Positions 1 to 64,000 of a DNA stretch of 64,000 nt are shown piece after piece; the first letter of the stretch is position 1; each line of letters starts with the position of its first letter. The stretch lies in NCBI RefSeq assembly GCF_026004075.1, contig NZ_BPIK01000002.1, forward strand, positions 558,001 through 622,000, in the 5' to 3' direction. The stretch comes from Meiothermus sp. Lineage in GTDB: Bacteria; Deinococcota; Deinococci; Deinococcales; Thermaceae. The notes under the pieces were generated by a model, which had not been told where the DNA came from, made no database searches, and saw only the letters and a list, made by a program, of their open reading frames with translations. The position numbers were made by a program, and so were the translations under genes.

Positions 1-853
1 TGATGGCTTTGCGCACCCGCACATCATCAAAGGGCTTTTTGGCCTGGTTGAAGTAGAAGAAGATGGTGCGCACGCTCGGGGTGTTGACCACCTCGATCTC
101 GGGGCGGGCGCTCAGGCGCTGCACGTCCTGGGGTGGCACCCGCACGGCCACATGGGCCTGCCCGGTCTCGACCAGGGCCATCCGGGTGGTGGCCTCCGGT
201 ACGGCCAGGAAGCGCAGGCGCTCGATAGCCGGCTTTTTGCCCCAGTACTCCTCGTTGCGCACCAGCTCCACAAACTGACCCTTCTGCCAGCGGTCGAACT
301 TGTAGGGGCCGGTGCCCACCGGGTTGTCGCGGTAGCCTGTGCCCAAGCGGCGGATGGCGGCTGGACTCTGAATGGCGGTGGAGCCATGCGAGAGGTGCGC
401 CAGCACCGGGGCAAAGGGCTCGGGCATGCGCAGGCGCAGGGTGTGGCTGTCCACCACTTCGAAAGCGCTAACCCGACCGCGTAGCAAGAAGGCAAACGAG
501 GAGGCCAGCTCGGGGGAGATCAGTCGCTCGAGGTTGAACTTTACGGCTTCGGCGTTGAAATCGGTGCCGTCGTGGAATTTGATGCCTTTGCGAAGGAACA
601 GGGTTAGCGTTTTACGGTCGCTGCTAAAGCTATAGCGCTCGACCAGCAGGGGCACAATTTTGCCGTCGGGGGTGTACTCAAACAGGGTCTCCACCACATG
701 GCTCACCACCGTGCCGGAAGGCGAGTCGGTGGCCAGGGGGGCATCCAGCGAGGTGGGGTCGGTGCCCTGGGCAATTATCAGGGTGCGGGTCTGGGCCAGG
801 GCCCAGGATAACAAGAGAACCAACCCTAAGGTGAGCCAGAACCGGATTCGCAT
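1..853 (-). CDS. Peptide/nickel-type ABC transporter substrate-binding protein (5' part only)
   Basis: The gene runs off the left edge, so only about the first 284 residues are present. The product is a periplasmic solute-binding protein of the SBP_bac_5 (DppA/OppA) family, which delivers oligopeptides or similar solutes to an ABC permease. A signal peptide ends near ALAQ, then TLIIAQGTDPTSLDAPL and a region with KFHDGTDFNAEAVKFNLER, which is typical of this family. The ATG at 853 is chosen because AGGAGG lies 7 nt upstream; an ATG at 859 is too close to that site. It is divergent from the YkvA gene. Family assignment is secure, substrate is not. Confidence 0.9.
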   Translation of the reverse strand, partial: MRIRFWLTLGLVLLLSWALAQTRTLIIAQGTDPTSLDAPLATDSPSGTVVSHVVETLFEYTPDGKIVPLLVERYSFSSDRKTLTLFLRKGIKFHDGTDFNAEAVKFNLERLISPELASSFAFLLRGRVSAFEVVDSHTLRLRMPEPFAPVLAHLSHGSTAIQSPAAIRRLGTGYRDNPVGTGPYKFDRWQKGQFVELVRNEEYWGKKPAIERLRFLAVPEATTRMALVETGQAHVAVRVPPQDVQRLSARPEIEVVNTPSVRTIFFYFNQAKKPFDDVRVRKAI

Positions 854-1079
854 GTTCATTCCTCCTTTACAGTCGCTGCCTGCAACATCGGCCCACAGGA
901 CTCAGCAAGGTTCCAAAGAAAGGGAACTGTTCTGGCATCCGAGCTGCAGGTAAACGCTGCTTGTAAGACGAGGTTAGCATAAGGAAAAGAGGGGGCCCGA
1001 TCTTGCAGCTTGGCTTACATTCTTAAGCCCAGCTCATCCATCCGGTCGAGGTGTTGCTACCATTTAGAGGAGGGGTTTT

Positions 1080-1457
1080 ATGGGAGAACTACAGCAGATC
1101 GAGGCCGTGCCCATCCAACCCACTGAGCGCTACAGCGAGGCCGCCTTCTGGCGCAAGCTGCGCAGGTTTGCCCGCAAAGCAGGCCGCGAGGTGGTGGAAA
1201 AAGCGCTCTGGCTGTACTACACCCTAAAGCGCCCGGAGACCCCGGCCTGGGCCAAGCGCACCATTGTGGGGGCGCTGGCTTACTTCCTTCTGCCCTTCGA
1301 TCTGGTGGCCGATCTGGCCCCGCTGGTGGGCTTTACCGACGATTTGAGCGTTCTGCTAGCGGCCATCGCTACGGTAGCCGCCCACATTACCCCTGCGATT
1401 AAGGAACAGGCCCGGCGCAAGGCGGATGAGTGGTTTGGCGAGCCGTCGCCCAGCTAG
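1080..1457 (+). CDS. YkvA family (DUF1232) small membrane protein
   Basis: A 125-residue protein with the DUF1232/YkvA core in its second half (about residues 55-120): a hydrophobic segment around GALAYFLLPFDLVADLAP followed by a short acidic turn (GFTDD) and a second hydrophobic stretch. The family is widespread and its function is not established. AGGAGG stands 8 nt before the ATG. The last four bases overlap the convergent GNAT gene. The first 50 residues are charged and probably cytoplasmic. Confidence 0.8.
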   Translation: MGELQQIEAVPIQPTERYSEAAFWRKLRRFARKAGREVVEKALWLYYTLKRPETPAWAKRTIVGALAYFLLPFDLVADLAPLVGFTDDLSVLLAAIATVAAHITPAIKEQARRKADEWFGEPSPS

Positions 1458-1999
1458 CCATAAGCCCCGGGCCAGGGGCCGGGGGTTTGGTCGGGGATCT
1501 CCATTAGCCTGGTCTCGGTTTTGTAGAGCTGCATCCCCCGGGCCTGGTAGTTGGCCAGGGCGGCTGGGCTATCGAGTGAGCAGGTATGCACCCAGACCCT
1601 TTGGGCCCCCAGCCGCCAGGCTTCCTCGAGCGCACAGGTTAGCAAGTGGCCCCCCAGCCCCATCCCGCTAAACTGCGGCAGCAAGCCAAAATAAACAATT
1701 TCTATGTTTCCCTCTGGCTGCACCTCGAGCTGAAAGTAACCCGCTGGCGTACCTTTTAGCAGCAGCACCCAGGTGTGCAGGTGGGGGTTCTGGGCGTACT
1801 CGAGCCACTGCTGATACGTCCAGTCGGCCTTTTCGTACCAGTACCAGTTGCCGCCCACGCTGCGGTAGAGGAAGTGCTGCAACTCGGCGCTGGGAATTTC
1901 GGCTTTGATAAGCTGCAACCCCTCTATCTCAAGGTGCTTAGGGCGTAGCTCATGGGGGGAGCGCATCTCGAGGTAGTAGGTGGTGACCTCCTTCTGCAT
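1454..1999 (-). CDS. GNAT family N-acetyltransferase
   Basis: A 181-residue acyl-CoA-dependent acetyltransferase. The acetyl-CoA binding motif A region is visible at about residues 104-120 (GLLPQFSGMGLGGHLL), preceded by the beta-strand IEIVYF. The N-terminal half is rich in Trp and Tyr (NWYWYEKADWTYQQW), probably the substrate side. The start lies 4 nt after the cupin stop codon without a clear ribosome binding site, suggesting translational coupling at the end of the liv transcript. Substrate cannot be told from sequence. Confidence 0.85.
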   Translation of the reverse strand: MQKEVTTYYLEMRSPHELRPKHLEIEGLQLIKAEIPSAELQHFLYRSVGGNWYWYEKADWTYQQWLEYAQNPHLHTWVLLLKGTPAGYFQLEVQPEGNIEIVYFGLLPQFSGMGLGGHLLTCALEEAWRLGAQRVWVHTCSLDSPAALANYQARGMQLYKTETRLMEIPDQTPGPWPGAYG

Positions 2000-2003
2000 G
2001 GGA

Positions 2004-2348
2004 CTATTTTTGGGCCTCGAGCCGCTCGAGCAAGTCCTGCCGCACCGGGTGAAAGGCGTCGAACACCACGCTATCCTCGAGGAAGAGCACCTCGTGCTCC
2101 ACGCTGGAGGGGATGTGCACCAGGTCGCCCGCGCCGAGCTCGAGCCACTCCTCCCCGACCCGCATCCGCAGCCGCCCCGAGACCACCAGGGTGATCTGTT
2201 CGTGGGGGTGGGTGTGAGCGGCCAGAGGTGAGCCTGCTTTCCCCTCGGCCCGCATGAGCATCAGTTGCTCACCAGCAAAGGGCCGTAGCACCGCGCCGGG
2301 CACCTCGAGGCCCTTCAGGTTGGCGGACTGGGCGTATTTGGTTTTCAT
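2004..2348 (-). CDS. Cupin domain protein
   Basis: A 114-residue single-domain cupin. Metal-binding cupin motif 1 is visible as HTHPHEQITLVVSGRLRMRV at about residues 45-65, and motif 2 as GDLVHIPSSVEHEV at about 78-92. Small cupins of this kind are isomerases, oxygenases or sensors; none can be picked here. It starts 17 nt after the livF stop and probably shares its transcript. Confidence 0.85.
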   Translation of the reverse strand: MKTKYAQSANLKGLEVPGAVLRPFAGEQLMLMRAEGKAGSPLAAHTHPHEQITLVVSGRLRMRVGEEWLELGAGDLVHIPSSVEHEVLFLEDSVVFDAFHPVRQDLLERLEAQK

Positions 2349-2364
2349 GACCCGCTCCAGAAAA

Positions 2365-3078
2365 CTAGTGCCCGCCCAGATAGGCTTCCTGAATCTCGGG
2401 CCGGGTCGCCAGCTCTTTAGCCGGGCCGCTCATGGTGAGTTGGCCGGTCTGTAGCACATAGCCCCGATGGGCAATTTGCAAGGCCAGGCGGGCGTTTTGT
2501 TCTACCAGCAGAATGGTTTTTCCCTGCTGATTGAGCTTCTGGATAATCTCGAAGATAAAATCCACCAGCACCGGGGCCAGGCCCATCGAGGGCTCGTCCA
2601 TCAGCAGAAGCTTGGGGTCTTGCATCAAAGCACGGCCAATCGCCAGCATCTGCTGCTCGCCGCCCGAAAGCGTGCCCCCTTTCTGGTTGCGGCGCTCGGC
2701 CAGGCGGGGGAAGAGGGTAAAGGCCTGCTCCTTGCGCTCCTGCACCACTTTGGGGTCGCGGATGAGAAAGCCGCCCATCTCGAGGTTCTCCTCCACCGTC
2801 ATGCGTGGGAAGATGCGCCGCCCCTCGGGTACGTGCCCAATGCCCAGCCCCACAATCTTATCGGCAGGCAGCTTGTGGATGGGGTTGCCCCGGTACACCA
2901 CCTCGCCCTTGCGGGGCTTGTTCATCCCGCTGATGGTGCGCAGGGTGGTGCTCTTGCCCGCGCCGTTGGCGCCAATCAGGGTCACAATCTCGCCCTCCTC
3001 AACCGTGAGCGAGACGCCCTTAAGTGCGTGAATGTGGCCGTAGTAGGTGTGGATGTCCTTGACTTCAAGCAGAGGCAT
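2365..3078 (-). CDS. livF: Branched-chain amino acid ABC transporter ATP-binding protein LivF
   Basis: One of two cytoplasmic ATPases that power uptake of leucine, isoleucine and valine with LivH/LivM. Walker A (GANGAGKST) and the signature LSGGEQQMLAIGRALM are intact, followed by LLMDEPSMGLAP. The length of 237 residues is usual for LivF. The frame is open upstream to 3129, but the ATG at 3078 (MPLLEVKDIH) is preceded by GGAGGGGG and matches family N-termini. Its start overlaps the end of livG by 14 nt. It is the last transporter gene of the livHMGF operon. Confidence 0.95.
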   Translation of the reverse strand: MPLLEVKDIHTYYGHIHALKGVSLTVEEGEIVTLIGANGAGKSTTLRTISGMNKPRKGEVVYRGNPIHKLPADKIVGLGIGHVPEGRRIFPRMTVEENLEMGGFLIRDPKVVQERKEQAFTLFPRLAERRNQKGGTLSGGEQQMLAIGRALMQDPKLLLMDEPSMGLAPVLVDFIFEIIQKLNQQGKTILLVEQNARLALQIAHRGYVLQTGQLTMSGPAKELATRPEIQEAYLGGH

Positions 3079-3871
3079 GGGTACCCCCTCCAGCCTGCCC
3101 GGCGGCGCCTTTGCCCAGATAGGCTTCAATCACCTTGGGGTTGTTGCGGATCTCAGCCGGCAGCCCCTCGGCAATCTTGGAGCCGTACTCGAGCACCGCA
3201 ATCCGATCCGAGATGCTCATCACCATGGCCATATCGTGCTCGATCAGCACGATGGTCAGGCCCAGGTCGTCGCGCAGCTTGCGTACGCGCACCTTGAGGT
3301 CTTCGGTCTCTTGCTCGTTCATGCCGGCTGCCGGCTCGTCCAGAAACAGCAGCTTGGGTTCCAGGGCCAGGGCCCGGGCGATCTCGAGGCGACGCTGCTC
3401 CCCATACGAAAGCCCCGAGGCCAGCTCCTCGGCCCGCTTGTCCAGGTTCATGTAGGCCAGCAGCTCCATGGCCCGCTCTTTTGCCTTGCGCTCCGAGGTA
3501 TGGAATCGCGGCGTATGCAACAGCACGTCCAGGTAGCTCTGATGGGTGAGGCTGTGGTGCCCTACCAGTACGTTTTCCAGTACGGTCATAGCCTTGAACA
3601 GCCGGATGTTCTGGAAGGTGCGACCAATGCCGGTGCGGGCTACCTTATCCGGGGAGTAGCCGGTAATGTCTTTGCCAAAGAACACCACCTTGCCGGTGTC
3701 GGGCTTGTAAATTCCGGTCAGTAGGTTGAAAAAGGTGGTCTTGCCAGCCCCGTTGGGGCCAATCACCGAGAAGATTTCTCTGGGGCGTACCTGTAGGCTT
3801 ACGTCGTTGACCGCCACCAAGCCGCCAAACTTTTTGGTGGCGTTTTGTACGTCTAGGGCGAGTTCGCTCAT
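3065..3871 (-). CDS. livG: Branched-chain amino acid ABC transporter ATP-binding protein LivG
   Basis: The second cytoplasmic ATPase of the LIV-type importer, 268 residues. Walker A (GPNGAGKTTFFN) lies near residue 38, the signature LSYGEQRRLEIARALA near 155, and Walker B LLFLDEPAAGMNEQE near 175. LivG proteins carry a characteristic loop after Walker A (FGKDITGYSPDKVARTGIGR), present here. The start overlaps the livM stop by 4 nt (ATGA), a sign of translational coupling. Confidence 0.95.
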   Translation of the reverse strand: MSELALDVQNATKKFGGLVAVNDVSLQVRPREIFSVIGPNGAGKTTFFNLLTGIYKPDTGKVVFFGKDITGYSPDKVARTGIGRTFQNIRLFKAMTVLENVLVGHHSLTHQSYLDVLLHTPRFHTSERKAKERAMELLAYMNLDKRAEELASGLSYGEQRRLEIARALALEPKLLFLDEPAAGMNEQETEDLKVRVRKLRDDLGLTIVLIEHDMAMVMSISDRIAVLEYGSKIAEGLPAEIRNNPKVIEAYLGKGAAGQAGGGTHASA

Positions 3872-5301
3872 TTGCCACCGCCTTCCTTGGCTTCCTGACG
3901 GGCTTCCTGTAGCTCGGCCCGGTGTCTTTGCTCGGGTATAAGCCCCTCGGGCCTGAAGATCATCATCAGAATCAGAATCAATCCGAAGACCAGGCGCTCA
4001 TACTTAGCAGGGTTGAGCTGGGGTGGCAGGTTGGCCATGTTGTAGCCCAGAATGGTCACTCCAGTCTGCCGCCAGGTATTCAAGAGGTCGGAGAAATCCT
4101 TGAGGATACCGATGTTGAGCACCGTGACCGCTGCCGCGCCCACCACCGCCCCGCCAATAGAACCCATGCCGCCTAGAATCACGAAGGCCAGGATATTAAT
4201 AGAGGCTTGCAGGGTAAAAGACTCAGGGCTCACGAAGGTTTGCTTAGCGGCGAACACTGCTCCCATAGCGCCGGAAAAAGCTGCGCCGGTAGCAAAAGCC
4301 AGGAGTTTGGTGGGCAGCAGTGGAATGCCCATGGCCTTGGCGGCAATCTCGTCTTCACGGATGGCTACCCAGGCCCGTCCGAAGCGGGAGTTAGCCAGCC
4401 GGATGTTGACGAGCACCACGATGCCGATCACCACCAGCACCAACAGATAGAAGAAGAACGAATAGGCGATGGGCTCGTCGATTGGGCGACCATACAGGCG
4501 CTCGGCCCCAATGGCCCGCAGGAACTCGGTGAGTGGGCCCACATCGGGGCGGTTGACCGGGGTGATGCCCTGGGGGCCGTTGGTGATGTTGAGGGGTTTG
4601 TCGAGGTTGTTGGCGAAGACCCGCACCACCTCGCCGAGGCCCAGGGTCACGATGGCCAGATAGTCGCCCCGCAGCCGCAGGGCTGGTAGGCCAATCAAGA
4701 CCCCGGTAATGGCCGCCGTAATAACGGCCAGGGCCATGAACAGGTACAGGTAGTTGCCTGGTAAGCCCTCCGCAGGGTAACCGGGGATGAACTGGGCGGC
4801 TTGCGGCGAGCCGAAAATACCCCAGGTATAGGCCCCAATGGCGAAAAAAGCCGCAAAACCCAGATCCAATAGCCCAGCCTGCCCGACCACCACATTGAGA
4901 CCCAGGGCCAGCGCCGCAAAAATCCCGATCTGGATGCCCAGCTCAAACAGGAAGGAGTTGGTAAGACCCGCAATGGGTACGGCAATAAACAGGATGGCCA
5001 GGGCCAAAGCAATGCGCACCAGCTTGCTCAGGTTGGGCAGCAAGAAGGCTGCCACCAGTACCCCCAACAGGCCATAAAAGGCCAGTTTGTCGTTGGGGTT
5101 AAGCCGTAGCAAGATGGTGAGCGCCAGGGCCAGCACGGCTAGGAGACCCGAGCGCCAGGCAGTAGGTAGCTTACCCAAACTGACCAAGCCCACCGATACC
5201 AGCAAGGCCAGGTTGGTCAGTCCGTTTTGTGGCGCTAAAAAGGCCCCGAGAATCGAAAGGGCCGTGAAGGCCAGGGTGAAAGGAAAGATGAACTGATTCA
5301 T
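3868..5301 (-). CDS. livM: Branched-chain amino acid ABC transporter permease LivM
   Basis: A 477-residue inner-membrane permease. The conserved LivM core begins near residue 130 (GLNVVVGQAGLLDLGFAAFF) and includes the cytoplasmic coupling region with GRAWVAIREDEIAAKAMGI and the late helix ILGGMGSIGG. About 120 extra residues at the N terminus form additional hydrophobic segments, making this longer than many LivM proteins. Start and stop overlap neighbouring operon genes by 4 nt. Confidence 0.93.
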   Translation of the reverse strand: MNQFIFPFTLAFTALSILGAFLAPQNGLTNLALLVSVGLVSLGKLPTAWRSGLLAVLALALTILLRLNPNDKLAFYGLLGVLVAAFLLPNLSKLVRIALALAILFIAVPIAGLTNSFLFELGIQIGIFAALALGLNVVVGQAGLLDLGFAAFFAIGAYTWGIFGSPQAAQFIPGYPAEGLPGNYLYLFMALAVITAAITGVLIGLPALRLRGDYLAIVTLGLGEVVRVFANNLDKPLNITNGPQGITPVNRPDVGPLTEFLRAIGAERLYGRPIDEPIAYSFFFYLLVLVVIGIVVLVNIRLANSRFGRAWVAIREDEIAAKAMGIPLLPTKLLAFATGAAFSGAMGAVFAAKQTFVSPESFTLQASINILAFVILGGMGSIGGAVVGAAAVTVLNIGILKDFSDLLNTWRQTGVTILGYNMANLPPQLNPAKYERLVFGLILILMMIFRPEGLIPEQRHRAELQEARQEAKEGGGK

Positions 5302-6278
5302 ACCTTTTCACTCACATTCTGACCAAAGATGCCTTGCGGTCTGAAGAGCAAGAGTAGCACCAGGGTGAGAAAAGCGAACACATCCTTGTACTCCGTGCCA
5401 AAGTTGCCGTTGGTTAGGAAGGGGAGGTAGGTACCTGAGAGGGTCTCGAGCTGGCCCAGAATGAGCCCCCCGACCATGGCCCCCGGAATGTTCCCGATGC
5501 CCCCCAGCACCGCCGAAGTAAAGGCTTTGAGGCCTGGCAGCACCCCCGAGTAAGGGGTTACATTGGTGTAGAGCAGCCCGAACAACACCCCGGCCACCCC
5601 ACCCAGCGAACCTCCAACCAGGAAGGTGCGCGAGATGATGGTGTCGGGGTTGATGCCCATCAGGGCGGCGGTTTGCATATCCTGTGAGACGGCCCGAATG
5701 GCCTTCCCGAGCTTGGTGCGATTCACCAGGTAGGTGAGCCCAATCAGCATCAGGATGGAAACCACAATAACGATAACGCCCTTGAACTGAATGGTGGTTT
5801 GTAGGGGCAGTTCAAACACCTGGTTGAGCACGTCGTAGGTGCGGTACTGCATATTGAACTCGTTGTGCCTTAGCGCAGCGTAGATACGGGTCAGGTCTTG
5901 CAACAAGAACGAGACCCCGATGGCGGTGATCATGGGCACCAGGATGTTTTTACTGCCCCGTTTGCGCAGAGGCCGGTATGCGAAACGCTCGACCAGCACA
6001 GCCACAATGCCCGAGCCTGCCGCGGCGAAGACCAGGGCTACCAGCAACAGCAACAAGGGATTGGCGATTACCGGCGCTTCGGGGTTGCCCCAGAAGCGGA
6101 AGACCTCGAGGCCGACCACCGCCCCAATCATGAACACTTCGGAGTGGGCAAAATTAATCAGCCCCAACACCCCATACACCATGGTGTACCCCAGGGCCAC
6201 CATAGCGTACACAAACCCCAACAGCAAACCCTCGAGCAGGGTTTGCGGCAGGATGGCAAACAGATCTGCAACCGTCAA
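5298..6278 (-). CDS. livH: Branched-chain amino acid ABC transporter permease LivH
   Basis: The partner inner-membrane permease, about 326 residues, with family landmarks GYTMVYGVLGLINFAHSEVF near the N terminus, AVSQDMQTAALMGIN in the coupling loop, and AFTSAVLGGIGNIPGA late. A TTG codon at 6278 is chosen as start: AGGAGG sits 5 nt before it and the protein then begins with the usual short leader before DLFAILPQ. A GTG at 6314 would add 12 residues but has no ribosome binding site. First gene of livHMGF; a strong promoter lies about 90 nt upstream. Confidence 0.93.
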   Translation of the reverse strand: MTVADLFAILPQTLLEGLLLGFVYAMVALGYTMVYGVLGLINFAHSEVFMIGAVVGLEVFRFWGNPEAPVIANPLLLLLVALVFAAAGSGIVAVLVERFAYRPLRKRGSKNILVPMITAIGVSFLLQDLTRIYAALRHNEFNMQYRTYDVLNQVFELPLQTTIQFKGVIVIVVSILMLIGLTYLVNRTKLGKAIRAVSQDMQTAALMGINPDTIISRTFLVGGSLGGVAGVLFGLLYTNVTPYSGVLPGLKAFTSAVLGGIGNIPGAMVGGLILGQLETLSGTYLPFLTNGNFGTEYKDVFAFLTLVLLLLFRPQGIFGQNVSEKV

Positions 6279-6364
6279 GTAAACCTCCTGGTCTTTAGGA
6301 TTATACGAACGCACATATAGGGTTCATTTAGGGTATGCGTTCTTTTTCAGCGTTAACCTGCCAG

Positions 6365-6393
6365 AGTATATAGGCTGCACGCAAACCTGACAA
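6365..6393 (-). promoter_or_regulatory. Sigma-70 type promoter of livHMGF
   Basis: Reading on the minus strand, TTGTCA and TATACT are separated by exactly 17 nt, close to the consensus. It lies 87 nt upstream of the TTG start of livH. A second TATAAT at 6300-6305 has no good -35 element and would give a very short leader. Confidence 0.7.
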
Positions 6394-6420
6394 CAGTATG
6401 AAATGGCGTCTGCAAAAGGC

Positions 6421-6442
6421 AAACTGACCCAATGGTCAGTTT
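6421..6442. promoter_or_regulatory. Perfect inverted repeat, candidate operator upstream of livH
   Basis: AAACTGACC and GGTCAGTTT form perfect 9-bp arms around the spacer CAAT. The size and TGACC/GGTCA half-sites resemble operators of TetR-family dimers. It is centred about 38 bp upstream of the livH -35 element and abuts the 137-bp repeat. No regulator gene of that family is in the window, so the ligand and protein are unknown. Confidence 0.55.
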
Positions 6443-6443
6443 G

Positions 6444-6580
6444 ATACCGCTTCCGCTTGAACGCTTCACCTTTGGGTGTCATCAAAGGTGAGGGGTTCAA
6501 GCCGATCGAAGGGAGTAGAAAAGCATTTCGGTAGTATCGTTTAGGCTTGCCGAAGTGAACGATACTGCCGGAATGCGTAT
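6444..6580 (+). repeat. 137-bp dispersed hairpin repeat, copy A
   Basis: One of five copies in this window (with 9482, 40553, 42742 and 60245). It starts ATACCGCTTCCG and ends CGGAATGCGTAT, imperfect terminal inverted repeats. Inside are two long hairpins: a 19-bp stem with arms starting CTTGAAC and ending GTTCAAG, and a 19-bp stem with arms GCATTTCGG and CCGGAATGC around a roughly 16-nt loop. Located between livK and livHMGF. Confidence 0.85.
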
Positions 6581-6589
6581 GACGTAGAC

Positions 6590-6626
6590 CAAATAGTAAG
6601 AAAGGCTCCCGCGTACGCGGGAGCCT
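6590..6626 (-). terminator. Intrinsic terminator after livK
   Basis: A perfect 24-nt palindrome (6603-6626, arms AGGCTCCCGC and GCGGGAGCCT) followed on the minus strand by a U-rich stretch TTTCTTACTATTT. It lies 16 nt after the livK stop and would separate livK from livHMGF, letting the binding protein be made in excess. Confidence 0.85.
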
Positions 6627-6642
6627 CAGGCAAACGCAAAGC

Positions 6643-7803
6643 TTACTGGCGGGCAGCAGGGGGTGCGAACTGAATCACGCGCAGCACTTCGCCAGGATAT
6701 TTGGCTTCCTTCATGCCAACAATGTAATAGTCAGAGAGCTTGCGGTCGCCCTTGCTGTCGAACTCGATACGGCCGGTCAGACCATCTAGCTTGACTTCAC
6801 GTACGGCACGGGCCACTTGCTCGCGGGTGGGTTTACGGCCGTTGTTGGCTTTAATGGCGGCCTCGAGGGCAGTCAGGATCACGTTGGCGGCGTCATAGGC
6901 GTACACCGCATAGGCTTCAGGGTCTTTGCCGAACTTGGCTTTGTAGCGCTGTGCAAAAGCCGCGGCCTTGGGCAGGGTGCTGATGGGGCCGGCAGTGGTG
7001 GTAAAGATTACACCCTTGGAGGCCGAGCCAGCAATTTTGACCAGGTCGGAGGCATCCAGACCATCGCCGCCCATGAAGGTAGCGGTAATGCCGCGCTCAC
7101 GCATCTGCTTGACCAGGACGCCGCCCTTGTCGTAGATGCCACCGTAGTAGACCAGGTCGGGGCGCTGGGCGCGCATCTGAAGGATAAGGGGTTGGAAGTT
7201 GGAGGCTTCCTCGGTACCTACCAGGGCAACCACATTGGCGCCCAGCTCTTTGGCGCGGGCCGCGAAGGCTTCAGCAAGGCCCTGGCCGTAGGGGGTTTTG
7301 TCGTGAATCACGAACAGCCGGTTGCGCTTGAGCACCTTAACGGCGTACTCAGCACCCACCGGGCCCTGTACATCGTCGCGACCGCAGATGCGGTTAACGC
7401 TCAGGTAGCCACGGTCGGTCACACGGGGGTTGGTGTTGGCCGGGGAGACCATGACCAGGTTGGTGTCTTTGTAGATCTCCGAAGCCGGGATAGCCACGCC
7501 CGAGTTGAGGTGGCCCACAATGCCCAGCAGATCGGGATCGTTGACGATACGACGGGCGACCGCTACGCCCACGTCCGGAGTAGCCTGGTCATCCTGGGGG
7601 CTGAACTGGAGCTGGAAGCCAAGCTGCTGGAAGCGGGCTTGAGCATCCTCGATGGCCATCTGAGCACCTTGCTGGATGGCGGTGCCCAGACCCGACTGGG
7701 GCCCGGACAGGGGTGAGACCGAAGCGATCTTGATCACGTTGGACTGGGCCGAGGCTACACCCAGAGCCAATGCGCCCAGTGCTAGAATTGCGAGCTTTTT
7801 CAT
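6643..7803 (-). CDS. livK: Branched-chain amino acid ABC transporter substrate-binding protein LivK
   Basis: A 386-residue periplasmic binding protein (type I fold, Peripla_BP_6). The signal peptide MKKLAILALGALALGVASA is followed by the mature start QSNVIKIASVSPLSGPQSG, typical of LIV-binding proteins. Other landmarks: NPRVTDRGYLSVNRICGRDD and DKTPYGQGLAEAF. GGAGGAAT stands before the ATG. It is upstream of livHMGF in the same direction, separated by a terminator and a repeat, so it can be expressed more strongly than the membrane genes. Confidence 0.95.
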   Translation of the reverse strand: MKKLAILALGALALGVASAQSNVIKIASVSPLSGPQSGLGTAIQQGAQMAIEDAQARFQQLGFQLQFSPQDDQATPDVGVAVARRIVNDPDLLGIVGHLNSGVAIPASEIYKDTNLVMVSPANTNPRVTDRGYLSVNRICGRDDVQGPVGAEYAVKVLKRNRLFVIHDKTPYGQGLAEAFAARAKELGANVVALVGTEEASNFQPLILQMRAQRPDLVYYGGIYDKGGVLVKQMRERGITATFMGGDGLDASDLVKIAGSASKGVIFTTTAGPISTLPKAAAFAQRYKAKFGKDPEAYAVYAYDAANVILTALEAAIKANNGRKPTREQVARAVREVKLDGLTGRIEFDSKGDRKLSDYYIVGMKEAKYPGEVLRVIQFAPPAARQ

Positions 7804-7851
7804 GCCGATTCCTCCTAAAGAACCAAAAGTTTAGCCTTAGATGGCTGGCCT

Positions 7852-7882
7852 ATTCTACCCAACCCATGCCGTGGTGTGTCAA
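7852..7882 (-). promoter_or_regulatory. Probable livK promoter
   Basis: On the minus strand TTGACA (7877-7882) and TAGAAT (7852-7857) are separated by 19 nt; both hexamers are near consensus but the spacer is long. The leader to the ATG would be about 40 nt. Confidence 0.45.
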
Positions 7883-8085
7883 TCTGGGTGGTTTTATTGT
7901 TTTCCAGCCATTTTGAGCGTACACAATTTTAGTTAATCTTCAACCAGCGTTCCGGAGCTGCTAAGCTTCCTTATTGCAGATAGCTGCGCGGATATCCAGG
8001 CCACCAATCCGCCTTTTGATGGAGCGACATCGGCTGAAATTACGACGGCACAGAAGCCAGCTGGCCAGGCCGCATTGAAGGCTGG

Positions 8086-9447
8086 CTAGTACTCGGCCAG
8101 GTACTGGTCGAGCTCCCATTGATGAACGGCGATTCGGTAGGAGTTCCACTCTACCTGCTTGGCATGGAGGAAGTCTTTGTATATCTGTTCGCCTAATGCC
8201 GCCCGAATGACCCGGTTCTTTTGCAGGGCCTCGAGGGCCTCGTGCAGGGTTCCGGGCATCTCGCTTACGCGGTACTTGCGCCGGTCGCGCACCGAAAGCT
8301 CGTATACGTCGCGCTCAATGGGCGGTGGGGGGGTTAGGTTGCTCTCGATACCCTCGAGGCCCGCCCCCAGGATTACCGCCAGGGCCAGGTAGGGGTTGCA
8401 GGAGGGGTCGGGGAAGCGAAACTCGGCCCGGGTGCCTGTGCCGCGCCGCTTGGGCACCCGAATCATGGCGCTGCGGTGCGAGACCGACCAGGCCACACTG
8501 GTGGGGGCTTCGTAGCCAGGGGTCAGGCGCTTGTAGGAGTTGACCAGCGGGTTGGTGATGGCGGCCATGCCCTCGGCGTGCTCGAAGAGGCCGGCGATAA
8601 ATTGCAGCGCAGTTTTGGAAAGCTGGTGGGGCCAGACCTCGAGCTTCCCCTTTGGCTCATAAAAGGCATTCTCGCCATTTTTGAAGAGCGACAGATGGAA
8701 ATGCAAGCCCGAACCGTTAATGCCGGCAATGGGCTTGGGCATAAAGGTGGCATGCAGCCCATGGTTGATGGCAATTCGCTTGACCACAAATTTGAGGGTG
8801 GTTAGGTTGTCGGCCGCCTGCAGGGCATCGGTGTACTTGAGGTCTATCTCGTGCTGGCCGGGAGCGCCTTCGTGGTGGGCGGCCTCGAGCTGCAAACCCA
8901 TCCGCACCAGCATGTCCACCATATCCCGGCGGGCCTCCTCGCCTTTGTCGGTGGGGGCCAGGTCGAAGTAACCGGCCCGGTCGTAGGTATGAATGGTGGG
9001 GCCACCCTCCGGGCTGCGGTTGAACAAAAAGAACTCCACCTCGCTACCCACATAAAGGTTGTCGAAGCCCTTTTTCTGGGCCCGCTCGATCTGCCGCTTG
9101 AGCGCCTGCCGGGGGTCGCCCTCAAAGGGTTTGCCATCGGGGTAGGCGATATCGCAGATGAGACGGGCCACCGCCCCTTTGGTGGTGGGCTCGAGGTCGC
9201 TGGGGTAGACCACAAAGGTGTTGTAGTCGGGCTTTAGCAACATGTCCGACTCTTCCACCTCGGTACGACCAAAGCCCTCAATGGAGGAGCCATCGAACAT
9301 AATTTCGCCGTCCAGTGCTTTCTCGAACTGAGTAACCGGCAGCTCGACTACCTTGTTGATGCCCAGGATATCGGTGAACTGTAAACGCAGGAAGCGCACC
9401 TGGCGGTCTTTGAGCTCCTGCAATAGGTCTTGCTTGGTCCGTGCCAT
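8086..9447 (-). CDS. glnA: Glutamine synthetase type I
   Basis: ATP-dependent ligation of ammonia to glutamate, a dodecameric cytoplasmic enzyme. At 453 residues it has the size of the GSI-alpha class. Landmarks: FDGSSIEGF near residue 50, ammonia/glutamate-site GINGSGLHFHLS near 245, NSYKRLTPGYEAP near 305, and PKRRGTGTRAEFRFPD. The C-terminal region (PPPPIERDVYELS) lacks an obvious adenylylation tyrosine loop as found in longer GSI-beta enzymes. No ribosome binding site: TATGCT at 9454-9459 lies 6 nt before the ATG, indicating a leaderless transcript. Followed by 280 nt without a gene (7804-8085). Confidence 0.95.
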   Translation of the reverse strand: MARTKQDLLQELKDRQVRFLRLQFTDILGINKVVELPVTQFEKALDGEIMFDGSSIEGFGRTEVEESDMLLKPDYNTFVVYPSDLEPTTKGAVARLICDIAYPDGKPFEGDPRQALKRQIERAQKKGFDNLYVGSEVEFFLFNRSPEGGPTIHTYDRAGYFDLAPTDKGEEARRDMVDMLVRMGLQLEAAHHEGAPGQHEIDLKYTDALQAADNLTTLKFVVKRIAINHGLHATFMPKPIAGINGSGLHFHLSLFKNGENAFYEPKGKLEVWPHQLSKTALQFIAGLFEHAEGMAAITNPLVNSYKRLTPGYEAPTSVAWSVSHRSAMIRVPKRRGTGTRAEFRFPDPSCNPYLALAVILGAGLEGIESNLTPPPPIERDVYELSVRDRRKYRVSEMPGTLHEALEALQKNRVIRAALGEQIYKDFLHAKQVEWNSYRIAVHQWELDQYLAEY

Positions 9448-9481
9448 ATATACAGCATACCGGTTGTGGCGACCGCCTTTG

Positions 9482-9617
9482 ATACCGGTTCCGCCCGAAC
9501 CTCTTACCTTTGGGTGTAATCAAAGGTGAGGGGTTCAAGCCGACCGAAGAAAGTAGGCGTACATTCCAACAGTTCGTTCAGGCTCTCAAAAGTGAGCGAT
9601 ATTGCCGGAATGCGTAT
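9482..9617 (+). repeat. 137-bp dispersed hairpin repeat, copy B
   Basis: The most diverged copy, 136 bp. The outer ends ATACCGGTTCCGC and CGGAATGCGTAT and the first hairpin core TTACCTTTG ... CAAAGGTGA are kept; the left arm of the second hairpin has changed. It lies between the glnA and outer-membrane protein promoters. Confidence 0.8.
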
Positions 9618-9741
9618 GAGCGACTCGCCCGCACAAACGAACCCCATTGCATTAAGGAAATTTGCAACCCCTCTCAGTTATGGGGCGTACCCAGCCCCTA
9701 TGATTGGGCCGTTTGTGGCGCACGAGCCACCCGGAGGAATC

Positions 9742-10491
9742 ATGAAAAAAACTTTGCTAGCAGTCTTGGCTTCGTTGGGTATAGGAGGGGCCGCAATGGC
9801 CGACGGCTTTTCCATCACGGGAAACCTGCAATTCCTGCCCGAGTTTGGCTTGGTAGGCGGGCAGTTCACAACCCCTTACCGTAGCTACCGGGGTACTGCA
9901 CTGAACTACACCTTCAACCTGACCGATAACATCGTGGCCGGAGCCAGCCTGCGCCCAGGTTTTTTTGCCGGACAGTTTGTGCTGGCCAGCCGGGCCGGGC
10001 TGGTGGGGGTTGCCAAGCTGAACGAGTCCAGTAGCGGCTATGTGGAAGGGGCCGTTCGTTTTGGCTCCAACCAGGTCATTCTGCCCGGCCCCTTTAGTTT
10101 CGACTTTGACGCAGGTGCGGAAATTTTTATTACCCAGCGCGTGGCCGATGCGGCGGTGCTGTATGGGGGGGCGGGCCTGGACGCCACCCTGGTGGTGGTG
10201 CCATCGGTATCGCTAAACGCTGCAGCCAACGCCTATGCCGGTTTGAAGCTGGAACTCACCCGCGACCTCAATGCCTACCTGGAGGGCGGCCTTCGCTACC
10301 CCTTTGGCCTGAGCCTGGGCTACGATGTGACCGCTTCGCTGTACTACACCGTTTTGCGTGGGCTGCGGCTGGGGGTCTATGGGGGCTACGCCAACGCCAG
10401 TGGCGCGGCGGGTGCCTGGAAGCTGGGCATTGCGGGTGAGTGGACAGAAAAACCCGAGACCCTGGGTACGCCCGGTAACTACCTGCCCTGA
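9742..10491 (+). CDS. Probable outer-membrane beta-barrel protein
   Basis: A 249-residue protein with a signal peptide (MKKTLLAVLASLGIGGAAMA) and then alternating hydrophobic/polar strands rich in Gly, Tyr and Ala (for example GGAGLDATLVVVPSVSLNAA and LRGLRLGVYGGYANASG), which suggests a small beta-barrel. I do not recognise a named family. GGAGG stands 4 nt before the ATG at 9742; the frame is open further upstream into repeat B but that part is not coding-like. A terminator follows at once. Confidence 0.75.
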   Translation: MKKTLLAVLASLGIGGAAMADGFSITGNLQFLPEFGLVGGQFTTPYRSYRGTALNYTFNLTDNIVAGASLRPGFFAGQFVLASRAGLVGVAKLNESSSGYVEGAVRFGSNQVILPGPFSFDFDAGAEIFITQRVADAAVLYGGAGLDATLVVVPSVSLNAAANAYAGLKLELTRDLNAYLEGGLRYPFGLSLGYDVTASLYYTVLRGLRLGVYGGYANASGAAGAWKLGIAGEWTEKPETLGTPGNYLP

Positions 10492-10510
10492 GCTTGGATG
10501 AAGCAAGTTT

Positions 10511-10535
10511 GCCTCCCTTACGGGAGGCTTTTTTT
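10511..10535 (+). terminator. Intrinsic terminator between convergent genes
   Basis: Stem GCCTCCC/GGGAGGC with loop TTAC followed by seven T. It serves the gene ending at 10491 and overlaps the stop codon of the convergent sugar dehydrogenase gene. Confidence 0.9.
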
Positions 10536-11637
10536 AGCGCTGGGTCATTCGATAGATCGTACCGCGGTGATCTATCACATACAGCTCACCCTCAGCATCT
10601 TCGCCAAAAGAACTGATGTTTAGATCGGTTTTAAGCACCTCCCGGCTCTGCCAGCCGCTGCCCTGAGGGGTAGCAGCCCAGATGCGACCGCTTACGTAGT
10701 CGGCATAAAAGTAAGCCCCACGAAAGGCTGGCATGGCGTTGCCGCGGTAGCGGTAGCCCCCGGTGATGGAGCGGCCCTGGTCGTGGGTGTAGGTCAGCAC
10801 GGGCATTACCAGACCGTTGCGGTCGCAGTTTTGTGGGGGGTTGAAGCACCGATTCCCCTCCATAATGCGCCAGCCATAGTTCTCACCGCCTTTGCTGTTA
10901 GCAGGTTGAAAGTGTACCTCCTCCACGGCGTTTTGTCCGACATCTGCGACCCACAGGTCGCCGGTCTGACGATCGAAGCTGAACCGCCAGGGGTTGCGCC
11001 AACCATACGACCAGATCTCGCTGCGACGACCGGCCAGAACAGGGTTGTCAGCGGGGATAGCATAAGGCCGGTTGCCCTCGCTACGGTTCACATCTATGCG
11101 CAGGATCTTACCCAGCAGAGTGTCGAGCCGCTGGCCGGCGTTGAGGGGGTCGCCGGCCGCGCCCCCATCGCCCATACCGATGTACAGCATGCCGTCCGGG
11201 CCAAAAGCGATCATGCCGCCGTTGTGGTTGGCATAGGGCTGCTCGATGGTGAGCAGGATCTGGGCTGATCCTGTCTCGGTGCGGTTGCCGTTTGCGCGGT
11301 AGCGGGCAATTACGGTATCGCCGTTGCGGTTGGTGTAGTTGATAAAGAACAAATTGTTCTGGCGAAAATTGGGATGGAAGGCCAGTCCCAAGAGACCCCG
11401 TTCACCGCAACAGGAAACCAGGTTGCTTATGTCTAAGAATGGCTCTGCAAGCAGCCGCCCGTTTTGCCAGATGCGGATGGTACCGCCTTGCTCGAGGATA
11501 AAAAGCCGCCCGGTATTGTCTGGGGAATAGGTGAGGAACAGCGGGCGGCTCAGGTTGTTGGCGATTGGAACCAGGTTAATAGATTGCGCGGAAGCCAGGC
11601 CGAACCACACCAGAGCAAAGCAAACAATCTGTCGCAT
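10534..11637 (-). CDS. PQQ-dependent sugar dehydrogenase family protein (copy 1)
   Basis: A 367-residue exported protein of the soluble glucose/aldose sugar dehydrogenase (GSDH, YliI-like) beta-propeller family, which oxidises aldoses with PQQ. The signal peptide ends at SAQS. Landmarks: GLLGLAFHPNF, FINYTNRNGDTVIARY, NHNGGMIAFGPDGMLYIGM, YGWRNPWRFSFDRQTGDLW and GGENYGWRIMEG. A paralogue lies immediately upstream (11720-12901) in the same direction. PQQ supply genes are not in the window, so cofactor use is inferred from the family. Confidence 0.9.
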   Translation of the reverse strand: MRQIVCFALVWFGLASAQSINLVPIANNLSRPLFLTYSPDNTGRLFILEQGGTIRIWQNGRLLAEPFLDISNLVSCCGERGLLGLAFHPNFRQNNLFFINYTNRNGDTVIARYRANGNRTETGSAQILLTIEQPYANHNGGMIAFGPDGMLYIGMGDGGAAGDPLNAGQRLDTLLGKILRIDVNRSEGNRPYAIPADNPVLAGRRSEIWSYGWRNPWRFSFDRQTGDLWVADVGQNAVEEVHFQPANSKGGENYGWRIMEGNRCFNPPQNCDRNGLVMPVLTYTHDQGRSITGGYRYRGNAMPAFRGAYFYADYVSGRIWAATPQGSGWQSREVLKTDLNISSFGEDAEGELYVIDHRGTIYRMTQR

Positions 11638-11719
11638 AAACGCAGTGTAGCCAGGCTTTTTCTGAGGTCGGTGTGTGCAGGCTACAGGTTGACTCGCCAG
11701 GTTTGGTGCGGGGTCTGTT

Positions 11720-12901
11720 TTAGGGCCGATCCTCCAGCCGCCAGACCTGTCCCCCGAAAAGACTCATAACATATAGCTCCCCCTGCTCGTCTTCGCCGAA
11801 GGAAGCCAAGCCACCTCCGGCCGAGGTAATCTCGGTTTTGCGCTCCCAGGCCCCATTGACCTGGTACAGGCTCCAGAGATGGCCCGAGCCAAAGTCGGTA
11901 AAAAAATAGCGGCCTCGCATCCGGGGATAGCGTGTGCCACGGTAAACGTAACCGCCAGTCACCGAGTAGCCATCACTGCGCCCATAGACGTGCACGGGCT
12001 GGGTTAGGTTACTGCTGCCACAACCAGGGGCTATGCTGTTGTCGTAACAGTTGGTGCCTTCCATGATTTTCCAGCCGTAGTTGAGCCCCTTGCCGCCGCC
12101 CACGCCCCGGTTGACTTCTTCCTGGTTGTTCTGACCCACATCGCCGATCCAGAGATCGCCGGTCTGCCGGTCGAAGCTGGCCCGCCAGGGGTTGCGCAGT
12201 CCGTAGGCCCAGATTTCCGAAACCCGCCCGCCCAGGCTGGGGTTATCGGGGGGAATGCGATAGTTACGGCCCAGCTCGCTGCCATTAATGTCAATGCGCA
12301 AGACTTTGCCCAGCAGATGTCGATTTCCGCTCTGGGGCTCGAGGCGCTGGGCGTAGTTTTGCGGGTCACCACCTGAGCCCCCATCCCCCAGTGGAATGTA
12401 GAGCATTCCGTCGGGGCCAAAACCCAGCCAGCCAGCGTTGTGGTTGTCGTAGGGCTGGTCTACTGATAGCACCACCTGCTCAGAACTGGGGTCGACCATT
12501 TTGCTGCTGCGGTTGGCTGTGTAGCGGGCAATGACGGTATCGCCGGCGCTGTTGGTGTAGTTGACATAGATGAAGCCGTTGTTGCGGTAGTTGGGATGAA
12601 AAGCCAGGCCCAGCAAGCCCTGTTCGCCGCCTTTGGAGGTCTTTGCGGTGATGTCGAGGAAAGCTTGGGTGCGCAGGGCCCCGTTTTCGATGAGCCGAAT
12701 ACGCCCGGCTTTTTCCACTACATACAGGTTTCCGCTACCGTCGCCAGCATGGGTCAGATAAAGCGGCTGGCTCAGGCCGGAAGAGACGAGCAAGCTCAGG
12801 TGAAGCGACGGTTCACCTGAAGTGGGCGGGTCGGATGGATCGGGGGATAATCCTAGACAACCCGTACATACCGCCACCAAACTGGTTAGCCAATAGCGCA
12901 T
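11720..12901 (-). CDS. PQQ-dependent sugar dehydrogenase family protein (copy 2, possible lipoprotein)
   Basis: A 393-residue paralogue of the downstream gene, sharing GLLGLAFHPNYRNNGFIYV, WLGFGPDGMLYIPLGDGG, YGLRNPWRASFDRQTGDLW and NYGWKIMEG. The N terminus MRYWLTSLVAVCTGCLGL followed by a Pro/Ser linker looks like a signal peptide with Cys residues that could carry a lipid anchor, unlike copy 1. The ATG at 12901 is chosen because GGGAGG precedes it. An IS256-type element begins only 35 bp upstream of the start, so the native promoter has probably been displaced. Confidence 0.88.
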   Translation of the reverse strand: MRYWLTSLVAVCTGCLGLSPDPSDPPTSGEPSLHLSLLVSSGLSQPLYLTHAGDGSGNLYVVEKAGRIRLIENGALRTQAFLDITAKTSKGGEQGLLGLAFHPNYRNNGFIYVNYTNSAGDTVIARYTANRSSKMVDPSSEQVVLSVDQPYDNHNAGWLGFGPDGMLYIPLGDGGSGGDPQNYAQRLEPQSGNRHLLGKVLRIDINGSELGRNYRIPPDNPSLGGRVSEIWAYGLRNPWRASFDRQTGDLWIGDVGQNNQEEVNRGVGGGKGLNYGWKIMEGTNCYDNSIAPGCGSSNLTQPVHVYGRSDGYSVTGGYVYRGTRYPRMRGRYFFTDFGSGHLWSLYQVNGAWERKTEITSAGGGLASFGEDEQGELYVMSLFGGQVWRLEDRP

Positions 12902-12936
12902 AAAAACCTCCCTCGAGCCCAAATACAACCAACGTA

Positions 12937-14196
12937 GGGTCGTGTCAAGATTTATGTGTAGCAGTCTGTGTAGAGGGGAAGTACCGCTCCTTCAGCATCT
13001 GTTCTAGCATCTCCTTTGCCTCGGCAAAGCCTCTGAGTGTACGCTCTGTCCATTTGCCCTCCTGCCTTTCGCTCTCCAGATACAGCACTTTGAACACCGC
13101 CTCCGTTGTAGGAAACTTGTGATCCCGTACCTTGGTACTGCGTCTTATCTCCCGGATAAACCGTTCCATCGGATTGGTGCTCCGAAGGTAGGGCCACAGC
13201 ACCTTGGGATAGCCATAGAACCGCAGCAGCGCCGCGGAGTCCTCCCACCAACCGCTCACCAGCCGCGGGTACCTCGACCCCCAGGTTCGCCGCAGCCGCT
13301 CCAGGCCTTCCAGGGCTTCCTGTCGGCTTTCCGCCCGGTACACCCCGCGTAGATGCTCGGCCACCGCCCCCCGATCCCGTGCACGCACCTGTGCCAGGCT
13401 GGAGCGCACCATGTGCACCACGCAGCGCTGCCATTCGGCGCCGGGGTAGACCCTTTGGATGGCCGCCTCCATGCCGGGAAGGCCATCGGTCACGAAGAGC
13501 AAGACCCGCCGTAGGCCCCTTTGCCACAAGCCCTTCAACACCTCCTCCCAGGCCAGAGCGCTCTCTGCGGGCAGGAGCCAGAAGCCCAGCACCTGCCGCT
13601 CCCCGCTGGGGGTGATGCCCAGCGCCACATACACCGCCTCTTGCTGAACCCCCAGGTCGTCCCGCATGACCCTCAGAAACAGACCGTCCAGGTAGACCAC
13701 GGCCAGTTCCTCCGGCAAAGGCCGCTGGCGGTACTGCTCCGCCGCCCGCAAGACCTGGTCGGTCAGGCTGCTAAGGGTCTCGTGGGTATAGCGGTGCCCC
13801 AGCAACAGGCTCAGCACCTCCGCCGCTTTGCGCTGCGTCACCCCGGCGGCATACAGGGCCACGGCCACCTCCCCCACGTCCACCAGGCGCCGGGCATAAG
13901 GTTCCAGGAAGCTGGGATAGTAGCACCCCTCGCGATCCCTGGGCATCTGGAGGTTCACTGAACCAAAGCGGGTCGAAAGCCGCCTGGGGTAGTAGCCGTT
14001 TTTGCGTCCTCCGTGTTCCCGCAAGAAGGCCTCCCGGTCGGCGTCCAGCAGAATCTGCAAGACCTCGGTGGCTGTTTCCCTTACCGCTTCGCGCAAAATC
14101 ATCTGTAGGGTATCCTGATCCATGGGGTACCTCCTTGTTGATTGCGGTACCCCCTCTTTTTACACAAACCCCTACACATAATTCCTTACACGACCC
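12937..14196 (-). mobile_element. IS256-family insertion sequence
   Basis: A 1.26-kb element with imperfect terminal inverted repeats: GGGTCGTGT at the left end, and the complement of GGGTCGTGTAAGG at the right, both followed by TTATGTGTAG-like sequence. CCAACGTA occurs at 12929-12936 and again at 14195-14202, an 8-bp target duplication usual for this family (two bases of it are shared with the right end, so the exact boundary is uncertain by 2 bp). The intact duplication suggests a recent insertion. Confidence 0.9.
12945..14123 (-). CDS. IS256-family transposase
   Basis: A 392-residue mutator-type DDE transposase. The catalytic acidic residues are visible in AVVYLDGLFLRV (first Asp, about residue 145), LLFVTDGLPGM (second Asp, about 206) and the TNPMERFIREIRRSTKV region with the catalytic Glu near residue 316. 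The C(2)H signature WQRCVVHMVRSSL is also present. No frameshift is visible, so it should be active. GGAGGTAC precedes the ATG. Confidence 0.95.
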   Translation of the reverse strand: MDQDTLQMILREAVRETATEVLQILLDADREAFLREHGGRKNGYYPRRLSTRFGSVNLQMPRDREGCYYPSFLEPYARRLVDVGEVAVALYAAGVTQRKAAEVLSLLLGHRYTHETLSSLTDQVLRAAEQYRQRPLPEELAVVYLDGLFLRVMRDDLGVQQEAVYVALGITPSGERQVLGFWLLPAESALAWEEVLKGLWQRGLRRVLLFVTDGLPGMEAAIQRVYPGAEWQRCVVHMVRSSLAQVRARDRGAVAEHLRGVYRAESRQEALEGLERLRRTWGSRYPRLVSGWWEDSAALLRFYGYPKVLWPYLRSTNPMERFIREIRRSTKVRDHKFPTTEAVFKVLYLESERQEGKWTERTLRGFAEAKEMLEQMLKERYFPSTQTATHKS

Positions 14197-14331
14197 AACG
14201 TAGTGAACCGTTCTGAGGAGTGGCTGAAAATTGCCTCAACTTTTGCGGTGTATACGAGGGCAAAATGCACTGAAATGATGTTGACCTGGTGGCGGTATAG
14301 AATAGCCTTGCAATATTAGCGAGGAGGAACT

Positions 14332-15999
14332 ATGCGCCGTAGAGAAGTACTCAAAGCGGGTTTGGTGAGTGGAGCCGCGCTGGCTGGCCTGACACGGGCC
14401 CAGGGGGGCAGCTTCACCATGACCATCGTTCACATCAACGATACCCACGCCCACCTCGAGCCCACCGGCGGCCTTACCCTGGGGGGTCAGCGAGACCAGC
14501 GCCTGGGTGGTTTTGCTCGGGTGATTTCGCTGTTTGACCGCTTACGTGCAACTGCGACCAACCCCCTGTTTTTGCACGCGGGTGATGTATTCCAGGGAAC
14601 CCTCTATTTCAACCAGTACCAGGGGTTGGCCGACCGGCACTTTCTACATCGCATGGGTATCCGGGCCATGGCACCTGGCAACCACGAGTACAACCTGGGG
14701 CCCGATGGACTGGCTAACTTTTTGAACGGGGTGCGTTTCCCGGTGGTCTCGGCCAATACCGATGTCTCGAGGGAGCCCAAGCTGGCCGGACGCATCAAGC
14801 CCTATGCGGTGGTGAGCGTGGGAGGGCAGCGGGTAGGCATCATTGGCCTGACAACCCCCGACACCCCCATTATGTCCAGCCCTGGCCCCAACGTTCGTTT
14901 TACCGACCCGGTTCCGGCTACCCAGCAGGCTGTGGTGGAGTTGTTAGCCAGGGGCGTGAAGTACATCGTGGTACTCTCCCACCTGGGCTACTTGCAAGAC
15001 CAGGAACTGGCCCGCAAGGTGACGGGTGTTCAGGTAATTGTGGGCGGTCACAGCCATACCCTGCTGGGCCAGACCCCCTTCCCCGAGCTACGCCCTGGTG
15101 GGGCTTACCCTACCATCGTGAAAAACCCCGAAAACAAAGATGTGCTGGTGGTGCAGGCCTGGGAATGGGCCAAGGTGGTAGGCCGCCTGCAGGTTACCTT
15201 TGATGAGCGGGGTGAATTGGTGGCTCACCAAGGCCAGGTTATCCCCATGACCGCCAATCTGCCGGAGGATCGTTTCGCTCTCGACGCCATTTCTGCCTAC
15301 GGGTTGCCCATTGCAGCACTGCGGGCCCAGGTGATTTCCAGGGCTGCTGTTGCGCTCAACGGCGAGCGCAACGACGTACGCCGCCGCGAGACCAACCTAG
15401 CTAACCTGATTGCCGATGCCATGCTGTGGAAAACCCGTCAGGCTGGTACTACCATTGCGCTGCAGAATGGTGGGGGCATACGTGCAACCATCCCGGTGGG
15501 GAACATTACGGTTGGGCAGGTCAACGAGGTATTGCCCTTCGGCAATACCTTGGTGGTGCTCGAGCTCAAGGGCAGCGAAGTTCTGGCTGCGCTAGAAAAC
15601 GGCGTTTCCCAGTGGGAGCAGATCGCAGGCCGCTTCTTGTCGGGGGTGGCCGGCATTCGCTACACCTTCGACCTTTCCCGTCCGGCAGGTAGCCGGGTAA
15701 CCCAGGTTCAGGTGCAGACCCCTACAGGTTTCCAGCCGCTCGACCCCAACGCCACCTACCGGGTTGTCACCAACAACTTTATCGCCAGCGGTGGGGATGG
15801 CTTTACCGTCTTGCGGGACGCCAAAGGCTTCCGGGTGGATACTGGTTTTGGCGATGCCGAGGTGCTCATCGAGTACCTGCGCACCCAGCCTTCCTGGGAG
15901 CCGCGCCTAGAAAATCGCATTACCATTCTCAATGAGCCCCGCAGTCAGCGTTGGGAGGGCCCCTTTTACGTGGACAGCTTTTTGCGGGTAAAGGTGTAG
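14332..15999 (+). CDS. 5'-nucleotidase family metallophosphoesterase, Tat-exported
   Basis: A 555-residue periplasmic enzyme of the UshA type. The N terminus MRRREVLKAGLVSGAALAGL is a twin-arginine signal. The calcineurin-like metallophosphatase domain (about 25-310) shows HINDTHAHLEP, LHAGDVFQGT, APGNHEYN and VGGHSHTLLG. The substrate-binding 5_nucleotid_C domain (about 330-540) has NLIADAMLWKT, ALQNGGGIRATI and NTLVVLELKG. It should dephosphorylate extracytoplasmic nucleotides; SoxB has a similar plan but no sox genes are nearby. AGGAGG precedes the ATG. Confidence 0.9.
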   Translation: MRRREVLKAGLVSGAALAGLTRAQGGSFTMTIVHINDTHAHLEPTGGLTLGGQRDQRLGGFARVISLFDRLRATATNPLFLHAGDVFQGTLYFNQYQGLADRHFLHRMGIRAMAPGNHEYNLGPDGLANFLNGVRFPVVSANTDVSREPKLAGRIKPYAVVSVGGQRVGIIGLTTPDTPIMSSPGPNVRFTDPVPATQQAVVELLARGVKYIVVLSHLGYLQDQELARKVTGVQVIVGGHSHTLLGQTPFPELRPGGAYPTIVKNPENKDVLVVQAWEWAKVVGRLQVTFDERGELVAHQGQVIPMTANLPEDRFALDAISAYGLPIAALRAQVISRAAVALNGERNDVRRRETNLANLIADAMLWKTRQAGTTIALQNGGGIRATIPVGNITVGQVNEVLPFGNTLVVLELKGSEVLAALENGVSQWEQIAGRFLSGVAGIRYTFDLSRPAGSRVTQVQVQTPTGFQPLDPNATYRVVTNNFIASGGDGFTVLRDAKGFRVDTGFGDAEVLIEYLRTQPSWEPRLENRITILNEPRSQRWEGPFYVDSFLRVKV

Positions 16000-16017
16000 A
16001 CCCGAGATGGGGTGGCT

Positions 16018-16048
16018 GGGTGGTCAGTCGCTATAAGACTGGCCACCC
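16018..16048 (+). terminator. Hairpin after the 5'-nucleotidase gene
   Basis: Arms GGGTGGTCAGTC and GACTGGCCACCC (one G-U pair) with a 7-nt loop, 18 nt after the stop. There is no T run, only AAGTCAATTAAA, so it may be a weak or factor-assisted terminator. The rest of the 325-nt gap up to 16324 holds no gene that I can support. Confidence 0.55.
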
Positions 16049-16324
16049 AAGTCAATTAAACAATCCCCATTTGGTAACGAGTGAAACTTGTACACCTGGT
16101 ACACCCAAGGGGTGGTATCGCCCTCCGCTAGGCGGGTAACTTTGGCCGGGTTGGTTTGCCGCCGAGCTAACCGAATCTGGTATTGGACTCGGGTATATAA
16201 CTTTCGGTTTTTGTCCGCTTGAATCCGGCACGAGGGCCTATTTCGCCACTTTTGCCGCGCGTCAAGCGAGGTCTGTGATACATAAACTTTTTTGCAACCG
16301 ATTCGGCTTTAGGCTGGGCTGGAG

Positions 16325-18913
16325 ATGCAGGGGTTTTATCAGGGCATGCTGGCCTTATTGCGCGCGCTGGTTGGAAGCCCCACCCTGGAAGATTTGCTTA
16401 CAGATGCCCTTGAAGGGGCCATGCGCTTGATTCCGGGGGCTCAGGCCGGCTCGGTTCTGCTGCGTGAGGGTAGCGAGTATCGTTTTGTGGCCATGCGGGG
16501 TCACAACATTGCCCTGCCCAGCTATCTCCTAAGTCTAGAAGATGAACTGCGCTGGTATGGTGGCAGTTTACAGGAGGCTCAGTCCGGCTGGCCCACGATA
16601 GTTCAGGTGCAATCCTCACTCAGTGGGCTATCGCCCCAGGATCGCCAATCCCTGCACCGTATTTATTGGACACTCAACGTTCCTATCCCGTTACAGGGCA
16701 GGGTAGAGGCCTGGCTGTGCCTGGATCGCCTCGAGGCCACCCCATACCCTGCAGAAGCCCTGCCTTTAGCTAGGGAGCTGGGGCAGAGCCTCTGTGTGGT
16801 GTTGCAAACGCTCAAAGAGCGGCAGAACACCCAGGCTCGCCTCGAGCGTGAAGAGCGTCTGGCCCGGGTACTGGGGGTGCTCTCCACCTTTCGCGAAGCC
16901 GATTTGCTATGGCAGTCGCTGCCCCATCTAATACTGGAAATTTTGGGCGTGGAGCGTGCGATGGCCTTGCGACGGGAGGGCGGCGACCTAAGGGTTCAGG
17001 CTGCCATCAACTGGAGCGAAGCCACCGGCCTTTTGGTGCCTAAAGGCAAGGGGATTTCCTGGGTAGCCCTCAAGGAGCGACGGGTACAGATGGTGCGCCT
17101 CGACGACCCCCGCCTTTGCCTAAACACTTCGATTAATCCTGAGGAGTACGCCGCTTTTGTGCCGCTTCAGGATGCTCAGGGTGAGGGTTTTGGGGTGGTG
17201 GTGGCGTACTCAAATACCCCTTTTGTACCGGAAGATGCGTCTGTGCTCGAATCATTTGGCCGTGGGGTGGGGCAGGCCCTAGCCCGTCTAGAAGCGCAGG
17301 CGGCCCAGAAACGTGAATTGGCCCGCCTGCAAAGTCTCACCCTGGCTGGCCAGCGCCTTACGGCAGCGCAAACCACCCACGAGCTGTTGCAGCTTATTGT
17401 GAGGGAAGCCTTGGGGTTGACCAAGGTCTCGACCAGCCTTGTGACGCTTTATCGGCCCAAAGACGATGTGCTCGAGGTGGTTGCGGCAGCCGGTCATGCC
17501 GCCGAAAAGGCAGCGGGTACCCGGCACAGGCGGGGTGAAGGCCTGGCCTGGCGGGTGCTGGAGCAACGCAGCCCCCTGTATTTGCCCAACGCTGCTCTCG
17601 AGCCTCACGCTGTATTTATCTCGGGGCACCGGGTCGGGGCTGCTTACCTAGGCGTGCCGATGGGCGATCTCGAGGGCCATACCGTAGGGGTGCTGTCGGT
17701 GGATACAGCCGGGGCAGGTGGGGAGATACACCCCCAGGATCGCTATGTTCTAGAAGCGCTGGCCAGGATGGCTGGGGTTCTGCTCTCGCGCTTGCAAGCC
17801 CTCGAGCAGGCCAACCGGGAGATGGAACGCTACCGCAGGCTGGTGCAGATGTCCTCCGACCTCGAGACCCTGGACGAGCCTGCTTGCATGGCCCAGCGGG
17901 CTTTGGAGACACTCATCGACCTGACGGGGCTTTCTGCCGGTGGCTTTTTTCGCCTGGAACTGCAGGACGCAAGCCGGGGCAGGGGTTGGATGCGGCTGGT
18001 TTTGGGGCATGAGCGGGCCGGGGAGGGGCGCTTACAGCATTTCGCCAACCTGCCCGTTACCCTGGGCCAGGGGTTTATGGGTAAGGCCCTGGCCAGCGGT
18101 AAGGTGCAGCGCATCGAGGACTACCAGGACTGGGAAGGGGCCTGGCCGGAGCTGAAGGTTTACAAGTTAAGAACCCTGCTGACCGCCCCTTTGTTTTTAC
18201 GGGGTGAGCCGTATGGGGCCCTCATCCTGGCCAGCTTCGACCACAAAGCGCACATCTTGGAGGAACACATCTCCCTTTTGGAGGCGGTGGCGCGGCGCCT
18301 CGAGCGGGCGCTGGAACGAGCAGCGCATCTCGAGGAAATTACTCGCACCCGCGAGGATGCCTTACGGGCTTTGGGGCTGGGCCTGGAGTTGCGCGACCTG
18401 GAGACCAGAGGCCATACCGACCGGGTGGTAGCCCTGACCGAGGCCTTGGGCCGGCACCTGGGTTTCCTCGACCTCGAGGGGTTGCGCATGGGGGCTTACC
18501 TGCACGACCTGGGCAAACTGGCCATTCCCGACTCCATTTTACTCAAGCCCGGAACCCTCACCGACGCCGAGTGGCGCATCATGCAAAGCCACTGCGACAT
18601 CGGGTTCGGTATGCTGGAAAACCTGGGTTTCCTGTCGCAAACGGCCCGCAATATTGTACGTTACCATCACGAGCGTATAGATGGTTCCGGCTATCCTTTC
18701 GGACTGACCTGCGACGAAATTCCACTCGAGGCCCGCTTGTTTGCGGTGGTGGATGTCTACGATGCACTGATTCACTCGCGCCCTTACAAAGCGGCCTGGA
18801 CACACCAGGACGCTTTGCGCGAGCTACGAAAACAGGCCGGGCTGACCCTCGATGCCAGTATGGTACACGCATTTATCGAGGTGGTAGCTAGGTGGGTTGG
18901 GGCCAGGAAGTGA
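16325..18913 (+). CDS. Multi-GAF HD-GYP cyclic-di-GMP phosphodiesterase
   Basis: An 862-residue soluble signalling protein. The first 680 residues look like three to four successive GAF-type sensor modules joined by helical linkers, for example around GAMRLIPGAQAGSVLLREG and RHRRGEGLAWRVLEQRSPLY. The C-terminal HD-GYP domain (about 690-862) has the HD motif YLHDLGKLAIPD and HHERIDGSGYPFGL, both intact, so c-di-GMP hydrolysis is expected. No GGDEF domain is present. The start is not well supported: only GGAG directly abuts the ATG. What the GAF domains sense is unknown. Confidence 0.9.
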   Translation: MQGFYQGMLALLRALVGSPTLEDLLTDALEGAMRLIPGAQAGSVLLREGSEYRFVAMRGHNIALPSYLLSLEDELRWYGGSLQEAQSGWPTIVQVQSSLSGLSPQDRQSLHRIYWTLNVPIPLQGRVEAWLCLDRLEATPYPAEALPLARELGQSLCVVLQTLKERQNTQARLEREERLARVLGVLSTFREADLLWQSLPHLILEILGVERAMALRREGGDLRVQAAINWSEATGLLVPKGKGISWVALKERRVQMVRLDDPRLCLNTSINPEEYAAFVPLQDAQGEGFGVVVAYSNTPFVPEDASVLESFGRGVGQALARLEAQAAQKRELARLQSLTLAGQRLTAAQTTHELLQLIVREALGLTKVSTSLVTLYRPKDDVLEVVAAAGHAAEKAAGTRHRRGEGLAWRVLEQRSPLYLPNAALEPHAVFISGHRVGAAYLGVPMGDLEGHTVGVLSVDTAGAGGEIHPQDRYVLEALARMAGVLLSRLQALEQANREMERYRRLVQMSSDLETLDEPACMAQRALETLIDLTGLSAGGFFRLELQDASRGRGWMRLVLGHERAGEGRLQHFANLPVTLGQGFMGKALASGKVQRIEDYQDWEGAWPELKVYKLRTLLTAPLFLRGEPYGALILASFDHKAHILEEHISLLEAVARRLERALERAAHLEEITRTREDALRALGLGLELRDLETRGHTDRVVALTEALGRHLGFLDLEGLRMGAYLHDLGKLAIPDSILLKPGTLTDAEWRIMQSHCDIGFGMLENLGFLSQTARNIVRYHHERIDGSGYPFGLTCDEIPLEARLFAVVDVYDALIHSRPYKAAWTHQDALRELRKQAGLTLDASMVHAFIEVVARWVGARK

Positions 18914-18947
18914 GCTGTGCTACGTCCTGCTCTGCTTGAATCTTGTA

Positions 18948-19973
18948 TTACCGGCTCTTGACGGCCGTCCAGACCTCGTCGTAGAGGCGGGTGTCTTTGC
19001 CCAGGTCGAGCACGAACTCGAGCTTCTGCATGGTAGCGGCATCGGGGTAGATGGCCGGGTTCTTGCGGTCTGCGGGGTTGATGAAGGGCAGGGCGGCTTT
19101 GTTGGGGGTGGCGTAGCGGTTGTAGTTGGAGAGCTGGGCCCCAATTTTGGCGTCCAGAATAAAGTTGATGAACTGGTGGGCGGCCTCGGGGTTGGGGGCA
19201 CGGGCGGGGATGGCCATGTTGTCCAGGAATAACGCGGCCCCTTCCCTGGGCACCACAAAGCCCACATTCTTGTTCTCGTCGGCGGCCTTGAGGGCGTCGC
19301 CGTTGTAGACCACCGCGTAGGTGGCCGTACCGGCGACCAGGCGGTTCTTGGCCCCCACGCCGCCTTCAAAGCCCAGGAAGCGGGGGTTTTTCTTGGCAGA
19401 GAGAAGCACCTGGCCGGCGGCCCGCACCTCGGCGGGGTTCCTGGTATTGATGGACTTGCCCTGGAAGCGCAGCGCCGCCCCCAGCATCTCGCGGATGGAG
19501 TCCATCAGCACGAAGGGCTTATCGGCCCCTGGCCCCAGAATCACGCTCCAACTGGTGGGGGTGGGGACGCGGTCTTTGCGGTACATGATGCCCGACATGC
19601 CCCACTGGTAGGCCGCGCTGTAGCGGTTGCCGGGGTCGAAGGGGGGGTTGGCAAACTTGGGGTCGAGGTTTTTCAGGTTGGGGATTTTGCTCTTGTCGAG
19701 GGGCTGGATCAGCTTGAGCTGGATCAGGGTGGGGATGATGTAGTCGCCCGGTACGATGACGTCGTACTGCGAGACCCCCCCGGCCTGGAGCTTGGCCAGC
19801 ATGTCCTCGTTGGACTCGTAAAGGTCGATGCGCACCCGCAGATTGAACTTTTGCTCAAAGGCTTTGATGATGGCCGGGTCCATGTACTCCGACCAGATAA
19901 AAAGCCGCATCTCGCGGGGCTGGGCCAGGGCGAAGGACAGAGCCAGCAGGCAGAGGGCAAACAGGCGTTTCAT
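18948..19973 (-). CDS. potD: Polyamine ABC transporter substrate-binding protein PotD
   Basis: A 341-residue periplasmic protein with signal peptide ending FALAQ. The mature N terminus LFIWSEYMDPAIIKAFEQ and YDVIVPGDYIIPTLIQ are typical of PotD/PotF spermidine/putrescine receptors. Last gene of potABCD, 35 nt after potC. Polyamines are of special importance in thermophiles, which fits the likely host. Confidence 0.92.
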   Translation of the reverse strand: MKRLFALCLLALSFALAQPREMRLFIWSEYMDPAIIKAFEQKFNLRVRIDLYESNEDMLAKLQAGGVSQYDVIVPGDYIIPTLIQLKLIQPLDKSKIPNLKNLDPKFANPPFDPGNRYSAAYQWGMSGIMYRKDRVPTPTSWSVILGPGADKPFVLMDSIREMLGAALRFQGKSINTRNPAEVRAAGQVLLSAKKNPRFLGFEGGVGAKNRLVAGTATYAVVYNGDALKAADENKNVGFVVPREGAALFLDNMAIPARAPNPEAAHQFINFILDAKIGAQLSNYNRYATPNKAALPFINPADRKNPAIYPDAATMQKLEFVLDLGKDTRLYDEVWTAVKSR

Positions 19974-20008
19974 GGTTCCTCCTGATTGGCGCTAGTTTAC
20001 CGTAGTTT

Positions 20009-20794
20009 TTATCGCCGTGTAAGGCGCTCGGAGGCCAGCACCAGGAGCACTGTAACCAGGAAAATCAGGGTGGAGAGGGCGTGAATCTCGGGAGTGACGC
20101 CCCGCCGCACCGAGGCGTAGATGAGCAGGGGCAGGGTTTGCGAGGTGGGGCCGGCGGTGAAGAAGCTAATCACGAAGTCGTCGAGGGAGAGGGTGAAGGC
20201 CAGCATGGCCCCGGCTACGATGCCAGGGGTGAGCAGGGGCAGCAGGACGCGGCGCACATAGTAGCCGTAGCTGGCGTAGAGGTCGCGGGCGGCCTCGTCG
20301 AGCTCGTGGCCCAGGCTCTTGAGGCGGCTGCGCACCGTGAGGGCCACAAAAGCAATCTGGAAGGTGACGTGCCCCAGCACCATGGTGAAGAGGCCGGGCT
20401 CGAAGAGGCTCGAGACCGCCCGGAAGGCCCCAAAGGCCACCACCAGGGCCACCGCGAAGATGATGTCGGGGGTGACCACCGGCAGGTAGAGCAGGTTCTC
20501 CAGGAAGCCCTGGCTTCGCCGGGGCCAGGGATAGCGCTCCAGGGCGATGGCAAAAAGCGTGCCCAGCACCGTGGCGATGAGGGTAGAGACCAGCGCCAGC
20601 ACGAAGGTGTTGCGGGCGGCCTCGAGGATGTCCGGGTTGCTGAAGAGCCGTACATACCAGTCCCAGGTAAAGCCCGACCACTGCAGGCCGTAGCGGGTTT
20701 TGTTGAACGAGAGCACCGCCACTGCCAGCATGGGCAGGTACAGAAAGGCCAGGGTGGCCAGGGCCGCGCTGCTGATGAGGGGGTTCAGGCGCAT
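20009..20794 (-). CDS. potC: Polyamine ABC transporter permease PotC
   Basis: A roughly 261-residue inner-membrane permease with six predicted helices. The BPD transport signature loop is ELDEAARDLYASYGYYVRRV followed by LPLLTPGIVAGAMLAF. The frame is open to 20902 but the ATG at 20794 (MRLNPLISS) has GGAGGG upstream and fits family length. 58 nt separate it from potB. Confidence 0.92.
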   Translation of the reverse strand: MRLNPLISSAALATLAFLYLPMLAVAVLSFNKTRYGLQWSGFTWDWYVRLFSNPDILEAARNTFVLALVSTLIATVLGTLFAIALERYPWPRRSQGFLENLLYLPVVTPDIIFAVALVVAFGAFRAVSSLFEPGLFTMVLGHVTFQIAFVALTVRSRLKSLGHELDEAARDLYASYGYYVRRVLLPLLTPGIVAGAMLAFTLSLDDFVISFFTAGPTSQTLPLLIYASVRRGVTPEIHALSTLIFLVTVLLVLASERLTRR

Positions 20795-20852
20795 GAAGCC
20801 CTCCCGTGTCTTTGCAAGCCAGGGCGGTATAGGCGTGTGGTGCGCGCCGGGG

Positions 20853-21758
20853 TCATACCAGATCCACGTCCTTTCCCCGGCGGCGGTAAATCGCCAGCCC
20901 AATCAGGGTCATGACCATCAGGCCCAGGCTGACCGCGGCCCCATAGGGCCAGTCGCGGCTGGCGTAAAACTGCTGCTGGATCAGGTTGCCCACCAGCAGG
21001 TACTTGGCCCCGCCCAGCAGGTCGGGGATCACGAACATGCCCATGGCCGGGATAAAGGTCAGGATGATGCCCACCGTGAGGCCCGGTAGGGTCTGGGGCC
21101 AGATGGCCTGGAAGAAGGTGCGGATGCGGCTGGCGTAGAGATCCTGGGCGGCCTCCACCAGGCTCCAGTCCAGCCGCTCCACGCTGGAGAAGAGCGGCAT
21201 CACCACAAAGGGCAGAAAAGCCGTAATCATACCAATATAAACCGCCAGTGGGCTGGGGTAGAGGCCGCTGTCGGGGGCCAGCAGGCCCAGGGCCTGGGCC
21301 AGTTTGGCAAAGGGAAAATCGGGGGCCAGGAGCATCTGCCAGGCGTAGGTGCGGATGACCAGGTTGGTCCAGAAGGGGATGATAACCAGGGCCAGCCAGA
21401 GGTAGCGGGTGCGGGGGGGGCGGCTGGCGATGAAGAAGGCCAGGGGGTAGGCCAGCACGATGCAGATGAGGGTAGTCACGAAGGCCACCCAGAGGCTTCG
21501 CAGCAGAATCAGGATGGTGTCGGGGCTCCAGCCGAAGATGCCATAGCCCAGAAGCCGGCGGTAGTTTTCCAGGCTGAAGTTCCAGACCACCTCGCCGTAC
21601 TGTCCCCGCTCGGCAAAGGAGAGGGCCACCAGCGAGAGGCCCGGAATTACCAGCAGGCCCAGAATCCAGATGGCGGCGGGTAGCAGGAACCACAGCCCCC
21701 GGCGGTAGAGCTGGGCCGGGGTGGTCAGCTCGCCGAACCAGACCATGCGCCTATTCAT
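20853..21758 (-). CDS. potB: Polyamine ABC transporter permease PotB
   Basis: About 301 residues, six helices, with the coupling loop SLVEAAQDLYASRIRTFFQA and IWPQTLPGLTVGIILTF. The ATG at 21758 is chosen since it overlaps the potA stop by 8 nt (ATGAATAG), a common coupled arrangement, although an upstream ATG at 21776 is possible. Confidence 0.9.
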   Translation of the reverse strand: MNRRMVWFGELTTPAQLYRRGLWFLLPAAIWILGLLVIPGLSLVALSFAERGQYGEVVWNFSLENYRRLLGYGIFGWSPDTILILLRSLWVAFVTTLICIVLAYPLAFFIASRPPRTRYLWLALVIIPFWTNLVIRTYAWQMLLAPDFPFAKLAQALGLLAPDSGLYPSPLAVYIGMITAFLPFVVMPLFSSVERLDWSLVEAAQDLYASRIRTFFQAIWPQTLPGLTVGIILTFIPAMGMFVIPDLLGGAKYLLVGNLIQQQFYASRDWPYGAAVSLGLMVMTLIGLAIYRRRGKDVDLV

Positions 21759-22806
21759 CCAGCACCACCAAGGCATCTACAGGCAGCTCGGCCCAGAGTT
21801 CCTGCCCGGCCTGCAGGGTGGGGTGGGGGGCGGTGCGCACCCGGATATCGCAGGGCTCGAGCCAGGCTTCCTGATAAGCCCCGCGGTAGACCGCCTCGCG
21901 CACCCGCACCCGGAGGCCGTTCTGCCGGGGTTCTACCTCGGTGAGCCGCACCCGTTCGGGCCGGATGGCCACATAGCCCTCGTCCCAGGGCGGGGTCTGG
22001 CCCAGGGCCAGCTTGCCAAAGGGGGCCTCGAAGCCCATGGGGAGCCGTTTGCCCTGGATCAGGTTGGCCGCCCCCAGGAACTCGGCGGCGTAGCGGGTGC
22101 GGGGCCGCTCGTAGACCTCGTCCGGGGTACCGACCTGCTCGAGGTGGCCCATCCGCATGAGGGCGATGCGATCCGAGACCGCCATGGCCTCGTCCTGGTC
22201 GTGAGTGACCAGGATAAAAGTCAGGCCCAACTGCTGCTGGAGCCGCCGGAGCTGCACCTGCACCTCGGCCCTGAGTTTGGCGTCGAGGGCGCTCATGGGC
22301 TCGTCCAGCAAGAGCACCTGCGGTTCGTTGACCAGGGCCCGGGCCAGGGCCACCCGCTGACGCTGCCCCCCCGAGAGCTGGTGGGGCAGCCGCTCGGCGA
22401 AGCGCTCGAGCTGGAGCATCTCCAGCCCGTACCTCACCCGCCGTTCCACCTCGAGCCTGTCTATGCGGCGGCTCTTGAGGCCAAAGGCGATGTTTTCCCG
22501 CACTGTAAGGTGTGGGAACAGGGCGTAGCTCTGAAACACGGTGTTGACCGGACGCCGGTTGGCGGGGAGGGGGGTGAGATCCTGGCCCATCAGCACCACC
22601 CGGCCCTCGGTGGGCACCTCGAGGCCGGCGATAATCCGCAGCAGGGTGGTTTTGCCGCAGCCCGAGGGCCCCAAAAGGGTGAAGAACTGGCCCGCGGGCA
22701 CCTCGAGGCTCACCCCGCCCAGCGCGGTAAAGTCGCCGAATTTTTTGACCACGTTCTGTATGGAAAGGGACTCCCCCGTGGCTGGGGGCCGTATAGCGAC
22801 GGTCAT
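21751..22806 (-). CDS. potA: Polyamine ABC transporter ATPase PotA
   Basis: A roughly 351-residue ATPase with Walker A GPSGCGKTTLLR, signature LSGGQRQRVALARAL, Walker B LLLDEPMSALDAKLR and a C-terminal TOBE region (after residue 240). The ATG at 22806 (MTVAIRPP) is preferred over 22869. There is no ribosome binding site; TAATCT lies 11 nt before the ATG, with TGGTCA 18 nt further up, so a very short leader is likely. First gene of potABCD. Confidence 0.92.
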   Translation of the reverse strand: MTVAIRPPATGESLSIQNVVKKFGDFTALGGVSLEVPAGQFFTLLGPSGCGKTTLLRIIAGLEVPTEGRVVLMGQDLTPLPANRRPVNTVFQSYALFPHLTVRENIAFGLKSRRIDRLEVERRVRYGLEMLQLERFAERLPHQLSGGQRQRVALARALVNEPQVLLLDEPMSALDAKLRAEVQVQLRRLQQQLGLTFILVTHDQDEAMAVSDRIALMRMGHLEQVGTPDEVYERPRTRYAAEFLGAANLIQGKRLPMGFEAPFGKLALGQTPPWDEGYVAIRPERVRLTEVEPRQNGLRVRVREAVYRGAYQEAWLEPCDIRVRTAPHPTLQAGQELWAELPVDALVVLDE

Positions 22807-22859
22807 GGTTGGCGAACAGATTACCAGAGGGAGCCGGAGGTTGACCAGGGAGGCGATCG

Positions 22860-22890
22860 AAAAAAACACCCGCCCCCTACAGGAGGCGGG
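22860..22890 (-). terminator. Intrinsic terminator after the transaminase gene
   Basis: On the minus strand, arms CCCGCCTCC and GGGGGCGGG (one mismatch) around TGTA are followed by GTG and seven T. It separates the transaminase gene from potABCD. Confidence 0.85.
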
Positions 22891-22905
22891 CCATGCAAAC
22901 CTGGG

Positions 22906-24210
22906 CTATCTGGCTTCGTTCAGGGCCTGCTCGAGGCTGGCCTCCAGAATCTCCAGGCCCTTGCGGGCCTCGGCCTCACTTACCACCAGGGGCACCAGGC
23001 AGCGGATCACGTTGGCGTGCATCCCAGCCTTGAACAGGAGCAGGCCCTTCTCGCGGGCGACCTCGAGCAGCCGGTTGGTGAGCTGCGGGTCGGGGCTCTT
23101 GCTGCTGGGATCCTTGACCAGCTCCATGGCAATCATGGGCCCCAGGCCGCGCACGTCGCCCACAGTCTGGGGGAAGCGGGCCTGAATTTTGCGGAAGCCC
23201 TCGTGCAATAGCTCGCCCAGCTTCTGGGCTTTTTCCAGCAGGTTTTCCTGCTCGAAGATGTCCAGCACGGCCAGCGCGGCGGCACAGGAGAGGGGGTTGC
23301 CCCCAAAGGTGCTGCCCAGCCCGCCCACCGCGGGTGCGTCCATAATTTCGGCCTTGCCCAGCACCCCCCCGATGGGCAGCCCACCGCCGATGCTCTTGGC
23401 GAAGCAGATCAGGTCGGGCTCCACCTCGGCGTGCTCGATGGCCCAGAATTTGCCGGTACGGCCAATGCCGGTCTGTACTTCGTCGTCAATGAAGACGATG
23501 CCGTGCTTCTGGGTCAGGCTCCGCAGGGCCTTGAGGAAGGGCTTGGGGGCCGGTACGAAGCCGCCTTCGCCCAGTTGCGGCTCGATGATGACCGCGGCCA
23601 CCCGCTCGGGCTGAATCTGGGTATCGAAGACCTCGTGCAGGCCGTCCAGGGCCTTGCGGGTGTCGATCCCGTGGTACTCGCTGGGGTAGGGGGCGTGGTA
23701 GACCTCGGGGGCGAAGGGGCCGAAGTTCTGACGGTAGGGATTGGATTTGCCGGTGAGGGTCATGCCCATCAGGGTGCGCCCGTGGAAGCTACCCCGGAAG
23801 GCGATCACACCGGGGCGGTTGGTAAAGGAGCGGGCAATCTTGATGGCGTTCTCGGTGGCCTCCACGCCGGTATTCAGAAAGAAGGCTTTCTTATCGCCGG
23901 AGATAGGCGCGGTGGCCGTCAGCCGCTCGGCCAGCTCGATGTAAGGTTCGTAGGCTGCTCCCGGAAAGCAGGTATGCAGGTAGCGGCGCAGCTGCTTTTC
24001 CACCGCCTCCACCACCCTGGGGTGGTTGTGCCCCACATTCAGCACCCCAATGCCGCCAAACCAGTCCAGGTACTCGTTGCCGTCTACATCCCAGATTTTG
24101 CCGCCCTCGGCGCGGGCCACCACGATGGGGTGCACCTGCGAAATACCCCGTGGAACAACTTTGTGCCGCCGTTCGATGAGGGCTTGGTTTTTGGATGGGG
24201 TTTGGGTCAT
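22906..24210 (-). CDS. gabT: Class III aminotransferase, probably 4-aminobutyrate transaminase
   Basis: A 434-residue PLP enzyme. Landmarks: FLNTGVEATENAIKIAR near residue 110, IDDEVQTGIGRTGKFWA near 245 (Asp contacts the PLP ring), FAKSIGGGLPIGG with the Schiff-base Lys near 275, and GSTFGGNPLSCAAALAVL. GabT and ornithine/acetylornithine transaminases share this pattern; position next to a polyamine importer supports a GABA or putrescine/GABA role. GGAGG lies 6 nt before the ATG. Confidence 0.8.
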   Translation of the reverse strand: MTQTPSKNQALIERRHKVVPRGISQVHPIVVARAEGGKIWDVDGNEYLDWFGGIGVLNVGHNHPRVVEAVEKQLRRYLHTCFPGAAYEPYIELAERLTATAPISGDKKAFFLNTGVEATENAIKIARSFTNRPGVIAFRGSFHGRTLMGMTLTGKSNPYRQNFGPFAPEVYHAPYPSEYHGIDTRKALDGLHEVFDTQIQPERVAAVIIEPQLGEGGFVPAPKPFLKALRSLTQKHGIVFIDDEVQTGIGRTGKFWAIEHAEVEPDLICFAKSIGGGLPIGGVLGKAEIMDAPAVGGLGSTFGGNPLSCAAALAVLDIFEQENLLEKAQKLGELLHEGFRKIQARFPQTVGDVRGLGPMIAMELVKDPSSKSPDPQLTNRLLEVAREKGLLLFKAGMHANVIRCLVPLVVSEAEARKGLEILEASLEQALNEAR

Positions 24211-24282
24211 AGACTTCCTCCAGACGTTTCCTAAAGTCTAAACCCCCAGACAGGCCTTGTGTACCCCGTGTAGAATCGCGCC

Positions 24283-24525
24283 ATGCTCACCAAAGCCCTG
24301 CAAACCCTGGGCCTGCTCTTTTGGACGGGTTTCCTGGTCTACTTTACCGCCTACCTCTTCTCGCTCGGCTACCGGGTGCAGAACCTGGCCCAGTGGGCCC
24401 TGATCGCCCTGATGTTCCTGGCCTGGGTGGCGGTATGGGTGGGGCATGGCCGCTGGCTGGGTCTGCTGGTGGGGCTGCAGCTTGGGCTGGTGGTGCTTTT
24501 GTACCTGCTGAGCCTCAGGCTTTAG
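24283..24525 (+). CDS. Small membrane protein of unknown function
   Basis: An 80-residue, almost wholly hydrophobic protein with two or three membrane helices (LLFWTGFLVYFTAYLFSLGY, WALIALMFLAWVAVWVGHG, and LLVGLQLGLVVLLYLLSL). TAGAAT ends 6 nt before the ATG and no ribosome binding site is present, so a leaderless start is likely. Family not recognised. The next gene follows 19 nt after its stop. Confidence 0.6.
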   Translation: MLTKALQTLGLLFWTGFLVYFTAYLFSLGYRVQNLAQWALIALMFLAWVAVWVGHGRWLGLLVGLQLGLVVLLYLLSLRL

Positions 24526-24544
24526 ATTAGGGCGAGGTGTCTTT

Positions 24545-25224
24545 ATGAACACATCCCCGGTGCAGATGCTCTGGCCCACGCCCATCCTGGTTCGTAAGTT
24601 CGAAGATGCCACAGCGGTGAACCCGGAGCTCCTCCGCCTCTTCTACCGCGAACTGGGTGAGCAGGGCTTGCAGGGAACCGTCTACAGCAGCTCGGATGAC
24701 ATCCTGGTGCGCTACAACCACCCGGCCTTGCAGGCTTTGTTTGGCTTTATCTCCGACGCGGTCTTCGAAATCGCCCGTACCCTGAACGGGGCCATCTGGC
24801 AGCAGGCCGGGGTCAAAAACCTGCGTATGGAGATCGTGGGGGCCTGGTTCCAGATTCAAAACCGCTACGGCTTCCACGACATCCACAACCACGGCAACTG
24901 TTCGTGGTCGGGGGTTTACTACGTGCAGCTCGACCCTGTCCAGCAGCGGCGGCAGCACCCGGTGCTGGGGGCGCTCAACGGCATTACCCGCTTTTACGCC
25001 CAGCATCTCAACCTGCTGGGCGGGGCCCACATGGACATGGGCAACGCCTACCTCCAGCAGTCCACCTTCGACGTCACCCCCGAGGAAGGGGTGCTGGTGG
25101 TCTTTCCAAGCTGGCTACTGCACAAGGCCATGCCCTACGACGGCGAGCGCGACCGGGTGATTATCTCCTTCAACGCCCAGGTGCACGGCGAGCAGGGCAA
25201 CAAGGCCTTCGAGTACGGCTTCCA

Positions 25225-25228
<4 letters not shown>
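24545..25228 (+). CDS. Putative 2OG-Fe(II) oxygenase (2OG-FeII_Oxy_5 type)
   Basis: A 227-residue protein that looks like a TIGR02466/PF13759 member. The iron ligands are probably His in [17 protein letters not shown] (about residues 116-132) and in [16 protein letters not shown] (about 190-206), whose Arg would bind 2-oxoglutarate. Substrate unknown. The 3' end overlaps the convergent glyA stop by 4 nt. Confidence 0.8.
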
Positions 25229-26457
<1,229 letters not shown>

Positions 26458-26509
26458 GCTTCAAGTATAGCAATATCAAAATACCCGCTAAATCCGGTAC
26501 ACTGGGGCT

Positions 26510-26764
26510 ATGAGCGTTTTGGGGCGCATCTCTTTGATACTGGGGCTTATCCTTCTGATCGTTGCGATTATCTTAGCCACCATGAATTTCATCATCATCC
26601 GCGACTACCTGGTGGCCCTTACGGCCCAGCGCAGCCGCGACTTTTACAACGTGAACCCCCGCCTCTGGATTACCTATCTGGTGGTGTTTGGCTCGGGCCT
26701 GTTCCTGGGTCTGGGGCTGGTCTGGAGCTGGATGGCCCGTCGCCGGAATTCCGCTGCCGAGTAA
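26510..26764 (+). CDS. Small two-helix membrane protein
   Basis: An 84-residue protein with helices around ISLILGLILLIVAIILATM and WITYLVVFGSGLFLGLGL, and a basic C terminus. Family not recognised. TACACT at 26498-26503 lies 6 nt before the ATG: leaderless promoter. The next gene begins 3 nt after its stop. Confidence 0.6.
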   Translation: MSVLGRISLILGLILLIVAIILATMNFIIIRDYLVALTAQRSRDFYNVNPRLWITYLVVFGSGLFLGLGLVWSWMARRRNSAAE

Positions 26765-26767
26765 GCC

Positions 26768-27643
26768 TTGACTGGGTATCTCTACGTGCTGGCCGCCGCC
26801 TGTTTGTGGGGGCTGCTGGGGGTGGTCTCGCGCTGGGCCTTCGAGCAGGGGGTGAGCCCCCTCGAGGTGGCTTTCTGGCGGGCCGCCCTGGGGGCGGTGC
26901 TGTTTGGGGCGCAGGCAGTGCTGATTCAAAAAGTGCGCCTCGAGCGCGCCGACGGCTGGGCGGTGCTGGGCTTTGGGCTGGTGGGCATCTCGCTTTTTTA
27001 CGGGGCCTACCAGCTTGCCATCGGAAGCGGTGGGGCGGCCCTGGCCGCGGTGCTGCTCTATACCGCCCCGGCCATTGTGGCCCTGCTCTCCTGGCTTTTT
27101 TTGCGCGAGCCCATGGACGCCCACAAGGTGGGGGCGGTGGGCCTGACCCTCTTGGGTGTGGCCCTGGTGAGCCTGCAAGGGGGTGGGGTCAGGGTTACGC
27201 CAGCGGCGGTGTTCTGGGGCCTGCTCTCGGCCCTGACCTATGCCACCTACTACCTGTTTGGCAAGCTTTATCTGAACAAATACAGCACCCCCACGGTGTT
27301 TTTGTACGCGCTGCCGGTGGGGGCGCTGGGGTTGCTGCCGTTTGTGCACTTTGTGCCCAAAAACGCCGAAGCCTGGGCGGCCATCGCCTTCCTGACCGTG
27401 GCCTCCACCTTTTTCGCAGTCACGCTCTACTTTGCCGGCCTCCGGCGCCTGGAGGCCACCCGGGCCTCGGTGGTGGCGACCATCGAGCCGGTGGTGGCAG
27501 CCTTTGTAGCCTGGCTGTGGTGGGGCGAGCGCTTCAGCCTGCTGGGCTACCTGGGGGCCGGGCTGGTTCTGGCGGGGGTGGTGTGGATGGTGCTCAGGCC
27601 GCAGACCAGACCTGTGAACCTCGAGGCTTCGCGCTCGAGCTGA
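26768..27643 (+). CDS. EamA (DMT superfamily) transporter
   Basis: A 291-residue protein with ten hydrophobic helices arranged as two EamA repeats (first around VLAAACLWGLLGVVSRWAF, second around PAAVFWGLLSALTYATYY). DMT members export or import amino acids and other metabolites; substrate unknown. The start is TTG, 3 nt after the preceding stop, without a good ribosome binding site, so translation is probably coupled. A second EamA gene is at 40737. Confidence 0.85.
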   Translation: MTGYLYVLAAACLWGLLGVVSRWAFEQGVSPLEVAFWRAALGAVLFGAQAVLIQKVRLERADGWAVLGFGLVGISLFYGAYQLAIGSGGAALAAVLLYTAPAIVALLSWLFLREPMDAHKVGAVGLTLLGVALVSLQGGGVRVTPAAVFWGLLSALTYATYYLFGKLYLNKYSTPTVFLYALPVGALGLLPFVHFVPKNAEAWAAIAFLTVASTFFAVTLYFAGLRRLEATRASVVATIEPVVAAFVAWLWWGERFSLLGYLGAGLVLAGVVWMVLRPQTRPVNLEASRSS

Positions 27644-27724
27644 ACCCTTGCTCACTTCCTCCAGGGTGTCGGGTTATAGTCTAAGAGTGGCTTTTAGCGT
27701 TATGCGAGCAGAGCGGAGGTAGAG

Positions 27725-29875
27725 GTGCGAGGACAGAGGCATTGGATATGGTTGTGGCTGCTGCTTCTGGGCTTCTCCTGGGCCCAGCAGAGAGTTCCCG
27801 TCACCTTCACCTACGACCCCCCCTACGGCCTCGAGGTGCGCTCGGTGAGCCTGCGCGGTAGCTTCAACAACTGGGCCGAGCTACCCATGCAGAAAACCGA
27901 GGACGGGGTCTGGCAGGTCACGGTGGAGCTGCCGCCGGGCCCCATCCAGTACAAGTTCTTCATCAACGGGCAGTGGCCCAGGGACATGTGCGAGGACGAG
28001 ACCTTCGGCACCCCGCAGGTGGACGCCGAGGCCGAAGGCTGCACCGACGACGGCCAGGGCGGGAAAAACGCGCTGCGGGAGGTGGGCCGGGTGGCCGATG
28101 CGCCCACCGAGGCCGGCGGGCTGGCTCTGGAGCACGACCCCAGCCAGCCGCGCTTTGTCTCGGAGGCGGCGGGCCGCCTTTCGGTGCGCTTCCAGGTGCC
28201 GGCGGGTAGCATCCGCTCGGCGGTGCTGCGGGCCGACCGCGACTATCCCTTTGCCCTGCAACTGACCACGCTCGAGGGGGAAACCTGGCGGGTGGCCCTG
28301 CCGCCCGCGCTCCGGCAGTACCGCATTGGGGTGGTGGACAAAGACGGCCAGGAACACACCTTTGGCCCCTTCGAGGTGCCGGCCCGGGTCTTCCGGGCAG
28401 TGGGCTGGGTGGCGGGGCGGGTGGGGTATCAGATCTTCCCCGAGCGCTTCTGGAACGGCGACCCTCGCAACGACCGCCGGGCCCTGGAGGCCACCCAGGC
28501 CCGCTTCGACCAGACCTGGAGCGGCAAACCCCCTTACCTCTCGCGCTGGAGCGACCCACCCGGCGACTACCACTGCTGCCAGCAGTACTACGGCGGCGAC
28601 CTGGCCGGGGTGCTCGAGCGCCTGCCGCACCTGCGTGCGCTGGGGGTGAACCTGATCTACTTCAACCCCCTTTTCGATTCGGGCTCGGCCCACGGCTACG
28701 ACACCCACGACTACGTGCGGGTCTCGCCCAAGTTTGGCGACAACGCCCTGCTTAAGCGCCTGCTGGCCGAGGCCCGGCGCCAGGGCATCCGGGTTATCTT
28801 CGACTTTGTGCCCAACCACACCGGCCTGGGCCACTGGGCTTTTCAGGATGTGGTGAAGAAGGGGCGCGAATCGCGCTACTGGGACTGGTACTTCATCCGC
28901 CGGTGGCCCTTCACCCCCGGCGATGGCCGCGCCTATCTGGGCTGGGCCGACCTGGGCAGCCTGCCCAAGCTCAACACCGCCAATCCCGAGGTGCAGGACT
29001 ACCTGATCCGGGTCTCCAGGTTCTGGCTCAACTTCGGCTTCGACGGGATTCGGGTGGATGTAGCCAACGAGATCTCCACCGAGTTTGTGCAGAGATGGCG
29101 GGCCGAACTCAAGGCCCTGAAGCCCGAGGCGTACCTGGTGGGCGAGGTCTGGGATCTGCGCCCGCAGTATCTGCAGGGCGACCAGTTCGACTCGCTGATG
29201 AACTACACCCTGGGACGCGGGGGCTCGCCCCCCGCCATGGGGGGTATTCTGGGGTTTGCTAGGGGGGGGCCTTTGCAGAGCGGGGCGCGCGTGCTGGGCG
29301 AGCTGGCCCGGGTCTACGCCACCTACCCCGAGGCCGTGGCCGCCATGGGCTTCAACCTGATCGGCTCCCACGACACCCCCCGTGTCCTGACCGAGCTGGG
29401 CGGAGGGGGCCTGCGCGATACCCCCAGCCCGGAAGCCCTGGCCCGGCTGCGGCTGGCCTCGGCCATGCTCTATGCCCTGCCGGGGGCCTCGGTGATCTTC
29501 CAGGGTGAGGAGTGCGGTTTTACCGGCGAGCGCGGGGTGTGGCCCATCAACGAGCTGTACCGCTACCCGTTGCAGTGGGACAGGTGCCGCGCCGATGTAC
29601 TCGAGCACTACCGCTTGCTGGGCCGCCTCAAGAGTCAGATTAAAGCCTTCCAGAGCCCGCTTTTCCGCACCTACCTGGGCGAGGGCACGCGCCTGGCCTT
29701 TTTGCGGGGGGAGCCGGGGGTGGGCGAGGTGCTGGCGGCCTTCAACAACGGCCTCGAGGCCGCCCCGCTGCCCCTCCCTCCCGGCCAGTGGCGCGATGCG
29801 GTGGAGGGGCGGGTCTACCAGGAACAGGTGCTTTTAGCTGGGCTGGGGTGGCGCTACCTCGAGCGGGTTCGCTAG
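27725..29875 (+). CDS. Secreted GH13 glycosidase (alpha-amylase/cyclomaltodextrinase-like)
   Basis: A 716-residue protein: signal peptide (LWLLLLGFSWAQ), an N-terminal starch-binding-like Ig module (SLRGSFNNWAELPMQ), then a GH13 barrel from about residue 230. Catalytic motifs: GYDTHDYVRV, RVIFDFVPNHTG, FDGIRVDVANE (nucleophile Asp, about 445), LVGEVWDL (acid Glu, about 473) and GSHDTPR (about 549). It should cleave alpha-1,4 glucans outside the cytoplasm. GTG start with GGAGG upstream. Its last 42 nt overlap the convergent phosphatase gene. Confidence 0.9.
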   Translation: MRGQRHWIWLWLLLLGFSWAQQRVPVTFTYDPPYGLEVRSVSLRGSFNNWAELPMQKTEDGVWQVTVELPPGPIQYKFFINGQWPRDMCEDETFGTPQVDAEAEGCTDDGQGGKNALREVGRVADAPTEAGGLALEHDPSQPRFVSEAAGRLSVRFQVPAGSIRSAVLRADRDYPFALQLTTLEGETWRVALPPALRQYRIGVVDKDGQEHTFGPFEVPARVFRAVGWVAGRVGYQIFPERFWNGDPRNDRRALEATQARFDQTWSGKPPYLSRWSDPPGDYHCCQQYYGGDLAGVLERLPHLRALGVNLIYFNPLFDSGSAHGYDTHDYVRVSPKFGDNALLKRLLAEARRQGIRVIFDFVPNHTGLGHWAFQDVVKKGRESRYWDWYFIRRWPFTPGDGRAYLGWADLGSLPKLNTANPEVQDYLIRVSRFWLNFGFDGIRVDVANEISTEFVQRWRAELKALKPEAYLVGEVWDLRPQYLQGDQFDSLMNYTLGRGGSPPAMGGILGFARGGPLQSGARVLGELARVYATYPEAVAAMGFNLIGSHDTPRVLTELGGGGLRDTPSPEALARLRLASAMLYALPGASVIFQGEECGFTGERGVWPINELYRYPLQWDRCRADVLEHYRLLGRLKSQIKAFQSPLFRTYLGEGTRLAFLRGEPGVGEVLAAFNNGLEAAPLPLPPGQWRDAVEGRVYQEQVLLAGLGWRYLERVR

Positions 29876-30493
29876 GGAATTAAAGCCCATCTCGAACCTG
29901 TCTAAATGCCAGGTATGCCGGTCTGGCCGGTACTCCAGCACCGCATAGCCCAGGTCGGCGAAAGAGAACCTGAGGCTGGGCGTACCGTTGCTGGGGGAGA
30001 GGCCAAAAATGGCCCATAGCGCACAGTTGAGGATTTTCCCGTGGGCCACCACCAGGTACGAGCCCGCGCCCCGGTTCACCAGGTTCTGAACCGCTCTGGC
30101 GGCGCGGGTGTAAGTTTCCCACTCGCTTTCTCCGGTGCCGTCGAATGGCTTTTCGTAAGGGCTGCGAAAAAGGGGCCTGGGGAAGCGCTGCTCGGCTTCC
30201 TCGTAGGGGAGACCGGCAATTTTGCCGTTGTCCTGCTCCATCCAGTCGGGATCCAGCTCCAGCGGCACCCCCAGCCCTTCGCTCATCAGCTCTGCTACGG
30301 CGCGGGCCCGCTGGAGGGGGCTGGAGATGATGCGATCGAAGTGGAACTGCTTGGTGCGAAACTCCGCCAGGCGCTGCTGGGCCTGGGCCCGGCCCACCTC
30401 GGTGAGGGGGGCGTCGTAGCGGCCTTCGTGCACCCGCAGGTCGTCGCTCAGGGAGCGGCCATGACGCAGGAATGTGACCAGAACCCGACTCAT
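29834..30493 (-). CDS. Histidine phosphatase family protein
   Basis: A 219-residue member of the phosphoglycerate-mutase-like superfamily. The phosphohistidine motif is FLRHGRSLSDD near residue 10; RYDAPLTEVGRAQAQQ and the second catalytic His in YLVVAHGKILNCAL near 150 are present. Substrate unknown (cobamide, sugar phosphates and others occur in the family). Convergent overlap of 42 nt with the GH13 gene. Confidence 0.88.
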   Translation of the reverse strand: MSRVLVTFLRHGRSLSDDLRVHEGRYDAPLTEVGRAQAQQRLAEFRTKQFHFDRIISSPLQRARAVAELMSEGLGVPLELDPDWMEQDNGKIAGLPYEEAEQRFPRPLFRSPYEKPFDGTGESEWETYTRAARAVQNLVNRGAGSYLVVAHGKILNCALWAIFGLSPSNGTPSLRFSFADLGYAVLEYRPDRHTWHLDRFEMGFNSLANPLEVAPPQPS

Positions 30494-31033
30494 GGGAGAC
30501 AGATTACCAGAGCTGGGGAAAAGCCCGTAGCCACAGGCTCAGGCTAAGGGTGGGCGTGGGGCCCCCCTGGGCGCTGAGCCCGGTGCTCAGCTCGAGGTCG
30601 GGCTGGCCCAGGGTATAGCGCATACTCAAAAGCCAGCGTGCGGGGTCGTCGAGCCGGAGATGGGCCTGGAGAACCCAGCTAGCCTCCTCTTGCGGAAGCA
30701 GCACCTGCCCGGCCAGGAAGTAGCCGGCGGGCTGTAGCGGCAAAAGACCGGCGTAGCCGCCCTCGAGCGTCCACACCCCCTCGCCCAGGCTGCCGCTCAG
30801 GCCCAGCGCGTAGCGGGCCTCGAGGGGCTCGAGCAAAAGCCAGCCCTCCCCGTAGATCACCACCTCCGCCACGGTGCCGCTGCCGCCCAGGCCCAGCACC
30901 CAGCGGGCGGGGTAGAGGGCGTGGGCCTCGAGCTCGAAGTCGCCGAACTCCTGCCGCAGGCTGAGCACCGGCAGCCACCGGCCTGCCTCTTCCAGCACCG
31001 CCAGGCGCAGCCGGCTGGCCTCGGGGTTCCAGC

Positions 31034-31875
31034 TAGAGCCTGCTAACTAGCTGTTCGTAAAAGCTCCACAGTTTTCGCTGTCATCAGAATCGAAAAAGCC
31101 AACCAGTGCCAACCTCGCAAGGTCTCAGCCAGCCGCTCATAGTCGCGCGCCAGCCTGCGAAACCGGGATGTCCAGGCAAACGAACGTTCCACCACCCAAC
31201 GCTTCGGCAGCAGGACGAATCCTCGTCTAGCACCCTCCACCTTGACCACACACAGGGCGATTCCTTCCGCCTCCGCCGCTTGTGCTGCCTCTTCTCCGGT
31301 GTAACCCTGATCCACAAAGGCCACGGCCACCTGCGCCCCAGTAACTTCCTGTAGCCGTTGGCTCAGTGCCCCCACCTGGGCCCGTTCCTGTTCGCTGGCC
31401 GCCGTCACCACCAAAGCCAGCAGATGGCCCAACGTATCCACCGCCAGGTGAACCTTGCTTCCCTTGCGTCGTTTGTACCCATCGTATCCGGCCCGCTCCC
31501 CACTTTGCGGGGTGGACTGTAGGGTGCGAGCATCGTAGATGGCAGCGCTGGGATGGGCGGCTTTGCCCTGGAGCATTCGCAGGGTCATGCGCAGGTCGTG
31601 TACCAGGTCTTCGAAGACCCCCCGGTTCATCCAGCGGTAGGCTTGCGCCTGAACGATATGGGGGGGTGGGAAGTCGTGGGGCAGGTAGTCCCACTGAGCA
31701 CCGGTTCGAACCATCCAGCGCAGGGCGTTGAACACTTCGCGCAGGTCGTACTTGCGCTGGGGTGCTTCCAGCGGGGCGAGGGTCAAATAGGGCAGCACCA
31801 GAGCCCATTCCTCATCACGGACGTCCGATGGGTAAGCACGGCGGTTCATGCTCTAAACATAACTGCAGTGCCTGA
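31034..31875 (-). mobile_element. IS5-family insertion sequence
   Basis: About 840 bp, containing a single intact transposase gene. The ends were placed where the interrupted reading frame resumes: 31034 on one side, 31875 on the other. Inward readings AGAGCCTGCTAAC and CAGGCACTGCAGTT show only weak inverted similarity, and no clear target duplication was found, so the ends are uncertain by several bases. Confidence 0.75.
31043..31849 (-). CDS. IS5-family transposase
   Basis: A 268-residue DDE transposase. N-terminal DUF4096-type region with [20 protein letters not shown] and [20 protein letters not shown], then the catalytic domain: [12 protein letters not shown] (first Asp), GYTGEEA after AFVDQG (second Asp), and [20 protein letters not shown] containing the catalytic Glu of the Y-1 region. 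No frameshift is visible. Confidence 0.93.
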
Positions 31876-32298
31876 TTTGGGTAAGGTGGTTTGTAGATTC
31901 TAACCCGGGCCCCCCAGCGGCCCTGGCGGTTGCCCAGCGGGCTGAGGGGCTCGAGGCCATAGGGCAGGCTCAGGCGGGCGACCTCGAGGGGCAGCCGCTC
32001 GAGGCCCGCGCTCACATCCAGTTCGCCCTCGCGGTAGAGCGCGTACAGCTCGGTGAGGCCGGCCTCGGCGGTCACCAGGCGGGAAAAGTTCACCCCCGGA
32101 TCGAGCACCAGTTGAAAGCGCAACGGTTGCAGGTCGTAGCGGGCCTCGAGGTGGGCCCCCAGGCCCCAGCTTGCGCTCGGCGGCAGGTGGCTGAAGACCA
32201 AAGCGGTGCTGAAGCGGAGCTCAAGCCGGGTCTCCAGGTTCTGGGCCAGCCCGGGCTGGCAGCCGCAGGCCAGCCACAGCCCCAGCAACCACGCATGG

Positions 32299-32973
32299 CT
32301 AGGCCGCAATCTGCCCATCCTCGAGCCGCACAATCCGGTCTACCCGCTCCAGGAGCCGGGGGTCGTGGGTGCTGAAGACAAAGGTGATGCCCTGCGCGCG
32401 GTTGAGGGTGCGCAGGTGCTCGATCAGGGCCAGGCCGGTTTTGGAGTCGAGGTTGGCGGTAGGCTCGTCGGCCAGGATGATTTTGGGCTGGGCGGCCAGG
32501 GCGCGGGCCACCGCCACACGCTGCTGCTGCCCTCCGGAAAGCTGGTTGGGCCGGCGATGGGCAAAGTCTTTCATGCCCAGGGTCTCTAGCGCACGCAGGG
32601 CCTTTTCCTCGCGGGCCTCCCTGGGCTCACCGCGCAGCTCGAGCACAAAGGCCGCGTTCTCCAGCGCCGTCAGCACCGGAATCAGGTTGTAGGCCTGAAA
32701 CACGAAGCCCAGGTTCCACAGCCGCAGGTGGGCCAGCCGGGTTTTGGAGAAGCCATCTATGCGAACACCGTCCAGCCAGACCTCGCCCGCGGTGGGCCTG
32801 TCCAGGCCCCCCATCAGGTGCAGGAGGGTGCTTTTGCCGCTACCCGAAGGCCCGGCCAGGGCGGTAAACTCGCCCGGCTGTATCTCCAGGTTGACCCCCC
32901 GCAGGGCGGGCGTCTCTACAGTGTCCACCTTGTAGATTTTGGATAGCTCCTTGACCTGCAAAACAGGCTTCAT
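32299..32973 (-). CDS. LolD/MacB-type ABC transporter ATPase
   Basis: A 224-residue ATPase with Walker A GPSGSGKSTLLHLMGGL, Q-loop region NLGFVFQAYNLIPVLTALEN, signature LSGGQQQRVAVARALA and Walker B ILADEPTANLDSKTG, the pattern of the LolD/MacB/FtsE group that energises envelope mechanotransmission rather than substrate import. The ATG at 32973 follows GAGGTGGGAG; upstream open frame is not coding-like. It should act with the two FtsX-type permeases of the operon. Confidence 0.9.
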   Translation of the reverse strand: MKPVLQVKELSKIYKVDTVETPALRGVNLEIQPGEFTALAGPSGSGKSTLLHLMGGLDRPTAGEVWLDGVRIDGFSKTRLAHLRLWNLGFVFQAYNLIPVLTALENAAFVLELRGEPREAREEKALRALETLGMKDFAHRRPNQLSGGQQQRVAVARALAAQPKIILADEPTANLDSKTGLALIEHLRTLNRAQGITFVFSTHDPRLLERVDRIVRLEDGQIAA

Positions 32974-32984
32974 CTCCCACCTCT

Positions 32985-34217
32985 CTAAGCGGTAAAGCGC
33001 ATGGCTTCCACCGGTTCTAGGCTGGCCGCAACCCTGGCCGGCCACCAGGCCGCCAGCAGGCCGGTAGCCAGGGCAAACCCCAGGGTGATGGGGATGTCCC
33101 AGGCCCTGAGGCTCAGATAGATCGTTTCGGGCAGGCCAAACACCCCGCCCACCTCGCCATAGAGGGCCTCGAGCGAGAACCCGCCCGAGAGGGCCGCAAT
33201 GGAGAGCAGGCCCAGCCCTCCGCCCACCAAAGCGCCGCTCGAGCACAAAAGCAGGCTTTCCAGCACCACCATCCGGGTGACCTGGGCCGGCCCGGCCCCC
33301 AGCGCCACAATCACGCCCAGCTCACGGGTGCGCTCGAGCAGGCTCAGGTAGATGGTGTTGAGCACCAGCAGCCCCGCCAGCCCGAAAAACAGCGCGGCGA
33401 AAATCAGAACCAGTGGGGTTAGCAGGTCGAAAATCTGGGCGATGGCCGGGCTGGCCTCTTTCCAGCTTTCCAGGCGCAGGCCCGGCCCCAGTTGCTGGGC
33501 TAGCTGGGCCTGGATGGGCCCAAGCTGGGCATCCTGGGTATAGCGGGTGAAGGGAAAGTGCAGCTCGATGCGGGTGGCGCTGCCCGGCGCGGCCAGCTCC
33601 TGGGCAGCCGCCAGGGAGAGGTAGGCGCTGCGGGCCTCCACGGCAGGGTCGGGGAAGCGCAGCAGACCCACCAGCCGGTAGGCCGCCGCCCCGCGCCCGA
33701 GTGTGCCGGGGGCGTACACGTAGACCGGGTCGCCCAGCCGCAGTTTGAGGGCTTTGGCCAGGGCCTGCCCCAGCGCGATGCCCTCGAGGTCGCCCACTGC
33801 CGGTAGCGCCCCTTCTACCAGATGCTGCTGGATAAAGCGCGCACGCATCTCGGGCGGGCGCTGGTCGCCCAGGAGCAAGGCCCCCCTCGAGCGGGTCTCG
33901 CCAGCGATCAGGGCGGGAACCTCGAGGGCGATGACCCTTGCGGCCTGGGTCTTTTGCGCCAGTTGGGCCTCCACCCCGGCGGCGTTTGGGATCAGCAGAT
34001 CGCGGAACTCACGCTTTTCCCGGTAGCCCTCCACCCGCACCTGCAGATGCCCCACCGAGGCCGTGAGGTTGTTGTAGATGCCGTTTTCCATGGCCCCCAG
34101 AAAACTCAGGTAAAACAGGGTGAAAAACACCGCCAGAGCCACCGCCCCTACCGTCATCAGGCTGCGGCTGCGGTGCCGCCAGATGTTGCGCCAGGAAAGA
34201 CTCAGGAGATTGAACAT
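32985..34217 (-). CDS. FtsX/LolE-type ABC permease (A)
   Basis: A 410-residue membrane protein: one N-terminal helix (LMTVGAVALAVFFTLFYLSF), a large periplasmic domain (about 60-250), then three C-terminal helices around FAALFFGLAGLLVLNTIYL. The motif LLERTRELGVIVALGA is typical of FtsX/LolC/MacB proteins. It is paired with a second permease at 34973, as LolC and LolE are paired in Proteobacteria. Confidence 0.9.
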   Translation of the reverse strand: MFNLLSLSWRNIWRHRSRSLMTVGAVALAVFFTLFYLSFLGAMENGIYNNLTASVGHLQVRVEGYREKREFRDLLIPNAAGVEAQLAQKTQAARVIALEVPALIAGETRSRGALLLGDQRPPEMRARFIQQHLVEGALPAVGDLEGIALGQALAKALKLRLGDPVYVYAPGTLGRGAAAYRLVGLLRFPDPAVEARSAYLSLAAAQELAAPGSATRIELHFPFTRYTQDAQLGPIQAQLAQQLGPGLRLESWKEASPAIAQIFDLLTPLVLIFAALFFGLAGLLVLNTIYLSLLERTRELGVIVALGAGPAQVTRMVVLESLLLCSSGALVGGGLGLLSIAALSGGFSLEALYGEVGGVFGLPETIYLSLRAWDIPITLGFALATGLLAAWWPARVAASLEPVEAMRFTA

Positions 34218-34226
34218 AGCCCCTCG

Positions 34227-34958
34227 CTAACAGCCAGCCTCGAGCGCCCGCACCGTAAAACAGCTCTCGGGGATGGGCACGCCAAACCGGTAGTTGCTGT
34301 AGACCATCTGGGTGCGGTGCCCCGGACGTAGCAGATCCTCTACCGTGACCTGGGTGGGGAAGCTACGCCCCCCAACCTGGGCCCACTGGGCAAAGGTTAT
34401 TTTGCGCACCGCCTGGCCGCGCTGGTCGTAGTAGAGCACCTCGCGTGGGACAAAGCCGGGTTTGCTGGCCCGCAACACCAGCTTGCCGTAGGGGGTGGGG
34501 GCCTGGGGCCTGGGGAGAAGCTCCAGGGTAATCTCGGTATCGCTTTCTGCTTCGACCCTGGGGGTGAAGTCTTGCTCGAGGTCGCGCCCGGCCAGGTCGC
34601 TGTAGGAAAGGTCGGAGCCCAAAAAGCTATCGCTGCGCCCGCTGGGGGGCAGCCGCAGAACCCGCTTGAGGGTGGGGTTGTACAACTGAATGTTGTCCCC
34701 CACCCGCAAAAAAGCCTGCCCGGCCTCCCTGGGTGGGGCTTTGACCCAGGTGATGGCCCGCTCGTTGCCGTCCGAGGCTACCTCGAGCACCAACTGGGTC
34801 TGGCGCTCCGGGCGGGTGATGTTCAGGGTGAGGGTAGCCCGCAGGCTGCCCCCCCGCTGGTTGTCCACCACGGCTTTGAGCACGGCCTGAGGGTCGGTGG
34901 CAGCGTTGCTGGGCCCCAGCCCGAGCAAACATATAAGCAACAAAAATCGTAGGTTCAT
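34227..34958 (-). CDS. LolA-like outer-membrane lipoprotein-sorting protein
   Basis: A 243-residue exported protein with signal peptide ending PSNAA. The region ITWVKAPPREAGQAFLRVGD followed by NIQLYNPTLKRVLRLPP and LGSDLSYSDLAGRDL is characteristic of the LolA_like (PF17131) family of lipoprotein-sorting homologues. It sits between the two FtsX-type permease genes, which supports a lipid or lipoprotein carrier role at the cell envelope. Confidence 0.87.
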   Translation of the reverse strand: MNLRFLLLICLLGLGPSNAATDPQAVLKAVVDNQRGGSLRATLTLNITRPERQTQLVLEVASDGNERAITWVKAPPREAGQAFLRVGDNIQLYNPTLKRVLRLPPSGRSDSFLGSDLSYSDLAGRDLEQDFTPRVEAESDTEITLELLPRPQAPTPYGKLVLRASKPGFVPREVLYYDQRGQAVRKITFAQWAQVGGRSFPTQVTVEDLLRPGHRTQMVYSNYRFGVPIPESCFTVRALEAGC

Positions 34959-34972
34959 CCAGGGCCTCCGGT

Positions 34973-36208
34973 TTACTCCGTTCGCATGGCCTCGGCGGGG
35001 TTGAGGGCCAGCACCCGCCGGGCCGGAATCAGAATCGAGAAAAGCGCGGCCAGGGCAATGGTCAGGGCTGCATAGAGCGCATACAGGGGGCTCTGGGCGG
35101 TGTAGATTTCACCACCGATGCCCAAAATCTCCCAGGCCGCCCCATAGCTGGCAAAAACAGGCCCCAGCACGTTCTGGGTGGCCATCCAGTAATTGAGCGC
35201 ATAGCCCAGTACCAGCCCCAAAGCCCAGCCCAGGCTGGTGGCAAACACCGTCTCGAGCGTGACCATGGCCGCCAGGCGCGGGGGGGTCATGCCCACGGCC
35301 CCCATCATGCCGAACTCGCGGGTGCGCTCGAGCACGCTCACCAGCACGGTGCTGGTCACGGCCAGGGCAGCAAACAGCGAGAAAATCATCCCAATCAAAA
35401 AGGTGGAGCTCTGTTTGGTGCCAATGGCCGAGGAGAGCCCGCCCAGCAACTGGGTCAGGTCGTAGGCCCGCAGGTTCTCCGGCAGCACCGGTTGCAAAGC
35501 CTCGGCAATCCGGGCCTCCTGGCCCCGGGTTACGTCCAGGGCTACCCCGGTGGCGGTTTGCAGGCCGGTGAGCACCCGGGCGTCCTGGATATGCACCAGT
35601 ACTGTGCCCCGGTCTACCGGGGCAATGCCCGATTTCACCAGCCCCACCACCTGCAACCCCAGGGCCTGTGGCCCGGCCAGCGCCGAGGTGTCCAGCACCA
35701 CCCGCTCCCCCAGCCGCGCGTCCAAGCGCTCGGCCAGTTGCTGTCCCAGCACCACCTCACCAGGCTGCTCCAGCATGCGGCCCTGGGCAATGGCGCCGGG
35801 TAGGTTGCTAACCTTGGCCTCGAGCAGGGGGTCTACCCCTCGAGCCCGCACCGCATCGGCGGTGTAGGCCGAGCGAATCAAAGCGGGGAACTCGAGGCGC
35901 GGCGCAGCGGCCTTTACGCCGGGCTGGGCCTCCACCCTGGGCAAAAAATCCAGGCTGGGCAGACCCTGCTCGGGGTCGGGGTCTTCGAAATATTGTGGAG
36001 TGGTGATGAGGGCCGGTGCGCTCAGGAATCGGGCGTTGCCCACCTGCACCGACTGAGCAAAACCGTCTTGTACTCCCCAGAACAGAATGGTGGTGATGGT
36101 GGCATAGGCCACCACCAGCACCAGCAGCCAGGTACGCCGCCGATGCCGCCAGATGTTGCGCCAGGCCAGCCGGGGTAGGGCAGGGGCGCTTGTGGTTTTG
36201 GGTGTCAT
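34973..36208 (-). CDS. FtsX/LolE-type ABC permease (B)
   Basis: A 411-residue protein of the same plan as the permease at 32985: N-terminal WRNIWRHRRRTWLLVLVVAY, periplasmic domain, then LLERTREFG-like VSVLERTREFGMMGAVGM and C-terminal helices. The N-terminal sequence WRNIWRHR is shared by both permeases. It follows the regulator gene by 15 nt. Confidence 0.9.
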   Translation of the reverse strand: MTPKTTSAPALPRLAWRNIWRHRRRTWLLVLVVAYATITTILFWGVQDGFAQSVQVGNARFLSAPALITTPQYFEDPDPEQGLPSLDFLPRVEAQPGVKAAAPRLEFPALIRSAYTADAVRARGVDPLLEAKVSNLPGAIAQGRMLEQPGEVVLGQQLAERLDARLGERVVLDTSALAGPQALGLQVVGLVKSGIAPVDRGTVLVHIQDARVLTGLQTATGVALDVTRGQEARIAEALQPVLPENLRAYDLTQLLGGLSSAIGTKQSSTFLIGMIFSLFAALAVTSTVLVSVLERTREFGMMGAVGMTPPRLAAMVTLETVFATSLGWALGLVLGYALNYWMATQNVLGPVFASYGAAWEILGIGGEIYTAQSPLYALYAALTIALAALFSILIPARRVLALNPAEAMRTE

Positions 36209-36223
36209 CGGAACCTCCTGGGT

Positions 36224-36712
36224 TCAACTGCGTGGCTTTGGTTTGGGTTTGCCTCTACGCTTGCGGCGCTGTTCCAGTCGCTCAAACATGCCTTTCAGTT
36301 CTTCTTCAAAAAAGCTATATATCTGGTGCATCTCCAAAAGCCGCTCACTTCGCTCCGGCGGTGCATTTTCCATCAGTTGCAGCCCCTTTTCGGCCAGTTT
36401 TTTGTAGGTAACCAGGCTGGCCAGGCCGTTTTTGACGCGCTCGGTCCAGATGCCGGGGCGCACGCGGTAAAAATCGCTCCGGGCCCCGCGCTTGGGCACT
36501 TTTTCGATCAGGTGCATCTGGGTGAGTAGCCGGGTCATGGTGCTGATGGAGGCCTTGCTCACGCCCAGGGTGGCGACCAGCTGAGCAGCGGTCTGTTCGG
36601 GGGGGTCGCAGACCATCAGCCAGCCCAGGATTCGCCCGGCTATCCGCGGGAGCCCCGCAGCTTCGTAGGCCAGGGCGAACTCCTCGACAAAATCATGCAG
36701 GACATCGGACAC
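36224..36712 (-). CDS. GbsR/MarR-type transcriptional regulator
   Basis: A 162-residue winged-helix protein. The HTH is visible around QTAAQLVATLGVSKASISTM (about 40-60), then a wing with VPKRGARSDFYRVRPG and a helical dimerisation tail. GbsR-like proteins regulate envelope or osmotic genes. It heads the operon with the two FtsX permeases, the LolA-like protein and the LolD-like ATPase and probably controls it. GTG start; TATAAA lies 8 nt upstream with no ribosome binding site, suggesting a leaderless transcript. Confidence 0.87.
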   Translation of the reverse strand: MSDVLHDFVEEFALAYEAAGLPRIAGRILGWLMVCDPPEQTAAQLVATLGVSKASISTMTRLLTQMHLIEKVPKRGARSDFYRVRPGIWTERVKNGLASLVTYKKLAEKGLQLMENAPPERSERLLEMHQIYSFFEEELKGMFERLEQRRKRRGKPKPKPRS

Positions 36713-36780
36713 AGCCTGAGTTTATACAGTTTTGTAGAGTTTAGTCAATACTGAACAAAATAGCGCCATGAACCATGGAG

Positions 36781-36806
36781 AAACGGGGTGAGGTTTCACC
36801 CCGTTT
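36781..36806 (-). terminator. Perfect hairpin between hsp20 operon and regulator gene
   Basis: Arms AAACGGGGTGA and TCACCCCGTTT, 11 bp without mismatch, loop of 4 nt. It lies 20 nt past the stop of the DUF4383-like gene. No T run follows, so it may be a terminator of weak efficiency or an mRNA-end stabiliser. Confidence 0.6.
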
Positions 36807-36825
36807 CGGACGATGGGTTTGCCGG

Positions 36826-37182
36826 TCAACTAGCCGTTCTGGGGGTTCCCAGCCAGTCGTAGATCAGCACCACCGCAGCAATCAGGTTGACTACGATGTT
36901 CCAGCCGCCGGTGGGCAGGCCCAAAAAGCTGCTGCTGAAGAACCCGATGAGGGCCAGCGCGGCATAGACCAGGCCAATCACTGCGGCCATCATGTGGGCC
37001 AGCCGATCACCGGTAAAGTAGCCATACAGCAGAGCTACGGCAGTAATCAGGTAGACGATGGCCAGGCTGGTGTTGCTGGGAATAAATCCCAGAATCAGGC
37101 CATTTGGCGCGAAAAACAGACCCAGGACGGCCAGCAGAGCAAACACCAGTCCCATGAAAAGGTCAATTCTTTGCGCCGTCAT
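36826..37182 (-). CDS. DUF4383-like four-helix membrane protein
   Basis: A 118-residue protein with four predicted helices, in order around LVFALLAVLGLFFAPNG, LAIVYLITAVALLYGYF, MMAAVIGLVYAALALIGFF and NIVVNLIAAVVLIYDWLG. The pattern suits DUF4383, a family of unknown function. AAGGAGG precedes the ATG and overlaps the hsp20 stop region, so both genes share a transcript. Confidence 0.75.
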   Translation of the reverse strand: MTAQRIDLFMGLVFALLAVLGLFFAPNGLILGFIPSNTSLAIVYLITAVALLYGYFTGDRLAHMMAAVIGLVYAALALIGFFSSSFLGLPTGGWNIVVNLIAAVVLIYDWLGTPRTAS

Positions 37183-37191
37183 ATGTCCTCC

Positions 37192-37641
37192 TTACACCTT
37201 GGCAGGGGTCTTGATAGGAATAGCCTTGGTTGGGGTGGTCTCGCTCTTGGGCAGGGTGAGCGTGAGAACCCCGTTCTCGAACACCGCCTCAGCTTTATCG
37301 GTCAACACCTCGCTGGGCAAGGTTACCGAGCGCTCAAAGCGGGTATAGCGGTGCTCGCGCAGGTGGTAGTTGCGCTCTTTCTTTTCTTCCTCCTTTTTGG
37401 CCTCGCCATAGATCCGCAGCATGTCGCCGCGCACTTCAACCTTGATGTCCTCGGGTTTGAGGCCGGGAATCGAGGCTTTCACCACGATATTGTTGCCTTC
37501 TTCGTAGATGTCGAGCGGCATGGCCGCTACCTCTTTGTCGAGGAATGGAAACTCACGACGGAACAGGCTTTCATCAAACAAGCGCTCGATTTCCCTCCGC
37601 ATGTTATCCATTTCGCGCCAAGGGTCGAAACGAGCCAACAT
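37192..37641 (-). CDS. Small heat-shock protein Hsp20
   Basis: A 149-residue ATP-independent holdase chaperone. The alpha-crystallin domain spans about 40-135: IYEEGNNIVVKASIPGLKPE at its start and the conserved AEAVFENGVLTLTLPKSE at its end, followed by an I-x-I type tail (AIPIKTP). The ATG at 37641 has AGGAGG 7 nt upstream; the ATG at 37647 is too close. First gene of a two-gene operon with the DUF4383-like gene. A GTAAY direct repeat (37864-37879) is 220 nt upstream. Confidence 0.93.
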   Translation of the reverse strand: MLARFDPWREMDNMRREIERLFDESLFRREFPFLDKEVAAMPLDIYEEGNNIVVKASIPGLKPEDIKVEVRGDMLRIYGEAKKEEEKKERNYHLREHRYTRFERSVTLPSEVLTDKAEAVFENGVLTLTLPKSETTPTKAIPIKTPAKV

Positions 37642-37847
37642 ACACATGCCTCCTTTGGTCTTTTTGGCGTGGGTGGCTGCACGCCAGATTGGGACTTGGG
37701 CCTACCCTCTGGTGTTCCGAGCTGCCACCTAACCCGAAACCCAGAGGCGTTTACCGTCGAGCATGGGCTCCTTCGAACACGGTTTGAGAACGTGCCTTCG
37801 GGTGCCCATTACTAACCACTTGGGTTACATGACACCTTCTTTCTCAA

Positions 37848-37879
37848 AAGATAAGCGACTGCCGTTACCAGACCATTAC
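37848..37879 (-). promoter_or_regulatory. SARP-type direct repeat and -10, hsp20 operon (site 1)
   Basis: On the minus strand GTAAT (37879-37875) and GTAAC (37868-37864) are 11 bp apart; 10 nt later comes TATCTT (37853-37848). It overlaps the stop codon of the baeRF gene and points to hsp20, leaving a leader of about 200 nt. Confidence 0.6.
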
Positions 37880-39012
37880 CAACGGGGGAGTCCGGCCAGA
37901 CCGCCTAATTCCTTGTGCAAGCGCGCCTCGGCAGGCCCCCGTACGAACTCGAGCCGGGTTCCATAGGCAGCGGCTAGCTCGGGCAGCACCAGTTTCAGCT
38001 CGACTTCTTCGGGCTGATCGGCGCCGTGCGCCTGGGCCACAGCAGGGCTGCTGCCCACCCAGCCATCCGGGGCACGATAGACCTTGCCCTGGGGGTTCCA
38101 GGGGGCTACAAGTAGGTAGAGCCTGCCCTGCTGCAGGAGTTCGAGGGTCTGATCCAGCCCGCCCACCCCCCGTTCGACCAGCTCGCCCAGGAGTTTGTTT
38201 TCCTGTTCGCGCTCGAGGGGTTCCAGCACCTCCTGCACCCGCTTCAGCACCTCACCGGCCTGGGCGCTGGGGGTAGGCAGGGAGGGGAGGGTGGCAACGA
38301 CCCGCTCGCGCAGCCGGCGGGGCAGCATTTCTTTGAATACCTCTACCTCGACTTTGGGTCCCATCAGCACCAGCCGCTGGATGTTGCGTTCATTTACGGT
38401 CTGCTCCAAGAGCCCGGCCAGCCGTTTATAGAAGCGGTGTGTCCAGGCCTCGAGCCGGCGCTCGAAGTGGTCGGTGTCGGCCGCCGCCCGATGGATACCG
38501 CCCTGGGTGTAGCGACGGCCCTGGCTGTCCTGGGTGAGCTGTTTCCATTCTTGAGGCCCTACGGCCCGGAAAGCCCCCGGCAGCTCCTCAATCTCGCCCA
38601 GGTACACCTCGAACATGCGCCATTTTTCGCTGTCAATATAGACCACCCCGACCCGCTCATACTCGTCGAGTACGTACAGAATGGGGGTCAGGTAGGGCTC
38701 ACCCCAGCGGGCTTCGGCGCCCTGCACGAGGGGCAGGTCTACCTGCAGGTCGTAGATTTCCATCCAGCCCTCGGCGGCAAAGACCACCCGACTACGGGCC
38801 TGGGGCAGCCTCTGCTCGAGCGCCTCCAGAACTTTTTTGCCGACCTCGGGTGGAGCCTGGGTGGCTTCGATGGCTTCGCGGGCCCGCAGCAGATAGGCCT
38901 TGCCCTGGTTGTCTGGGTTGGCAGGGTTAACATCCAGATACAGCGACAATACCGGTGCAACCCTTGGGGCCACAAACTCGCGGATATAGCGTGTAACTTC
39001 TTGTGTCAGCAT
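37876..39012 (-). CDS. baeRF/VLRF1-like release-factor family protein
   Basis: A 378-residue protein resembling bacterial archaeo-eukaryotic release factor (baeRF, eRF1-like) proteins such as baeRF family 10: an N-terminal half with APVLSLYLDVNPANPDNQGK and ERVGVVYIDSEKWRMFEV, then DTDHFERRLEAWTHRFYKRL and IQRLVLMGPKVEVEVFKEML. Members are thought to bind ribosomes or cleave stalled peptidyl-tRNA but this is not shown here. The ATG at 39012 follows AAGGAGG; the frame is open to 39069. It is downstream of the BTAD gene by 80 nt and has its own direct-repeat site. Confidence 0.72.
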   Translation of the reverse strand: MLTQEVTRYIREFVAPRVAPVLSLYLDVNPANPDNQGKAYLLRAREAIEATQAPPEVGKKVLEALEQRLPQARSRVVFAAEGWMEIYDLQVDLPLVQGAEARWGEPYLTPILYVLDEYERVGVVYIDSEKWRMFEVYLGEIEELPGAFRAVGPQEWKQLTQDSQGRRYTQGGIHRAAADTDHFERRLEAWTHRFYKRLAGLLEQTVNERNIQRLVLMGPKVEVEVFKEMLPRRLRERVVATLPSLPTPSAQAGEVLKRVQEVLEPLEREQENKLLGELVERGVGGLDQTLELLQQGRLYLLVAPWNPQGKVYRAPDGWVGSSPAVAQAHGADQPEEVELKLVLPELAAAYGTRLEFVRGPAEARLHKELGGLAGLPRW

Positions 39013-39063
39013 AACAACCTCCTTGCGCTTGATAAGCAGGTGTGGGCGCTGCTCCCTAACTCG

Positions 39064-39095
39064 ATTCAACGTTTCGCCAATTACCTAGCCATTAC
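39064..39095 (-). promoter_or_regulatory. SARP-type direct repeat and -10, baeRF gene (site 7)
   Basis: On the minus strand GTAAT (39095-39091) is repeated as GTAAT (39084-39080), 11 bp apart; after 10 nt comes TTGAAT. It overlaps the BTAD stop codon and points to the baeRF start at 39012. Confidence 0.55.
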
Positions 39096-39952
39096 AGGCC
39101 TGAGCGATGAAGTTGCAAGGCTGGTGCTGTGGCTAGCTGGTTTACATGGCCGGTCAGGCTCGAGCTACTGGGGTTGTGGTAGGGCAGAAGGAGCTGGTTT
39201 TGCTTGATGCGCTCGGCCAGGGCCTGGGTTTCGGGCATGGGCGTATCGCCTAGTTCTTCGCGCAGAAACTTTGTAAAGCGGCGGTAGTGCTCGATAGCCC
39301 CATAGCTATCGCCCGCAGCGGCCAGACACCACATCAGGCGTTGGTGATAGTTCTCGCCCAGATAGGGGTCTTTTTTGAGCGCTTGCTGGAGATATAAAGC
39401 AGCTTGACGCCAGTCTGCGCGGTCGTAGTAGATGAGGGCGACCTCGAGCAAGGCTTGTATATACGCTGTCCTGTGCTCCTCGCGGGCCTCTGAGACCCAG
39501 TTATTTGCAAAGCCCGGCAGGTAATCGCCTTGGTACAGGGCAATGGCCTTCTGGTAGGCTTCCAGCCGGGCAGTATCGCAGCTTGCGCGCTGGCCCTCAG
39601 CCAGTGCCTGGTAGAAGCTGTACAGATCGGAGCTTCGCAAAATCGTTTCGCTCAAGCGGTAGCGTCCATGGTCTTCTTGGACGGCTGCGGGGTTCTGCAG
39701 GGCGGTGCGAACCCGAAAGAGCGTTACCCGGAAGCGGTTGTTGGCCACCGGATCGGGGTCGAGGCCCCACAGGGTCTCGAGGATTTCCGCCTTACTCCTG
39801 CCCTCCGGGTACGAGAGCAGGTAAAAGAAGAGTTCTTCGGCGGTATGGGCGTGCCAGATAGCAGGACGGCCTGCGACCAAAACCTCCACCTGGCCCAAGG
39901 TGCGTACCTGGGTAGGCGGAGCCTGTTCTGAACGGTACGACAACCTTTTCAT
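39092..39952 (-). CDS. SARP-type transcriptional regulator with BTAD domain
   Basis: A 286-residue DNA-binding protein. Residues about 17-95 form an OmpR-like winged helix as in Streptomyces antibiotic regulatory proteins (RTLGQVEVLVAGRPA at the start, then SKAEILETLWGLDPDPVANN and FRVTLFRVRTAL). Residues about 105-250 are a BTAD helical repeat (LYQGDYLPGFANNWVSEARE, EHRTAYIQALLEVALIYYDR). There is no ATPase domain, so it is a small SARP. No ribosome binding site; an AT-rich tract precedes the ATG. It is divergent from a universal stress protein gene and surrounded by GTAAY direct repeats, so it is the best candidate to bind them. Confidence 0.85.
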   Translation of the reverse strand: MKRLSYRSEQAPPTQVRTLGQVEVLVAGRPAIWHAHTAEELFFYLLSYPEGRSKAEILETLWGLDPDPVANNRFRVTLFRVRTALQNPAAVQEDHGRYRLSETILRSSDLYSFYQALAEGQRASCDTARLEAYQKAIALYQGDYLPGFANNWVSEAREEHRTAYIQALLEVALIYYDRADWRQAALYLQQALKKDPYLGENYHQRLMWCLAAAGDSYGAIEHYRRFTKFLREELGDTPMPETQALAERIKQNQLLLPYHNPSSSSLTGHVNQLATAPALQLHRSGL

Positions 39953-39958
39953 AATTTA

Positions 39959-39980
39959 ATTTTTGTTACAAACCCATTAC
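39959..39980 (-). promoter_or_regulatory. SARP-type direct repeat before the BTAD gene (site 3)
   Basis: On the minus strand GTAAT (39980-39976) and GTAAC (39969-39965) are 11 bp apart. The start codon follows only 12 nt after the second word, so here a -10 at the usual 10-nt distance would overlap the ATG. The site must overlap the core promoter, which would fit autorepression rather than activation. Confidence 0.5.
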
Positions 39981-40024
39981 CGCTTCATCCGCCAAAAGGA
40001 GTAGCCGGCGCGAGATTGCGGCCT

Positions 40025-40056
40025 GTAACAGGCTGGTAATGCCCTGGATTCATCCT
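40025..40056 (+). promoter_or_regulatory. SARP-type direct repeat and -10, usp gene (site 2)
   Basis: GTAAC (40025-40029) and GTAAT (40036-40040) are 11 bp apart; 10 nt later comes CATCCT (40051-40056). It points to the universal stress protein gene at 40078. Confidence 0.6.
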
Positions 40057-40077
40057 GGGCCCAAGTAGGAGGTGTTT

Positions 40078-40512
40078 GTGTTGCGCCACATTCTGGTTCC
40101 GGTAGGGCTGGGGCCGGGTAGCCTGGCGGCTGTCCAGTATGCGCTTGGCCTTTCTCGCTGGCTGGGCTGTAAGGTAACGCTTTTGCACGTACTCGAGCAC
40201 CCCAACCCTTCGATCGGTGAGGCCCTGACCAAGATGGCCCAAGGGGCGCGCCATCCCCCTACAGTGCTGCTGGTTGAAGCCCACAGCCAGAGCATTGGGG
40301 CGGTGGTAGCCCAAACCGCCCAACAAACCCGTGCCGACCTGATTGTGATAGGCCGCCGCGATACTGCGCAGAAAGCTCCGGAAGAGCTGGGATTGGTGGC
40401 TCGGAGCATACTGGCCAACGCCAAAGTACCCGTTCAGGTAGTGCCCAGTGTCAAAGTGGTGCAAAGTAAACCCTGGATTCAGCGCTTTACAGATGAGGTG
40501 CTCGAGATTTGA
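40078..40512 (+). CDS. Universal stress protein, single domain
   Basis: A 144-residue UspA-fold protein beginning LRHILVPVGLGPGSLAAVQY, with the nucleotide-binding type region ADLIVIGRRDTAQKAP and the C-terminal strand VPVQVVPSV. The glycine-rich ATP loop (GxxG-9x-GS) is incomplete, so nucleotide binding is uncertain. GTG at 40078 chosen since AGGAGG lies 5 nt before it; an upstream GTG overlaps that site. Confidence 0.85.
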   Translation: MLRHILVPVGLGPGSLAAVQYALGLSRWLGCKVTLLHVLEHPNPSIGEALTKMAQGARHPPTVLLVEAHSQSIGAVVAQTAQQTRADLIVIGRRDTAQKAPEELGLVARSILANAKVPVQVVPSVKVVQSKPWIQRFTDEVLEI

Positions 40513-40552
40513 ACAAAGTCCTAGGGCCTATGAGTTGCACCGCGTTGGGATG

Positions 40553-40689
40553 ATACGCATTTCGGTAGTATCGCTCACTTTGACAAGCCTAAACGATACT
40601 ACCGAAATGCTTTTCTACTCCCTTCGGTCGGCTTGAATCCTCCACCTCTGACTGCGCAGGGCGGTGAAGGATTCAAGCGGAAAGGGTAT
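40553..40689 (-). repeat. 137-bp dispersed hairpin repeat, copy C
   Basis: Inverted relative to copy A. On the minus strand it starts ATACCCTTTCCGC and ends ACCGAAATGCGTAT. The second hairpin has a perfect 17-bp stem (GCATTTCGGTAGTATCG and its complement), the first a 15-bp stem with one G-U pair. Located between the usp gene and an EamA gene. Confidence 0.85.
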
Positions 40690-40736
40690 GAGGCCAGGGC
40701 CATCGAAAAGCGCGGGAAGTCGGTAAACTTTTCTTC

Positions 40737-41603
40737 GTGCGCCGAGATCTGTTGTTGGGACTCCTTTACCTGAACCTGGCTACGCTGTTCTGGGGTAGTA
40801 CCTTCGTGCTGGTAAAGGACAGCCTGCAAACCCTGGGGCCGGGGCAGATCAATTTTGTGCGTTTCGCCATTGCTACACTGGTTTTTGTTCCATTTTTGCT
40901 CCGGCGCGACCCCCGGCTCTGGGGAGCGGGCCTCGAGCTGGGCGCGGTGCTTTTTTTGGCCTATCTGACCCAGACCGTGGGCCTGCAGTACACCACGGCC
41001 AGCCGCAGTGCCTTTATCACCACGCTGTATGTGGTGGCCCTGCCCATGCTACTGGGGCTGTTGGGGCAGCGCCTGGGCTGGCCCATCTGGCTGGCGGCCG
41101 GGCTGGCGATTGGGGGGGTGGGGCTTCTGTCCTACGATGGTTCACCGCCCAACCTGGGCGACCTCTGGACGCTGGGAACCGCCCTGGCCTACGCCGTGTA
41201 CATCTGGCGCTTAGAACACTTTGCGCGCCAGCACGCAACCCTGCCGCTGACGGGCATACAGATGCTCACCGTTGCGCTTTTGTCGCTGGTCTGGATGCTC
41301 TGGGAAAAGCCGGTATGGAACGCGGCTGGCTTCCCCTACTTTTCGCTTCTGTACCTGGGCCTGGTGGCCTCGGCGCTTTGCATCTGGTTGCAGGCCCTGG
41401 GGCAGCGGCGGGTTCCAGCCCCCCAGGCTGCGGTGATCTTTACCCTCGAGCCCGTTTATGCGGCGGCTTTTGCCTATATTTTGCTGGGGGAGCGGCTGGG
41501 CTTGCAGGGCTTGATTGGGGCAGGCCTGATTATCACGGCCACCCTGATCAGCCAGCTCAGAAGCCCCAAACCCCATCCCGAGCAGATAACCCCGGAGATG
41601 TGA
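40737..41603 (+). CDS. EamA (DMT superfamily) transporter, second copy
   Basis: A 288-residue ten-helix permease. First EamA repeat begins LLYLNLATLFWGSTFVLVKD; second around GTALAYAVYIWRLEHFARQH; the final region has FTLEPVYAAAFAYILLGERL, typical of DMT family. GTG start with TAAACT 7 nt upstream (40724-40729) and no ribosome binding site: leaderless. It is bracketed by direct copies C and D of the 137-bp repeat, the second one separated from the stop codon only by an IS630 insertion. Confidence 0.87.
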   Translation: MRRDLLLGLLYLNLATLFWGSTFVLVKDSLQTLGPGQINFVRFAIATLVFVPFLLRRDPRLWGAGLELGAVLFLAYLTQTVGLQYTTASRSAFITTLYVVALPMLLGLLGQRLGWPIWLAAGLAIGGVGLLSYDGSPPNLGDLWTLGTALAYAVYIWRLEHFARQHATLPLTGIQMLTVALLSLVWMLWEKPVWNAAGFPYFSLLYLGLVASALCIWLQALGQRRVPAPQAAVIFTLEPVYAAAFAYILLGERLGLQGLIGAGLIITATLISQLRSPKPHPEQITPEM

Positions 41604-41628
41604 TATGAAATCCTTTTGATTCATTCCC

Positions 41629-42189
41629 CTAACATCCCCCCGGCCACCAGTGAAATAGGGTGTAGCTCTGGATAAGCGCGGGCTGGGTTTGTAGGTAAGC
41701 GCACCGGGCTTCCACCTTGGCCCACAGCTCCTCTTCATCCTGCACCTGCCCATTGGCCACGACCGCGTCAATGAGCCCCCAGACTCGTTCTACCGGCTGC
41801 AACTCGGGCGAGTAGGGTGGCAGATAACACAGCCCCAGGCCCTTGGCTGGCTCCACCCGCCCCGAGGTGTGCCAGCCAGCCTGATCCAGCACCACCAGTA
41901 CCAGCTTGCCCGCCCCCGCCCCCCGTAGCCGGGCAAAGGCCTCCAACACCAACTGGAACCCCTCCACCGAGACCGAGGGCAGCAGCCAGTACTCGCTTTC
42001 CCCCGTACCCGGTCTTATGAAGGCGTACACATACAGCCAGCGATAGCGGGGCCGCTCCTGCGCTAGCGGCGTCCTCCCTCGCAAGGCCCATACCCGTCGG
42101 CGGATGGGCTTCAGCCCTATTCGGCGCTCATCAAAGCCCCACACCTCCAACTCCAGTTCAGGAAAGAGCAACCTGAACAGGAAAACCAT
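41629..42189 (-). CDS. IS630 transposase, C-terminal catalytic part (orfB)
   Basis: A 186-residue DDE catalytic domain: VWGFDERRIGLKP (first Asp with following Glu), LVVLDQAGWHTSG (second Asp) and YSPELQPVERVWGLID (catalytic Glu of the D-D-E triad). It should be made as a fusion with the upstream orfA by -1 frameshifting on seven A residues near 42196-42204; the fused frame reads EAFKKKLFLMVF. Confidence 0.9.
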   Translation of the reverse strand: MVFLFRLLFPELELEVWGFDERRIGLKPIRRRVWALRGRTPLAQERPRYRWLYVYAFIRPGTGESEYWLLPSVSVEGFQLVLEAFARLRGAGAGKLVLVVLDQAGWHTSGRVEPAKGLGLCYLPPYSPELQPVERVWGLIDAVVANGQVQDEEELWAKVEARCAYLQTQPALIQSYTLFHWWPGGC

Positions 42190-42701
42190 CAGAAAGAGCT
42201 TTTTTTGAAAGCCTCCTGCCGCTTCGCATCCGCCTCCCGGTGGCGCGGCCGGGGGCGCAGCGGGGCCAGGCCCAGGCGACGCATCCAGTACCAGGCCCGC
42301 CGCCCATCCACCGGACGTCCCAGCCTTTCAGCCAGCCACTCCGCAGCGTTGCGTATGCTCCAAAGCCCGTCCCTGGGATGGGGCTGGAGGAGGGCCTGGC
42401 GGAAGCCCTCCTGGAGTTCGGGCGGTACGAGGGGGGCCCGGCCTTTGTTCTCGTGCCGCAGATTCTTCATGGGCAGGCCCTGATTGTAGCGGTGGATTAC
42501 CTGACGCACCCAGCGATCGGTATAGCCCAGATTCCTGGCTACCTCGGGGATGCTCTGACCCCTGGCCAGCAGCCAGAGAGCGTGCCAGCGGGCGCGTTCG
42601 GTGTGGTCTTGGGACTCCCGGTAGAGGGCGTGGAGGTTATCCGGATGGTGTCGCAGTTGGAGTTCCAACCGGGGGCGGCGCTGATGTTGGGCCAGTTGCA
42701 T
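42189..42701 (-). CDS. IS630 transposase, N-terminal DNA-binding part (orfA)
   Basis: A 170-residue protein with helix-turn-helix regions (LLARGQSIPEVARNLGYTDR and WVRQVIHRYNQGL) that bind the element's ends. It ends FKKSSF at a TGA just after a run of seven A. One-base backward slippage in that run joins it to the catalytic domain, as seen in other IS630 members. Confidence 0.88.
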   Translation of the reverse strand: MQLAQHQRRPRLELQLRHHPDNLHALYRESQDHTERARWHALWLLARGQSIPEVARNLGYTDRWVRQVIHRYNQGLPMKNLRHENKGRAPLVPPELQEGFRQALLQPHPRDGLWSIRNAAEWLAERLGRPVDGRRAWYWMRRLGLAPLRPRPRHREADAKRQEAFKKSSF

Positions 42702-42741
42702 GGCTCCATTTTAGTGGAAAGAGTCTTGAAGATTTCTTATG

Positions 42742-42878
42742 ATACGCATTCCGGCAGTATCGTTCACTTTGACAAGCCTAAACGATACTGCCGAAATGCT
42801 TTTCTACTCCCTTCGGTCGGCTTGAATCCTTCACCTCTGACTGCGTCCAGCGGTGAAGGATTCAAGCGGAAACGGTAT
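42742..42878 (-). repeat. 137-bp dispersed hairpin repeat, copy D
   Basis: Same orientation as copy C. On the minus strand it starts ATACCGTTTCCGC and ends GCCGGAATGCGTAT. The first hairpin has a perfect 15-bp stem (CTTGAATCCTTCACC), the second a 19-bp stem with G-U pairs. It occupies the region upstream of the prolyl oligopeptidase gene. Confidence 0.85.
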
Positions 42879-42938
42879 GACCCGGCCCAGGTTTTTGTCT
42901 GGCGACAGGGCCGCCTCGAGGCTTGTATATTGTGCAGG

Positions 42939-44987
42939 ATGAAACTTTCGTATCCCCCTGCCCCCACCGCAAAGGTGGTCGAGGAGCTGCACGGGGTGCA
43001 GATTCCCGACCCCTACCGCCCCCTCGAGGATCCCCAGGCCCCCGAGACCCGGGCCTGGATCGAGGCCCAGAACCGCCTCACCTTTGGCTACCTCGAGCAG
43101 ATTCCCTTGCGGGAGACCCTCCGGCGGCGGCTCGAGGAACTCTGGAACTACCCCCGCGTGCTCAGTTTCTTTAAGCGTGGGGGCCGCTACTTTAGCCTGC
43201 GCAACGACGGCTTGCAGAACCAGAACGTGCTGTATGTGCAGGAACACCTGGAGGCGGCCCCCCGGGTCCTGCTCGACCCCAACACCCTCTCCGAGGACGG
43301 TACGGTGGCCCTGAGCAACTATGCCGTCAGCCGGGATGGGCGCTACCTGGCCTACGCCCTGAGCAAAAGCGGCTCGGACTGGCTCACCTGGCGGGTGCGC
43401 GAGGTGGAAACGGCCCAGGATCTGCCCGACGAGATCCGCTGGAGCAAGTTTAGCAGCGCGGCCTGGCTGCCCGATGGCAGCGGGTTCTTCTACAGCCGCT
43501 ACGACGAACCCGCCGAAGGCACCGACTACACCGGGGCCAACTACTTCCAGAAGGTCTATCTGCACCGCTTGGGCACCCCCCAGCAGCAGGACGTGCTGGT
43601 CTACGAGCGGCCCGACCAGAAGGAGTGGGGTTTTCAGGCCTTCGTGACCCACGACGGGCGCTACGAGTGCCTGCACGTGTGGCGGGGCACCCACCGCGAG
43701 AACCTGTTTTTCTACCGGCCCCATGGCTCGGAGGAGCCCTTTGTTGAGCTGGTGGGCGAGTTTGTGGCCTCGTTCGAGTTCATCCGCAACCAGGGCTCCC
43801 GCTTCTACTTCAAAACCAACCTGGAGGCCCCCCGGGGCCGGGTGGTGGTGGTGGATGTGGCCCGAGGGGGGCTGGAAACCCTGGAGACCCTGGTGCCCGA
43901 GGGCGAGGACACCCTGAGCTTTGCGGAGCCCGCCGGGGACGGGCTGGTGCTGGGCTACCTGCACCACGCCAGCCACCGGCTGGAGCTGGTGGATCTCGAG
44001 GGGCGCCCCCGGGGCCGCCTGCCCCTACCCACGCTGGGTATGGTGCCGCTGGTGGCGGGCGAGGAAGACGACCCCGAACTCTTCTACGGCTTCACCTCTT
44101 TTTTGTACCCCCTCACCCTCTACCACCACCACCTGACCACCGGCCAGACCCGGCCCCTGTTCACACCGCCCCTGCAGTTCGACCCCAGCCTTTACGAGAC
44201 CCACCAGGTGTTTGTGCCCAGCCGGGATGGTACGCGCGTACCCCTGTTTTTGGTGCACAAAAAAGGGCTTCAGCTCGACGGGCAGAACCCCACCTTGCTG
44301 TATGGCTACGGGGGCTTCAACATCCCCATGACCCCCGCCTTCAACCCAGGGCGGCTGGTCTGGCTCGAGCAGGGCGGGGTGTTTGCCCAGGCCTGCCTGC
44401 GCGGGGGCGGCGAGTACGGCGAGGACTGGTACCGGGCCGGCACTTTGGAGCGTAAGCAGAACGTCTTCGACGACTTTATCGCCTGCGCCGAGTGGCTCAT
44501 CGCCCAGGGCTACACAAAACCCCAGCGGCTGGCTATTCAGGGGGGCTCCAACGGGGGGCTGCTGGTGGGGGCCGCCCTCACCCAGCGCCCGGAGCTGTTT
44601 GGGGTGGCGCTGCCGGCGGTGGGGGTGCTGGATATGCTGCGCTTCCACAAGTTCACCATCGGCTGGGCCTGGGTCTCGGATTACGGCTCGCCCGACAACC
44701 CCGAGCACTTCCAGTACCTGCGGGCCTACTCGCCCCTGCACAACCTAAAGCCCGGCACTCACTACCCGGCCACCCTGATCACCACCGCCGACCACGACGA
44801 CCGGGTGGTGCCCGCGCACTCCTTCAAGTTCGCGGCAGCCCTGCAGGCCGCCCAGGGAGGCCCGGCCCCCATCCTTATTCGCATCCAGACCAAGGCCGGG
44901 CACGGATTGGGCAAGCCCACCCGCATGCTGATCGAAGAACAGGCCGATATCTACGCCTTTACCCTGCACCAGATGGGCCTGGCCTAG
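42939..44987 (+). CDS. Prolyl oligopeptidase, family S9A
   Basis: A 682-residue serine peptidase that cleaves short peptides after proline in the cytoplasm. An N-terminal segment (YPPAPTAKVVEELHG, DPYRPLEDP) and beta-propeller (about 70-400) are followed by the alpha/beta-hydrolase domain. Catalytic triad: Ser in GGSNGGLLVGA (about 536), Asp in TADHDDRVVP (about 619), His in KAGHGLGKP (about 653). ATG at 42939 chosen: TATATT lies 7 nt upstream (leaderless) and the protein then has family length. Its end overlaps the convergent gene by 29 nt. Confidence 0.93.
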   Translation: MKLSYPPAPTAKVVEELHGVQIPDPYRPLEDPQAPETRAWIEAQNRLTFGYLEQIPLRETLRRRLEELWNYPRVLSFFKRGGRYFSLRNDGLQNQNVLYVQEHLEAAPRVLLDPNTLSEDGTVALSNYAVSRDGRYLAYALSKSGSDWLTWRVREVETAQDLPDEIRWSKFSSAAWLPDGSGFFYSRYDEPAEGTDYTGANYFQKVYLHRLGTPQQQDVLVYERPDQKEWGFQAFVTHDGRYECLHVWRGTHRENLFFYRPHGSEEPFVELVGEFVASFEFIRNQGSRFYFKTNLEAPRGRVVVVDVARGGLETLETLVPEGEDTLSFAEPAGDGLVLGYLHHASHRLELVDLEGRPRGRLPLPTLGMVPLVAGEEDDPELFYGFTSFLYPLTLYHHHLTTGQTRPLFTPPLQFDPSLYETHQVFVPSRDGTRVPLFLVHKKGLQLDGQNPTLLYGYGGFNIPMTPAFNPGRLVWLEQGGVFAQACLRGGGEYGEDWYRAGTLERKQNVFDDFIACAEWLIAQGYTKPQRLAIQGGSNGGLLVGAALTQRPELFGVALPAVGVLDMLRFHKFTIGWAWVSDYGSPDNPEHFQYLRAYSPLHNLKPGTHYPATLITTADHDDRVVPAHSFKFAAALQAAQGGPAPILIRIQTKAGHGLGKPTRMLIEEQADIYAFTLHQMGLA

Positions 44988-45630
44988 CCGAAGCGGCCTG
45001 CAGCAGGGCCAGCACCTCTTCGTCCGAGGTCTGGGGGAAATGTTCGTACCACAGGCCGACCGCTTGAAAGAAGGCTGGGGTTTCCAGGCAGACCACCTCG
45101 TCTACCAGCGCCTGGATTTCCGCCACCGTATCGGGCGGGGCCACCGGCACGGCCACCACCAGCCGGCCGGGGTGGTGTTGTCGGGCTGCGGCGATGGCGG
45201 CCTTCATGGTGGCCCCGGTGGCCAGCCCATCGTCCACCAGCAGAACGGTTTTGCCCTTCAGGTCGGGGAAAGGCCGGTTACCGCGGTACAGCCGCTCACG
45301 GCGCTGTAGCTCGGTCCACTGCTGTTGCTCAACGGCGGCCAGGGTGTCGGCCGAAACCTGCAAACTGTCCACGATCTCCTGGTTGAGCACCCGCCCCCCG
45401 CCCGAGGCGATGGCCCCCAGGGCCAGCTCCTCGTGGCCGGGGGTGCCCAGCTTGCGCACCACCCAGACATCCAGGGGTGCGCCGAGCCGTCGGGCCACCT
45501 GAAAGGCCACCGGCACCCCCCCTCGAGGTAAACCAAACACCAGCAGGTTGGGCTGCCGGTCGTAGCCCAGCGCCACCAGCCGCTCGGCCAGCAGTGCACC
45601 GGCCTGGTTACGGTCCTTGAAGGGTTTCAT
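44959..45630 (-). CDS. Phosphoribosyltransferase family protein (COG1926 type)
   Basis: A 223-residue type I PRTase fold. PRPP-binding motif VLLVDDGLATGATM near residue 127; N-terminal FKDRNQAGALLAERL and LVFGLPRGGVPVAFQVAR are the signature of COG1926 proteins, often found fused to or beside dienelactone-hydrolase-like proteins. Substrate unknown. AAGGAGG precedes the ATG. A direct-repeat site for the putative SARP (site 4) is 50 nt upstream. Confidence 0.87.
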   Translation of the reverse strand: MKPFKDRNQAGALLAERLVALGYDRQPNLLVFGLPRGGVPVAFQVARRLGAPLDVWVVRKLGTPGHEELALGAIASGGGRVLNQEIVDSLQVSADTLAAVEQQQWTELQRRERLYRGNRPFPDLKGKTVLLVDDGLATGATMKAAIAAARQHHPGRLVVAVPVAPPDTVAEIQALVDEVVCLETPAFFQAVGLWYEHFPQTSDEEVLALLQAASARPGPSGAG

Positions 45631-45662
45631 TGCAACCTCCTTGGGATACCCTCTTCATGCAC

Positions 45663-45694
45663 AACCTTACACCCGGCCATTACCAGAGGGTTAC
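45663..45694 (-). promoter_or_regulatory. SARP-type direct repeat and -10, phosphoribosyltransferase gene (site 4)
   Basis: On the minus strand GTAAC (45694-45690) and GTAAT (45683-45679) are 11 bp apart. A -10-like TAAGGT begins 9 nt later (AAGGTT at 10 nt). It points to the gene starting at 45630. Confidence 0.55.
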
Positions 45695-45735
45695 ACCCCG
45701 GATTTGTACTGCCCTGACGGGCTATACTGCTTCAG

Positions 45736-46728
45736 GTGAGCCAGATCCGGGCCGAACACCTCTCCAAGTTCTATCCGGTGGCCCTCAAAGAGCCTGGTTT
45801 TGTGGGCACCATCCGGCACTTCCTCAAGCGCAAATACCGGCAGGTCGAAGCCGTCAAAGACGTCTCTTTCCAGATTGAACCAGGGGAGATGGTGGGCTTT
45901 TTGGGGCCCAACGGGGCTGGCAAAACCACCACCCTCAAGCTTTTGTCGGGCCTGATTCACCCCAGCACGGGGCGGCTCGAGGTCGCCGGACACCAGCCCT
46001 TCAAACGGGAGTACGCTTTCTTGCGCAAGATTACCCTGGTGATGGGCAACAAGCAGCAGCTCATCTGGGATCTGCCGGCGGCCGACAGTTTCCGGGTCAA
46101 CGCCGCGGTGTACGAGATTCCCGAGGGCGAGTTTAAGAAGCGGGTGGCCGAGCTAAGCGAGATGCTCGCGCTCGAGGGTAAGCTGAACCAGCCGGTGCGC
46201 AAGCTCAGCCTGGGGGAGCGCATGAAGGCCGAGCTGCTGGCCGCGCTCTTGCACCGGCCCCAGGTGCTGTTTCTGGACGAGCCCACGCTGGGGCTGGACG
46301 TGAACGCCCAGGTGGCGGTGCGGGAGTTTTTGCTCGAGTACAACCGGCGCTACCGGGCCACCATCCTGCTCACCAGCCACTACATGGCCGACATCACCGC
46401 GCTGTGCGAGCGAGTGCTGATGATCCACCAGGGCCGGCTCATCTACGACGGGGGGTTGGAGGGTTTGCTCGAGCGCTTCGCCCCCTACCGCGAGGTGCAC
46501 ATTCAGCTTGGAAAGCCCATCGAGAAAGACCGCCTGGAACAGTTCGGCGAGGTGCGGGCCTGGGAGGGGCTCGAGGCCCGGCTGCTGGTGCGGCGGGAAG
46601 ACCTGGTTCACCGGGTGAGCCGGATGCTGCACGAACTCCCCATAGACGACCTGGAAGTGCGGGAGCCGGCCATCGAAGAGGTAATCGGGCGGGTTTTTGC
46701 CGATACCCGGCTGGTAACCGATGGTTAG
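45736..46728 (+). CDS. ABC-2 type transporter ATPase without adjacent permease
   Basis: A 330-residue ATPase, with Walker A GPNGAGKTTTLKLLSGL, signature LSLGERMKAELLAALL, Walker B VLFLDEPTLGLDVNAQ and a C-terminal extension (about 240-330) as in COG4586 exporters. These normally precede two permease genes, but the next gene is glpD, so its partner must be elsewhere or lost. GTG start with TATACT 7 nt upstream: leaderless. Confidence 0.88.
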   Translation: MSQIRAEHLSKFYPVALKEPGFVGTIRHFLKRKYRQVEAVKDVSFQIEPGEMVGFLGPNGAGKTTTLKLLSGLIHPSTGRLEVAGHQPFKREYAFLRKITLVMGNKQQLIWDLPAADSFRVNAAVYEIPEGEFKKRVAELSEMLALEGKLNQPVRKLSLGERMKAELLAALLHRPQVLFLDEPTLGLDVNAQVAVREFLLEYNRRYRATILLTSHYMADITALCERVLMIHQGRLIYDGGLEGLLERFAPYREVHIQLGKPIEKDRLEQFGEVRAWEGLEARLLVRREDLVHRVSRMLHELPIDDLEVREPAIEEVIGRVFADTRLVTDG

Positions 46729-46788
46729 GGTAATCCCCCCTTTGAGCATTGGCCCAGCCTTCGGGGTCTGGGTTAGTCTGGTGGTGCT

Positions 46789-48387
46789 ATGGAGCGCACC
46801 CAACTGCTGGAGAAACTCGCCTCGGAAACCTTCGACCTGCTGGTGATTGGGGGTGGGGCCACCGGGGCTGGGGTGGCCCTGGAAGCCGCCAGCCGGGGCC
46901 TCAAAACCGCCCTGGTCGAACGCTACGACTTTGCCGAGGGCACCTCGAGCCGAAGTACCAAGCTGATTCACGGGGGGGTGCGCTACCTCGAGCTTGCCAT
47001 CAAAACCTTTGACAAAGTACAGCTCAACCTGGTGCGCGACGCCCTGCACGAACGGGCCATCATGCTCAGGAACGCCCCCCACCTGGCCCGGCCCCTCTGG
47101 CTCCTGACCCCTCTGTACAGGGTGTGGGAGGTGCCCTACTACTACACCGGGCTGAAGCTCTACGACCTGCTGGCCGGCCGGGCGCGCCTACAGCCCGCGC
47201 AGTACATCAGCGCCCAAGGAACCCTCGAGCGCTTCCCCGCGGTCAACCCCGACGGCCTCAAGGGTGCAGTGGCCTACCAGGACGGGCAGTTCGATGATGC
47301 CCGCTTCAACGTGGAGCTGGCCCTGACCGCTGTGCAGCAGGGTGCAGTGGTGCTCAACCACCTGGAAGTAACCGGGTTGCTCAAGCAAAACGGCAGACTA
47401 TCGGGCGCTGCCGTCAAAGACCGCCTGTCTGCAAAGGAAATCGAGGTTTCTGCTCGGGTGATCGTCAACGCCACCGGCCCCTTTTCGGACCATATCCGGC
47501 GCCTGGACGACCCCGAGGCCCCCCCTTTGCTCAAAGCCAGCTCGGGCATTCACATCGTGCTGGACAAAAAATACAGCCCTTCCGATACCGGTTTGCTAAT
47601 CCCCAAAACCGAGGACGGACGGGTGGTGTTCGTGCTGCCCTGGCTGGGGGGAACCCTGGTGGGCACCACCGATGATCCCGCCCCGATTGTAGATCACCCC
47701 AGGGTGAGCGAAGCGGAGATTGAGTACGTGCTCAGACAGGTAAGGCCCTACCTGGGTGCGATCCCCAGGGAGGCGGTGCGCGCGAGCTGGTCGGGCCTGC
47801 GCCCGCTGGTCTCGCGTCCGGATGCCGACACCGCCCGGCTGGCCCGCGACCACCTGATTCAGGAGAGCGCCTCGGGCCTTTTAACCCTAACTGGTGGCAA
47901 GTGGACTACCTACCGCAAGATGGCGCTGGATCTGGTGAACTACGCCGCTAAGAAATTTGGCTTGCCAGCAGGTGAATCGCGCACCGAGCAGCTCCCGCTG
48001 ATAGGCGGACAGGGCTTTGAACCCGAGGGGGCCCGAAAGCTCGAAGAGATGGGACTTCCCCCAGATGTGGCCCGGCACCTGCACCGGGCCTATGGTGCCC
48101 GCGCCCAGGTTGTGGCCCAAATTGCCATGGAAGGCTACAACAACCGGCTGGTGCAGGCCTGGCCCTACCTCGAGGCCGAGGTCATCTATGCCGTCCGCCA
48201 CGAGATGGCCCGAACCCCCCTCGACGTGCTGGCCCGCCGCACCCGGCTGGCCTTCCTGGACACCTCGGCGGCGCTGGGTGCTGTGCCCCGGGTGGCCGAG
48301 CTGATGGGCCGCGAACTGGGCTGGGACGCAGATAAGGTGGTGCTCGAGCAGGAAAAGGCCAGGTCGCAGATACTCGAGGCGATATAA
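46789..48387 (+). CDS. glpD: Glycerol-3-phosphate dehydrogenase (FAD)
   Basis: A 532-residue membrane-associated flavoenzyme that oxidises glycerol-3-phosphate to dihydroxyacetone phosphate and feeds electrons to the quinone pool. The FAD dinucleotide fold is LLVIGGGATGAGVALEAASR near residue 14, followed by EGTSSRSTKLIHGGVRYLE. Further motifs: YQDGQFDDARFNVELAL and WTTYRKMALD; C-terminal helical domain from about 395. TAGTCT lies 9 nt before the ATG. Confidence 0.93.
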   Translation: MERTQLLEKLASETFDLLVIGGGATGAGVALEAASRGLKTALVERYDFAEGTSSRSTKLIHGGVRYLELAIKTFDKVQLNLVRDALHERAIMLRNAPHLARPLWLLTPLYRVWEVPYYYTGLKLYDLLAGRARLQPAQYISAQGTLERFPAVNPDGLKGAVAYQDGQFDDARFNVELALTAVQQGAVVLNHLEVTGLLKQNGRLSGAAVKDRLSAKEIEVSARVIVNATGPFSDHIRRLDDPEAPPLLKASSGIHIVLDKKYSPSDTGLLIPKTEDGRVVFVLPWLGGTLVGTTDDPAPIVDHPRVSEAEIEYVLRQVRPYLGAIPREAVRASWSGLRPLVSRPDADTARLARDHLIQESASGLLTLTGGKWTTYRKMALDLVNYAAKKFGLPAGESRTEQLPLIGGQGFEPEGARKLEEMGLPPDVARHLHRAYGARAQVVAQIAMEGYNNRLVQAWPYLEAEVIYAVRHEMARTPLDVLARRTRLAFLDTSAALGAVPRVAELMGRELGWDADKVVLEQEKARSQILEAI

Positions 48388-48512
48388 GGGGCTTGCCGCG
48401 CTGGGTGTGGGATATCAAAAGCCCGAGTATGTTTGTAGGAAAAATGCGCTGTAAACGTGCAAACCTGCATCTCACCATTTGATTTGCTCGTTCTGGATAC
48501 CATTAAGCCCAG

Positions 48513-49319
48513 ATGCCAGAAACAGAAAAAGCCACCCTGCACTACCAGAACAGAACGATTCGCTATACCATCCGCCGCAGCGCCCGCCGTCGAACGGTGG
48601 GGATCACCATTGATCCCCAAGGGGTGCGGGTGGCTGCCCCTGAGCGGATGCCCCTGGAACAGGTGGTGGCCCTGGTCAACACCAGAGCCCGCTGGATCGC
48701 CGAGAAATACGCGGAATTCAAGAACCGCCTGGGGCCAAGAAAGCGTTTCGTGAGTGGGGAGGAGTTTTTATACCTGGGTCGCCGGGTTAGTTTACAAGTA
48801 CAAACCGAGCCTTCTACCTCAGGTGGACGCAGGCGCGATGGGCGTGGCTTCCTTTTCCAGCCCGAGCTATTCGACTTTGACTTTTCCTCCAGGAGCAGAC
48901 AAAAGACCGCGGTAGCCCTCAAAGGCAATGTGCTGCTGGTGCAGGCCGGAGCCTCCAGCGTGCACAGCAAAGAGGTGCGCGAGATGCTGGAAAACTGGTA
49001 CAGGTCACGCGCCGAGGAAGTCATTACCCGCCGGGTTCAGCACTACGCGCTTCAGCTTGGCTGGCCCATGCCCAAGGTGCTGATCCGCAACCAGAAAAAG
49101 CGCTGGGGAAGCTGCAACGCCAGGGGGGAGCTGCGCTTCAACTGGCGGCTGGTAATGCTGCCCTTGCGGGTGCTGGATTATGTGGTGGTGCACGAGATGG
49201 CCCACCTTAAGGTGCTCAACCACAGCCCCCGCTTCTGGTCTTTGGTCGAGCGGATTATGCCCGATTACAAAGCCCGCCACCAGGCTCTACACGAACTGGG
49301 GCTGGGTTTGTACTGGTAG
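48513..49319 (+). CDS. YgjP/WLM-like zinc metallopeptidase (DUF45)
   Basis: A 268-residue M48-clan protein. The zinc motif is VVHEMAHLKVLNHSPRFW (HExxH near residue 228, third ligand His in NHS), preceded by KKRWGSCNARGELRFNWRL, the YgjP hallmark. The N-terminal half (YTIRRSARRRTVGITIDP) is also typical. A low-complexity insert (SGGRRRDGRGFLFQPELF) lies in the middle. Function in the cell is unknown. Confidence 0.88.
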   Translation: MPETEKATLHYQNRTIRYTIRRSARRRTVGITIDPQGVRVAAPERMPLEQVVALVNTRARWIAEKYAEFKNRLGPRKRFVSGEEFLYLGRRVSLQVQTEPSTSGGRRRDGRGFLFQPELFDFDFSSRSRQKTAVALKGNVLLVQAGASSVHSKEVREMLENWYRSRAEEVITRRVQHYALQLGWPMPKVLIRNQKKRWGSCNARGELRFNWRLVMLPLRVLDYVVVHEMAHLKVLNHSPRFWSLVERIMPDYKARHQALHELGLGLYW

Positions 49320-49332
49320 GCAGCCTGACACC

Positions 49333-49965
49333 TCAAGGGGCCAGCCGCTCTATTTTCCAGCTTCCATCTGGCTGCAGGCGGTAGACCAGCCGGTCGTGCA
49401 GGCGGCTGGGGCGGCCCTGCCAGAACTCGAAGGTGTCGGGTTTCAGACGGTAGCCGCCCCAGTGGGCCGGACGGGGTACGGTCTCGGGGTAGCGGGCCCT
49501 GAGCTCTGCGACGCGTTGCTCGAGCACCTCCCGGCTGGCAATCACCTGGCTTTGCGGGCTGGCCGCCGACCCAATCTGGCTGTCGTAGGGGCGGCTGGCA
49601 AAGTAGGCGTCGGAAAGCTCGGGCTCGACCTTCTCGACCTGCCCTTCGACGCGCACCTGGCGCTCGAGGGGCGGCCACCAGAAATTGACACAGGCCCAGG
49701 GGTTGGCCTCGAGCTCCCGTCCCTTACGGCTTTGGTAGTTGCTGAAAAACACCAACCCCCTTTCGTCCAGCCCCCGCAGCAAGACCACCCGGCTGCTGGG
49801 CCGCCCGTTCGGGCCTACCGTGGAGAGGGTCATGCCGTGGGGCTCGTAGAGGTGGGTCTCGATGGCCTCGGCCAGCCAGCGCTCGAGCTGCCGGAAAGGG
49901 TTAAGGTCGGCCTCCTGCTCGCTGAGGGTTCCGTAGGTATAGTCGCTACGAAGGTCGCGCAGCAT
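49333..49965 (-). CDS. pdxH: Pyridoxamine 5'-phosphate oxidase
   Basis: A 210-residue FMN enzyme converting pyridoxamine/pyridoxine phosphate to PLP. Landmarks: SRVVLLRGLDERGLVFFSNY near residue 58, SRKGRELEANP, SPQSQVIASREVLE near 134, and the C-terminal WQGRPSRLHDRLVY. CATAAT lies 6 nt before the ATG with no ribosome binding site: leaderless. Convergent with the YgjP-like gene, 13 nt apart. Confidence 0.95.
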   Translation of the reverse strand: MLRDLRSDYTYGTLSEQEADLNPFRQLERWLAEAIETHLYEPHGMTLSTVGPNGRPSSRVVLLRGLDERGLVFFSNYQSRKGRELEANPWACVNFWWPPLERQVRVEGQVEKVEPELSDAYFASRPYDSQIGSAASPQSQVIASREVLEQRVAELRARYPETVPRPAHWGGYRLKPDTFEFWQGRPSRLHDRLVYRLQPDGSWKIERLAP

Positions 49966-50006
49966 GGCCCTATTATGCGCTTTTGCGCAGGGCCCAATTT
50001 GGAGCC

Positions 50007-50810
50007 CTACTCCCCTCGAGGGTACACAATATAGCCCCCCGAGCGCTCGTCGCGCTCCAGGCGCAACAGCCCCCGGCGCTGGGCTTCCTCCAACAGGGCA
50101 CTAAACGAGCGGAAGCCGTAAGAGGCTTCGTTAAAGCCCGGTTTGCGGCGCTTAAGGGTTTGTTTGACCAGCGAACTCAGAATGCGCTCCTCGCCACCGC
50201 GCTCGGCTTGCAGGGCCAAAAGCGTCTCGAGCACGAGCTCGAGGGCCTCCTGCTGCTTGTCCTGTGGCTTATCGGCAGCTTTGCTTTTGGGGGCTGACTT
50301 TCCGGGTTTGGTGGCGCGCTTTTGAGCCAGCTCCTCTTGCACGAGGTCGTCGTAGAAGATGAACTCGTCGCAGGCCGCGGTCAGCAAGTCCGAGGTTGAC
50401 TTCCTGACCCCTACCCCTATCACCAGCCGGTTGTTTTCCCGCAGCTTGGAGACCAAGGGGGAGAAGTCGGAGTCGCCGCTGATGATGACAAAGGTATCCA
50501 CGTGCGACTTGGTGTAGCAAAGGTCGAGGGCATCCACCACCAGCCGTATGTCGGCGGAGTTTTTGCCCGACAGGCGGGTGTGGGGAATTTCAATGAGTTC
50601 GAAGCCCGCCTCGTGCATGGAGGCTTTGAACTCCTTGTAGCGTTCCCAGTCGCAATAGGCCTTGCGCACCACAATGCTGCCCTTGAGCAAGAGCCGCTCG
50701 AGGATTTTCTGAATGTCGAACTGGGGATACCTGGCTTCCCGAACCCCCAGGGCAATGTTCTCAAAATCGCAAAACAGCGCCATGTTTTTGATCTCGGAGC
50801 GGCCTGCCAT
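50007..50810 (-). CDS. NYN domain nuclease with C-terminal OST-HTH/LOTUS-like domain
   Basis: A 267-residue protein. The NYN (PIN-like) RNase domain spans about 8-150 with acidic residues in ALFCDFENIALGV, KNSADIRLVVDALDL and FVIISGDSDFSPLVSKLRE, the metal-binding set of the family. After a Lys/Ala/Pro linker, residues about 195-265 resemble an OST-HTH domain (LSSLVKQTLKRRKPGFNEAS, FRSFSALLEEAQRRGLL). Probably an RNA-processing or decay enzyme. TATACT lies 8 nt before the ATG. Confidence 0.87.
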   Translation of the reverse strand: MAGRSEIKNMALFCDFENIALGVREARYPQFDIQKILERLLLKGSIVVRKAYCDWERYKEFKASMHEAGFELIEIPHTRLSGKNSADIRLVVDALDLCYTKSHVDTFVIISGDSDFSPLVSKLRENNRLVIGVGVRKSTSDLLTAACDEFIFYDDLVQEELAQKRATKPGKSAPKSKAADKPQDKQQEALELVLETLLALQAERGGEERILSSLVKQTLKRRKPGFNEASYGFRSFSALLEEAQRRGLLRLERDERSGGYIVYPRGE

Positions 50811-50868
50811 CTTGCTCCAGTATAGGTGCTACGCTATATTTCGCTCGAAGAACCCGAAAAGCCATTTG

Positions 50869-50900
50869 GTAACGCCCTGGTAATTGCGCTGGCTCATTCT
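50869..50900 (+). promoter_or_regulatory. SARP-type direct repeat and -10, hydrolase-lonC operon (site 5)
   Basis: GTAAC (50869-50873) and GTAAT (50880-50884) are 11 bp apart; CATTCT (50895-50900) follows after 10 nt. It would drive the six-gene operon 50935-60196 with a leader of about 28 nt. Confidence 0.62.
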
Positions 50901-50934
50901 TGAGGAAGACGCGGAGACCCTAACGAGGCCGACC

Positions 50935-51624
50935 ATGACAAAACCACAAAACTTCCCGTGCGAACCCGTTTTTATTCCCCTTGGCCAGGGCGCTCAACTG
51001 GCGGGCGATCTCTGTATCCCTCCTGGGGCCCTGGGGGTGGTGGTATTTGCCCATGGCAGCGGCAGCAGCCGGTACAGTCCGCGCAACCGCTATGTTGCCG
51101 GGGAATTGCTGCGCGCCGGGCTGGCTACCCTGCTTTTGGATCTGCTTACCGAGGCCGAAGAGCAACTGGACACCTACACCCGGCAGTACCGCTTCGACAT
51201 CGGCCTGCTGGCCGAACGCCTGGTGGCCTCGAGCGAGTGGTTGGCCCAGCAGCCCCCAACCCAGGGGCTCGAGCAAGCCTATTTTGGGGCCAGCACCGGG
51301 GCTGCGGCGGCCCTGGTGGCGGCAGCGCGGCTTCCTAACCGGATTCGGGCGGTGGTTTCCCGTGGGGGGCGGCCCGACCTGGCGGGCAGTGCGCTGCACA
51401 AGGTCAGGGCCCCCACCCTGCTGGTTGTGGGGGGCTGGGACGAGGGGGTGCTAGAGCTCAACCAGTGGGCCTTCGAGCAGCTCACCTGTGAGAAAAAGCT
51501 GGTGGTGGTGCCGGAGGCTACGCACCTCTTCGAGGAGCCGGGGAAGCTCGAGGAAGTAGCCCGGCTGGCACGGGACTGGTTTGTCCGGTACCTGACCCCT
51601 GCAAAGGAGGCGGGCCATGCCTGA
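50935..51624 (+). CDS. Alpha/beta hydrolase, dienelactone hydrolase-like
   Basis: A 229-residue cytoplasmic hydrolase. VVVFAHGSGSSRYSPRNRY near residue 38 supplies the oxyanion loop; the nucleophile is Ser in YFGASTGAAAAL near 122; Asp in VVGGWDEGVLELN and His in PEATHLFEEPGKLEE complete the triad. Such proteins often occur with COG1926 phosphoribosyltransferases, here at 44959. ATG at 50935 chosen for family length; the ribosome binding site (GAGG) is weak. It overlaps lonC by 8 nt. Confidence 0.87.
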   Translation: MTKPQNFPCEPVFIPLGQGAQLAGDLCIPPGALGVVVFAHGSGSSRYSPRNRYVAGELLRAGLATLLLDLLTEAEEQLDTYTRQYRFDIGLLAERLVASSEWLAQQPPTQGLEQAYFGASTGAAAALVAAARLPNRIRAVVSRGGRPDLAGSALHKVRAPTLLVVGGWDEGVLELNQWAFEQLTCEKKLVVVPEATHLFEEPGKLEEVARLARDWFVRYLTPAKEAGHA

Positions 51625-54052
51625 ACAAAGGAGCCTCGAGGCCAACCTGCTACCGGTAGACGCGCTGCGCAACACCTGCGATCCCCGACGCTTTGCCTTT
51701 CGCACCACCACTGAACTGGAGCCCCTGCAGGCCTTCCCCGGCCAGGAGCGGGCCATCCAGGCGGTGCAGTTTGGACTGGCCATCCGCCACGAGGGCTACA
51801 ACCTGTTTGCCCTGGGGCCCATGGGGGTGGGCAAACTCAGTCTGGTGCGCCACTTTACCCAGGCCCAGGCCCAGCAAGAGCCCCCCGCCCAGGACTGGGT
51901 CTACGTGCATAATTTCCTCGAGCCCCACAAGCCCCAGGCCCTGCGGCTTCCCGCCGGGCGGGGTACCCAGCTCAAAGCGAGCATGGATCGCCTGGTAGAG
52001 GAATTGCGGGTAGCCATCCCGGCGGCTTTCGAAAGCGAAGACTACCGCACCCGGCGGCAGATTATCGAAGAGGAGCTCAAGCAAAAACAGCAAGCCAGCT
52101 TCGATGCCCTCCAGGCCGAGGCCAACCAGCAGGGCATCGCCATCATTCGCACCCCTATGGGCATGGGGCTGGCCCCGGTGCGCGACCGCGAAATCATCAC
52201 CCCCGAGGAGTTCGAGAAGCTGCCCGAGGAGGAGCAAAGGCGCATCCAGGCCGCCATGGAGACCCTGCACCAGAAGCTCGAGGCCATCCTGCAGCAAGCC
52301 CCGCAGTGGGAGAGCGAGCGGCGGGCCAAAATCCGCGAACTCAACCGCGAGGTGACCCGCCATGCCATCGCCCATCTGCTGGGCGGGGTGCGGGCCTCCT
52401 ACCTCGACCTGCCCGAGGTGCTGGGGTATCTGGAAGTGGTCGAGCAAGACCTGATCGAGAACGCCGGGCAGTTCCTGGCGAACCCCAGCGACTCGGAGAA
52501 CCCCCTCGAGGCCGCCCTGGGCAAGATGCTCGCCGACAGCCGCAGCTTCGACCGCTACCGGGTGAACCTGCTGGTGGACAACGCCGGCAGCCAGGGGGCC
52601 CCGGTGGTGGAGGAGGACTACCCCTCGCTGGCCAACCTGCTGGGGCGCATCGAGTACCGCGCCCAGTTCGGCAACCTGGTCACCGACTTTACCCTGATTC
52701 GTCCGGGGGCCCTGCACCGCGCCAACGGGGGCTATCTGATTCTGGATGCCCGGCGGGTGTTGTTGCAGCCGTATGCCTGGGAGGAGCTCAAGCGGGCCCT
52801 GCGGGCCAAAGAAATCCAGATTCGCTCGGTGAGCGATGTGCTGGGCCTGACCAGCACCGTTACCTTGCAACCGACCCCCATTCCCCTGCAGGTCAAGGTG
52901 ATTCTGGTGGGGGATCGGCTGCTGTATTACCTGCTTTCGGCCTACGACCCCGACTTCCTCGAGCTGTTCAAGGTGGCCGCCGACTTCGAGGACGCCCAGG
53001 ATCGCACCCCCCAGGGGGAGGAGGCCTATGCGCGACTGATTGCTTCGCTGGCCCAGCGCGAGCAGTTGCGGCCCCTGGAAAGAGAGGCGGTGGCGCGGGT
53101 GGTCGAGCACGGTTCACGCCTGGCTTCCGATGCCCACAAGCTCTCGACCGCGCTCGAGGCCCTCCTCGACCTGCTGCGCGAGGCCGACCACTGGGCCGCC
53201 CAGGCCGGACGCCCGGTCATTGCGGCCCAGGATGTGCAGCAAGCCATAGACCAGCAGGTCTACCGGGCCAGCCGCCTCAAGGAGCGCCTGCAGGAGTCGG
53301 TGCGGCGCGGCATCCTGCTGGTGGACACCCGCGGGGCCAGGGTGGGGCAGATTAACGGGCTGAGCGTGCTTAACCTGGGGGGTTATAGCTTTGGGCACCC
53401 CACCCGCATCACCGCACGGGTGCGGCTGGGCAAGGGCGAGGTGGTGGATATCGAGCGCGAGGTGGCCTTGGGTGGCCCCCTGCACTCCAAGGGGGTGCTG
53501 ATACTGGCCGGGTTTTTGGGTGAGCGCTATGCCCGCGAGCGGCCCTTCTCGCTCTCGGCCAGCCTGGTCTTCGAACAGTCGTACAGTGGGGTGGAGGGCG
53601 ACAGCGCCTCCATGGCCGAGCTATGCGCGATTCTGTCAGCCCTGGCCCAGGTGCCCATCCGCCAGGGGATTGCCATTACCGGCTCGGTCAACCAGCACGG
53701 CCAGGCCCAGCCCATCGGGGGGGTCAACGAGAAAATCGAGGGCTTCTTCGAGGTTTGCCGCGAGGCGGGCCTGACCGGTGAGCAAGGGGTGATTATCCCC
53801 AGGGCCAACGTCCAGCACCTGATGCTCAACCCCGGGGTGGTGGCGGCCGTGGCGCAGGGGCAGTTCAAAGTCTGGGCGGTGGATACGGTAGATGCAGCCC
53901 TGGAAATTCTGACCGGCCTCGAGGCCGGGGAACGGGGGAAAGACGGGCGCTTCCCCGAGGGCAGCCTGAATGCCCGGGTAGAGGCGCAACTGATGGCCTT
54001 TGCCGAGCAGATACGGGCTTTTGCTGCACCCACGATGGGAGGGAGCACATGA
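51617..54052 (+). CDS. lonC: LonC-type protease
   Basis: An 811-residue Lon-like protease. The C-terminal proteolytic domain carries the Ser-Lys dyad: Ser663 in EGDSASMAELC and Lys706 in GGVNEKIEGFF. The N-terminal AAA region keeps GPMGVGKLSLV near residue 67, where the Ser/Thr that should follow the Walker Lys is Leu, and a long helical insert (about 130-250). LonC proteins, described from Meiothermus taiwanensis, degrade unfolded proteins without ATP; the altered Walker A fits. AGGAGG precedes the ATG. Confidence 0.88.
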   Translation: MPEQRSLEANLLPVDALRNTCDPRRFAFRTTTELEPLQAFPGQERAIQAVQFGLAIRHEGYNLFALGPMGVGKLSLVRHFTQAQAQQEPPAQDWVYVHNFLEPHKPQALRLPAGRGTQLKASMDRLVEELRVAIPAAFESEDYRTRRQIIEEELKQKQQASFDALQAEANQQGIAIIRTPMGMGLAPVRDREIITPEEFEKLPEEEQRRIQAAMETLHQKLEAILQQAPQWESERRAKIRELNREVTRHAIAHLLGGVRASYLDLPEVLGYLEVVEQDLIENAGQFLANPSDSENPLEAALGKMLADSRSFDRYRVNLLVDNAGSQGAPVVEEDYPSLANLLGRIEYRAQFGNLVTDFTLIRPGALHRANGGYLILDARRVLLQPYAWEELKRALRAKEIQIRSVSDVLGLTSTVTLQPTPIPLQVKVILVGDRLLYYLLSAYDPDFLELFKVAADFEDAQDRTPQGEEAYARLIASLAQREQLRPLEREAVARVVEHGSRLASDAHKLSTALEALLDLLREADHWAAQAGRPVIAAQDVQQAIDQQVYRASRLKERLQESVRRGILLVDTRGARVGQINGLSVLNLGGYSFGHPTRITARVRLGKGEVVDIEREVALGGPLHSKGVLILAGFLGERYARERPFSLSASLVFEQSYSGVEGDSASMAELCAILSALAQVPIRQGIAITGSVNQHGQAQPIGGVNEKIEGFFEVCREAGLTGEQGVIIPRANVQHLMLNPGVVAAVAQGQFKVWAVDTVDAALEILTGLEAGERGKDGRFPEGSLNARVEAQLMAFAEQIRAFAAPTMGGST

Positions 54053-54855
54053 ACCGGATTCGCCGGGTCATCCTGGCCCTGGATGTGGCGGCCCGTGACG
54101 CCCAGAGCATCGCAGCGGCGGTGGAACTGGCCGCCCGGCTGGGGGCCGAGGTGCAGGGGCTGTTCCTGGAAGACCCCCGCCTGCTGCGCTGGGCCCGCCT
54201 GCCGGTGGCCCGCCAGGTAAGCCCCTGGGGCGGCGGGGTAGACCCGGCGCGGCTGGAAGCCCAGCTCCAGGCCCTCGCGGCCCAGGCCCAGGCCGATCTC
54301 GAGCAGGCCGCCCGGCGGCTGGGGGTGGCCTGGCAGGCCCAGGTGTTGCGGGGGGAGCTCGAGCGGGCCCTGAACGAGTGGGCAGCCCAGGAGGATTTGT
54401 GGGTGATTGGTACGGCGGGCCGGGTGATGGGCCTGGCTGTACCGACCCCCGCCGCGCTGCGGCTGGTGCTGCCCCAGGGGGCGCGCTGGGTCTTGTTGCA
54501 GCCGCGGGGGGCGCCGTTTCGGCATCCGATGGTGGTACTGCACCCCCAGGCCCACAACCCCGAAGCCCTGCTGGAAGCAGCCTGGGCCTTCATGGAAAAC
54601 CCCTCCCAACCCCTGACGGTGGTGGTGCTGGGTGAAAACAGCCTGGCCTCCACACTGCAGGCCTGGCAGGTGCGGCGGGGGGCCCTGGTTCAGCCCGTGC
54701 ACCTGCGGGAGGTTGGCCTGGAACAACTGCTACAGATCTTTACCCGCACCGGCTGCGATGGGCTGGTGGTGGGGGCCAGCCTGCCCCTGCTGGCCGGGGA
54801 GGGGCTGGAACGCCTGCTGGCCCGCCTGCCGGCGCCGCTGCTGGTGGTGCGATGA
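54049..54855 (+). CDS. Universal stress protein-like, two tandem domains
   Basis: A 268-residue protein: IRRVILALDVAARDAQSIAA starts the first Usp-like half, and QEDLWVIGTAGRVMGLAVP its third region; the second half (about 150-268) ends with CDGLVVGASLPLLAGEG and APLLVVR, as in Usp C termini. Nucleotide-binding loops are degenerate. It overlaps lonC and polX by 4 nt each (ATGA), indicating a single transcript. Confidence 0.75.
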   Translation: MNRIRRVILALDVAARDAQSIAAAVELAARLGAEVQGLFLEDPRLLRWARLPVARQVSPWGGGVDPARLEAQLQALAAQAQADLEQAARRLGVAWQAQVLRGELERALNEWAAQEDLWVIGTAGRVMGLAVPTPAALRLVLPQGARWVLLQPRGAPFRHPMVVLHPQAHNPEALLEAAWAFMENPSQPLTVVVLGENSLASTLQAWQVRRGALVQPVHLREVGLEQLLQIFTRTGCDGLVVGASLPLLAGEGLERLLARLPAPLLVVR

Positions 54856-56579
54856 AAAACGCCGAGATTGCCCAACTGTTTCAGGAGATGGCCGAGATGC
54901 TGGCCTTCCTGGGCGAGAACCCTTTCCGGGTGCGGGCCTACACCCAGGCTGCCCGCACCCTGGCCGACCTCGAGACCCCCATCGAGACCATTGCCGCCCA
55001 GGGAGAAGAAGCCCTGCAGGCCCTTCCCTCCATCGGCCCCGACCTGGCCGCCAAGATTCAGGAGTACCTGCGTACGGGCACCCTTCAGGCCCATAGCAAG
55101 CTGGCCCAGCAGGTGCCTGCGGGGGTACTGGAGGTGCTGCGGGTGCCGGGGGTGGGGCCCAAAACCGCCCGGCTCCTGTGGGAGCGGCTGGGGGTAGACT
55201 CGCTAGAAAAACTTCAGGCCGCGCTGGCCTCCAAGCAGGTGCTGGGTCTGCCCGGCTTCGGCGAGAAAAAGCGCCAGCGTTTGCTGGAAAACCTGGCCTT
55301 GGCCGAGACCGCCACCCAGCGAAGACCCCTGGGGGCGGTGCTTGGACAGGCTCGAGCCCTGCTCGAGCAGGTGCGCGCCCAGCCGGGGGTGCTGCAAGCC
55401 GAGATATGCGGCTCATTCCGCCGCTACCGCGAGACGGTGGGCGACCTGGACTTCCTGATTGCCACCCTGACTCCAGCCCAGGTGCTCGAGGCCCTGGTGC
55501 GGCTGCCGGGCATTGTCGATGTGGAAGCAGTGGGCGAGAACCGGGCCACGGTCTTTTTGCAGGGGGGCCTGCAGGTGGACTTCAAGACCGTACCCCCTGC
55601 GGCGTGGGGCAGCGGCCTGCAGTACCTGACCGGCTCCAAAGCCCACAGCATCAAGCTGCGCACCCTGGCCCAGAAGCAGGGCCTCAAGCTCAATGAGTAT
55701 GGGGTCTGGCGGGGAGAGACGCGCCTGGCAGGTGAGGACGAGGCCGGGGTCTACCGAGCTTTGGGCCTGCCCTGGATTCCGCCTCCCCTGCGGGAGGACA
55801 ATGGCGAAATTGAAGCCGCCCAGGCCGGACAGCTACCCCGGCTGGTGCAGCTCGAGGAGGTTCGGGGCGACCTTCAGGTGCATTCGCGCTGGTCGGATGG
55901 CAAAACCACCCTGCTCGAGCTGGCCCAGGCCGCCCAGAAGCTGGGCTATGCCTACCTGGCCGTAACCGACCATTCCCAGAGCCTCAAGGTGGCCCACGGG
56001 GTGCCGCTGGAGAAGGTGCAGGCCCGCCTGAGGGAAATTCGCAAGGTAAACGAAAAAACCGGCGGCAAGCCCTACCTGCTGGCCGGGGCCGAGGTGGAGG
56101 TGGCCGCCGATGGCTCCCTGGACTACCCGGAGCCGGTGTTGCGGGAGCTCGAGGTGGTACTGGTGGCGGTTCACTCCCACTTCAACCTGAGCCGTGCCCA
56201 GCAGACCCGGCGCCTCCTGCGGGCGCTGGAGCACCCCTGTGTGCACATCCTGGCCCACCCCACCGCTCGGATGCTGGGGGTACGCAAGGGCCTGGAGGCC
56301 GACTGGGAGAAGATTTTTCACCGGGCCAAAGCCCTGGGAAAGGCCCTCGAGATTGACGGCTACTACGACCGCATGGACCTGCCCGACACCCTGGCCCGGC
56401 AGGCCGGGGGGATGGGCGTGCTTTTTGCCCTCTCCACCGATGCCCACCAGCTCGACCACATGCGCTTTATGGAGCTGGCCGTGGGCACCGCCCAGCGGGC
56501 CTGGCTGGGGCCGGCCCAGGTTCTCAACACCCGCCCGCTGGCGGCCCTCCTGGACTGGCTTCGGGAGGTGCGGGGGTAA
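54852..56579 (+). CDS. polX: DNA polymerase/3'-5' exonuclease PolX
   Basis: A 575-residue repair polymerase. Residues 1-170 hold the helix-hairpin-helix 8-kDa and fingers regions (LPSIGPDLAAKIQEYL, VPGVGPKTARLLWERLG); about 175-320 the nucleotidyltransferase palm with ICGSFRRYRETVGDLDFLIA (metal-binding Asp pair in GDLDF); about 340-575 a PHP exonuclease/phosphoesterase domain with VTDHSQSLKVAHG, VAVHSHFNL and LAHPTARMLG. The first PHP position is Gln (DLQVHS) where His is common. Acts in gap-filling base-excision repair. Confidence 0.93.
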   Translation: MKNAEIAQLFQEMAEMLAFLGENPFRVRAYTQAARTLADLETPIETIAAQGEEALQALPSIGPDLAAKIQEYLRTGTLQAHSKLAQQVPAGVLEVLRVPGVGPKTARLLWERLGVDSLEKLQAALASKQVLGLPGFGEKKRQRLLENLALAETATQRRPLGAVLGQARALLEQVRAQPGVLQAEICGSFRRYRETVGDLDFLIATLTPAQVLEALVRLPGIVDVEAVGENRATVFLQGGLQVDFKTVPPAAWGSGLQYLTGSKAHSIKLRTLAQKQGLKLNEYGVWRGETRLAGEDEAGVYRALGLPWIPPPLREDNGEIEAAQAGQLPRLVQLEEVRGDLQVHSRWSDGKTTLLELAQAAQKLGYAYLAVTDHSQSLKVAHGVPLEKVQARLREIRKVNEKTGGKPYLLAGAEVEVAADGSLDYPEPVLRELEVVLVAVHSHFNLSRAQQTRRLLRALEHPCVHILAHPTARMLGVRKGLEADWEKIFHRAKALGKALEIDGYYDRMDLPDTLARQAGGMGVLFALSTDAHQLDHMRFMELAVGTAQRAWLGPAQVLNTRPLAALLDWLREVRG

Positions 56580-56612
56580 TGCCGCTTGCTGGGCAGGGTT
56601 AGGAGGAAGCGC

Positions 56613-57593
56613 ATGGTTTCCCTTTGCCTGACCGGTGACCTGATGCTGGGCCGCCTGGTGAACGAGGCCCTGCTGCGCTATGGGCCAGCCTACCCCTTCG
56701 GAAACGTGCTGGACGAGCTGCACCAAGCCGACCTGCGGGTGGTGAACCTCGAGTGCGTGATCTCCGATAAGGGCGAGCCCTTTAGCCGCTGGGAGAAGGT
56801 CTTCCACTTCCGTGCCCACCCCCGCGCCATCGAGACCCTCAAACGGGCCCGCATCAACTGCGTGGTGCTGGCCAACAACCATGTGCTCGACTACGAAGAA
56901 GAAGCCTTCTTGCAGATGCTGGAGCTGCTCGAGCAGGCCCAAATTCCCTATGTGGGTGCGGGCAGGAACCTCGAGGAGGCCCGCCGCCCAGCCATTTTGC
57001 AGGCAGCGAACCTGAAGGTGGGTGTGGTGGCCTTCACCGACAACGAACCCGGCTGGCAAGCAGGCCAAAACACGCCGGGCACCAACTACCTGCCGGTTGT
57101 CCCCGCCTCGGTGGCGGTGTTGCGCGAGCAGATACATCAGGCCCGGTTGCGGGGCGCCGGGCTGGTGATCGTATCGGCGCACTGGGGGCCCAATATGCGC
57201 CTGCGCCCTCCACCCCCGTTTTGCGCCTTTGCCAGGGCGGTGGTGGAGGCCGGGGCCGACGTCTTTCACGGCCACAGCGCCCACGTCTTTCAAGGGGTTG
57301 AGATTTACCACGGAAAGCCCATCCTCTACGACTGCGGCGAGTTGGTGGACGACTACGCCGTAGACCCGGTTTTGCGCAACGACTGGGGCCTGCTGTACCG
57401 GCTTTACATCCAAAACCAGCACGTCCAAAAAATGGAACTGCTGCCCTTGCTCATTGATAACTGCCAGGTCAACCTGGCCACCGGCCCCGACCGGGCGGCC
57501 ATCCTCGAGCGGCAGCAGATGCTATCGGCGGAACTGAACAGCACCGTCTCGCGCGAAGGTGACCGGCTGTGGATTTCTTGCGGAAGGAGTTAA
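56613..57593 (+). CDS. CapA-family metallophosphatase
   Basis: A 326-residue protein of the PGA_cap (CapA) family, calcineurin-like fold: VSLCLTGDLMLGRLVNEALL at the N terminus, LRVVNLECVISDKGEPF near 45, VVLANNHVLDYEEEAF near 95, IVSAHWGPNMRL near 195 and FHGHSAHVFQGVEIYHGKP near 230. In Bacillus CapA helps anchor poly-gamma-glutamate; outside capsule operons the role is unclear. ATG at 56613 has AGGAGG 6 nt upstream; an earlier TTG is unlikely. Confidence 0.87.
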   Translation: MVSLCLTGDLMLGRLVNEALLRYGPAYPFGNVLDELHQADLRVVNLECVISDKGEPFSRWEKVFHFRAHPRAIETLKRARINCVVLANNHVLDYEEEAFLQMLELLEQAQIPYVGAGRNLEEARRPAILQAANLKVGVVAFTDNEPGWQAGQNTPGTNYLPVVPASVAVLREQIHQARLRGAGLVIVSAHWGPNMRLRPPPPFCAFARAVVEAGADVFHGHSAHVFQGVEIYHGKPILYDCGELVDDYAVDPVLRNDWGLLYRLYIQNQHVQKMELLPLLIDNCQVNLATGPDRAAILERQQMLSAELNSTVSREGDRLWISCGRS

Positions 57594-57595
57594 CC

Positions 57596-60196
57596 ATGCG
57601 CCAGCGCCCACGCCCATCTGTGCCCCCCACCCCCTACTGGGCAGAAGAGCTGGAGGGGCTCTGGACCCGGCTGGAAAGCCAGCCATCCGGGCTCAGCCCT
57701 ACCGAGGCGCTCCGCCGCTTGCAACAGTGGGGGGCCAACACCCTCCAAACCCGTCGGCGTTCTACCGCCCTGTCGGTTTTTCTGAACCAGTTCAAGAGCC
57801 CGCTGGTGCTGATTCTGGTCTTTGCGGCCTCTATCTCAGCGCTGGTGCAGGAGTGGGTGGATGCCTGGATTGTGCTGCTGATCGTGCTGGGCAGCGCTCT
57901 GATCTCTTTCGTGCAGGAGTACAGCGCCAGCCGGGCGGTGCAGCGCCTGCTGGCCAGGGTTCAGGTCAGGGTTTCGGTGTTGCGCGGAGGCCAGATTCAG
58001 CGCATCCCTGCCGAAGAAGTGGTGCCCGGCGACGTGGTGCTGCTCTCGGCGGGCACCCTGATCCCTGCCGATGGCCGGGTACTCGAGGCCAAGGACTTTT
58101 TCGTCAGCCAGTCAGCCCTTACCGGCGAGACCTTTCCAGTGGAGAAACGCCCTGGGGTGGTGTTGCCCGAAGCCAGCCTGGGCGAACGCAACAACTGTGT
58201 TTTCATGGGAACCAACGTGCGCAGCGGTACTGCGCGCATGCTGGTGGTCGAGACCGGGGTTCGTACTGCTTTCGGGCAGATTGCCGACCGGCTGGCGCTG
58301 CGCCCCCCCGAGACCGAATTCGAGCGGGGCATACGGCAGTTTGGTTTCCTGCTGACCCAGGTGATGCTCCTGATGGTGCTTCTGGTGTTCGCGGTCAACG
58401 TGTTTGGCGAGAAACCGCCCGTTGACTCCCTGCTTTTCGCCATCGCACTGGCGGTGGGCCTGACCCCCGAACTGCTGCCGGCCATCATCGGGGTCAACCT
58501 GGCCAAGGGGGCCCAGCGCATGGCCCGCCAAGGTGTGATTGTGCGCCGGCTGAGCGCCATCGAGAACCTAGGCAGCATGGATGTGCTCTGTACCGACAAA
58601 ACCGGCACCCTGACCAAAGGGGTGGTACGGCTGGACGCGGCGCTGGATGCTTGGGGTCAGTCCTCGCCCCAGACCCTGCGCTATGCGTTCTGGAACGCCT
58701 ACTTCCAGACCGGCCTGACCAACCCGCTGGATCAGGCCGTGATAGAGGCAGCCGCACAGGCGGGTTTGGATGCCGCAGGTGTGCAAAAGATTGACGAGAT
58801 ACCCTACGATTTTAGCCGCAAGCGCCTGAGCGTGGTGGTAGAGCAGGCTGGGGAGCGATACCTGGTAACCAAAGGAGCTTTGGAGCAGTTGCTCGAGGTC
58901 TCTAGCCAGCTCGAGGAGAACGGCCGGGTTCGGCCTCTGGAAGATTCCGACCAAGAGCACCTCGAAGCCCTCTACAGCCGCTACAGCGAGCAAGGCTACC
59001 GGGTTTTGGGATTGGCCTATAAGCCGGCTGCCGCTCAGCAAGCGGTCTTTGGGCACAATGACGAACAGGGCCTTGTTTTTGTGGGCTTTTTGCTTTTCTT
59101 CGACCCACCCAAACCCGGCGTGCAGGACACCCTGGCCCGCCTGGCCCACCTGGGCATAGACCTCAAGATCATCACCGGAGACAACCGCAAGGTGGCCGTC
59201 CACCTGGCTACACAGATTGGGATGCAGGTGCAGGGCCTGCTTACCGGACGCGAACTTGCCACCCTGCCCGACGAAGCCCTGTGGCACCAGGCCGAGCGCT
59301 GCAACCTGTTTGTGGAGGTAGACCCCAGCCAGAAAGAACGCCTGATTCTGGCCCTGCAAAAGACAGGACACGTGGTGGGTTATATGGGCGATGGCATCAA
59401 CGATGCCCCGGCCCTTCACGCGGCCGATGTGGGCATCTCGGTAGACCAGGCGGTAGACGTAGCCAAGGAGGCTGCCGACCTGGTATTGCTCGAGCCCAAC
59501 CTAGATGTTCTGCGGGAAGGCATCGAGGAGGGGCGAAAAACTTTTGCCAACACCCTCAAATACATCTTCACGACCACCAGCGCCAACTTCGGCAATATGT
59601 TCAGTATGGCCGGGGCCTCGGCTTTTCTCCCTTTCCTGCCTCTTTTGGCCAAGCAAATTCTGCTCAACAACTTTCTATCCGATCTCCCGGCAGTGGGCCT
59701 CGCCACCGATAATGTAGACCGGGAATGGCTGGAAAAGCCCCACCGCCTGGATATGCGCTTCATACGCAATTTTATGGTGGTGTTTGGTCTGATCAGTTCG
59801 ATATTTGACTACCTGACGTTCGGCCTGCTGCTGTGGGTTTTTCGTGCCACCCCCGAGGTGTTCCGCACCGGCTGGTTCATGGAGTCACTGCTCACTGAGC
59901 TTCTGGTCGCGCTGGTGATACGCACCCGCCGCCCCTTCTTTCAGAGCCAGCCGGGCCGACTTTTGCTCGGGTCTACGCTGCTGCTGACCGTGCTGGCCGT
60001 GCTATTGCCCTATCTCCCCTTCAGTGCTGCTTTTGGCTTTGTGCCCCTATCCCCGGCGTTGCTGCTGGGGTTATTGGGCCTGACCCTGCTGTATGTTTTT
60101 TTGGTGGAGCTGGCTAAGCACGTTTTCTATCGGCGTTTCTCGAGCCAGCTCGGCCCTCTCAAAAACACCGGTCAAGGTGAAGAGGGCACAAGATAA
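57596..60196 (+). CDS. P-type ATPase, MgtA type
   Basis: An 866-residue cation pump. Actuator motif LTGETFPVEKRPG near 175; phosphorylation motif VLCTDKTGTLTKG with Asp near 333; GYMGDGINDAPALHAADVGI near 595. The N-terminal cation-ATPase domain and helices around SALVQEWVDAWIVLLIVLGS and the C-terminal six-helix segment match magnesium-type (P3B) pumps. Mg2+ uptake is inferred from family similarity. ATG at 57596 with AAGGAG upstream. Last gene of the six-gene stress operon. Confidence 0.87.
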   Translation: MRQRPRPSVPPTPYWAEELEGLWTRLESQPSGLSPTEALRRLQQWGANTLQTRRRSTALSVFLNQFKSPLVLILVFAASISALVQEWVDAWIVLLIVLGSALISFVQEYSASRAVQRLLARVQVRVSVLRGGQIQRIPAEEVVPGDVVLLSAGTLIPADGRVLEAKDFFVSQSALTGETFPVEKRPGVVLPEASLGERNNCVFMGTNVRSGTARMLVVETGVRTAFGQIADRLALRPPETEFERGIRQFGFLLTQVMLLMVLLVFAVNVFGEKPPVDSLLFAIALAVGLTPELLPAIIGVNLAKGAQRMARQGVIVRRLSAIENLGSMDVLCTDKTGTLTKGVVRLDAALDAWGQSSPQTLRYAFWNAYFQTGLTNPLDQAVIEAAAQAGLDAAGVQKIDEIPYDFSRKRLSVVVEQAGERYLVTKGALEQLLEVSSQLEENGRVRPLEDSDQEHLEALYSRYSEQGYRVLGLAYKPAAAQQAVFGHNDEQGLVFVGFLLFFDPPKPGVQDTLARLAHLGIDLKIITGDNRKVAVHLATQIGMQVQGLLTGRELATLPDEALWHQAERCNLFVEVDPSQKERLILALQKTGHVVGYMGDGINDAPALHAADVGISVDQAVDVAKEAADLVLLEPNLDVLREGIEEGRKTFANTLKYIFTTTSANFGNMFSMAGASAFLPFLPLLAKQILLNNFLSDLPAVGLATDNVDREWLEKPHRLDMRFIRNFMVVFGLISSIFDYLTFGLLLWVFRATPEVFRTGWFMESLLTELLVALVIRTRRPFFQSQPGRLLLGSTLLLTVLAVLLPYLPFSAAFGFVPLSPALLLGLLGLTLLYVFLVELAKHVFYRRFSSQLGPLKNTGQGEEGTR

Positions 60197-60244
60197 GTGC
60201 CGGCAACTTGGTCGCGCCAGATATAGTTACCGGAAAGCAAAGTT

Positions 60245-60381
60245 ATACTGGTTCCGCTTGAACCCTTCGCCCTTGGGTGTCATCAAAGGCGAGGGGTTCG
60301 AGCCGACCAAAGGGAGTAGGAGTGCATGCCGGAAGTATCGTTTAGGCTTTCAAAAGCGAACGATCCTGCCGGAATGCGTAT
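60245..60381 (+). repeat. 137-bp dispersed hairpin repeat, copy E
   Basis: Same orientation as A and B. Starts ATACTGGTTCCGC and ends CGGAATGCGTAT. In the first hairpin the pair A-T seen in copy A is replaced by G-C (CGCC ... GGCG), a compensatory change. It lies in the 3' region of the ATPase gene, between it and a convergent operon. Confidence 0.85.
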
Positions 60382-60390
60382 TGTACGGTT

Positions 60391-60621
60391 CTATCGCGAA
60401 AGGGTTTCCACCAACAGCCGCTCCAACACCCGGCGTAGGCGGGGATAGCGGGCCAGCAGCCAGCCTACCAACAAGGCCAGGCCCAGTGTCTCGTTGGGAT
60501 GCCGCTCGACCCAGTCCAGGCTTTCCTGGTCAAAACGCTGGGCAGCCTGGCGCAGCCGGGCCCTGGCCGCCTGGCGATCCGGGGAATTATCCTTGGGCGG
60601 GGGGCGGTTGGCGTCGCTCAT
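60391..60621 (-). CDS. Small protein resembling the C-terminal part of YqjD/YqjK
   Basis: A 76-residue protein: a charged helical N-terminal part (RQAARARLRQAAQRFDQESL) and one hydrophobic helix (LGLALLVGWLLARYP) ending in basic residues. Third gene of a minus-strand operon with a DUF883-like and a holin-X-like gene, a set like E. coli yqjD-yqjE-yqjK. AGGAG stands 5 nt before the ATG at 60621. Confidence 0.6.
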   Translation of the reverse strand: MSDANRPPPKDNSPDRQAARARLRQAAQRFDQESLDWVERHPNETLGLALLVGWLLARYPRLRRVLERLLVETLSR

Positions 60622-60712
60622 ACCCACTCCTGCTACCTCGAGCAGCCTTCAGAAAAACCTAGCCGCACCCGGCAGTCAAACTTCCTCTACCGCTAGCATC
60701 GGCAACGTCAAA

Positions 60713-60988
60713 CTAGCGCATCATCCTTCGAGCTTGCCACCACAAGCCCCCCGCCAGCAGAAGCGACAGCAAACCAACCAGCAAGGCCGAGAGGGGAGCA
60801 CTCAGCAAGCTGCTGAGCCACAAATAAGCAGCCCATAACAAAAGGAGCAGGCCGCCCAGTACCAGCAGGACGGCCACAACCAAAAGAAGAAGCGCGCCCG
60901 CCACGCGCAGAAAGCCCATCTTCAGCGAGCGCGCTTCGGCCTCCAGTACATCGAAGAGGCCCAACAGCAACTCAACTATTCCCGCCAC
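60713..60988 (-). CDS. Holin-X/YqjE-like membrane protein
   Basis: A roughly 91-residue protein with two hydrophobic helices (LLLLVVAVLLVLGGLLLLLW and LSALLVGLLSLLLAGGLWW) after an amphipathic N terminus, as in the phage holin-X/YqjE family. GTG at 60988 is chosen because it overlaps the upstream gene stop closely; a TTG at 60973 is possible and no ribosome binding site decides it. Confidence 0.65.
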   Translation of the reverse strand: MAGIVELLLGLFDVLEAEARSLKMGFLRVAGALLLLVVAVLLVLGGLLLLLWAAYLWLSSLLSAPLSALLVGLLSLLLAGGLWWQARRMMR

Positions 60989-61293
60989 ACCCGGCGCCCC
61001 ATCAGCGCCCGCCGTTCGGTGAACCAACCTGCCACCAAGCCCACCCCAAAAGCAGCCAGCACGCTCAGGAAGGGACGTTCTTCAATCCGGTGTTCCACAT
61101 TGTGGATGATCTTGTCCCCCCGCACACGGGCTGTTTCGAAGGCTTCAAACATCCCTTCGCGCAGGTGTTGGGTCTCGTCCTTCAGGTTGACCCGCATGGC
61201 TTGGGCCAGCTCACTCAAATCCTTGCGGAGCAGGGTCAGATCGTTACGAATATCCTGTAACTCTCTGGTCACATTGGGTTCGACAATCGCCAT
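60976..61293 (-). CDS. DUF883/ElaB-YqjD-like protein
   Basis: A 105-residue protein: helical coiled-coil-like N-terminal part (NDLTLLRKDLSELAQAMRVN), then one membrane helix with ERPFLSVLAAFGVGLVAGWF, typical of YqjD/ElaB proteins, which anchor to the inner membrane and in E. coli bind ribosomes in stationary phase. AAGGAGG precedes the ATG. First gene of the three-gene operon. Confidence 0.75.
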   Translation of the reverse strand: MAIVEPNVTRELQDIRNDLTLLRKDLSELAQAMRVNLKDETQHLREGMFEAFETARVRGDKIIHNVEHRIEERPFLSVLAAFGVGLVAGWFTERRALMGRRVWRE

Positions 61294-61518
61294 AATCTAC
61301 CTCCTTGATGGGCTTTCTTTACAAACTTAAAGTTACTCCTAACGCAATGGGTCAGGTGTCCCGCAGGCAGGTTCAAGCAGAGTTATGCCTTAGCCTGCCC
61401 TGTTAAGAGCGCTCCAACCCGCAGATACCACAAAAAACGATTGACCCGCGGGTTTGTGCGGAAACGGTACTACACCTCGCCCTCTGAGCTGAGCCCCAGT
61501 TGCACCTCGAGAGAGCTG

Positions 61519-61550
61519 GTAATGTCTCGGTAACACCGCCGGTTCAGCCT
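61519..61550 (+). promoter_or_regulatory. SARP-type direct repeat and -10, flavodoxin-usp cluster (site 6)
   Basis: GTAAT (61519-61523) and GTAAC (61530-61534) are 11 bp apart; CAGCCT (61545-61550) follows after 10 nt. It points to the gene at 61796, about 240 nt downstream. Confidence 0.55.
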
Positions 61551-61795
61551 GAATAGGGTGGAATGTTCGCCTGGAAGGGGTGTGTTTGTACGCTGGTTGC
61601 GGGTGGGCCTATTGGCTGCGGAGCGGTATTCTGGCGGCCTCAGATGAGGCCCGATGGCATGCGCTTCTGCGATTGGAACGAGGTTGATCTCCGATGAGAG
61701 GGTATTGGGGCTACCGGGTGGTTTCCGAAGGCATGGGGTGACCTGTTGAGCGGCAATCACACGTGCATGGAGTGCAACTTTCTAAGGAGGCTTTT
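61551..61795 (+). other. Long untranslated leader before the flavodoxin gene
   Basis: About 245 nt with no supported gene. It contains a perfect hairpin GGCCTC-AGAT-GAGGCC at 61636-61651. If site 6 is the promoter this is a 5' UTR; alternatively it could hold a small RNA. The stretch 61294-61518 upstream also shows no gene. Confidence 0.4.
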
Positions 61796-62302
61796 ATGGT
61801 AGCGAGGCCGATTCTGATTGCATACGCCACCCGTGGTGGCACAACCCAAAGGATAGCCGAGGCCATCGCCAAAGTTATGCGAGAGAAGGGAGCCTTGGTC
61901 GAGGTGAGGCCCGTGGAGCAGATTAGGGATTTGAGCGTGTACCGCGCAGTGGTTTTGGGCAGTGGGGTGCGCGACGAGAAGTGGCTTCCTGAGGCCATAC
62001 ACTTTGTCACCGATCATCGGCAATCCCTGGCCACACTCCCGCTAATCTATTTCCTGGTGTATAGCCAGTTACTCCAGGAATTCCCCCAGCGCATTGAGGA
62101 AGTGCTGGGGCATCTTAGCGAGGTGCGCCGCGTGGTGGAGCCCCTTGAGGTCGCCATTTTCTCGCGAGACCAGCAGTCCATGCCTCCCGAGATGCTGGTC
62201 AATTCCAAGGTCACCCCGCAAGGAGATTGGAGCGGCTGGGAGCGCCTCTCCACCTGGGCTGAGCGGGTGTATCAGCAGTTTGAAAAGCAGCCCAGCACAT
62301 GA
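61796..62302 (+). CDS. Flavodoxin-domain protein (HemG-like)
   Basis: A 168-residue protein with an FMN-binding flavodoxin_5 fold: ILIAYATRGGTTQRIAEAIA at the N terminus is the phosphate loop, YRAVVLGSGVRDEKWLPEAI and LIYFLVYSQLL follow. Relatives include HemG-type protoporphyrinogen oxidase and menaquinone-dependent reductases; the exact activity is unknown. AAGGAGG stands 5 nt before the ATG at 61796. The gap to the next gene (62303-62598) shows no further gene. Confidence 0.82.
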   Translation: MVARPILIAYATRGGTTQRIAEAIAKVMREKGALVEVRPVEQIRDLSVYRAVVLGSGVRDEKWLPEAIHFVTDHRQSLATLPLIYFLVYSQLLQEFPQRIEEVLGHLSEVRRVVEPLEVAIFSRDQQSMPPEMLVNSKVTPQGDWSGWERLSTWAERVYQQFEKQPST

Positions 62303-62598
62303 GGAGAACTGCTTACGCACCGCACGCTACATGAAGATTCCCACACCAACCTCTGGGCCTGGCTCTCCACCAACTGCTCCCGGCTTTTGGGTCAGGCTCG
62401 GTTGATCTGGCAAGGCTATGGACGGAAATCACCACTGGGGCTATCGTACAGGTTACAGGTTGGTTTGGCTGGGTTTGGTTGCTACAGGAAGGGTGACTGA
62501 AAATGCACGTAGGAGAGACAGCGGTGGTTTTCCCTCTTCCCGCCTTAGCAGTCTCTTCCACCTGGAGAGGCCGCTCAGCATAGCCAACGGAGGTGGGT

Positions 62599-63576
62599 AT
62601 GTATCAATGCATTCTTTTGCCTATAGACGGCTCACCCCCCGGTGAGCATGCGGCAGAGGTTGGGCTGGCCCTTGCCAAGCGGCTAGGGGCTTCGGTGGTG
62701 TTTGTGCACGTTATTGAGCCACAGCGCTACCGCGAGCTACACGACTACCAGGAAGCGCTCGAGCGAGCCCGCACGGTTGGGCGGGCCTTGTTGGAGCACT
62801 GGGAGCGCAAAGCCCAGCATCTCAAGGTTGCCTGCGCCACCCAGCTCACCAGTACCCAGCCGGAAAGCCGCCCAGGCGTTGCAGAAGCCCTGGTGGACGC
62901 TGGGGTTGCCCATGGCTGCGACCTGGTGGTAATGGGCACCCACGGGCGCACCGGCCTGCCCAGGGTGCTGCTGGGCAGCGTGGCCGAACGCATGGCCCGC
63001 CTGGCCCCCACACCACTCTTGCTGGTGCGGGGGGACGATACCGAGCCCACCTTGTTCAAGCGCATCTTGGTTGCCTTTGACGGCAGTGCCTATAGTGAGC
63101 TGGCTCTGCAACACGCCGATGCACTGGCCGGGGCCCTGAAGGCCAAGCTTTCGGTGGTGTACGTGGTACCCGATCTGACCCAGCTATACCTGAGTGCAGG
63201 GCGGGCTTGGATGTTTGCCGACCAGGCCCAACTACAGGCCCAACTATCCCAGGAGCAAGCCCGCCTGCGCGAACAAGGCGAGTTCATCTTGAAAGAAGCC
63301 ACAAAGCGCTGCGAACATAGCACGCAAGTGCACACCATACTGCGGGAGGCCGGACGGAGCCTGATTGGGGAGCGCATCTGCGAAGTGGCCAACGAGGAAA
63401 AAGCCGACCTGATCGTGATGGGCACACACGGGCACACCGGGCTGCGCAAGTTCTTACTGGGTAGCGTGGCCGAGGATGTAGCCCAGCAGGCCCGCCAGCC
63501 CATTCTGCTGGTACGCAACCCTGCCGCCCTGAACCACCCCGAAGAACGACACCTCCCCCCGCCTGGGGAGCGCTAA
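62599..63576 (+). CDS. Universal stress protein, two tandem domains
   Basis: A 325-residue tandem UspA protein. Each half has the full ATP-binding pattern: first half LLPIDGSPPGEHAAEVGL and VVMGTHGRTGLPRVLLGS near 112; second half ILVAFDGSAYSELALQHA and IVMGTHGHTGLRKFLLGS near 276. GTHG-x2-G-x9-GS loops intact, so ATP binding is likely. ATG at 62599 with GGAGG 5 nt upstream. Next gene follows 14 nt downstream. Confidence 0.93.
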   Translation: MYQCILLPIDGSPPGEHAAEVGLALAKRLGASVVFVHVIEPQRYRELHDYQEALERARTVGRALLEHWERKAQHLKVACATQLTSTQPESRPGVAEALVDAGVAHGCDLVVMGTHGRTGLPRVLLGSVAERMARLAPTPLLLVRGDDTEPTLFKRILVAFDGSAYSELALQHADALAGALKAKLSVVYVVPDLTQLYLSAGRAWMFADQAQLQAQLSQEQARLREQGEFILKEATKRCEHSTQVHTILREAGRSLIGERICEVANEEKADLIVMGTHGHTGLRKFLLGSVAEDVAQQARQPILLVRNPAALNHPEERHLPPPGER

Positions 63577-63590
63577 AGCAAGGAGGAACC

Positions 63591-64000
63591 ATGTACAAAC
63601 GAATTCTGATTCCGACCGATGGCAGTGCCCCTAGCGAAACCGCTGTTAAGGCAGGCCTCGAGCTGGCCAAAAGCCTGGGGGCCGAGACCACCTTGCTGTA
63701 TGTGGTAGAGCCGGTGATGGCCCGTATACTGATTGGCCCCGAGACCATTCCCTACTACCCCGACCTCACCCGTGACCTCGAGATAGCCGGCAAGCAGGCC
63801 CTCGAGCGGGCCGAGGGGTTCGCCCAGTACCTGGGGGTTCCGGCCAAGACCGAACTCAAGCAGGGCAATGCCGCCCAGGTGATTGTGGAGGAGGCTGCCG
63901 GGCACGACCTGGTGGTGATGGGCACCCACGGGCGCAGCGGGCTGGATCGGCTCCTGCTGGGATCGGTAACTCAAAAGGTATTGCAGCGAAGCCCCAAACC
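63591..64000 (+). CDS. Universal stress protein (3' end outside the window)
   Basis: At least 136 residues of a UspA-domain protein: KRILIPTDGSAPSETAVKAG at the N terminus and LVVMGTHGRSGLDRLLLGS with the intact ATP loop near residue 105. Only the very end is missing. AGGAGG lies 4 nt before the ATG. Downstream partner of the tandem Usp gene. Confidence 0.92.
   Translation, partial: MYKRILIPTDGSAPSETAVKAGLELAKSLGAETTLLYVVEPVMARILIGPETIPYYPDLTRDLEIAGKQALERAEGFAQYLGVPAKTELKQGNAAQVIVEEAAGHDLVVMGTHGRSGLDRLLLGSVTQKVLQRSPK

What the first reader, a model, noticed from the sequence alone, without database searches (positions are those of the whole stretch)
1625..2309. CTCGAG is a highly iterated palindrome in this genome
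Nine CTCGAG hexamers occur between 1625 and 2309, where about 0.2-0.3 would be expected from a base composition near 65 percent GC. The same density of several per kb is seen in most genes of the window. In the GNAT gene they encode Leu-Glu in frame (CTC GAG) while other Leu codons are mostly CTG. This recalls the HIP1 palindrome of cyanobacteria and may reflect a methylase, a repair bias or a chromosome-organising signal.
Basis: partly seen in the sequence, partly recalled or inferred. Interest (0 to 1): 0.6.

Follow-up and report, generated by a model that had tools for sequence, protein, structure and literature searches.

The report
CTCGAG, a Meiothermus highly iterated palindrome
A six-letter DNA palindrome, CTCGAG, is repeated thousands of times across this Meiothermus genome and its relatives, up to about one copy every 150 bases in one uncultured family, far beyond chance and beyond anything the proteins require, so some force acting on the DNA itself (probably linked to DNA methylation) must be making or keeping these sites.

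Summary
Confirmed. Nine CTCGAG occur at 1625-2309, 159 in the window (15 expected) and 7,762 in the 3.25 Mb genome. The cluster itself is only the random maximum; the real feature is genome-wide. Codon-pair and dipeptide nulls fail: the excess is 3.6-fold in frame, 19- and 5-fold in the other two frames, and 6-fold between genes. Sites are conserved against Meiothermus ruber (92% kept, 62% expected).

The trait spans the order. It is about 3-fold in Thermus, 10-fold in Meiothermus and 36-58-fold (6-7 per kb) in an uncultured family, where Leu-Glu dipeptides themselves are 2.4 times too common. That is denser than HIP1 in any of 97 published cyanobacteria.

All 18 Meiothermus genomes carry exactly one of two unrelated orphan adenine methyltransferases. 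One is a 64%-identical orphan of M.PaeR7I (CTCGAG). The other belongs to a family whose partner nucleases are XhoI relatives.

No such enzyme was found in Allomeiothermus, Marinithermus or the densest lineages, so methylation is a probable part of the mechanism, not the proven cause. This is a HIP-type system new to this phylum in the papers I could search. Function is unproven; no methylation data were available.

The parts
1625..2309 (.). densest local run: nine CTCGAG sites in 685 bp, all in frame as CTC GAG (Leu-Glu)
   Evidence: maximum of 341 kb, p about 0.10 under random placement
1625..1630 (.). CTCGAG
1724..1729 (.). CTCGAG
1799..1804 (.). CTCGAG
1967..1972 (.). CTCGAG
2016..2021 (.). 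CTCGAG
2025..2030 (.). CTCGAG
2076..2081 (.). CTCGAG
2139..2144 (.). CTCGAG
2304..2309 (.). CTCGAG
1454..1999 (-). GNAT acetyltransferase gene (181 aa) carrying four of the sites in frame
   Evidence: ORF; PF00583 E=3.1e-13
2004..2348 (-). cupin-domain gene (114 aa) carrying five of the sites in frame
   Evidence: ORF; PF07883 E=1.1e-13
527..63806 (.). the remaining CTCGAG sites of the window (159 in all), spread at random
   Evidence: dispersion

Best explanation
CTCGAG is a highly iterated palindrome (HIP) of the Meiothermus/Thermus order. Shown: the excess is a DNA-level property of the exact hexamer, acts in all frames and between genes, keeps individual sites through divergence, and is strong enough in one lineage to enrich Leu-Glu dipeptides. 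Inferred: each site is created or kept independently of its neighbours, by a site-autonomous bias rather than a need for one site per stretch. Inferred: in Meiothermus and Calidithermus the site is the target of a solitary N6-adenine methyltransferase (type A in this genome, type B in the M. ruber group), and methylation is coupled to the bias, for example by making mismatch correction favour the strand or allele that carries the methylated site. The repair step is a guess by analogy with Elhai's model for HIP1.
For: Excess and uniqueness. Codon nulls refuted: frames 653/29/59 against 181/1.5/12 when amino acids and both codon-junction dinucleotides are kept (z = 41, 24, 14). Between genes: 58 against 9.0 expected here, 228 against 5.0 in G055. 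Site conservation: CTC-GAG kept 92% / 96% / 97% / 88% in four relatives (M. ruber, G021, G017, G005) against 62% / 69% / 58% / 35% expected if the two codons varied independently. Leu is CTC before GAG in 66% here (19% elsewhere) and 91% in G055 (10% elsewhere). Leu-Glu dipeptides are 1.45-fold here and 2.38-fold in G055 while Glu-Leu is 0.87 and 0.97. Random spacing, gap CV 1.09, variance/mean about 1. Methyltransferases: A in 14 and B in the other 4 of 18 Meiothermus genomes, never both. B is 64% identical over 97% of its length to PaeR7I methylase and nests in the clade of methylases adjacent to PaeR7I/XhoI nucleases. The A family's immediate downstream partner (found in about 60 of 80 loci) is a XhoI relative: a XhoI-family HMM hits 37 ORFs at these loci, nearly all the immediate downstream partner, and HHalign gives 94-96% probability. 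A and B are solitary: no such nuclease beside them and no XhoI-family nuclease in any Meiothermus genome.
Against: No A, B or C methyltransferase was found in Allomeiothermus (G001, G002), Marinithermus (G058) or the densest lineages (G050-G052, G054-G057), despite searches with A, B, C, PF00145, PF07669 and PF01555. Thermus mostly carries type C, a close relative of a XhoI-linked methylase, yet has only about 3-fold excess, and Thermus genomes without C are no lower. In Trueperaceae the link of A to density is absent (p = 0.31) and to the CTCGAG/GAGCTC ratio weak (p = 0.02). A-family restriction-modification hosts do not avoid CTCGAG (rank 31 of 64). No methylation data were available. Selection for a function would leave much the same sequence signature.
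Confidence: 0.5

Rival explanations
1. Selection for a function: CTCGAG is read by a protein (methylase-dependent or not) that benefits from many sites, for instance in nucleoid organisation, replication timing or DNA repair, and each site carries a small advantage.
For: Strong conservation of individual sites; persistence across genera and across a swap of methyltransferase; persistence in lineages without A, B or C. Elhai 2015 (PMC4390886) argues similarly for HIP1.
Against: Spacing is indistinguishable from random and density does not saturate, reaching one site per about 150 bp in G055/G056; an advantage at each of roughly 27,000 sites per genome, strong enough to change amino acids, is a heavy demand. 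No cluster at the ends of five closed chromosomes.
Confidence: 0.33
2. Codon-pair or dipeptide artefact: Leu-Glu is common and CTC-GAG is a favoured codon pair for translation.
For: Most sites are in frame as CTC GAG (653 of 741).
Against: Excess in the two other frames (19-fold and 5-fold over a codon- and junction-preserving shuffle), excess between genes, Leu-Glu but not Glu-Leu enriched.
Confidence: 0.02
3. DNA uptake sequence of a naturally competent bacterium, enriched because taken-up DNA carries it.
For: Thermus relatives are naturally competent (own knowledge); uptake sequences are a known class of over-represented words (PMC1939737 abstract).
Against: Known uptake sequences are about 9-12 nt and not palindromic (own knowledge); here the unit is exactly six palindromic bases with no flanking extension, and density reaches 6-10/kb.
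Confidence: 0.05
4. Relic of an old XhoI-type restriction-modification system whose methylase became solitary, the excess being a passive after-effect.
For: A and B are solitary members of restriction-modification families; a XhoI-family nuclease interrupted by stops/frameshift remains in G108.
Against: Restriction normally causes avoidance, not excess: over-representation was 47 cases, 41 of them CCGG in Helicobacter, in a survey of thousands of genomes (PMC4687349).
Confidence: 0.1

Closest known systems
HIP1 (GCGATCGC) and alternate HIPs of cyanobacteria
   Same: Short palindrome far above Markov expectation through the whole genome, in genes and between genes, phylum-scale distribution, solitary methyltransferases associated with the word, exceptions that have the word but no known methyltransferase (PMC4390886).
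   Different: Different phylum and word; unit is six bases with no flanking extension. Density here is 2.4/kb and 5.9-7.7/kb in the densest lineages, against 0.3-2.7/kb for HIP1 in 97 cyanobacteria. Methylases are gamma-type N6-adenine (M.PaeR7I type and a second family), not GATC/CGATCG enzymes.
Solitary CTCGAG methyltransferase of Nocardia
   Same: Orphan methyltransferase for the same hexamer (PMC4752239).
   Different: There the motif is reported clustered between dnaA and the DNA polymerase III gene; here sites are dispersed at random and no cluster was seen. Homology to A was not tested.
XhoI/PaeR7I restriction-modification systems; MamA/MSMEG_3214 of Mycobacterium smegmatis (REBASE-predicted CTCGAG)
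   Same: Type B is a full-length relative of M.PaeR7I; the A family's partners are distant XhoI relatives. Prediction for MamA from PMC7526240.
   Different: Here the methyltransferases stand alone and the site is hugely over-represented. Homology of A to MamA was not tested.
CCGG excess in Helicobacter pylori
   Same: Over-represented methyltransferase site without explanation (PMC4687349).
   Different: Ratio only about 1.4-1.5 and an active restriction system; here 10-fold to 58-fold by order-1 expectation.

Membership tests
Highly iterated palindrome (HIP) as a class | Palindrome far above Markov expectation across the whole genome | tested here: met
Highly iterated palindrome (HIP) as a class | Present in coding and non-coding DNA and in all reading frames, not explained by codon usage | tested here: met
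Highly iterated palindrome (HIP) as a class | Shared by a broad clade, with sites conserved | tested here: met
Highly iterated palindrome (HIP) as a class | A methyltransferase specific for the word accompanies it | tested here: inconclusive
   A or B in 18 of 18 Meiothermus and B-type in 2 of 2 Calidithermus; none found in Allomeiothermus, Marinithermus or the densest lineages
HIP1 proper | Sequence GCGATCGC with GATC and CGATCG methyltransferases | tested here: not met
   the word is CTCGAG; CGATCG is under-represented here: 39 against 154 by Markov order 2
M.PaeR7I / M.XhoI methyltransferases (for type B) | Full-length homology including the specificity region, clustering with methylases beside XhoI-family nucleases | tested here: met
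M.PaeR7I / M.XhoI methyltransferases (for type A, this genome) | Full-length homology to a CTCGAG methyltransferase | tested here: not met
   22-30% identity, mostly in the catalytic half; separate clade. Specificity of A rests on XhoI-related partners and on A/B exclusivity
Type A/B methyltransferases | CTCGAG methylated in the cell | not testable with these tools
   no long-read kinetic data; no methylome of Meiothermus found in the papers searched
DNA uptake sequence | Longer, non-palindromic, oriented word | tested here: not met
   exact six-base palindrome, flanks at expectation
Chi-like recombination signal | Strand-oriented word | tested here: not met
   a palindrome has no orientation
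Origin-clustered methylation motif (Nocardia type) | Cluster at the replication origin | tested here: inconclusive
   at most 7 sites per 500 bp around the ends of five closed chromosomes; dnaA itself was not located

The most novel reading that the evidence does not exclude
CTCGAG is the densest highly iterated palindrome described, driven by a site-autonomous DNA process strong enough to bend protein composition (Leu-Glu excess), and kept while the responsible methyltransferase is repeatedly replaced by unrelated enzymes of the same specificity. That would make a HIP a long-lived molecular trait of the order, independent of any single gene.
Probability: 0.35. Interest if true: 0.85.

Novelty: new variant of a known kind. 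Interest (0 to 1): 0.68.

Why it matters
HIP1 has been unexplained since 1995 and was known from one phylum. A second, independent case in a distant phylum, with a different word and different methyltransferases and with a gradient from no excess (G053) through 3-fold (Thermus) and 10-fold (Meiothermus) to 58-fold within one order, turns the question into a comparative one. The Meiothermus A/B swap tests whether methylation matters; the methylase-less dense lineages test whether it is needed. The Leu-Glu excess shows that a DNA-level process can change protein sequence proteome-wide. A practical note: XhoI sites are very frequent in this genus.

Tried and rejected
Codon-pair and dipeptide explanation: rejected. 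Local meaning of the 1625-2309 cluster: rejected as the expected maximum of a random scatter. Regular spacing, gene-position bias and clusters at chromosome ends: none seen. Specificity of A from avoidance of its word in hosts with an A-family restriction system: no signal (rank 31 of 64). Methyltransferase of the densest lineages: families PF00145, PF07669 and PF01555 gave no enzyme shared by all four f3 genomes; a C5 enzyme shared by G052, G054, G055 is more likely tied to their GGCC avoidance, which is my guess. A further solitary PF01555 enzyme ('D', beside trpA in G001/G002; weak hits of matching size in all or nearly all Meiothermus and in Calidithermus) was noticed, but its specificity could not be inferred. 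PF02384 and PF02086 were not searched in the dense lineages. Literature searches found no report of CTCGAG excess in this group, but only open-access papers were searched.

Full report
WHAT WAS CHECKED. The nine CTCGAG sites are at the stated coordinates and the window holds 159, against 14.7 in dinucleotide-preserving shuffles. The host genome (3,248,096 bp, two contigs; window = C2:558001-622000) holds 7,762, or 2.39/kb, against 1,139 for the reversed word. In 341 kb of this genome CTCGAG is the only palindromic hexamer with a large excess: 798 observed against 84 (order 1) and 153 (order 2). The unit is exactly six bases: flanking bases occur as expected. The local cluster of nine is the maximum of the 341 kb and is reached by random placement in 10% of trials. 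All nine sites are in frame as CTC GAG in a GNAT gene and a cupin gene.

Genes were called in the 341 kb with a simple codon-score gene finder of my own (338 genes, 85% coding). A shuffle that keeps every protein and both dinucleotides at codon junctions gives 181 / 1.5 / 12 sites in frames 0 / 1 / 2; observed are 653 / 29 / 59. The null is conservative because the codon usage it keeps is already inflated by the sites. Between genes there are 58 sites where 9.0 are expected. Leu is CTC in 66% of cases before GAG and 19% elsewhere. So the codon-pair explanation fails.

CONSERVATION. In about 25-34 orthologous genes per relative, CTC-GAG at conserved Leu-Glu is kept in 92% (M. ruber), 96% (G021), 97% (G017) and 88% (G005), against 62%, 69%, 58% and 35% expected if the two codons varied independently. 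CTCGAG is the best conserved palindromic hexamer among those frequent enough to test. These four relatives carry a different methyltransferase from this genome (below).

TAXONOMIC RANGE. G009 is M. ruber DSM 1279 (3,097,457 bp, size confirmed in PMC4671558), so the genus is Meiothermus; a Meiothermus MAG also heads the named relatives of A. The handles G001, G029, G058 and G108 I take as Allomeiothermus silvanus, a Thermus, Marinithermus and Truepera from chromosome length and place in the tree (own knowledge). Ratios to order-1 expectation: Meiothermus 9.5-13, A. silvanus 7.0 (its plasmid 6.6), Marinithermus 6.0, Truepera 3.3, Thermus 3.1, G050 5.1, and in two unnamed families of the same order 32-58 (G051, G052, G054, G055, G056) at about 6-11 sites/kb. 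The highest values, G051 and G052, come from only 8 and 14 kb of sequence, but whole-genome counts agree (7.7/kb and 6.2/kb). G053 (1.1), a Deinococcus radiodurans megaplasmid stretch (0.4) and 50 kb of Thermus phage P23-45 (0.3) show no excess. HIP1 in 97 cyanobacteria runs at 0.3-2.7/kb (PMC4390886).

THE DENSEST CASE. In G055 (340 kb, GC 45%) CTCGAG is the commonest of all hexamers, three times the next; 68% of TCGA tetramers lie within it. Excess holds in all three frames (1041 / 378 / 312 against 161 / 50 / 11) and between genes (228 against 5.0). Leu before GAG is CTC in 91% (10% elsewhere). Leu-Glu dipeptides are 2.38 times expectation while Glu-Leu is 0.97; in this Meiothermus 1.45 and 0.87. 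The odds in the three frames (97, 49, 28) and the intergenic ratio (46) are of similar size, as are those here (8.5, 38, 2.5; 6.4): a force on the word itself, blind to context.

METHYLTRANSFERASES. Type A: this genome carries a 551-aa N6-adenine methyltransferase at C2:447654-449306, outside the window, with no nuclease partner beside it. Its closest solved relatives are BseCI, CamA-type and TaqI methylases (names partly from own knowledge). Type B: M. ruber, G005, G017 and G021 lack A and carry a solitary 553-aa enzyme 64% identical over 97% to PaeR7I methylase and nested among methylases that sit beside PaeR7I/XhoI nucleases. A occurs in 14 and B in the other 4 of 18 Meiothermus genomes, none with both or neither; the four B genomes are the nearest relatives of this one by DNA, so the swap may have happened once. 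Calidithermus carries B-type enzymes. Type C, beside a XhoI nuclease in three Oceanithermus-like genomes, has 60-69% identical copies in most Thermus.

SPECIFICITY OF A. A is not a full-length relative of M.PaeR7I (22-30% identity, separate clade). But in other bacteria the A family is followed by a nuclease-like ORF in about 60 of 80 loci; a XhoI-family HMM recognises 37 ORFs at these loci, nearly all of them the downstream partner (best E 7.8e-6), and profile comparison gives 94-96% probability over the catalytic core. Together with the A/B exclusivity this makes CTCGAG the likely target of A; related nucleases can differ in specificity, so it is not proven.

WHERE THE METHYLASE LINK BREAKS. 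No A, B or C was found in Allomeiothermus, Marinithermus or the dense lineages, and surveys of PF00145, PF07669 and PF01555 there found no enzyme common to all dense genomes. Thermus with and without C have similar counts. In Trueperaceae A goes with a higher CTCGAG/GAGCTC ratio (p = 0.02) but not with density (p = 0.31). Phylogenetic non-independence was not corrected for.

MECHANISM. Random spacing (gap CV 1.09; variance/mean about 1 from 500 bp to 10 kb) and density up to one site per about 150 bp argue against a role that saturates at about one site per 1,000 nt, as Elhai's mismatch-repair model predicts for HIP1 (PMC4390886). I favour a site-autonomous bias coupled to methylation in Meiothermus; selection for an unknown function is the main rival. 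A stretch of low-GC DNA at about C2:469-477 kb, poor in sites (3 in 8 kb; chosen as the longest gap), fits gradual accumulation after acquisition.

LIMITS.

Noticed in passing
window 1-64000: GGTCC/GGACC (the AvaII word GGWCC) is almost absent: 11 against 198 expected in the window, 34 against 623 in M. ruber; not depleted in Thermus or Marinithermus. Looks like a Meiothermus restriction-avoidance trace.
   Followed up: partly
window 1-64000: CAGCTG (PvuII word) is strongly avoided: 3 sites in the window, 24 against 172 expected in 341 kb; GTCGAC is also low in most of the order and in Deinococcus MP1.
   Followed up: no
window about 16105-16194: An intergenic repeat of about 38-90 bp has many 75-92% identical copies across Meiothermus genomes, some in tandem in G018; only one weak further copy in the 341 kb held here.
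   Followed up: partly
L143-L159 (G055) and genomes G054, G056, G057: The dense uncultured family nearly lacks several palindromes: GAGCTC 4-15 per genome, TTCGAA 1 against 108 and GGCC 12 against 1,028 expected in 340 kb of G055.
   Followed up: no
L347:1324-2289 and L348:1375-2289 (G001, G002): A solitary adenine-type methyltransferase directly downstream of trpA; hits of matching size appear in nearly all Meiothermus and in Calidithermus. Specificity unknown; could be a further candidate for the mark.
   Followed up: partly
L013:9500-17500 (C2:469500-477500): Low-GC island (about 0.50) poor in CTCGAG, with a C39 peptidase and several ORFs of unknown family.
   Followed up: partly
L083:5829-8230 (Truepera-like G108): PaeR7I-type methylase next to a XhoI-family nuclease gene interrupted by stops/frameshift, alongside a separate type A enzyme elsewhere in the same genome.
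   Followed up: no
L325 (Thermus phage P23-45, 1-50000): The phage is depleted in CTCGAG (6 against 18.7 expected) while its host genus is mildly enriched.
   Followed up: no

Follow-up and report, generated by a model that had tools for sequence, protein, structure and literature searches.

A stress and dormancy regulon in Meiothermus sp. is very probably controlled by a small SARP and read through direct repeats of the word GTAAY with a period of 11 bp. The window analysed is a stretch of 64,000 nt. The reading, put forward in the initial annotation, is supported by directly observed sites with a fixed spacing to a -10 element, by the conservation of these sites, by their co-occurrence with one SARP subfamily and by the SARP fold of the protein model.

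All seven GTAAY-N6-GTAAY sites claimed for the window were found. Each lies between genes or at a gene edge, as had been described; two (37864..37879 and 39080..39095) share four bases with the end of the reading frame before them. On the minus strand, GTAATGGTCTGGTAAC (37864..37879; -10 TATCTT, 37848-37853) faces the gene of an Hsp20 small heat-shock protein (37192..37647, minus strand; PF00011, 1.9e-22), with a DUF4383 membrane protein as presumed second gene (36826..37182, minus strand; PF14325, 9e-07). GTAATGGCTAGGTAAT (39080..39095, minus strand; -10 TTGAAT, 39064-39069) faces baeRF (37876..39069, minus strand; PF18854, 1.2e-34), encoding a Balon/MSMEG_1130-like ribosome hibernation factor that matches the NCBIfam MSMEG_1130 family at 1.2e-18, under the equivalog cut-off. 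The SARP gene itself is preceded by GTAATGGGTTTGTAAC (39965..39980, minus strand; hexamer TTATGA, 39949-39954). Divergent from it, GTAACAGGCTGGTAAT (40025..40040, plus strand; -10 CATCCT, 40051-40056) faces a universal stress protein gene, usp (40072..40512, plus strand; PF00582, 5.1e-16). GTAACCCTCTGGTAAT (45679..45694, minus strand; -10 AAGGTT, 45663-45668, or TAAGGT one base earlier) faces a phosphoribosyltransferase gene (44959..45630, minus strand; PF00156, 2.3e-21), assigned to COG1926 in the initial annotation.

The remaining two sites are on the plus strand. GTAACGCCCTGGTAAT (50869..50884; -10 CATTCT, 50895-50900) faces a run of plus-strand genes beginning with an alpha/beta hydrolase (50884..51624; PF00561, 2e-06), whose true start is probably near 50935, past the promoter, and not at 50884. 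A LonC-type protease (51617..54052; PF13654, 3.3e-55, and PF20437, 2.2e-15) and a PolX-type DNA polymerase (54852..56579; PF14716, PF14791, PF02811) presumably belong to the same operon, and are followed by a CapA / PGA_cap protein (56586..57593; PF09587, 3.6e-74) and a Mg2+-type P-type ATPase, MgtA (57569..60196; TIGR01524, 840.7 bits, above cut-off). The label usp given earlier to the product of 54049..54855 (plus strand) was not upheld, as a Pfam search with this 268-aa protein gave no match at E 0.001. GTAATGTCTCGGTAAC (61519..61534; -10 CAGCCT, 61545-61550) faces a flavodoxin gene as presumed target (61763..62302, plus strand; PF12724, 4.4e-19), which starts 228 nt past the site, and a double-domain universal stress protein gene (62593..63576, plus strand; PF00582, 2.1e-62, two stretches).

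The excess of GTAAY pairs is confirmed and stronger than first stated. On both strands of the window, seven sites compare with 0.04 expected, so that the earlier estimate of about 0.5 chance pairs was too generous, and none of 100 dinucleotide shuffles reached seven. Seven pairs occur at period 11, and no more than two at each of the other periods between 5 and 59. When exact 4-mer repeats were compared over distances of 8-24, GTAA/TTAC at 11 stood out most among the distances not divisible by three. All seven sites fall within 36-64 kb and none within 1-36 kb, as had been noted by reading. At least one GTAAT word is present in every window site. A scan of the whole genome, proposed earlier as a check, returned 21 sites, far above the three obtained with the reversed pattern, with the -10 at fixed spacing; the presence of seven of the 21 in a single 64-kb stretch has p = 1e-7, for a window whose choice was not blind.

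The position of the -10 element was analysed in 156 sites from 20 genomes, comprising all 21 sites of this genome and regions picked by eye from 19 others on the basis of the 16-mer, not of the downstream sequence. The share of sites taken was, for example, 12/18 for G002, 20/27 for G003, 13/26 for G006, 10/18 for G008, 11/19 for G013, 3/14 for G016, 15/24 for G017, 2/21 for G018, 9/33 for G022, 12/70 for G040 and 8/22 for G045. An NANNNT hexamer begins exactly 10 nt past the second word in 115 of the 156; at 49 other offsets the same A2/T6 hexamer averages 7.3 occurrences, with a maximum of 29. Without selection by eye, the hexamer stands at +10 in 12 of the 21 sites of this genome (two at each neighbouring offset), and the ten genomes with a close SARP orthologue, this one included, carry the -10 in 115 of 208 sites versus 4 of 41 reversed-pattern matches. 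A start codon with ribosome site follows within 130 nt in 95 of the 115 -10-bearing sites; in the backwards direction the count is 33. Within the window, a hexamer with A or T in position 2 and T in position 6 begins 10 nt behind the second word in six of the seven sites. The initial annotation had counted five at 10 nt and one at 9 nt; the spacing holds, and the count rises to six since site 45679 fits both offsets. The exception is the SARP's own site with TTATGA, which like the archease site of this genome lacks T at -10 position 6, and baeRF sites have T instead of A at position 2. The motif is better written GTAAYGSNYYGGTAAY-N10-YANNNT; its core was derived from 130 sites in which GG before TAAY (or the SARP-own type) was required, so that G11 is fixed by construction. 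An offset of 10 nt from the pentamer equals 8 nt after a heptamer, and the 115 sites follow the SARP promoter rule, given in PMC10936776 as 11-bp direct repeats with 8 bp to the -10. The earlier claim of a SARP-type geometry agrees with this rule.

The product of 39092..39952 (minus strand, 286 aa), the proposed activator, is by profile and predicted fold a small SARP with an OmpR-type winged helix and a BTAD domain (PF03704, 1.8e-17; 64.5 bits against a cut-off of 22.1). It is the only BTAD protein in the window, as previously stated, and one of seven in the genome. The structure model has a pLDDT of 85.8, with residues 1-11 under 50. AfsR and EmbR chains take the first six places among its structural matches, with E-values from 6.8e-11 to 2.8e-09 and query TM scores of 0.67-0.70, and the fold match to AfsR has 22-23% identity over 246-251 columns. 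The full profile picks up AfsR at 2.2e-9; the N-terminal part alone finds the OmpR-type SaeR at 1.5e-4, and AfsR only at 0.44. The invariant family residues W62, R75, R80 and R82 are spaced like AfsR W74, R87, R92 and R94, a correspondence judged by eye from the spacing rather than read off an alignment. Because the gene's putative -10 contains the annotated ATG, translation may really begin at codon 4, which is TTG here and ATG in most orthologues read. Neighbouring genes encode Usp, baeRF, Hsp20, transporter and transposase proteins, and a Pfam-type domain scan of 20 window proteins found no biosynthetic cluster; an antibiotic cluster is the common but not obligatory setting of a SARP gene.

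Across 111 genomes of the order, at least three strict sites occur in 16 of the 19 genomes with the SARP subfamily versus none of the 92 without it (Fisher 1.2e-16). The group of 19 was defined after the search scores had been seen, at about 195 bits or more; it takes in the split SARP of M. rufus (G009), which lies over two frames with sites still present, and the partial one of G037, and three weaker matches of 93-133 bits (G044, G052, G055) were assigned to the group without. Strict sites total 128 in the 19 genomes (reversed pattern, 4) and 20 in the other 92 (reversed, 7). These counts include a few matches other than SARP promoters: G018 drops to two sites, and the fraction to 15/19, once the conserved GTAATTTCCCGGTAAC, located within or across a reading frame, is set aside. 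Few strict sites are found in the SARP-bearing G041 (0), G037 (1) and G001 (2). Subfamily-bearing genomes span three families, and relatedness confounds the co-occurrence, 13 of the 19 belonging to one genus. Within the genus, 13 genomes with the subfamily have 2-13 sites and five without it have 0-1.

In SARP-bearing Meiothermus, individual promoters recur in front of orthologous genes; the initial annotation had suggested this comparison, which, like the genome-wide scan, did not refute the reading. A site precedes baeRF in all ten Meiothermus with a close SARP orthologue (this one included), nine with exact words and G016 with one mismatch. The SARP gene is preceded by a site in 12 genomes, and ten have the divergent SARP/usp site pair; the site before the SARP of G008 has one mismatch in the words, and in G016 none was found there within two mismatches. 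The distant G040, G041 and G045 also have sites at the SARP gene or close to it. The predicted loss of sites along with the SARP is borne out by the baeRF genes (69% identical) of three SARP-less species, none of which has the site, and by the 92 genomes above, but not by the phosphoribosyltransferase gene, before which the SARP-less G010 (99% complete) and G012 retain a SARP-class site. The archease site is also retained in G012, an 84% complete genome that shares 98% identity with this one at the two loci.

Bare GTAAY-N6-GTAAY matches as a whole were ruled out as the regulon, since five SARP-less Meiothermus (G007, G010, G011, G012, G014) hold 20 of them, 13 with a -10. By reading, five of the 13 belong to a class B that resembles GTAACARGNTTGTAAC and faces genes for KASIII-like proteins and alpha/beta hydrolases; five make up a class C, found ahead of either a response regulator gene or one of about 150 aa; two are SARP-class sites before the phosphoribosyltransferase gene; and one is conserved with no reading frame starting behind it. 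Elsewhere, matches with GTAAC/GTAAC only belong to other promoter classes that share this geometry, one of which neighbours an OmpR-type response regulator. Targets were clustered by single linkage, with domains scanned in representatives alone; hemerythrin was dropped as a direct target in G022, where the domain sits behind the phosphoribosyltransferase frame.

OmpR-type regulators likewise use 11-bp direct repeats, and an OmpR/PhoB-type response regulator could read the GTAAY repeats, with the SARP gene as one of its targets. GTAAC-N6-GTAAC promoters do occur in SARP-less genomes, and G010 carries GTAACCCGCCCGTAAC immediately upstream of the gene of an OmpR-type response regulator; this site has the same -10 spacing and diverges from a second one. 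However, those sites are GTAAC/GTAAC, unlike the GTAAT-bearing window sites, the number of SARP-class sites tracks the SARP subfamily across the 111 genomes, distant families have sites at the SARP gene, and no response regulator is found among the annotated targets, which are part of all targets; the explanation is unlikely. Another of the seven BTAD proteins of the genome might also be the regulator; the co-occurrence test covered the subfamily of the window SARP. That the repeats arose by chance or composition has a vanishingly small probability: some single genome-wide matches lie inside reading frames (L005, L010, L013), but the shuffles, the fixed -10 spacing, the 4-mer distance outlier and the conservation reject such an origin.

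It is also quite unlikely that the SARP binds the repeats as a repressor, or as a dual regulator that holds the stress genes off. The overlap of the site with the -35 region would suit repression, as would the overlap of the SARP's own -10 with its start codon, a possible autorepressing layout. Against this, the repeat replaces the -35 hexamer at a constant distance from the -10, as for an activator docking on sigma, and SARPs are described as activators in PMC10936776. Under the preferred reading of activation by the SARP, the stand-alone protein would bind the two half-sites head to tail on one DNA face, with the repeat spanning roughly -38 to -23 and substituting for a -35 hexamer upstream of a YANNNT -10, and would activate transcription as AfsR does, through an AfsR-like sigma contact. 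It would govern a stress and dormancy gene island with seven promoters in the window, further targets elsewhere in this genome including at least the archease-rtcB pair and a P-type ATPase gene, and its own gene, via the promoter divergent from usp. Since the SARP lacks a sensor domain, the simplest guess is that regulation works through the amount of the protein, with positive feedback. The regulon may serve in dormancy or low oxygen.

No earlier description of a GTAAY/SARP regulon was found in the open-access literature among the matches listed. Most of what is known about SARPs concerns the switching of antibiotic clusters in actinomycetes; in the present case, a subfamily from another phylum looks like a broad activator of stress or dormancy genes with a precisely defined operator, from which the regulon can be read in the sequence. 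It would offer a handle on resting-state entry in a heat-loving lineage, including a Balon-type ribosome hibernation factor. Like AfsR and the small SARPs of Streptomyces (ActII-4, RedD, DnrI), the protein combines an OmpR-type winged helix with BTAD, and the Streptomyces SARPs also use direct repeats of 11-bp period that overlap the -35 region 8 bp from a poor -10, according to PMC10936776. In contrast to these, the host belongs to the Deinococcota and not to the actinomycetes, the word is GTAAY, and many stress and dormancy promoters take the place of an antibiotic cluster. The ATPase and sensor domains of AfsR are missing from the Meiothermus SARP, as is the FHA domain that EmbR of Mycobacterium adds to the shared SARP core fold. 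Within the phylum, Deide_19260 of Deinococcus deserti, a CheY-SARP response regulator likened here by description, carries a receiver domain and rises after radiation, as stated in PMC3564903.

The mycobacterial DosR regulon would be the closest parallel in targets. The DosR box is a palindrome. The earlier term 'stress' regulon can be sharpened, as a lead, to a DosR-like dormancy gene set. Target kinds that may be shared with the DosR regulon are Usp, Hsp20, a Rv2629/Balon-type factor, phosphoribosyltransferase, P-type cation ATPase and archease-RtcB in the genome of the window, and PfkB, an M50 protease with CBS and a CBS pair in other genomes; these make about nine kinds by domain, pooled over genomes. 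With evenly balanced chances, the Thermaceae and some other Deinococcota have a functional counterpart of the DosR regulon (Usp, Hsp20, Balon-type factor, archease-RtcB, CBS proteins, P-type ATPase, PfkB) under an unrelated, self-regulating small SARP, its island partly transferred between families. If so, the same dormancy tool-kit came under different master switches on at least two occasions, and DosR-like gene sets would seem to recur with unrelated regulators: a SARP with direct repeats here, DosR with its sensor kinases and palindrome in mycobacteria.

The direct repeat GTAAY-N6-GTAAY, with a period of 11 bp, occurs seven times in the window (37864-37879, 39080-39095, 39965-39980, 40025-40040, 45679-45694, 50869-50884 and 61519-61534), where 0.04 occurrences are expected and none of 100 shuffles contained seven or more. 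These are exactly the positions reported in the initial annotation, and its statement that the repeat is missing from 1-36 kb likewise holds (0 sites). Among periods of 5-59, only period 11 has more than two GTAAY pairs. The genome-wide scan proposed as a check returned 21 sites against three matches of the reversed control pattern (whole genome, 3.25 Mb, two contigs). Seven sites within one 64-kb stretch correspond to p = 1e-7, for a window that was not chosen blindly.

In 115 of 156 sites from 20 genomes, a hexamer carrying A2 and T6 begins exactly 10 nt past the second word. At 49 other offsets the count averages 7.3 and never exceeds 29. Selection by eye on the 16-mer supplied many of the 156 sites, and unselected counts weigh more. 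Without selection, this hexamer is found in 12 of the 21 sites of the source genome, with two at each neighbouring offset, and in 115 of 208 sites versus 4 of 41 reversed-pattern matches across the ten genomes, the source genome among them, that encode a close SARP orthologue. The core consensus is GTAAYGSNYYGGTAAY, ten bases and YANNNT (130 core sites), in which the G preceding the second GTAAY arises largely by construction. Among the 115 sites that show this -10, 95 are followed within 130 nt by a ribosome site and start codon, versus 33 when read backwards. According to the introduction of the AfsR paper, SARP sites are direct repeats with an 11-bp period whose 3' copy lies 8 bp from the -10 (PMC10936776). 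Ten bases past the pentamer equal eight past the heptamer, so the geometry of the GTAAY sites is that of SARP sites.

The proposed activator P0001 (39092-39952, minus strand) is a small SARP with a BTAD domain. Its AlphaFold2 model (pLDDT 85.8) has six structure matches with E up to 0.001, all of them AfsR or EmbR chains. By sequence profile AfsR is matched at 2.2e-9, ranking behind some designed TPR proteins, which match the helical part. The invariant residues W62, R75, R80 and R82 of the family have the same spacing as W74, R87, R92 and R94 of AfsR, described as DNA-contact residues (PMC10936776). The source genome encodes seven BTAD proteins, one of which belongs to the subfamily. Named relatives occur in Meiothermus hypogaeus, M. 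granaticius, M. rufus, Calidithermus chliarophilus and C. roseus, and further ones in several Meiothermus, Thermaceae and Deinococcales MAGs. In M. rufus (G009; loci L046 and L195) the SARP coding sequence is spread over two overlapping frames, which may reflect a broken gene or a sequencing error; this genome keeps a few target sites despite the split.

At the beginning of the SARP gene (39941-39952), the annotated ATG lies within the putative, irregular -10 of its own promoter, and codon 4, TTG in the source genome, is ATG in most orthologues read. This suggests that translation may start at codon 4 of a leaderless transcript; in Deinococcota, leaderless genes next to a -10 are described as common (PMC12340547). 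By clustering, a site at the SARP's own promoter is present in 12 genomes, with one word mismatch in G008; it was searched for and not found in G016. The divergent SARP/usp site pair recurs in 10 genomes. In the distant genomes G040 and G045 the sites gather around the SARP gene, no more than a few kilobases away; in G041, also distant, one site lies just before it.

With a threshold near 195 bits, and counting the split G009 and the partial G037, the SARP subfamily was found in 19 of 111 genomes of the order. For the strict composite site, these 19 genomes contain 128 sites and four reversed matches, versus 20 and seven in the 92 genomes without the subfamily. At least three strict sites are found in 16 of 19 versus 0 of 92 genomes (Fisher 1.2e-16 over 111 genomes, uncorrected for relatedness), or in 15 of 19 when one conserved non-promoter match is left out. 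G041, G037 and G001 carry the SARP but only 0, 1 and 2 strict sites, respectively. The initial annotation expected conservation upstream of stress genes and site loss in genomes without the BTAD gene. The former is borne out for baeRF, the Balon/MSMEG_1130-like factor gene beside the SARP gene, which has a site in all ten genomes encoding a close SARP orthologue (exact words in nine, one mismatch in G016) and a TTGAAT-like -10. The latter applies to the counts, which range from 2 to 13 strict sites in the 13 Meiothermus genomes with the SARP and from 0 to 1 in the five without, but not to every site: G010 (99% complete) has a SARP-class site before a phosphoribosyltransferase gene, and G012 (84% complete, 98% identical to the source genome there) keeps two, both genomes lacking the SARP.

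A baeRF match exists in 16 of 18 Meiothermus genomes; the remaining two are SARP-less. In the SARP-less G007, G011 and G014, with baeRF 69% identical, no site within two mismatches was found in 4-kb loci. The upstream site was also not found for baeRF of G009 (53%) and G001 (42%), and is present in G017 (50%). The baeRF of the window has a hit to the MSMEG_1130 ribosome-hibernation family (1.2e-18) that falls short of the equivalog cut-off.

Other promoter classes share this geometry. In the five SARP-less Meiothermus genomes a -10 is present in 13 of 20 bare sites, and the bare motif with its spacing is therefore not SARP-specific; the SARP-specific features are the number of sites, the GTAAT words and the GG spacer. 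A GTAAC-N6-GTAAC class with the same -10 spacing, also found in Meiothermus without the SARP, precedes a gene of about 150 aa in L239 (G010), L014, L213, L215, L219, L234 and L235. In L239 (770-1467 and 1501-2030) the product has a weak DUF2680 match, and a similar site, facing the opposite way, stands immediately ahead of a gene for an OmpR-type response regulator; this class may belong to a separate two-component system for envelope stress. Upstream of KASIII-like and alpha/beta hydrolase genes lie GTAACARGNTTGTAAC-like sites with a GGTANACT-like -10 behind them (L006, L007, L225, L226, L227, L229, L233, L236); they occur in SARP-less genomes as well and are attributed to another regulator with the same spacing. 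One strict site each, GTAACGYNYGGGTAAC or close to it with a TAAYCT-like -10, occurs in G025, G027, G036 and G070 of Thermaceae genus g5, which lack the subfamily.

Predicted targets in the window are Usp, Hsp20-DUF4383, baeRF, the SARP, a phosphoribosyltransferase, the hydrolase-LonC-PolX-CapA-MgtA run and flavodoxin-Usp. Within this stress island lies a transposase (41629-42701, minus strand) that occupies two open frames, with DDE_3 and HTH parts. Outside the window, the predicted targets are a P-type ATPase (C2:51955) and an archease-RtcB pair (C1:186550), whose archease is assigned by cluster and by Pfam of the G002 relative. In the fetched regions of 20 genomes, with domains assigned from scanned representatives, target clusters include Usp-like proteins (15 genomes), baeRF (11), phosphoribosyltransferase (8), P-type ATPase (7), PEP synthase (7), archease (6) and Hsp20 (5). 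Single-genome targets are PfkB (two), an M50 protease with CBS domains, a CBS pair and PEPCK, as well as a formate/nitrite transporter as the second gene behind a site. In L182 (G022) a hemerythrin-domain frame (11071-12243, minus strand) lies directly behind the phosphoribosyltransferase target. Distant Deinococcales MAGs contain dense runs of SARP-class sites, with seven in 12 kb at G040:C8:72096-83754 (L189) and others in G040:C9 (L190) and G045:C61 (L191); the genes behind them include PEPCK, lactate/malate dehydrogenase, Usp, followed by a DsbA-like gene, and class V aminotransferase.

Control of a stress regulon by the small SARP through GTAAY repeats is the best explanation and a highly probable one, with binding and activation as predictions. 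SARP-type promoters and small SARPs are already known; new here are the GTAAY operator, the different phylum and the stress and dormancy regulon, of which no earlier description was found among the open-access literature matches listed. Pooled over genomes, the target set resembles the DosR regulon by gene kinds, which we regard as a lead. For this comparison we take Rv2630 to be an archease, Rip3 to carry CBS domains and Rv2626c to be a CBS pair. A published DosR gene table contains Usp proteins, HspX, the metalloprotease Rip3, Rv1997, Rv2630, RtcB Rv2631, the phosphoribosyltransferase Rv0571c and PfkB Rv2029c (PMC5309233), Rv1997 being CtpF (PMC8044303).
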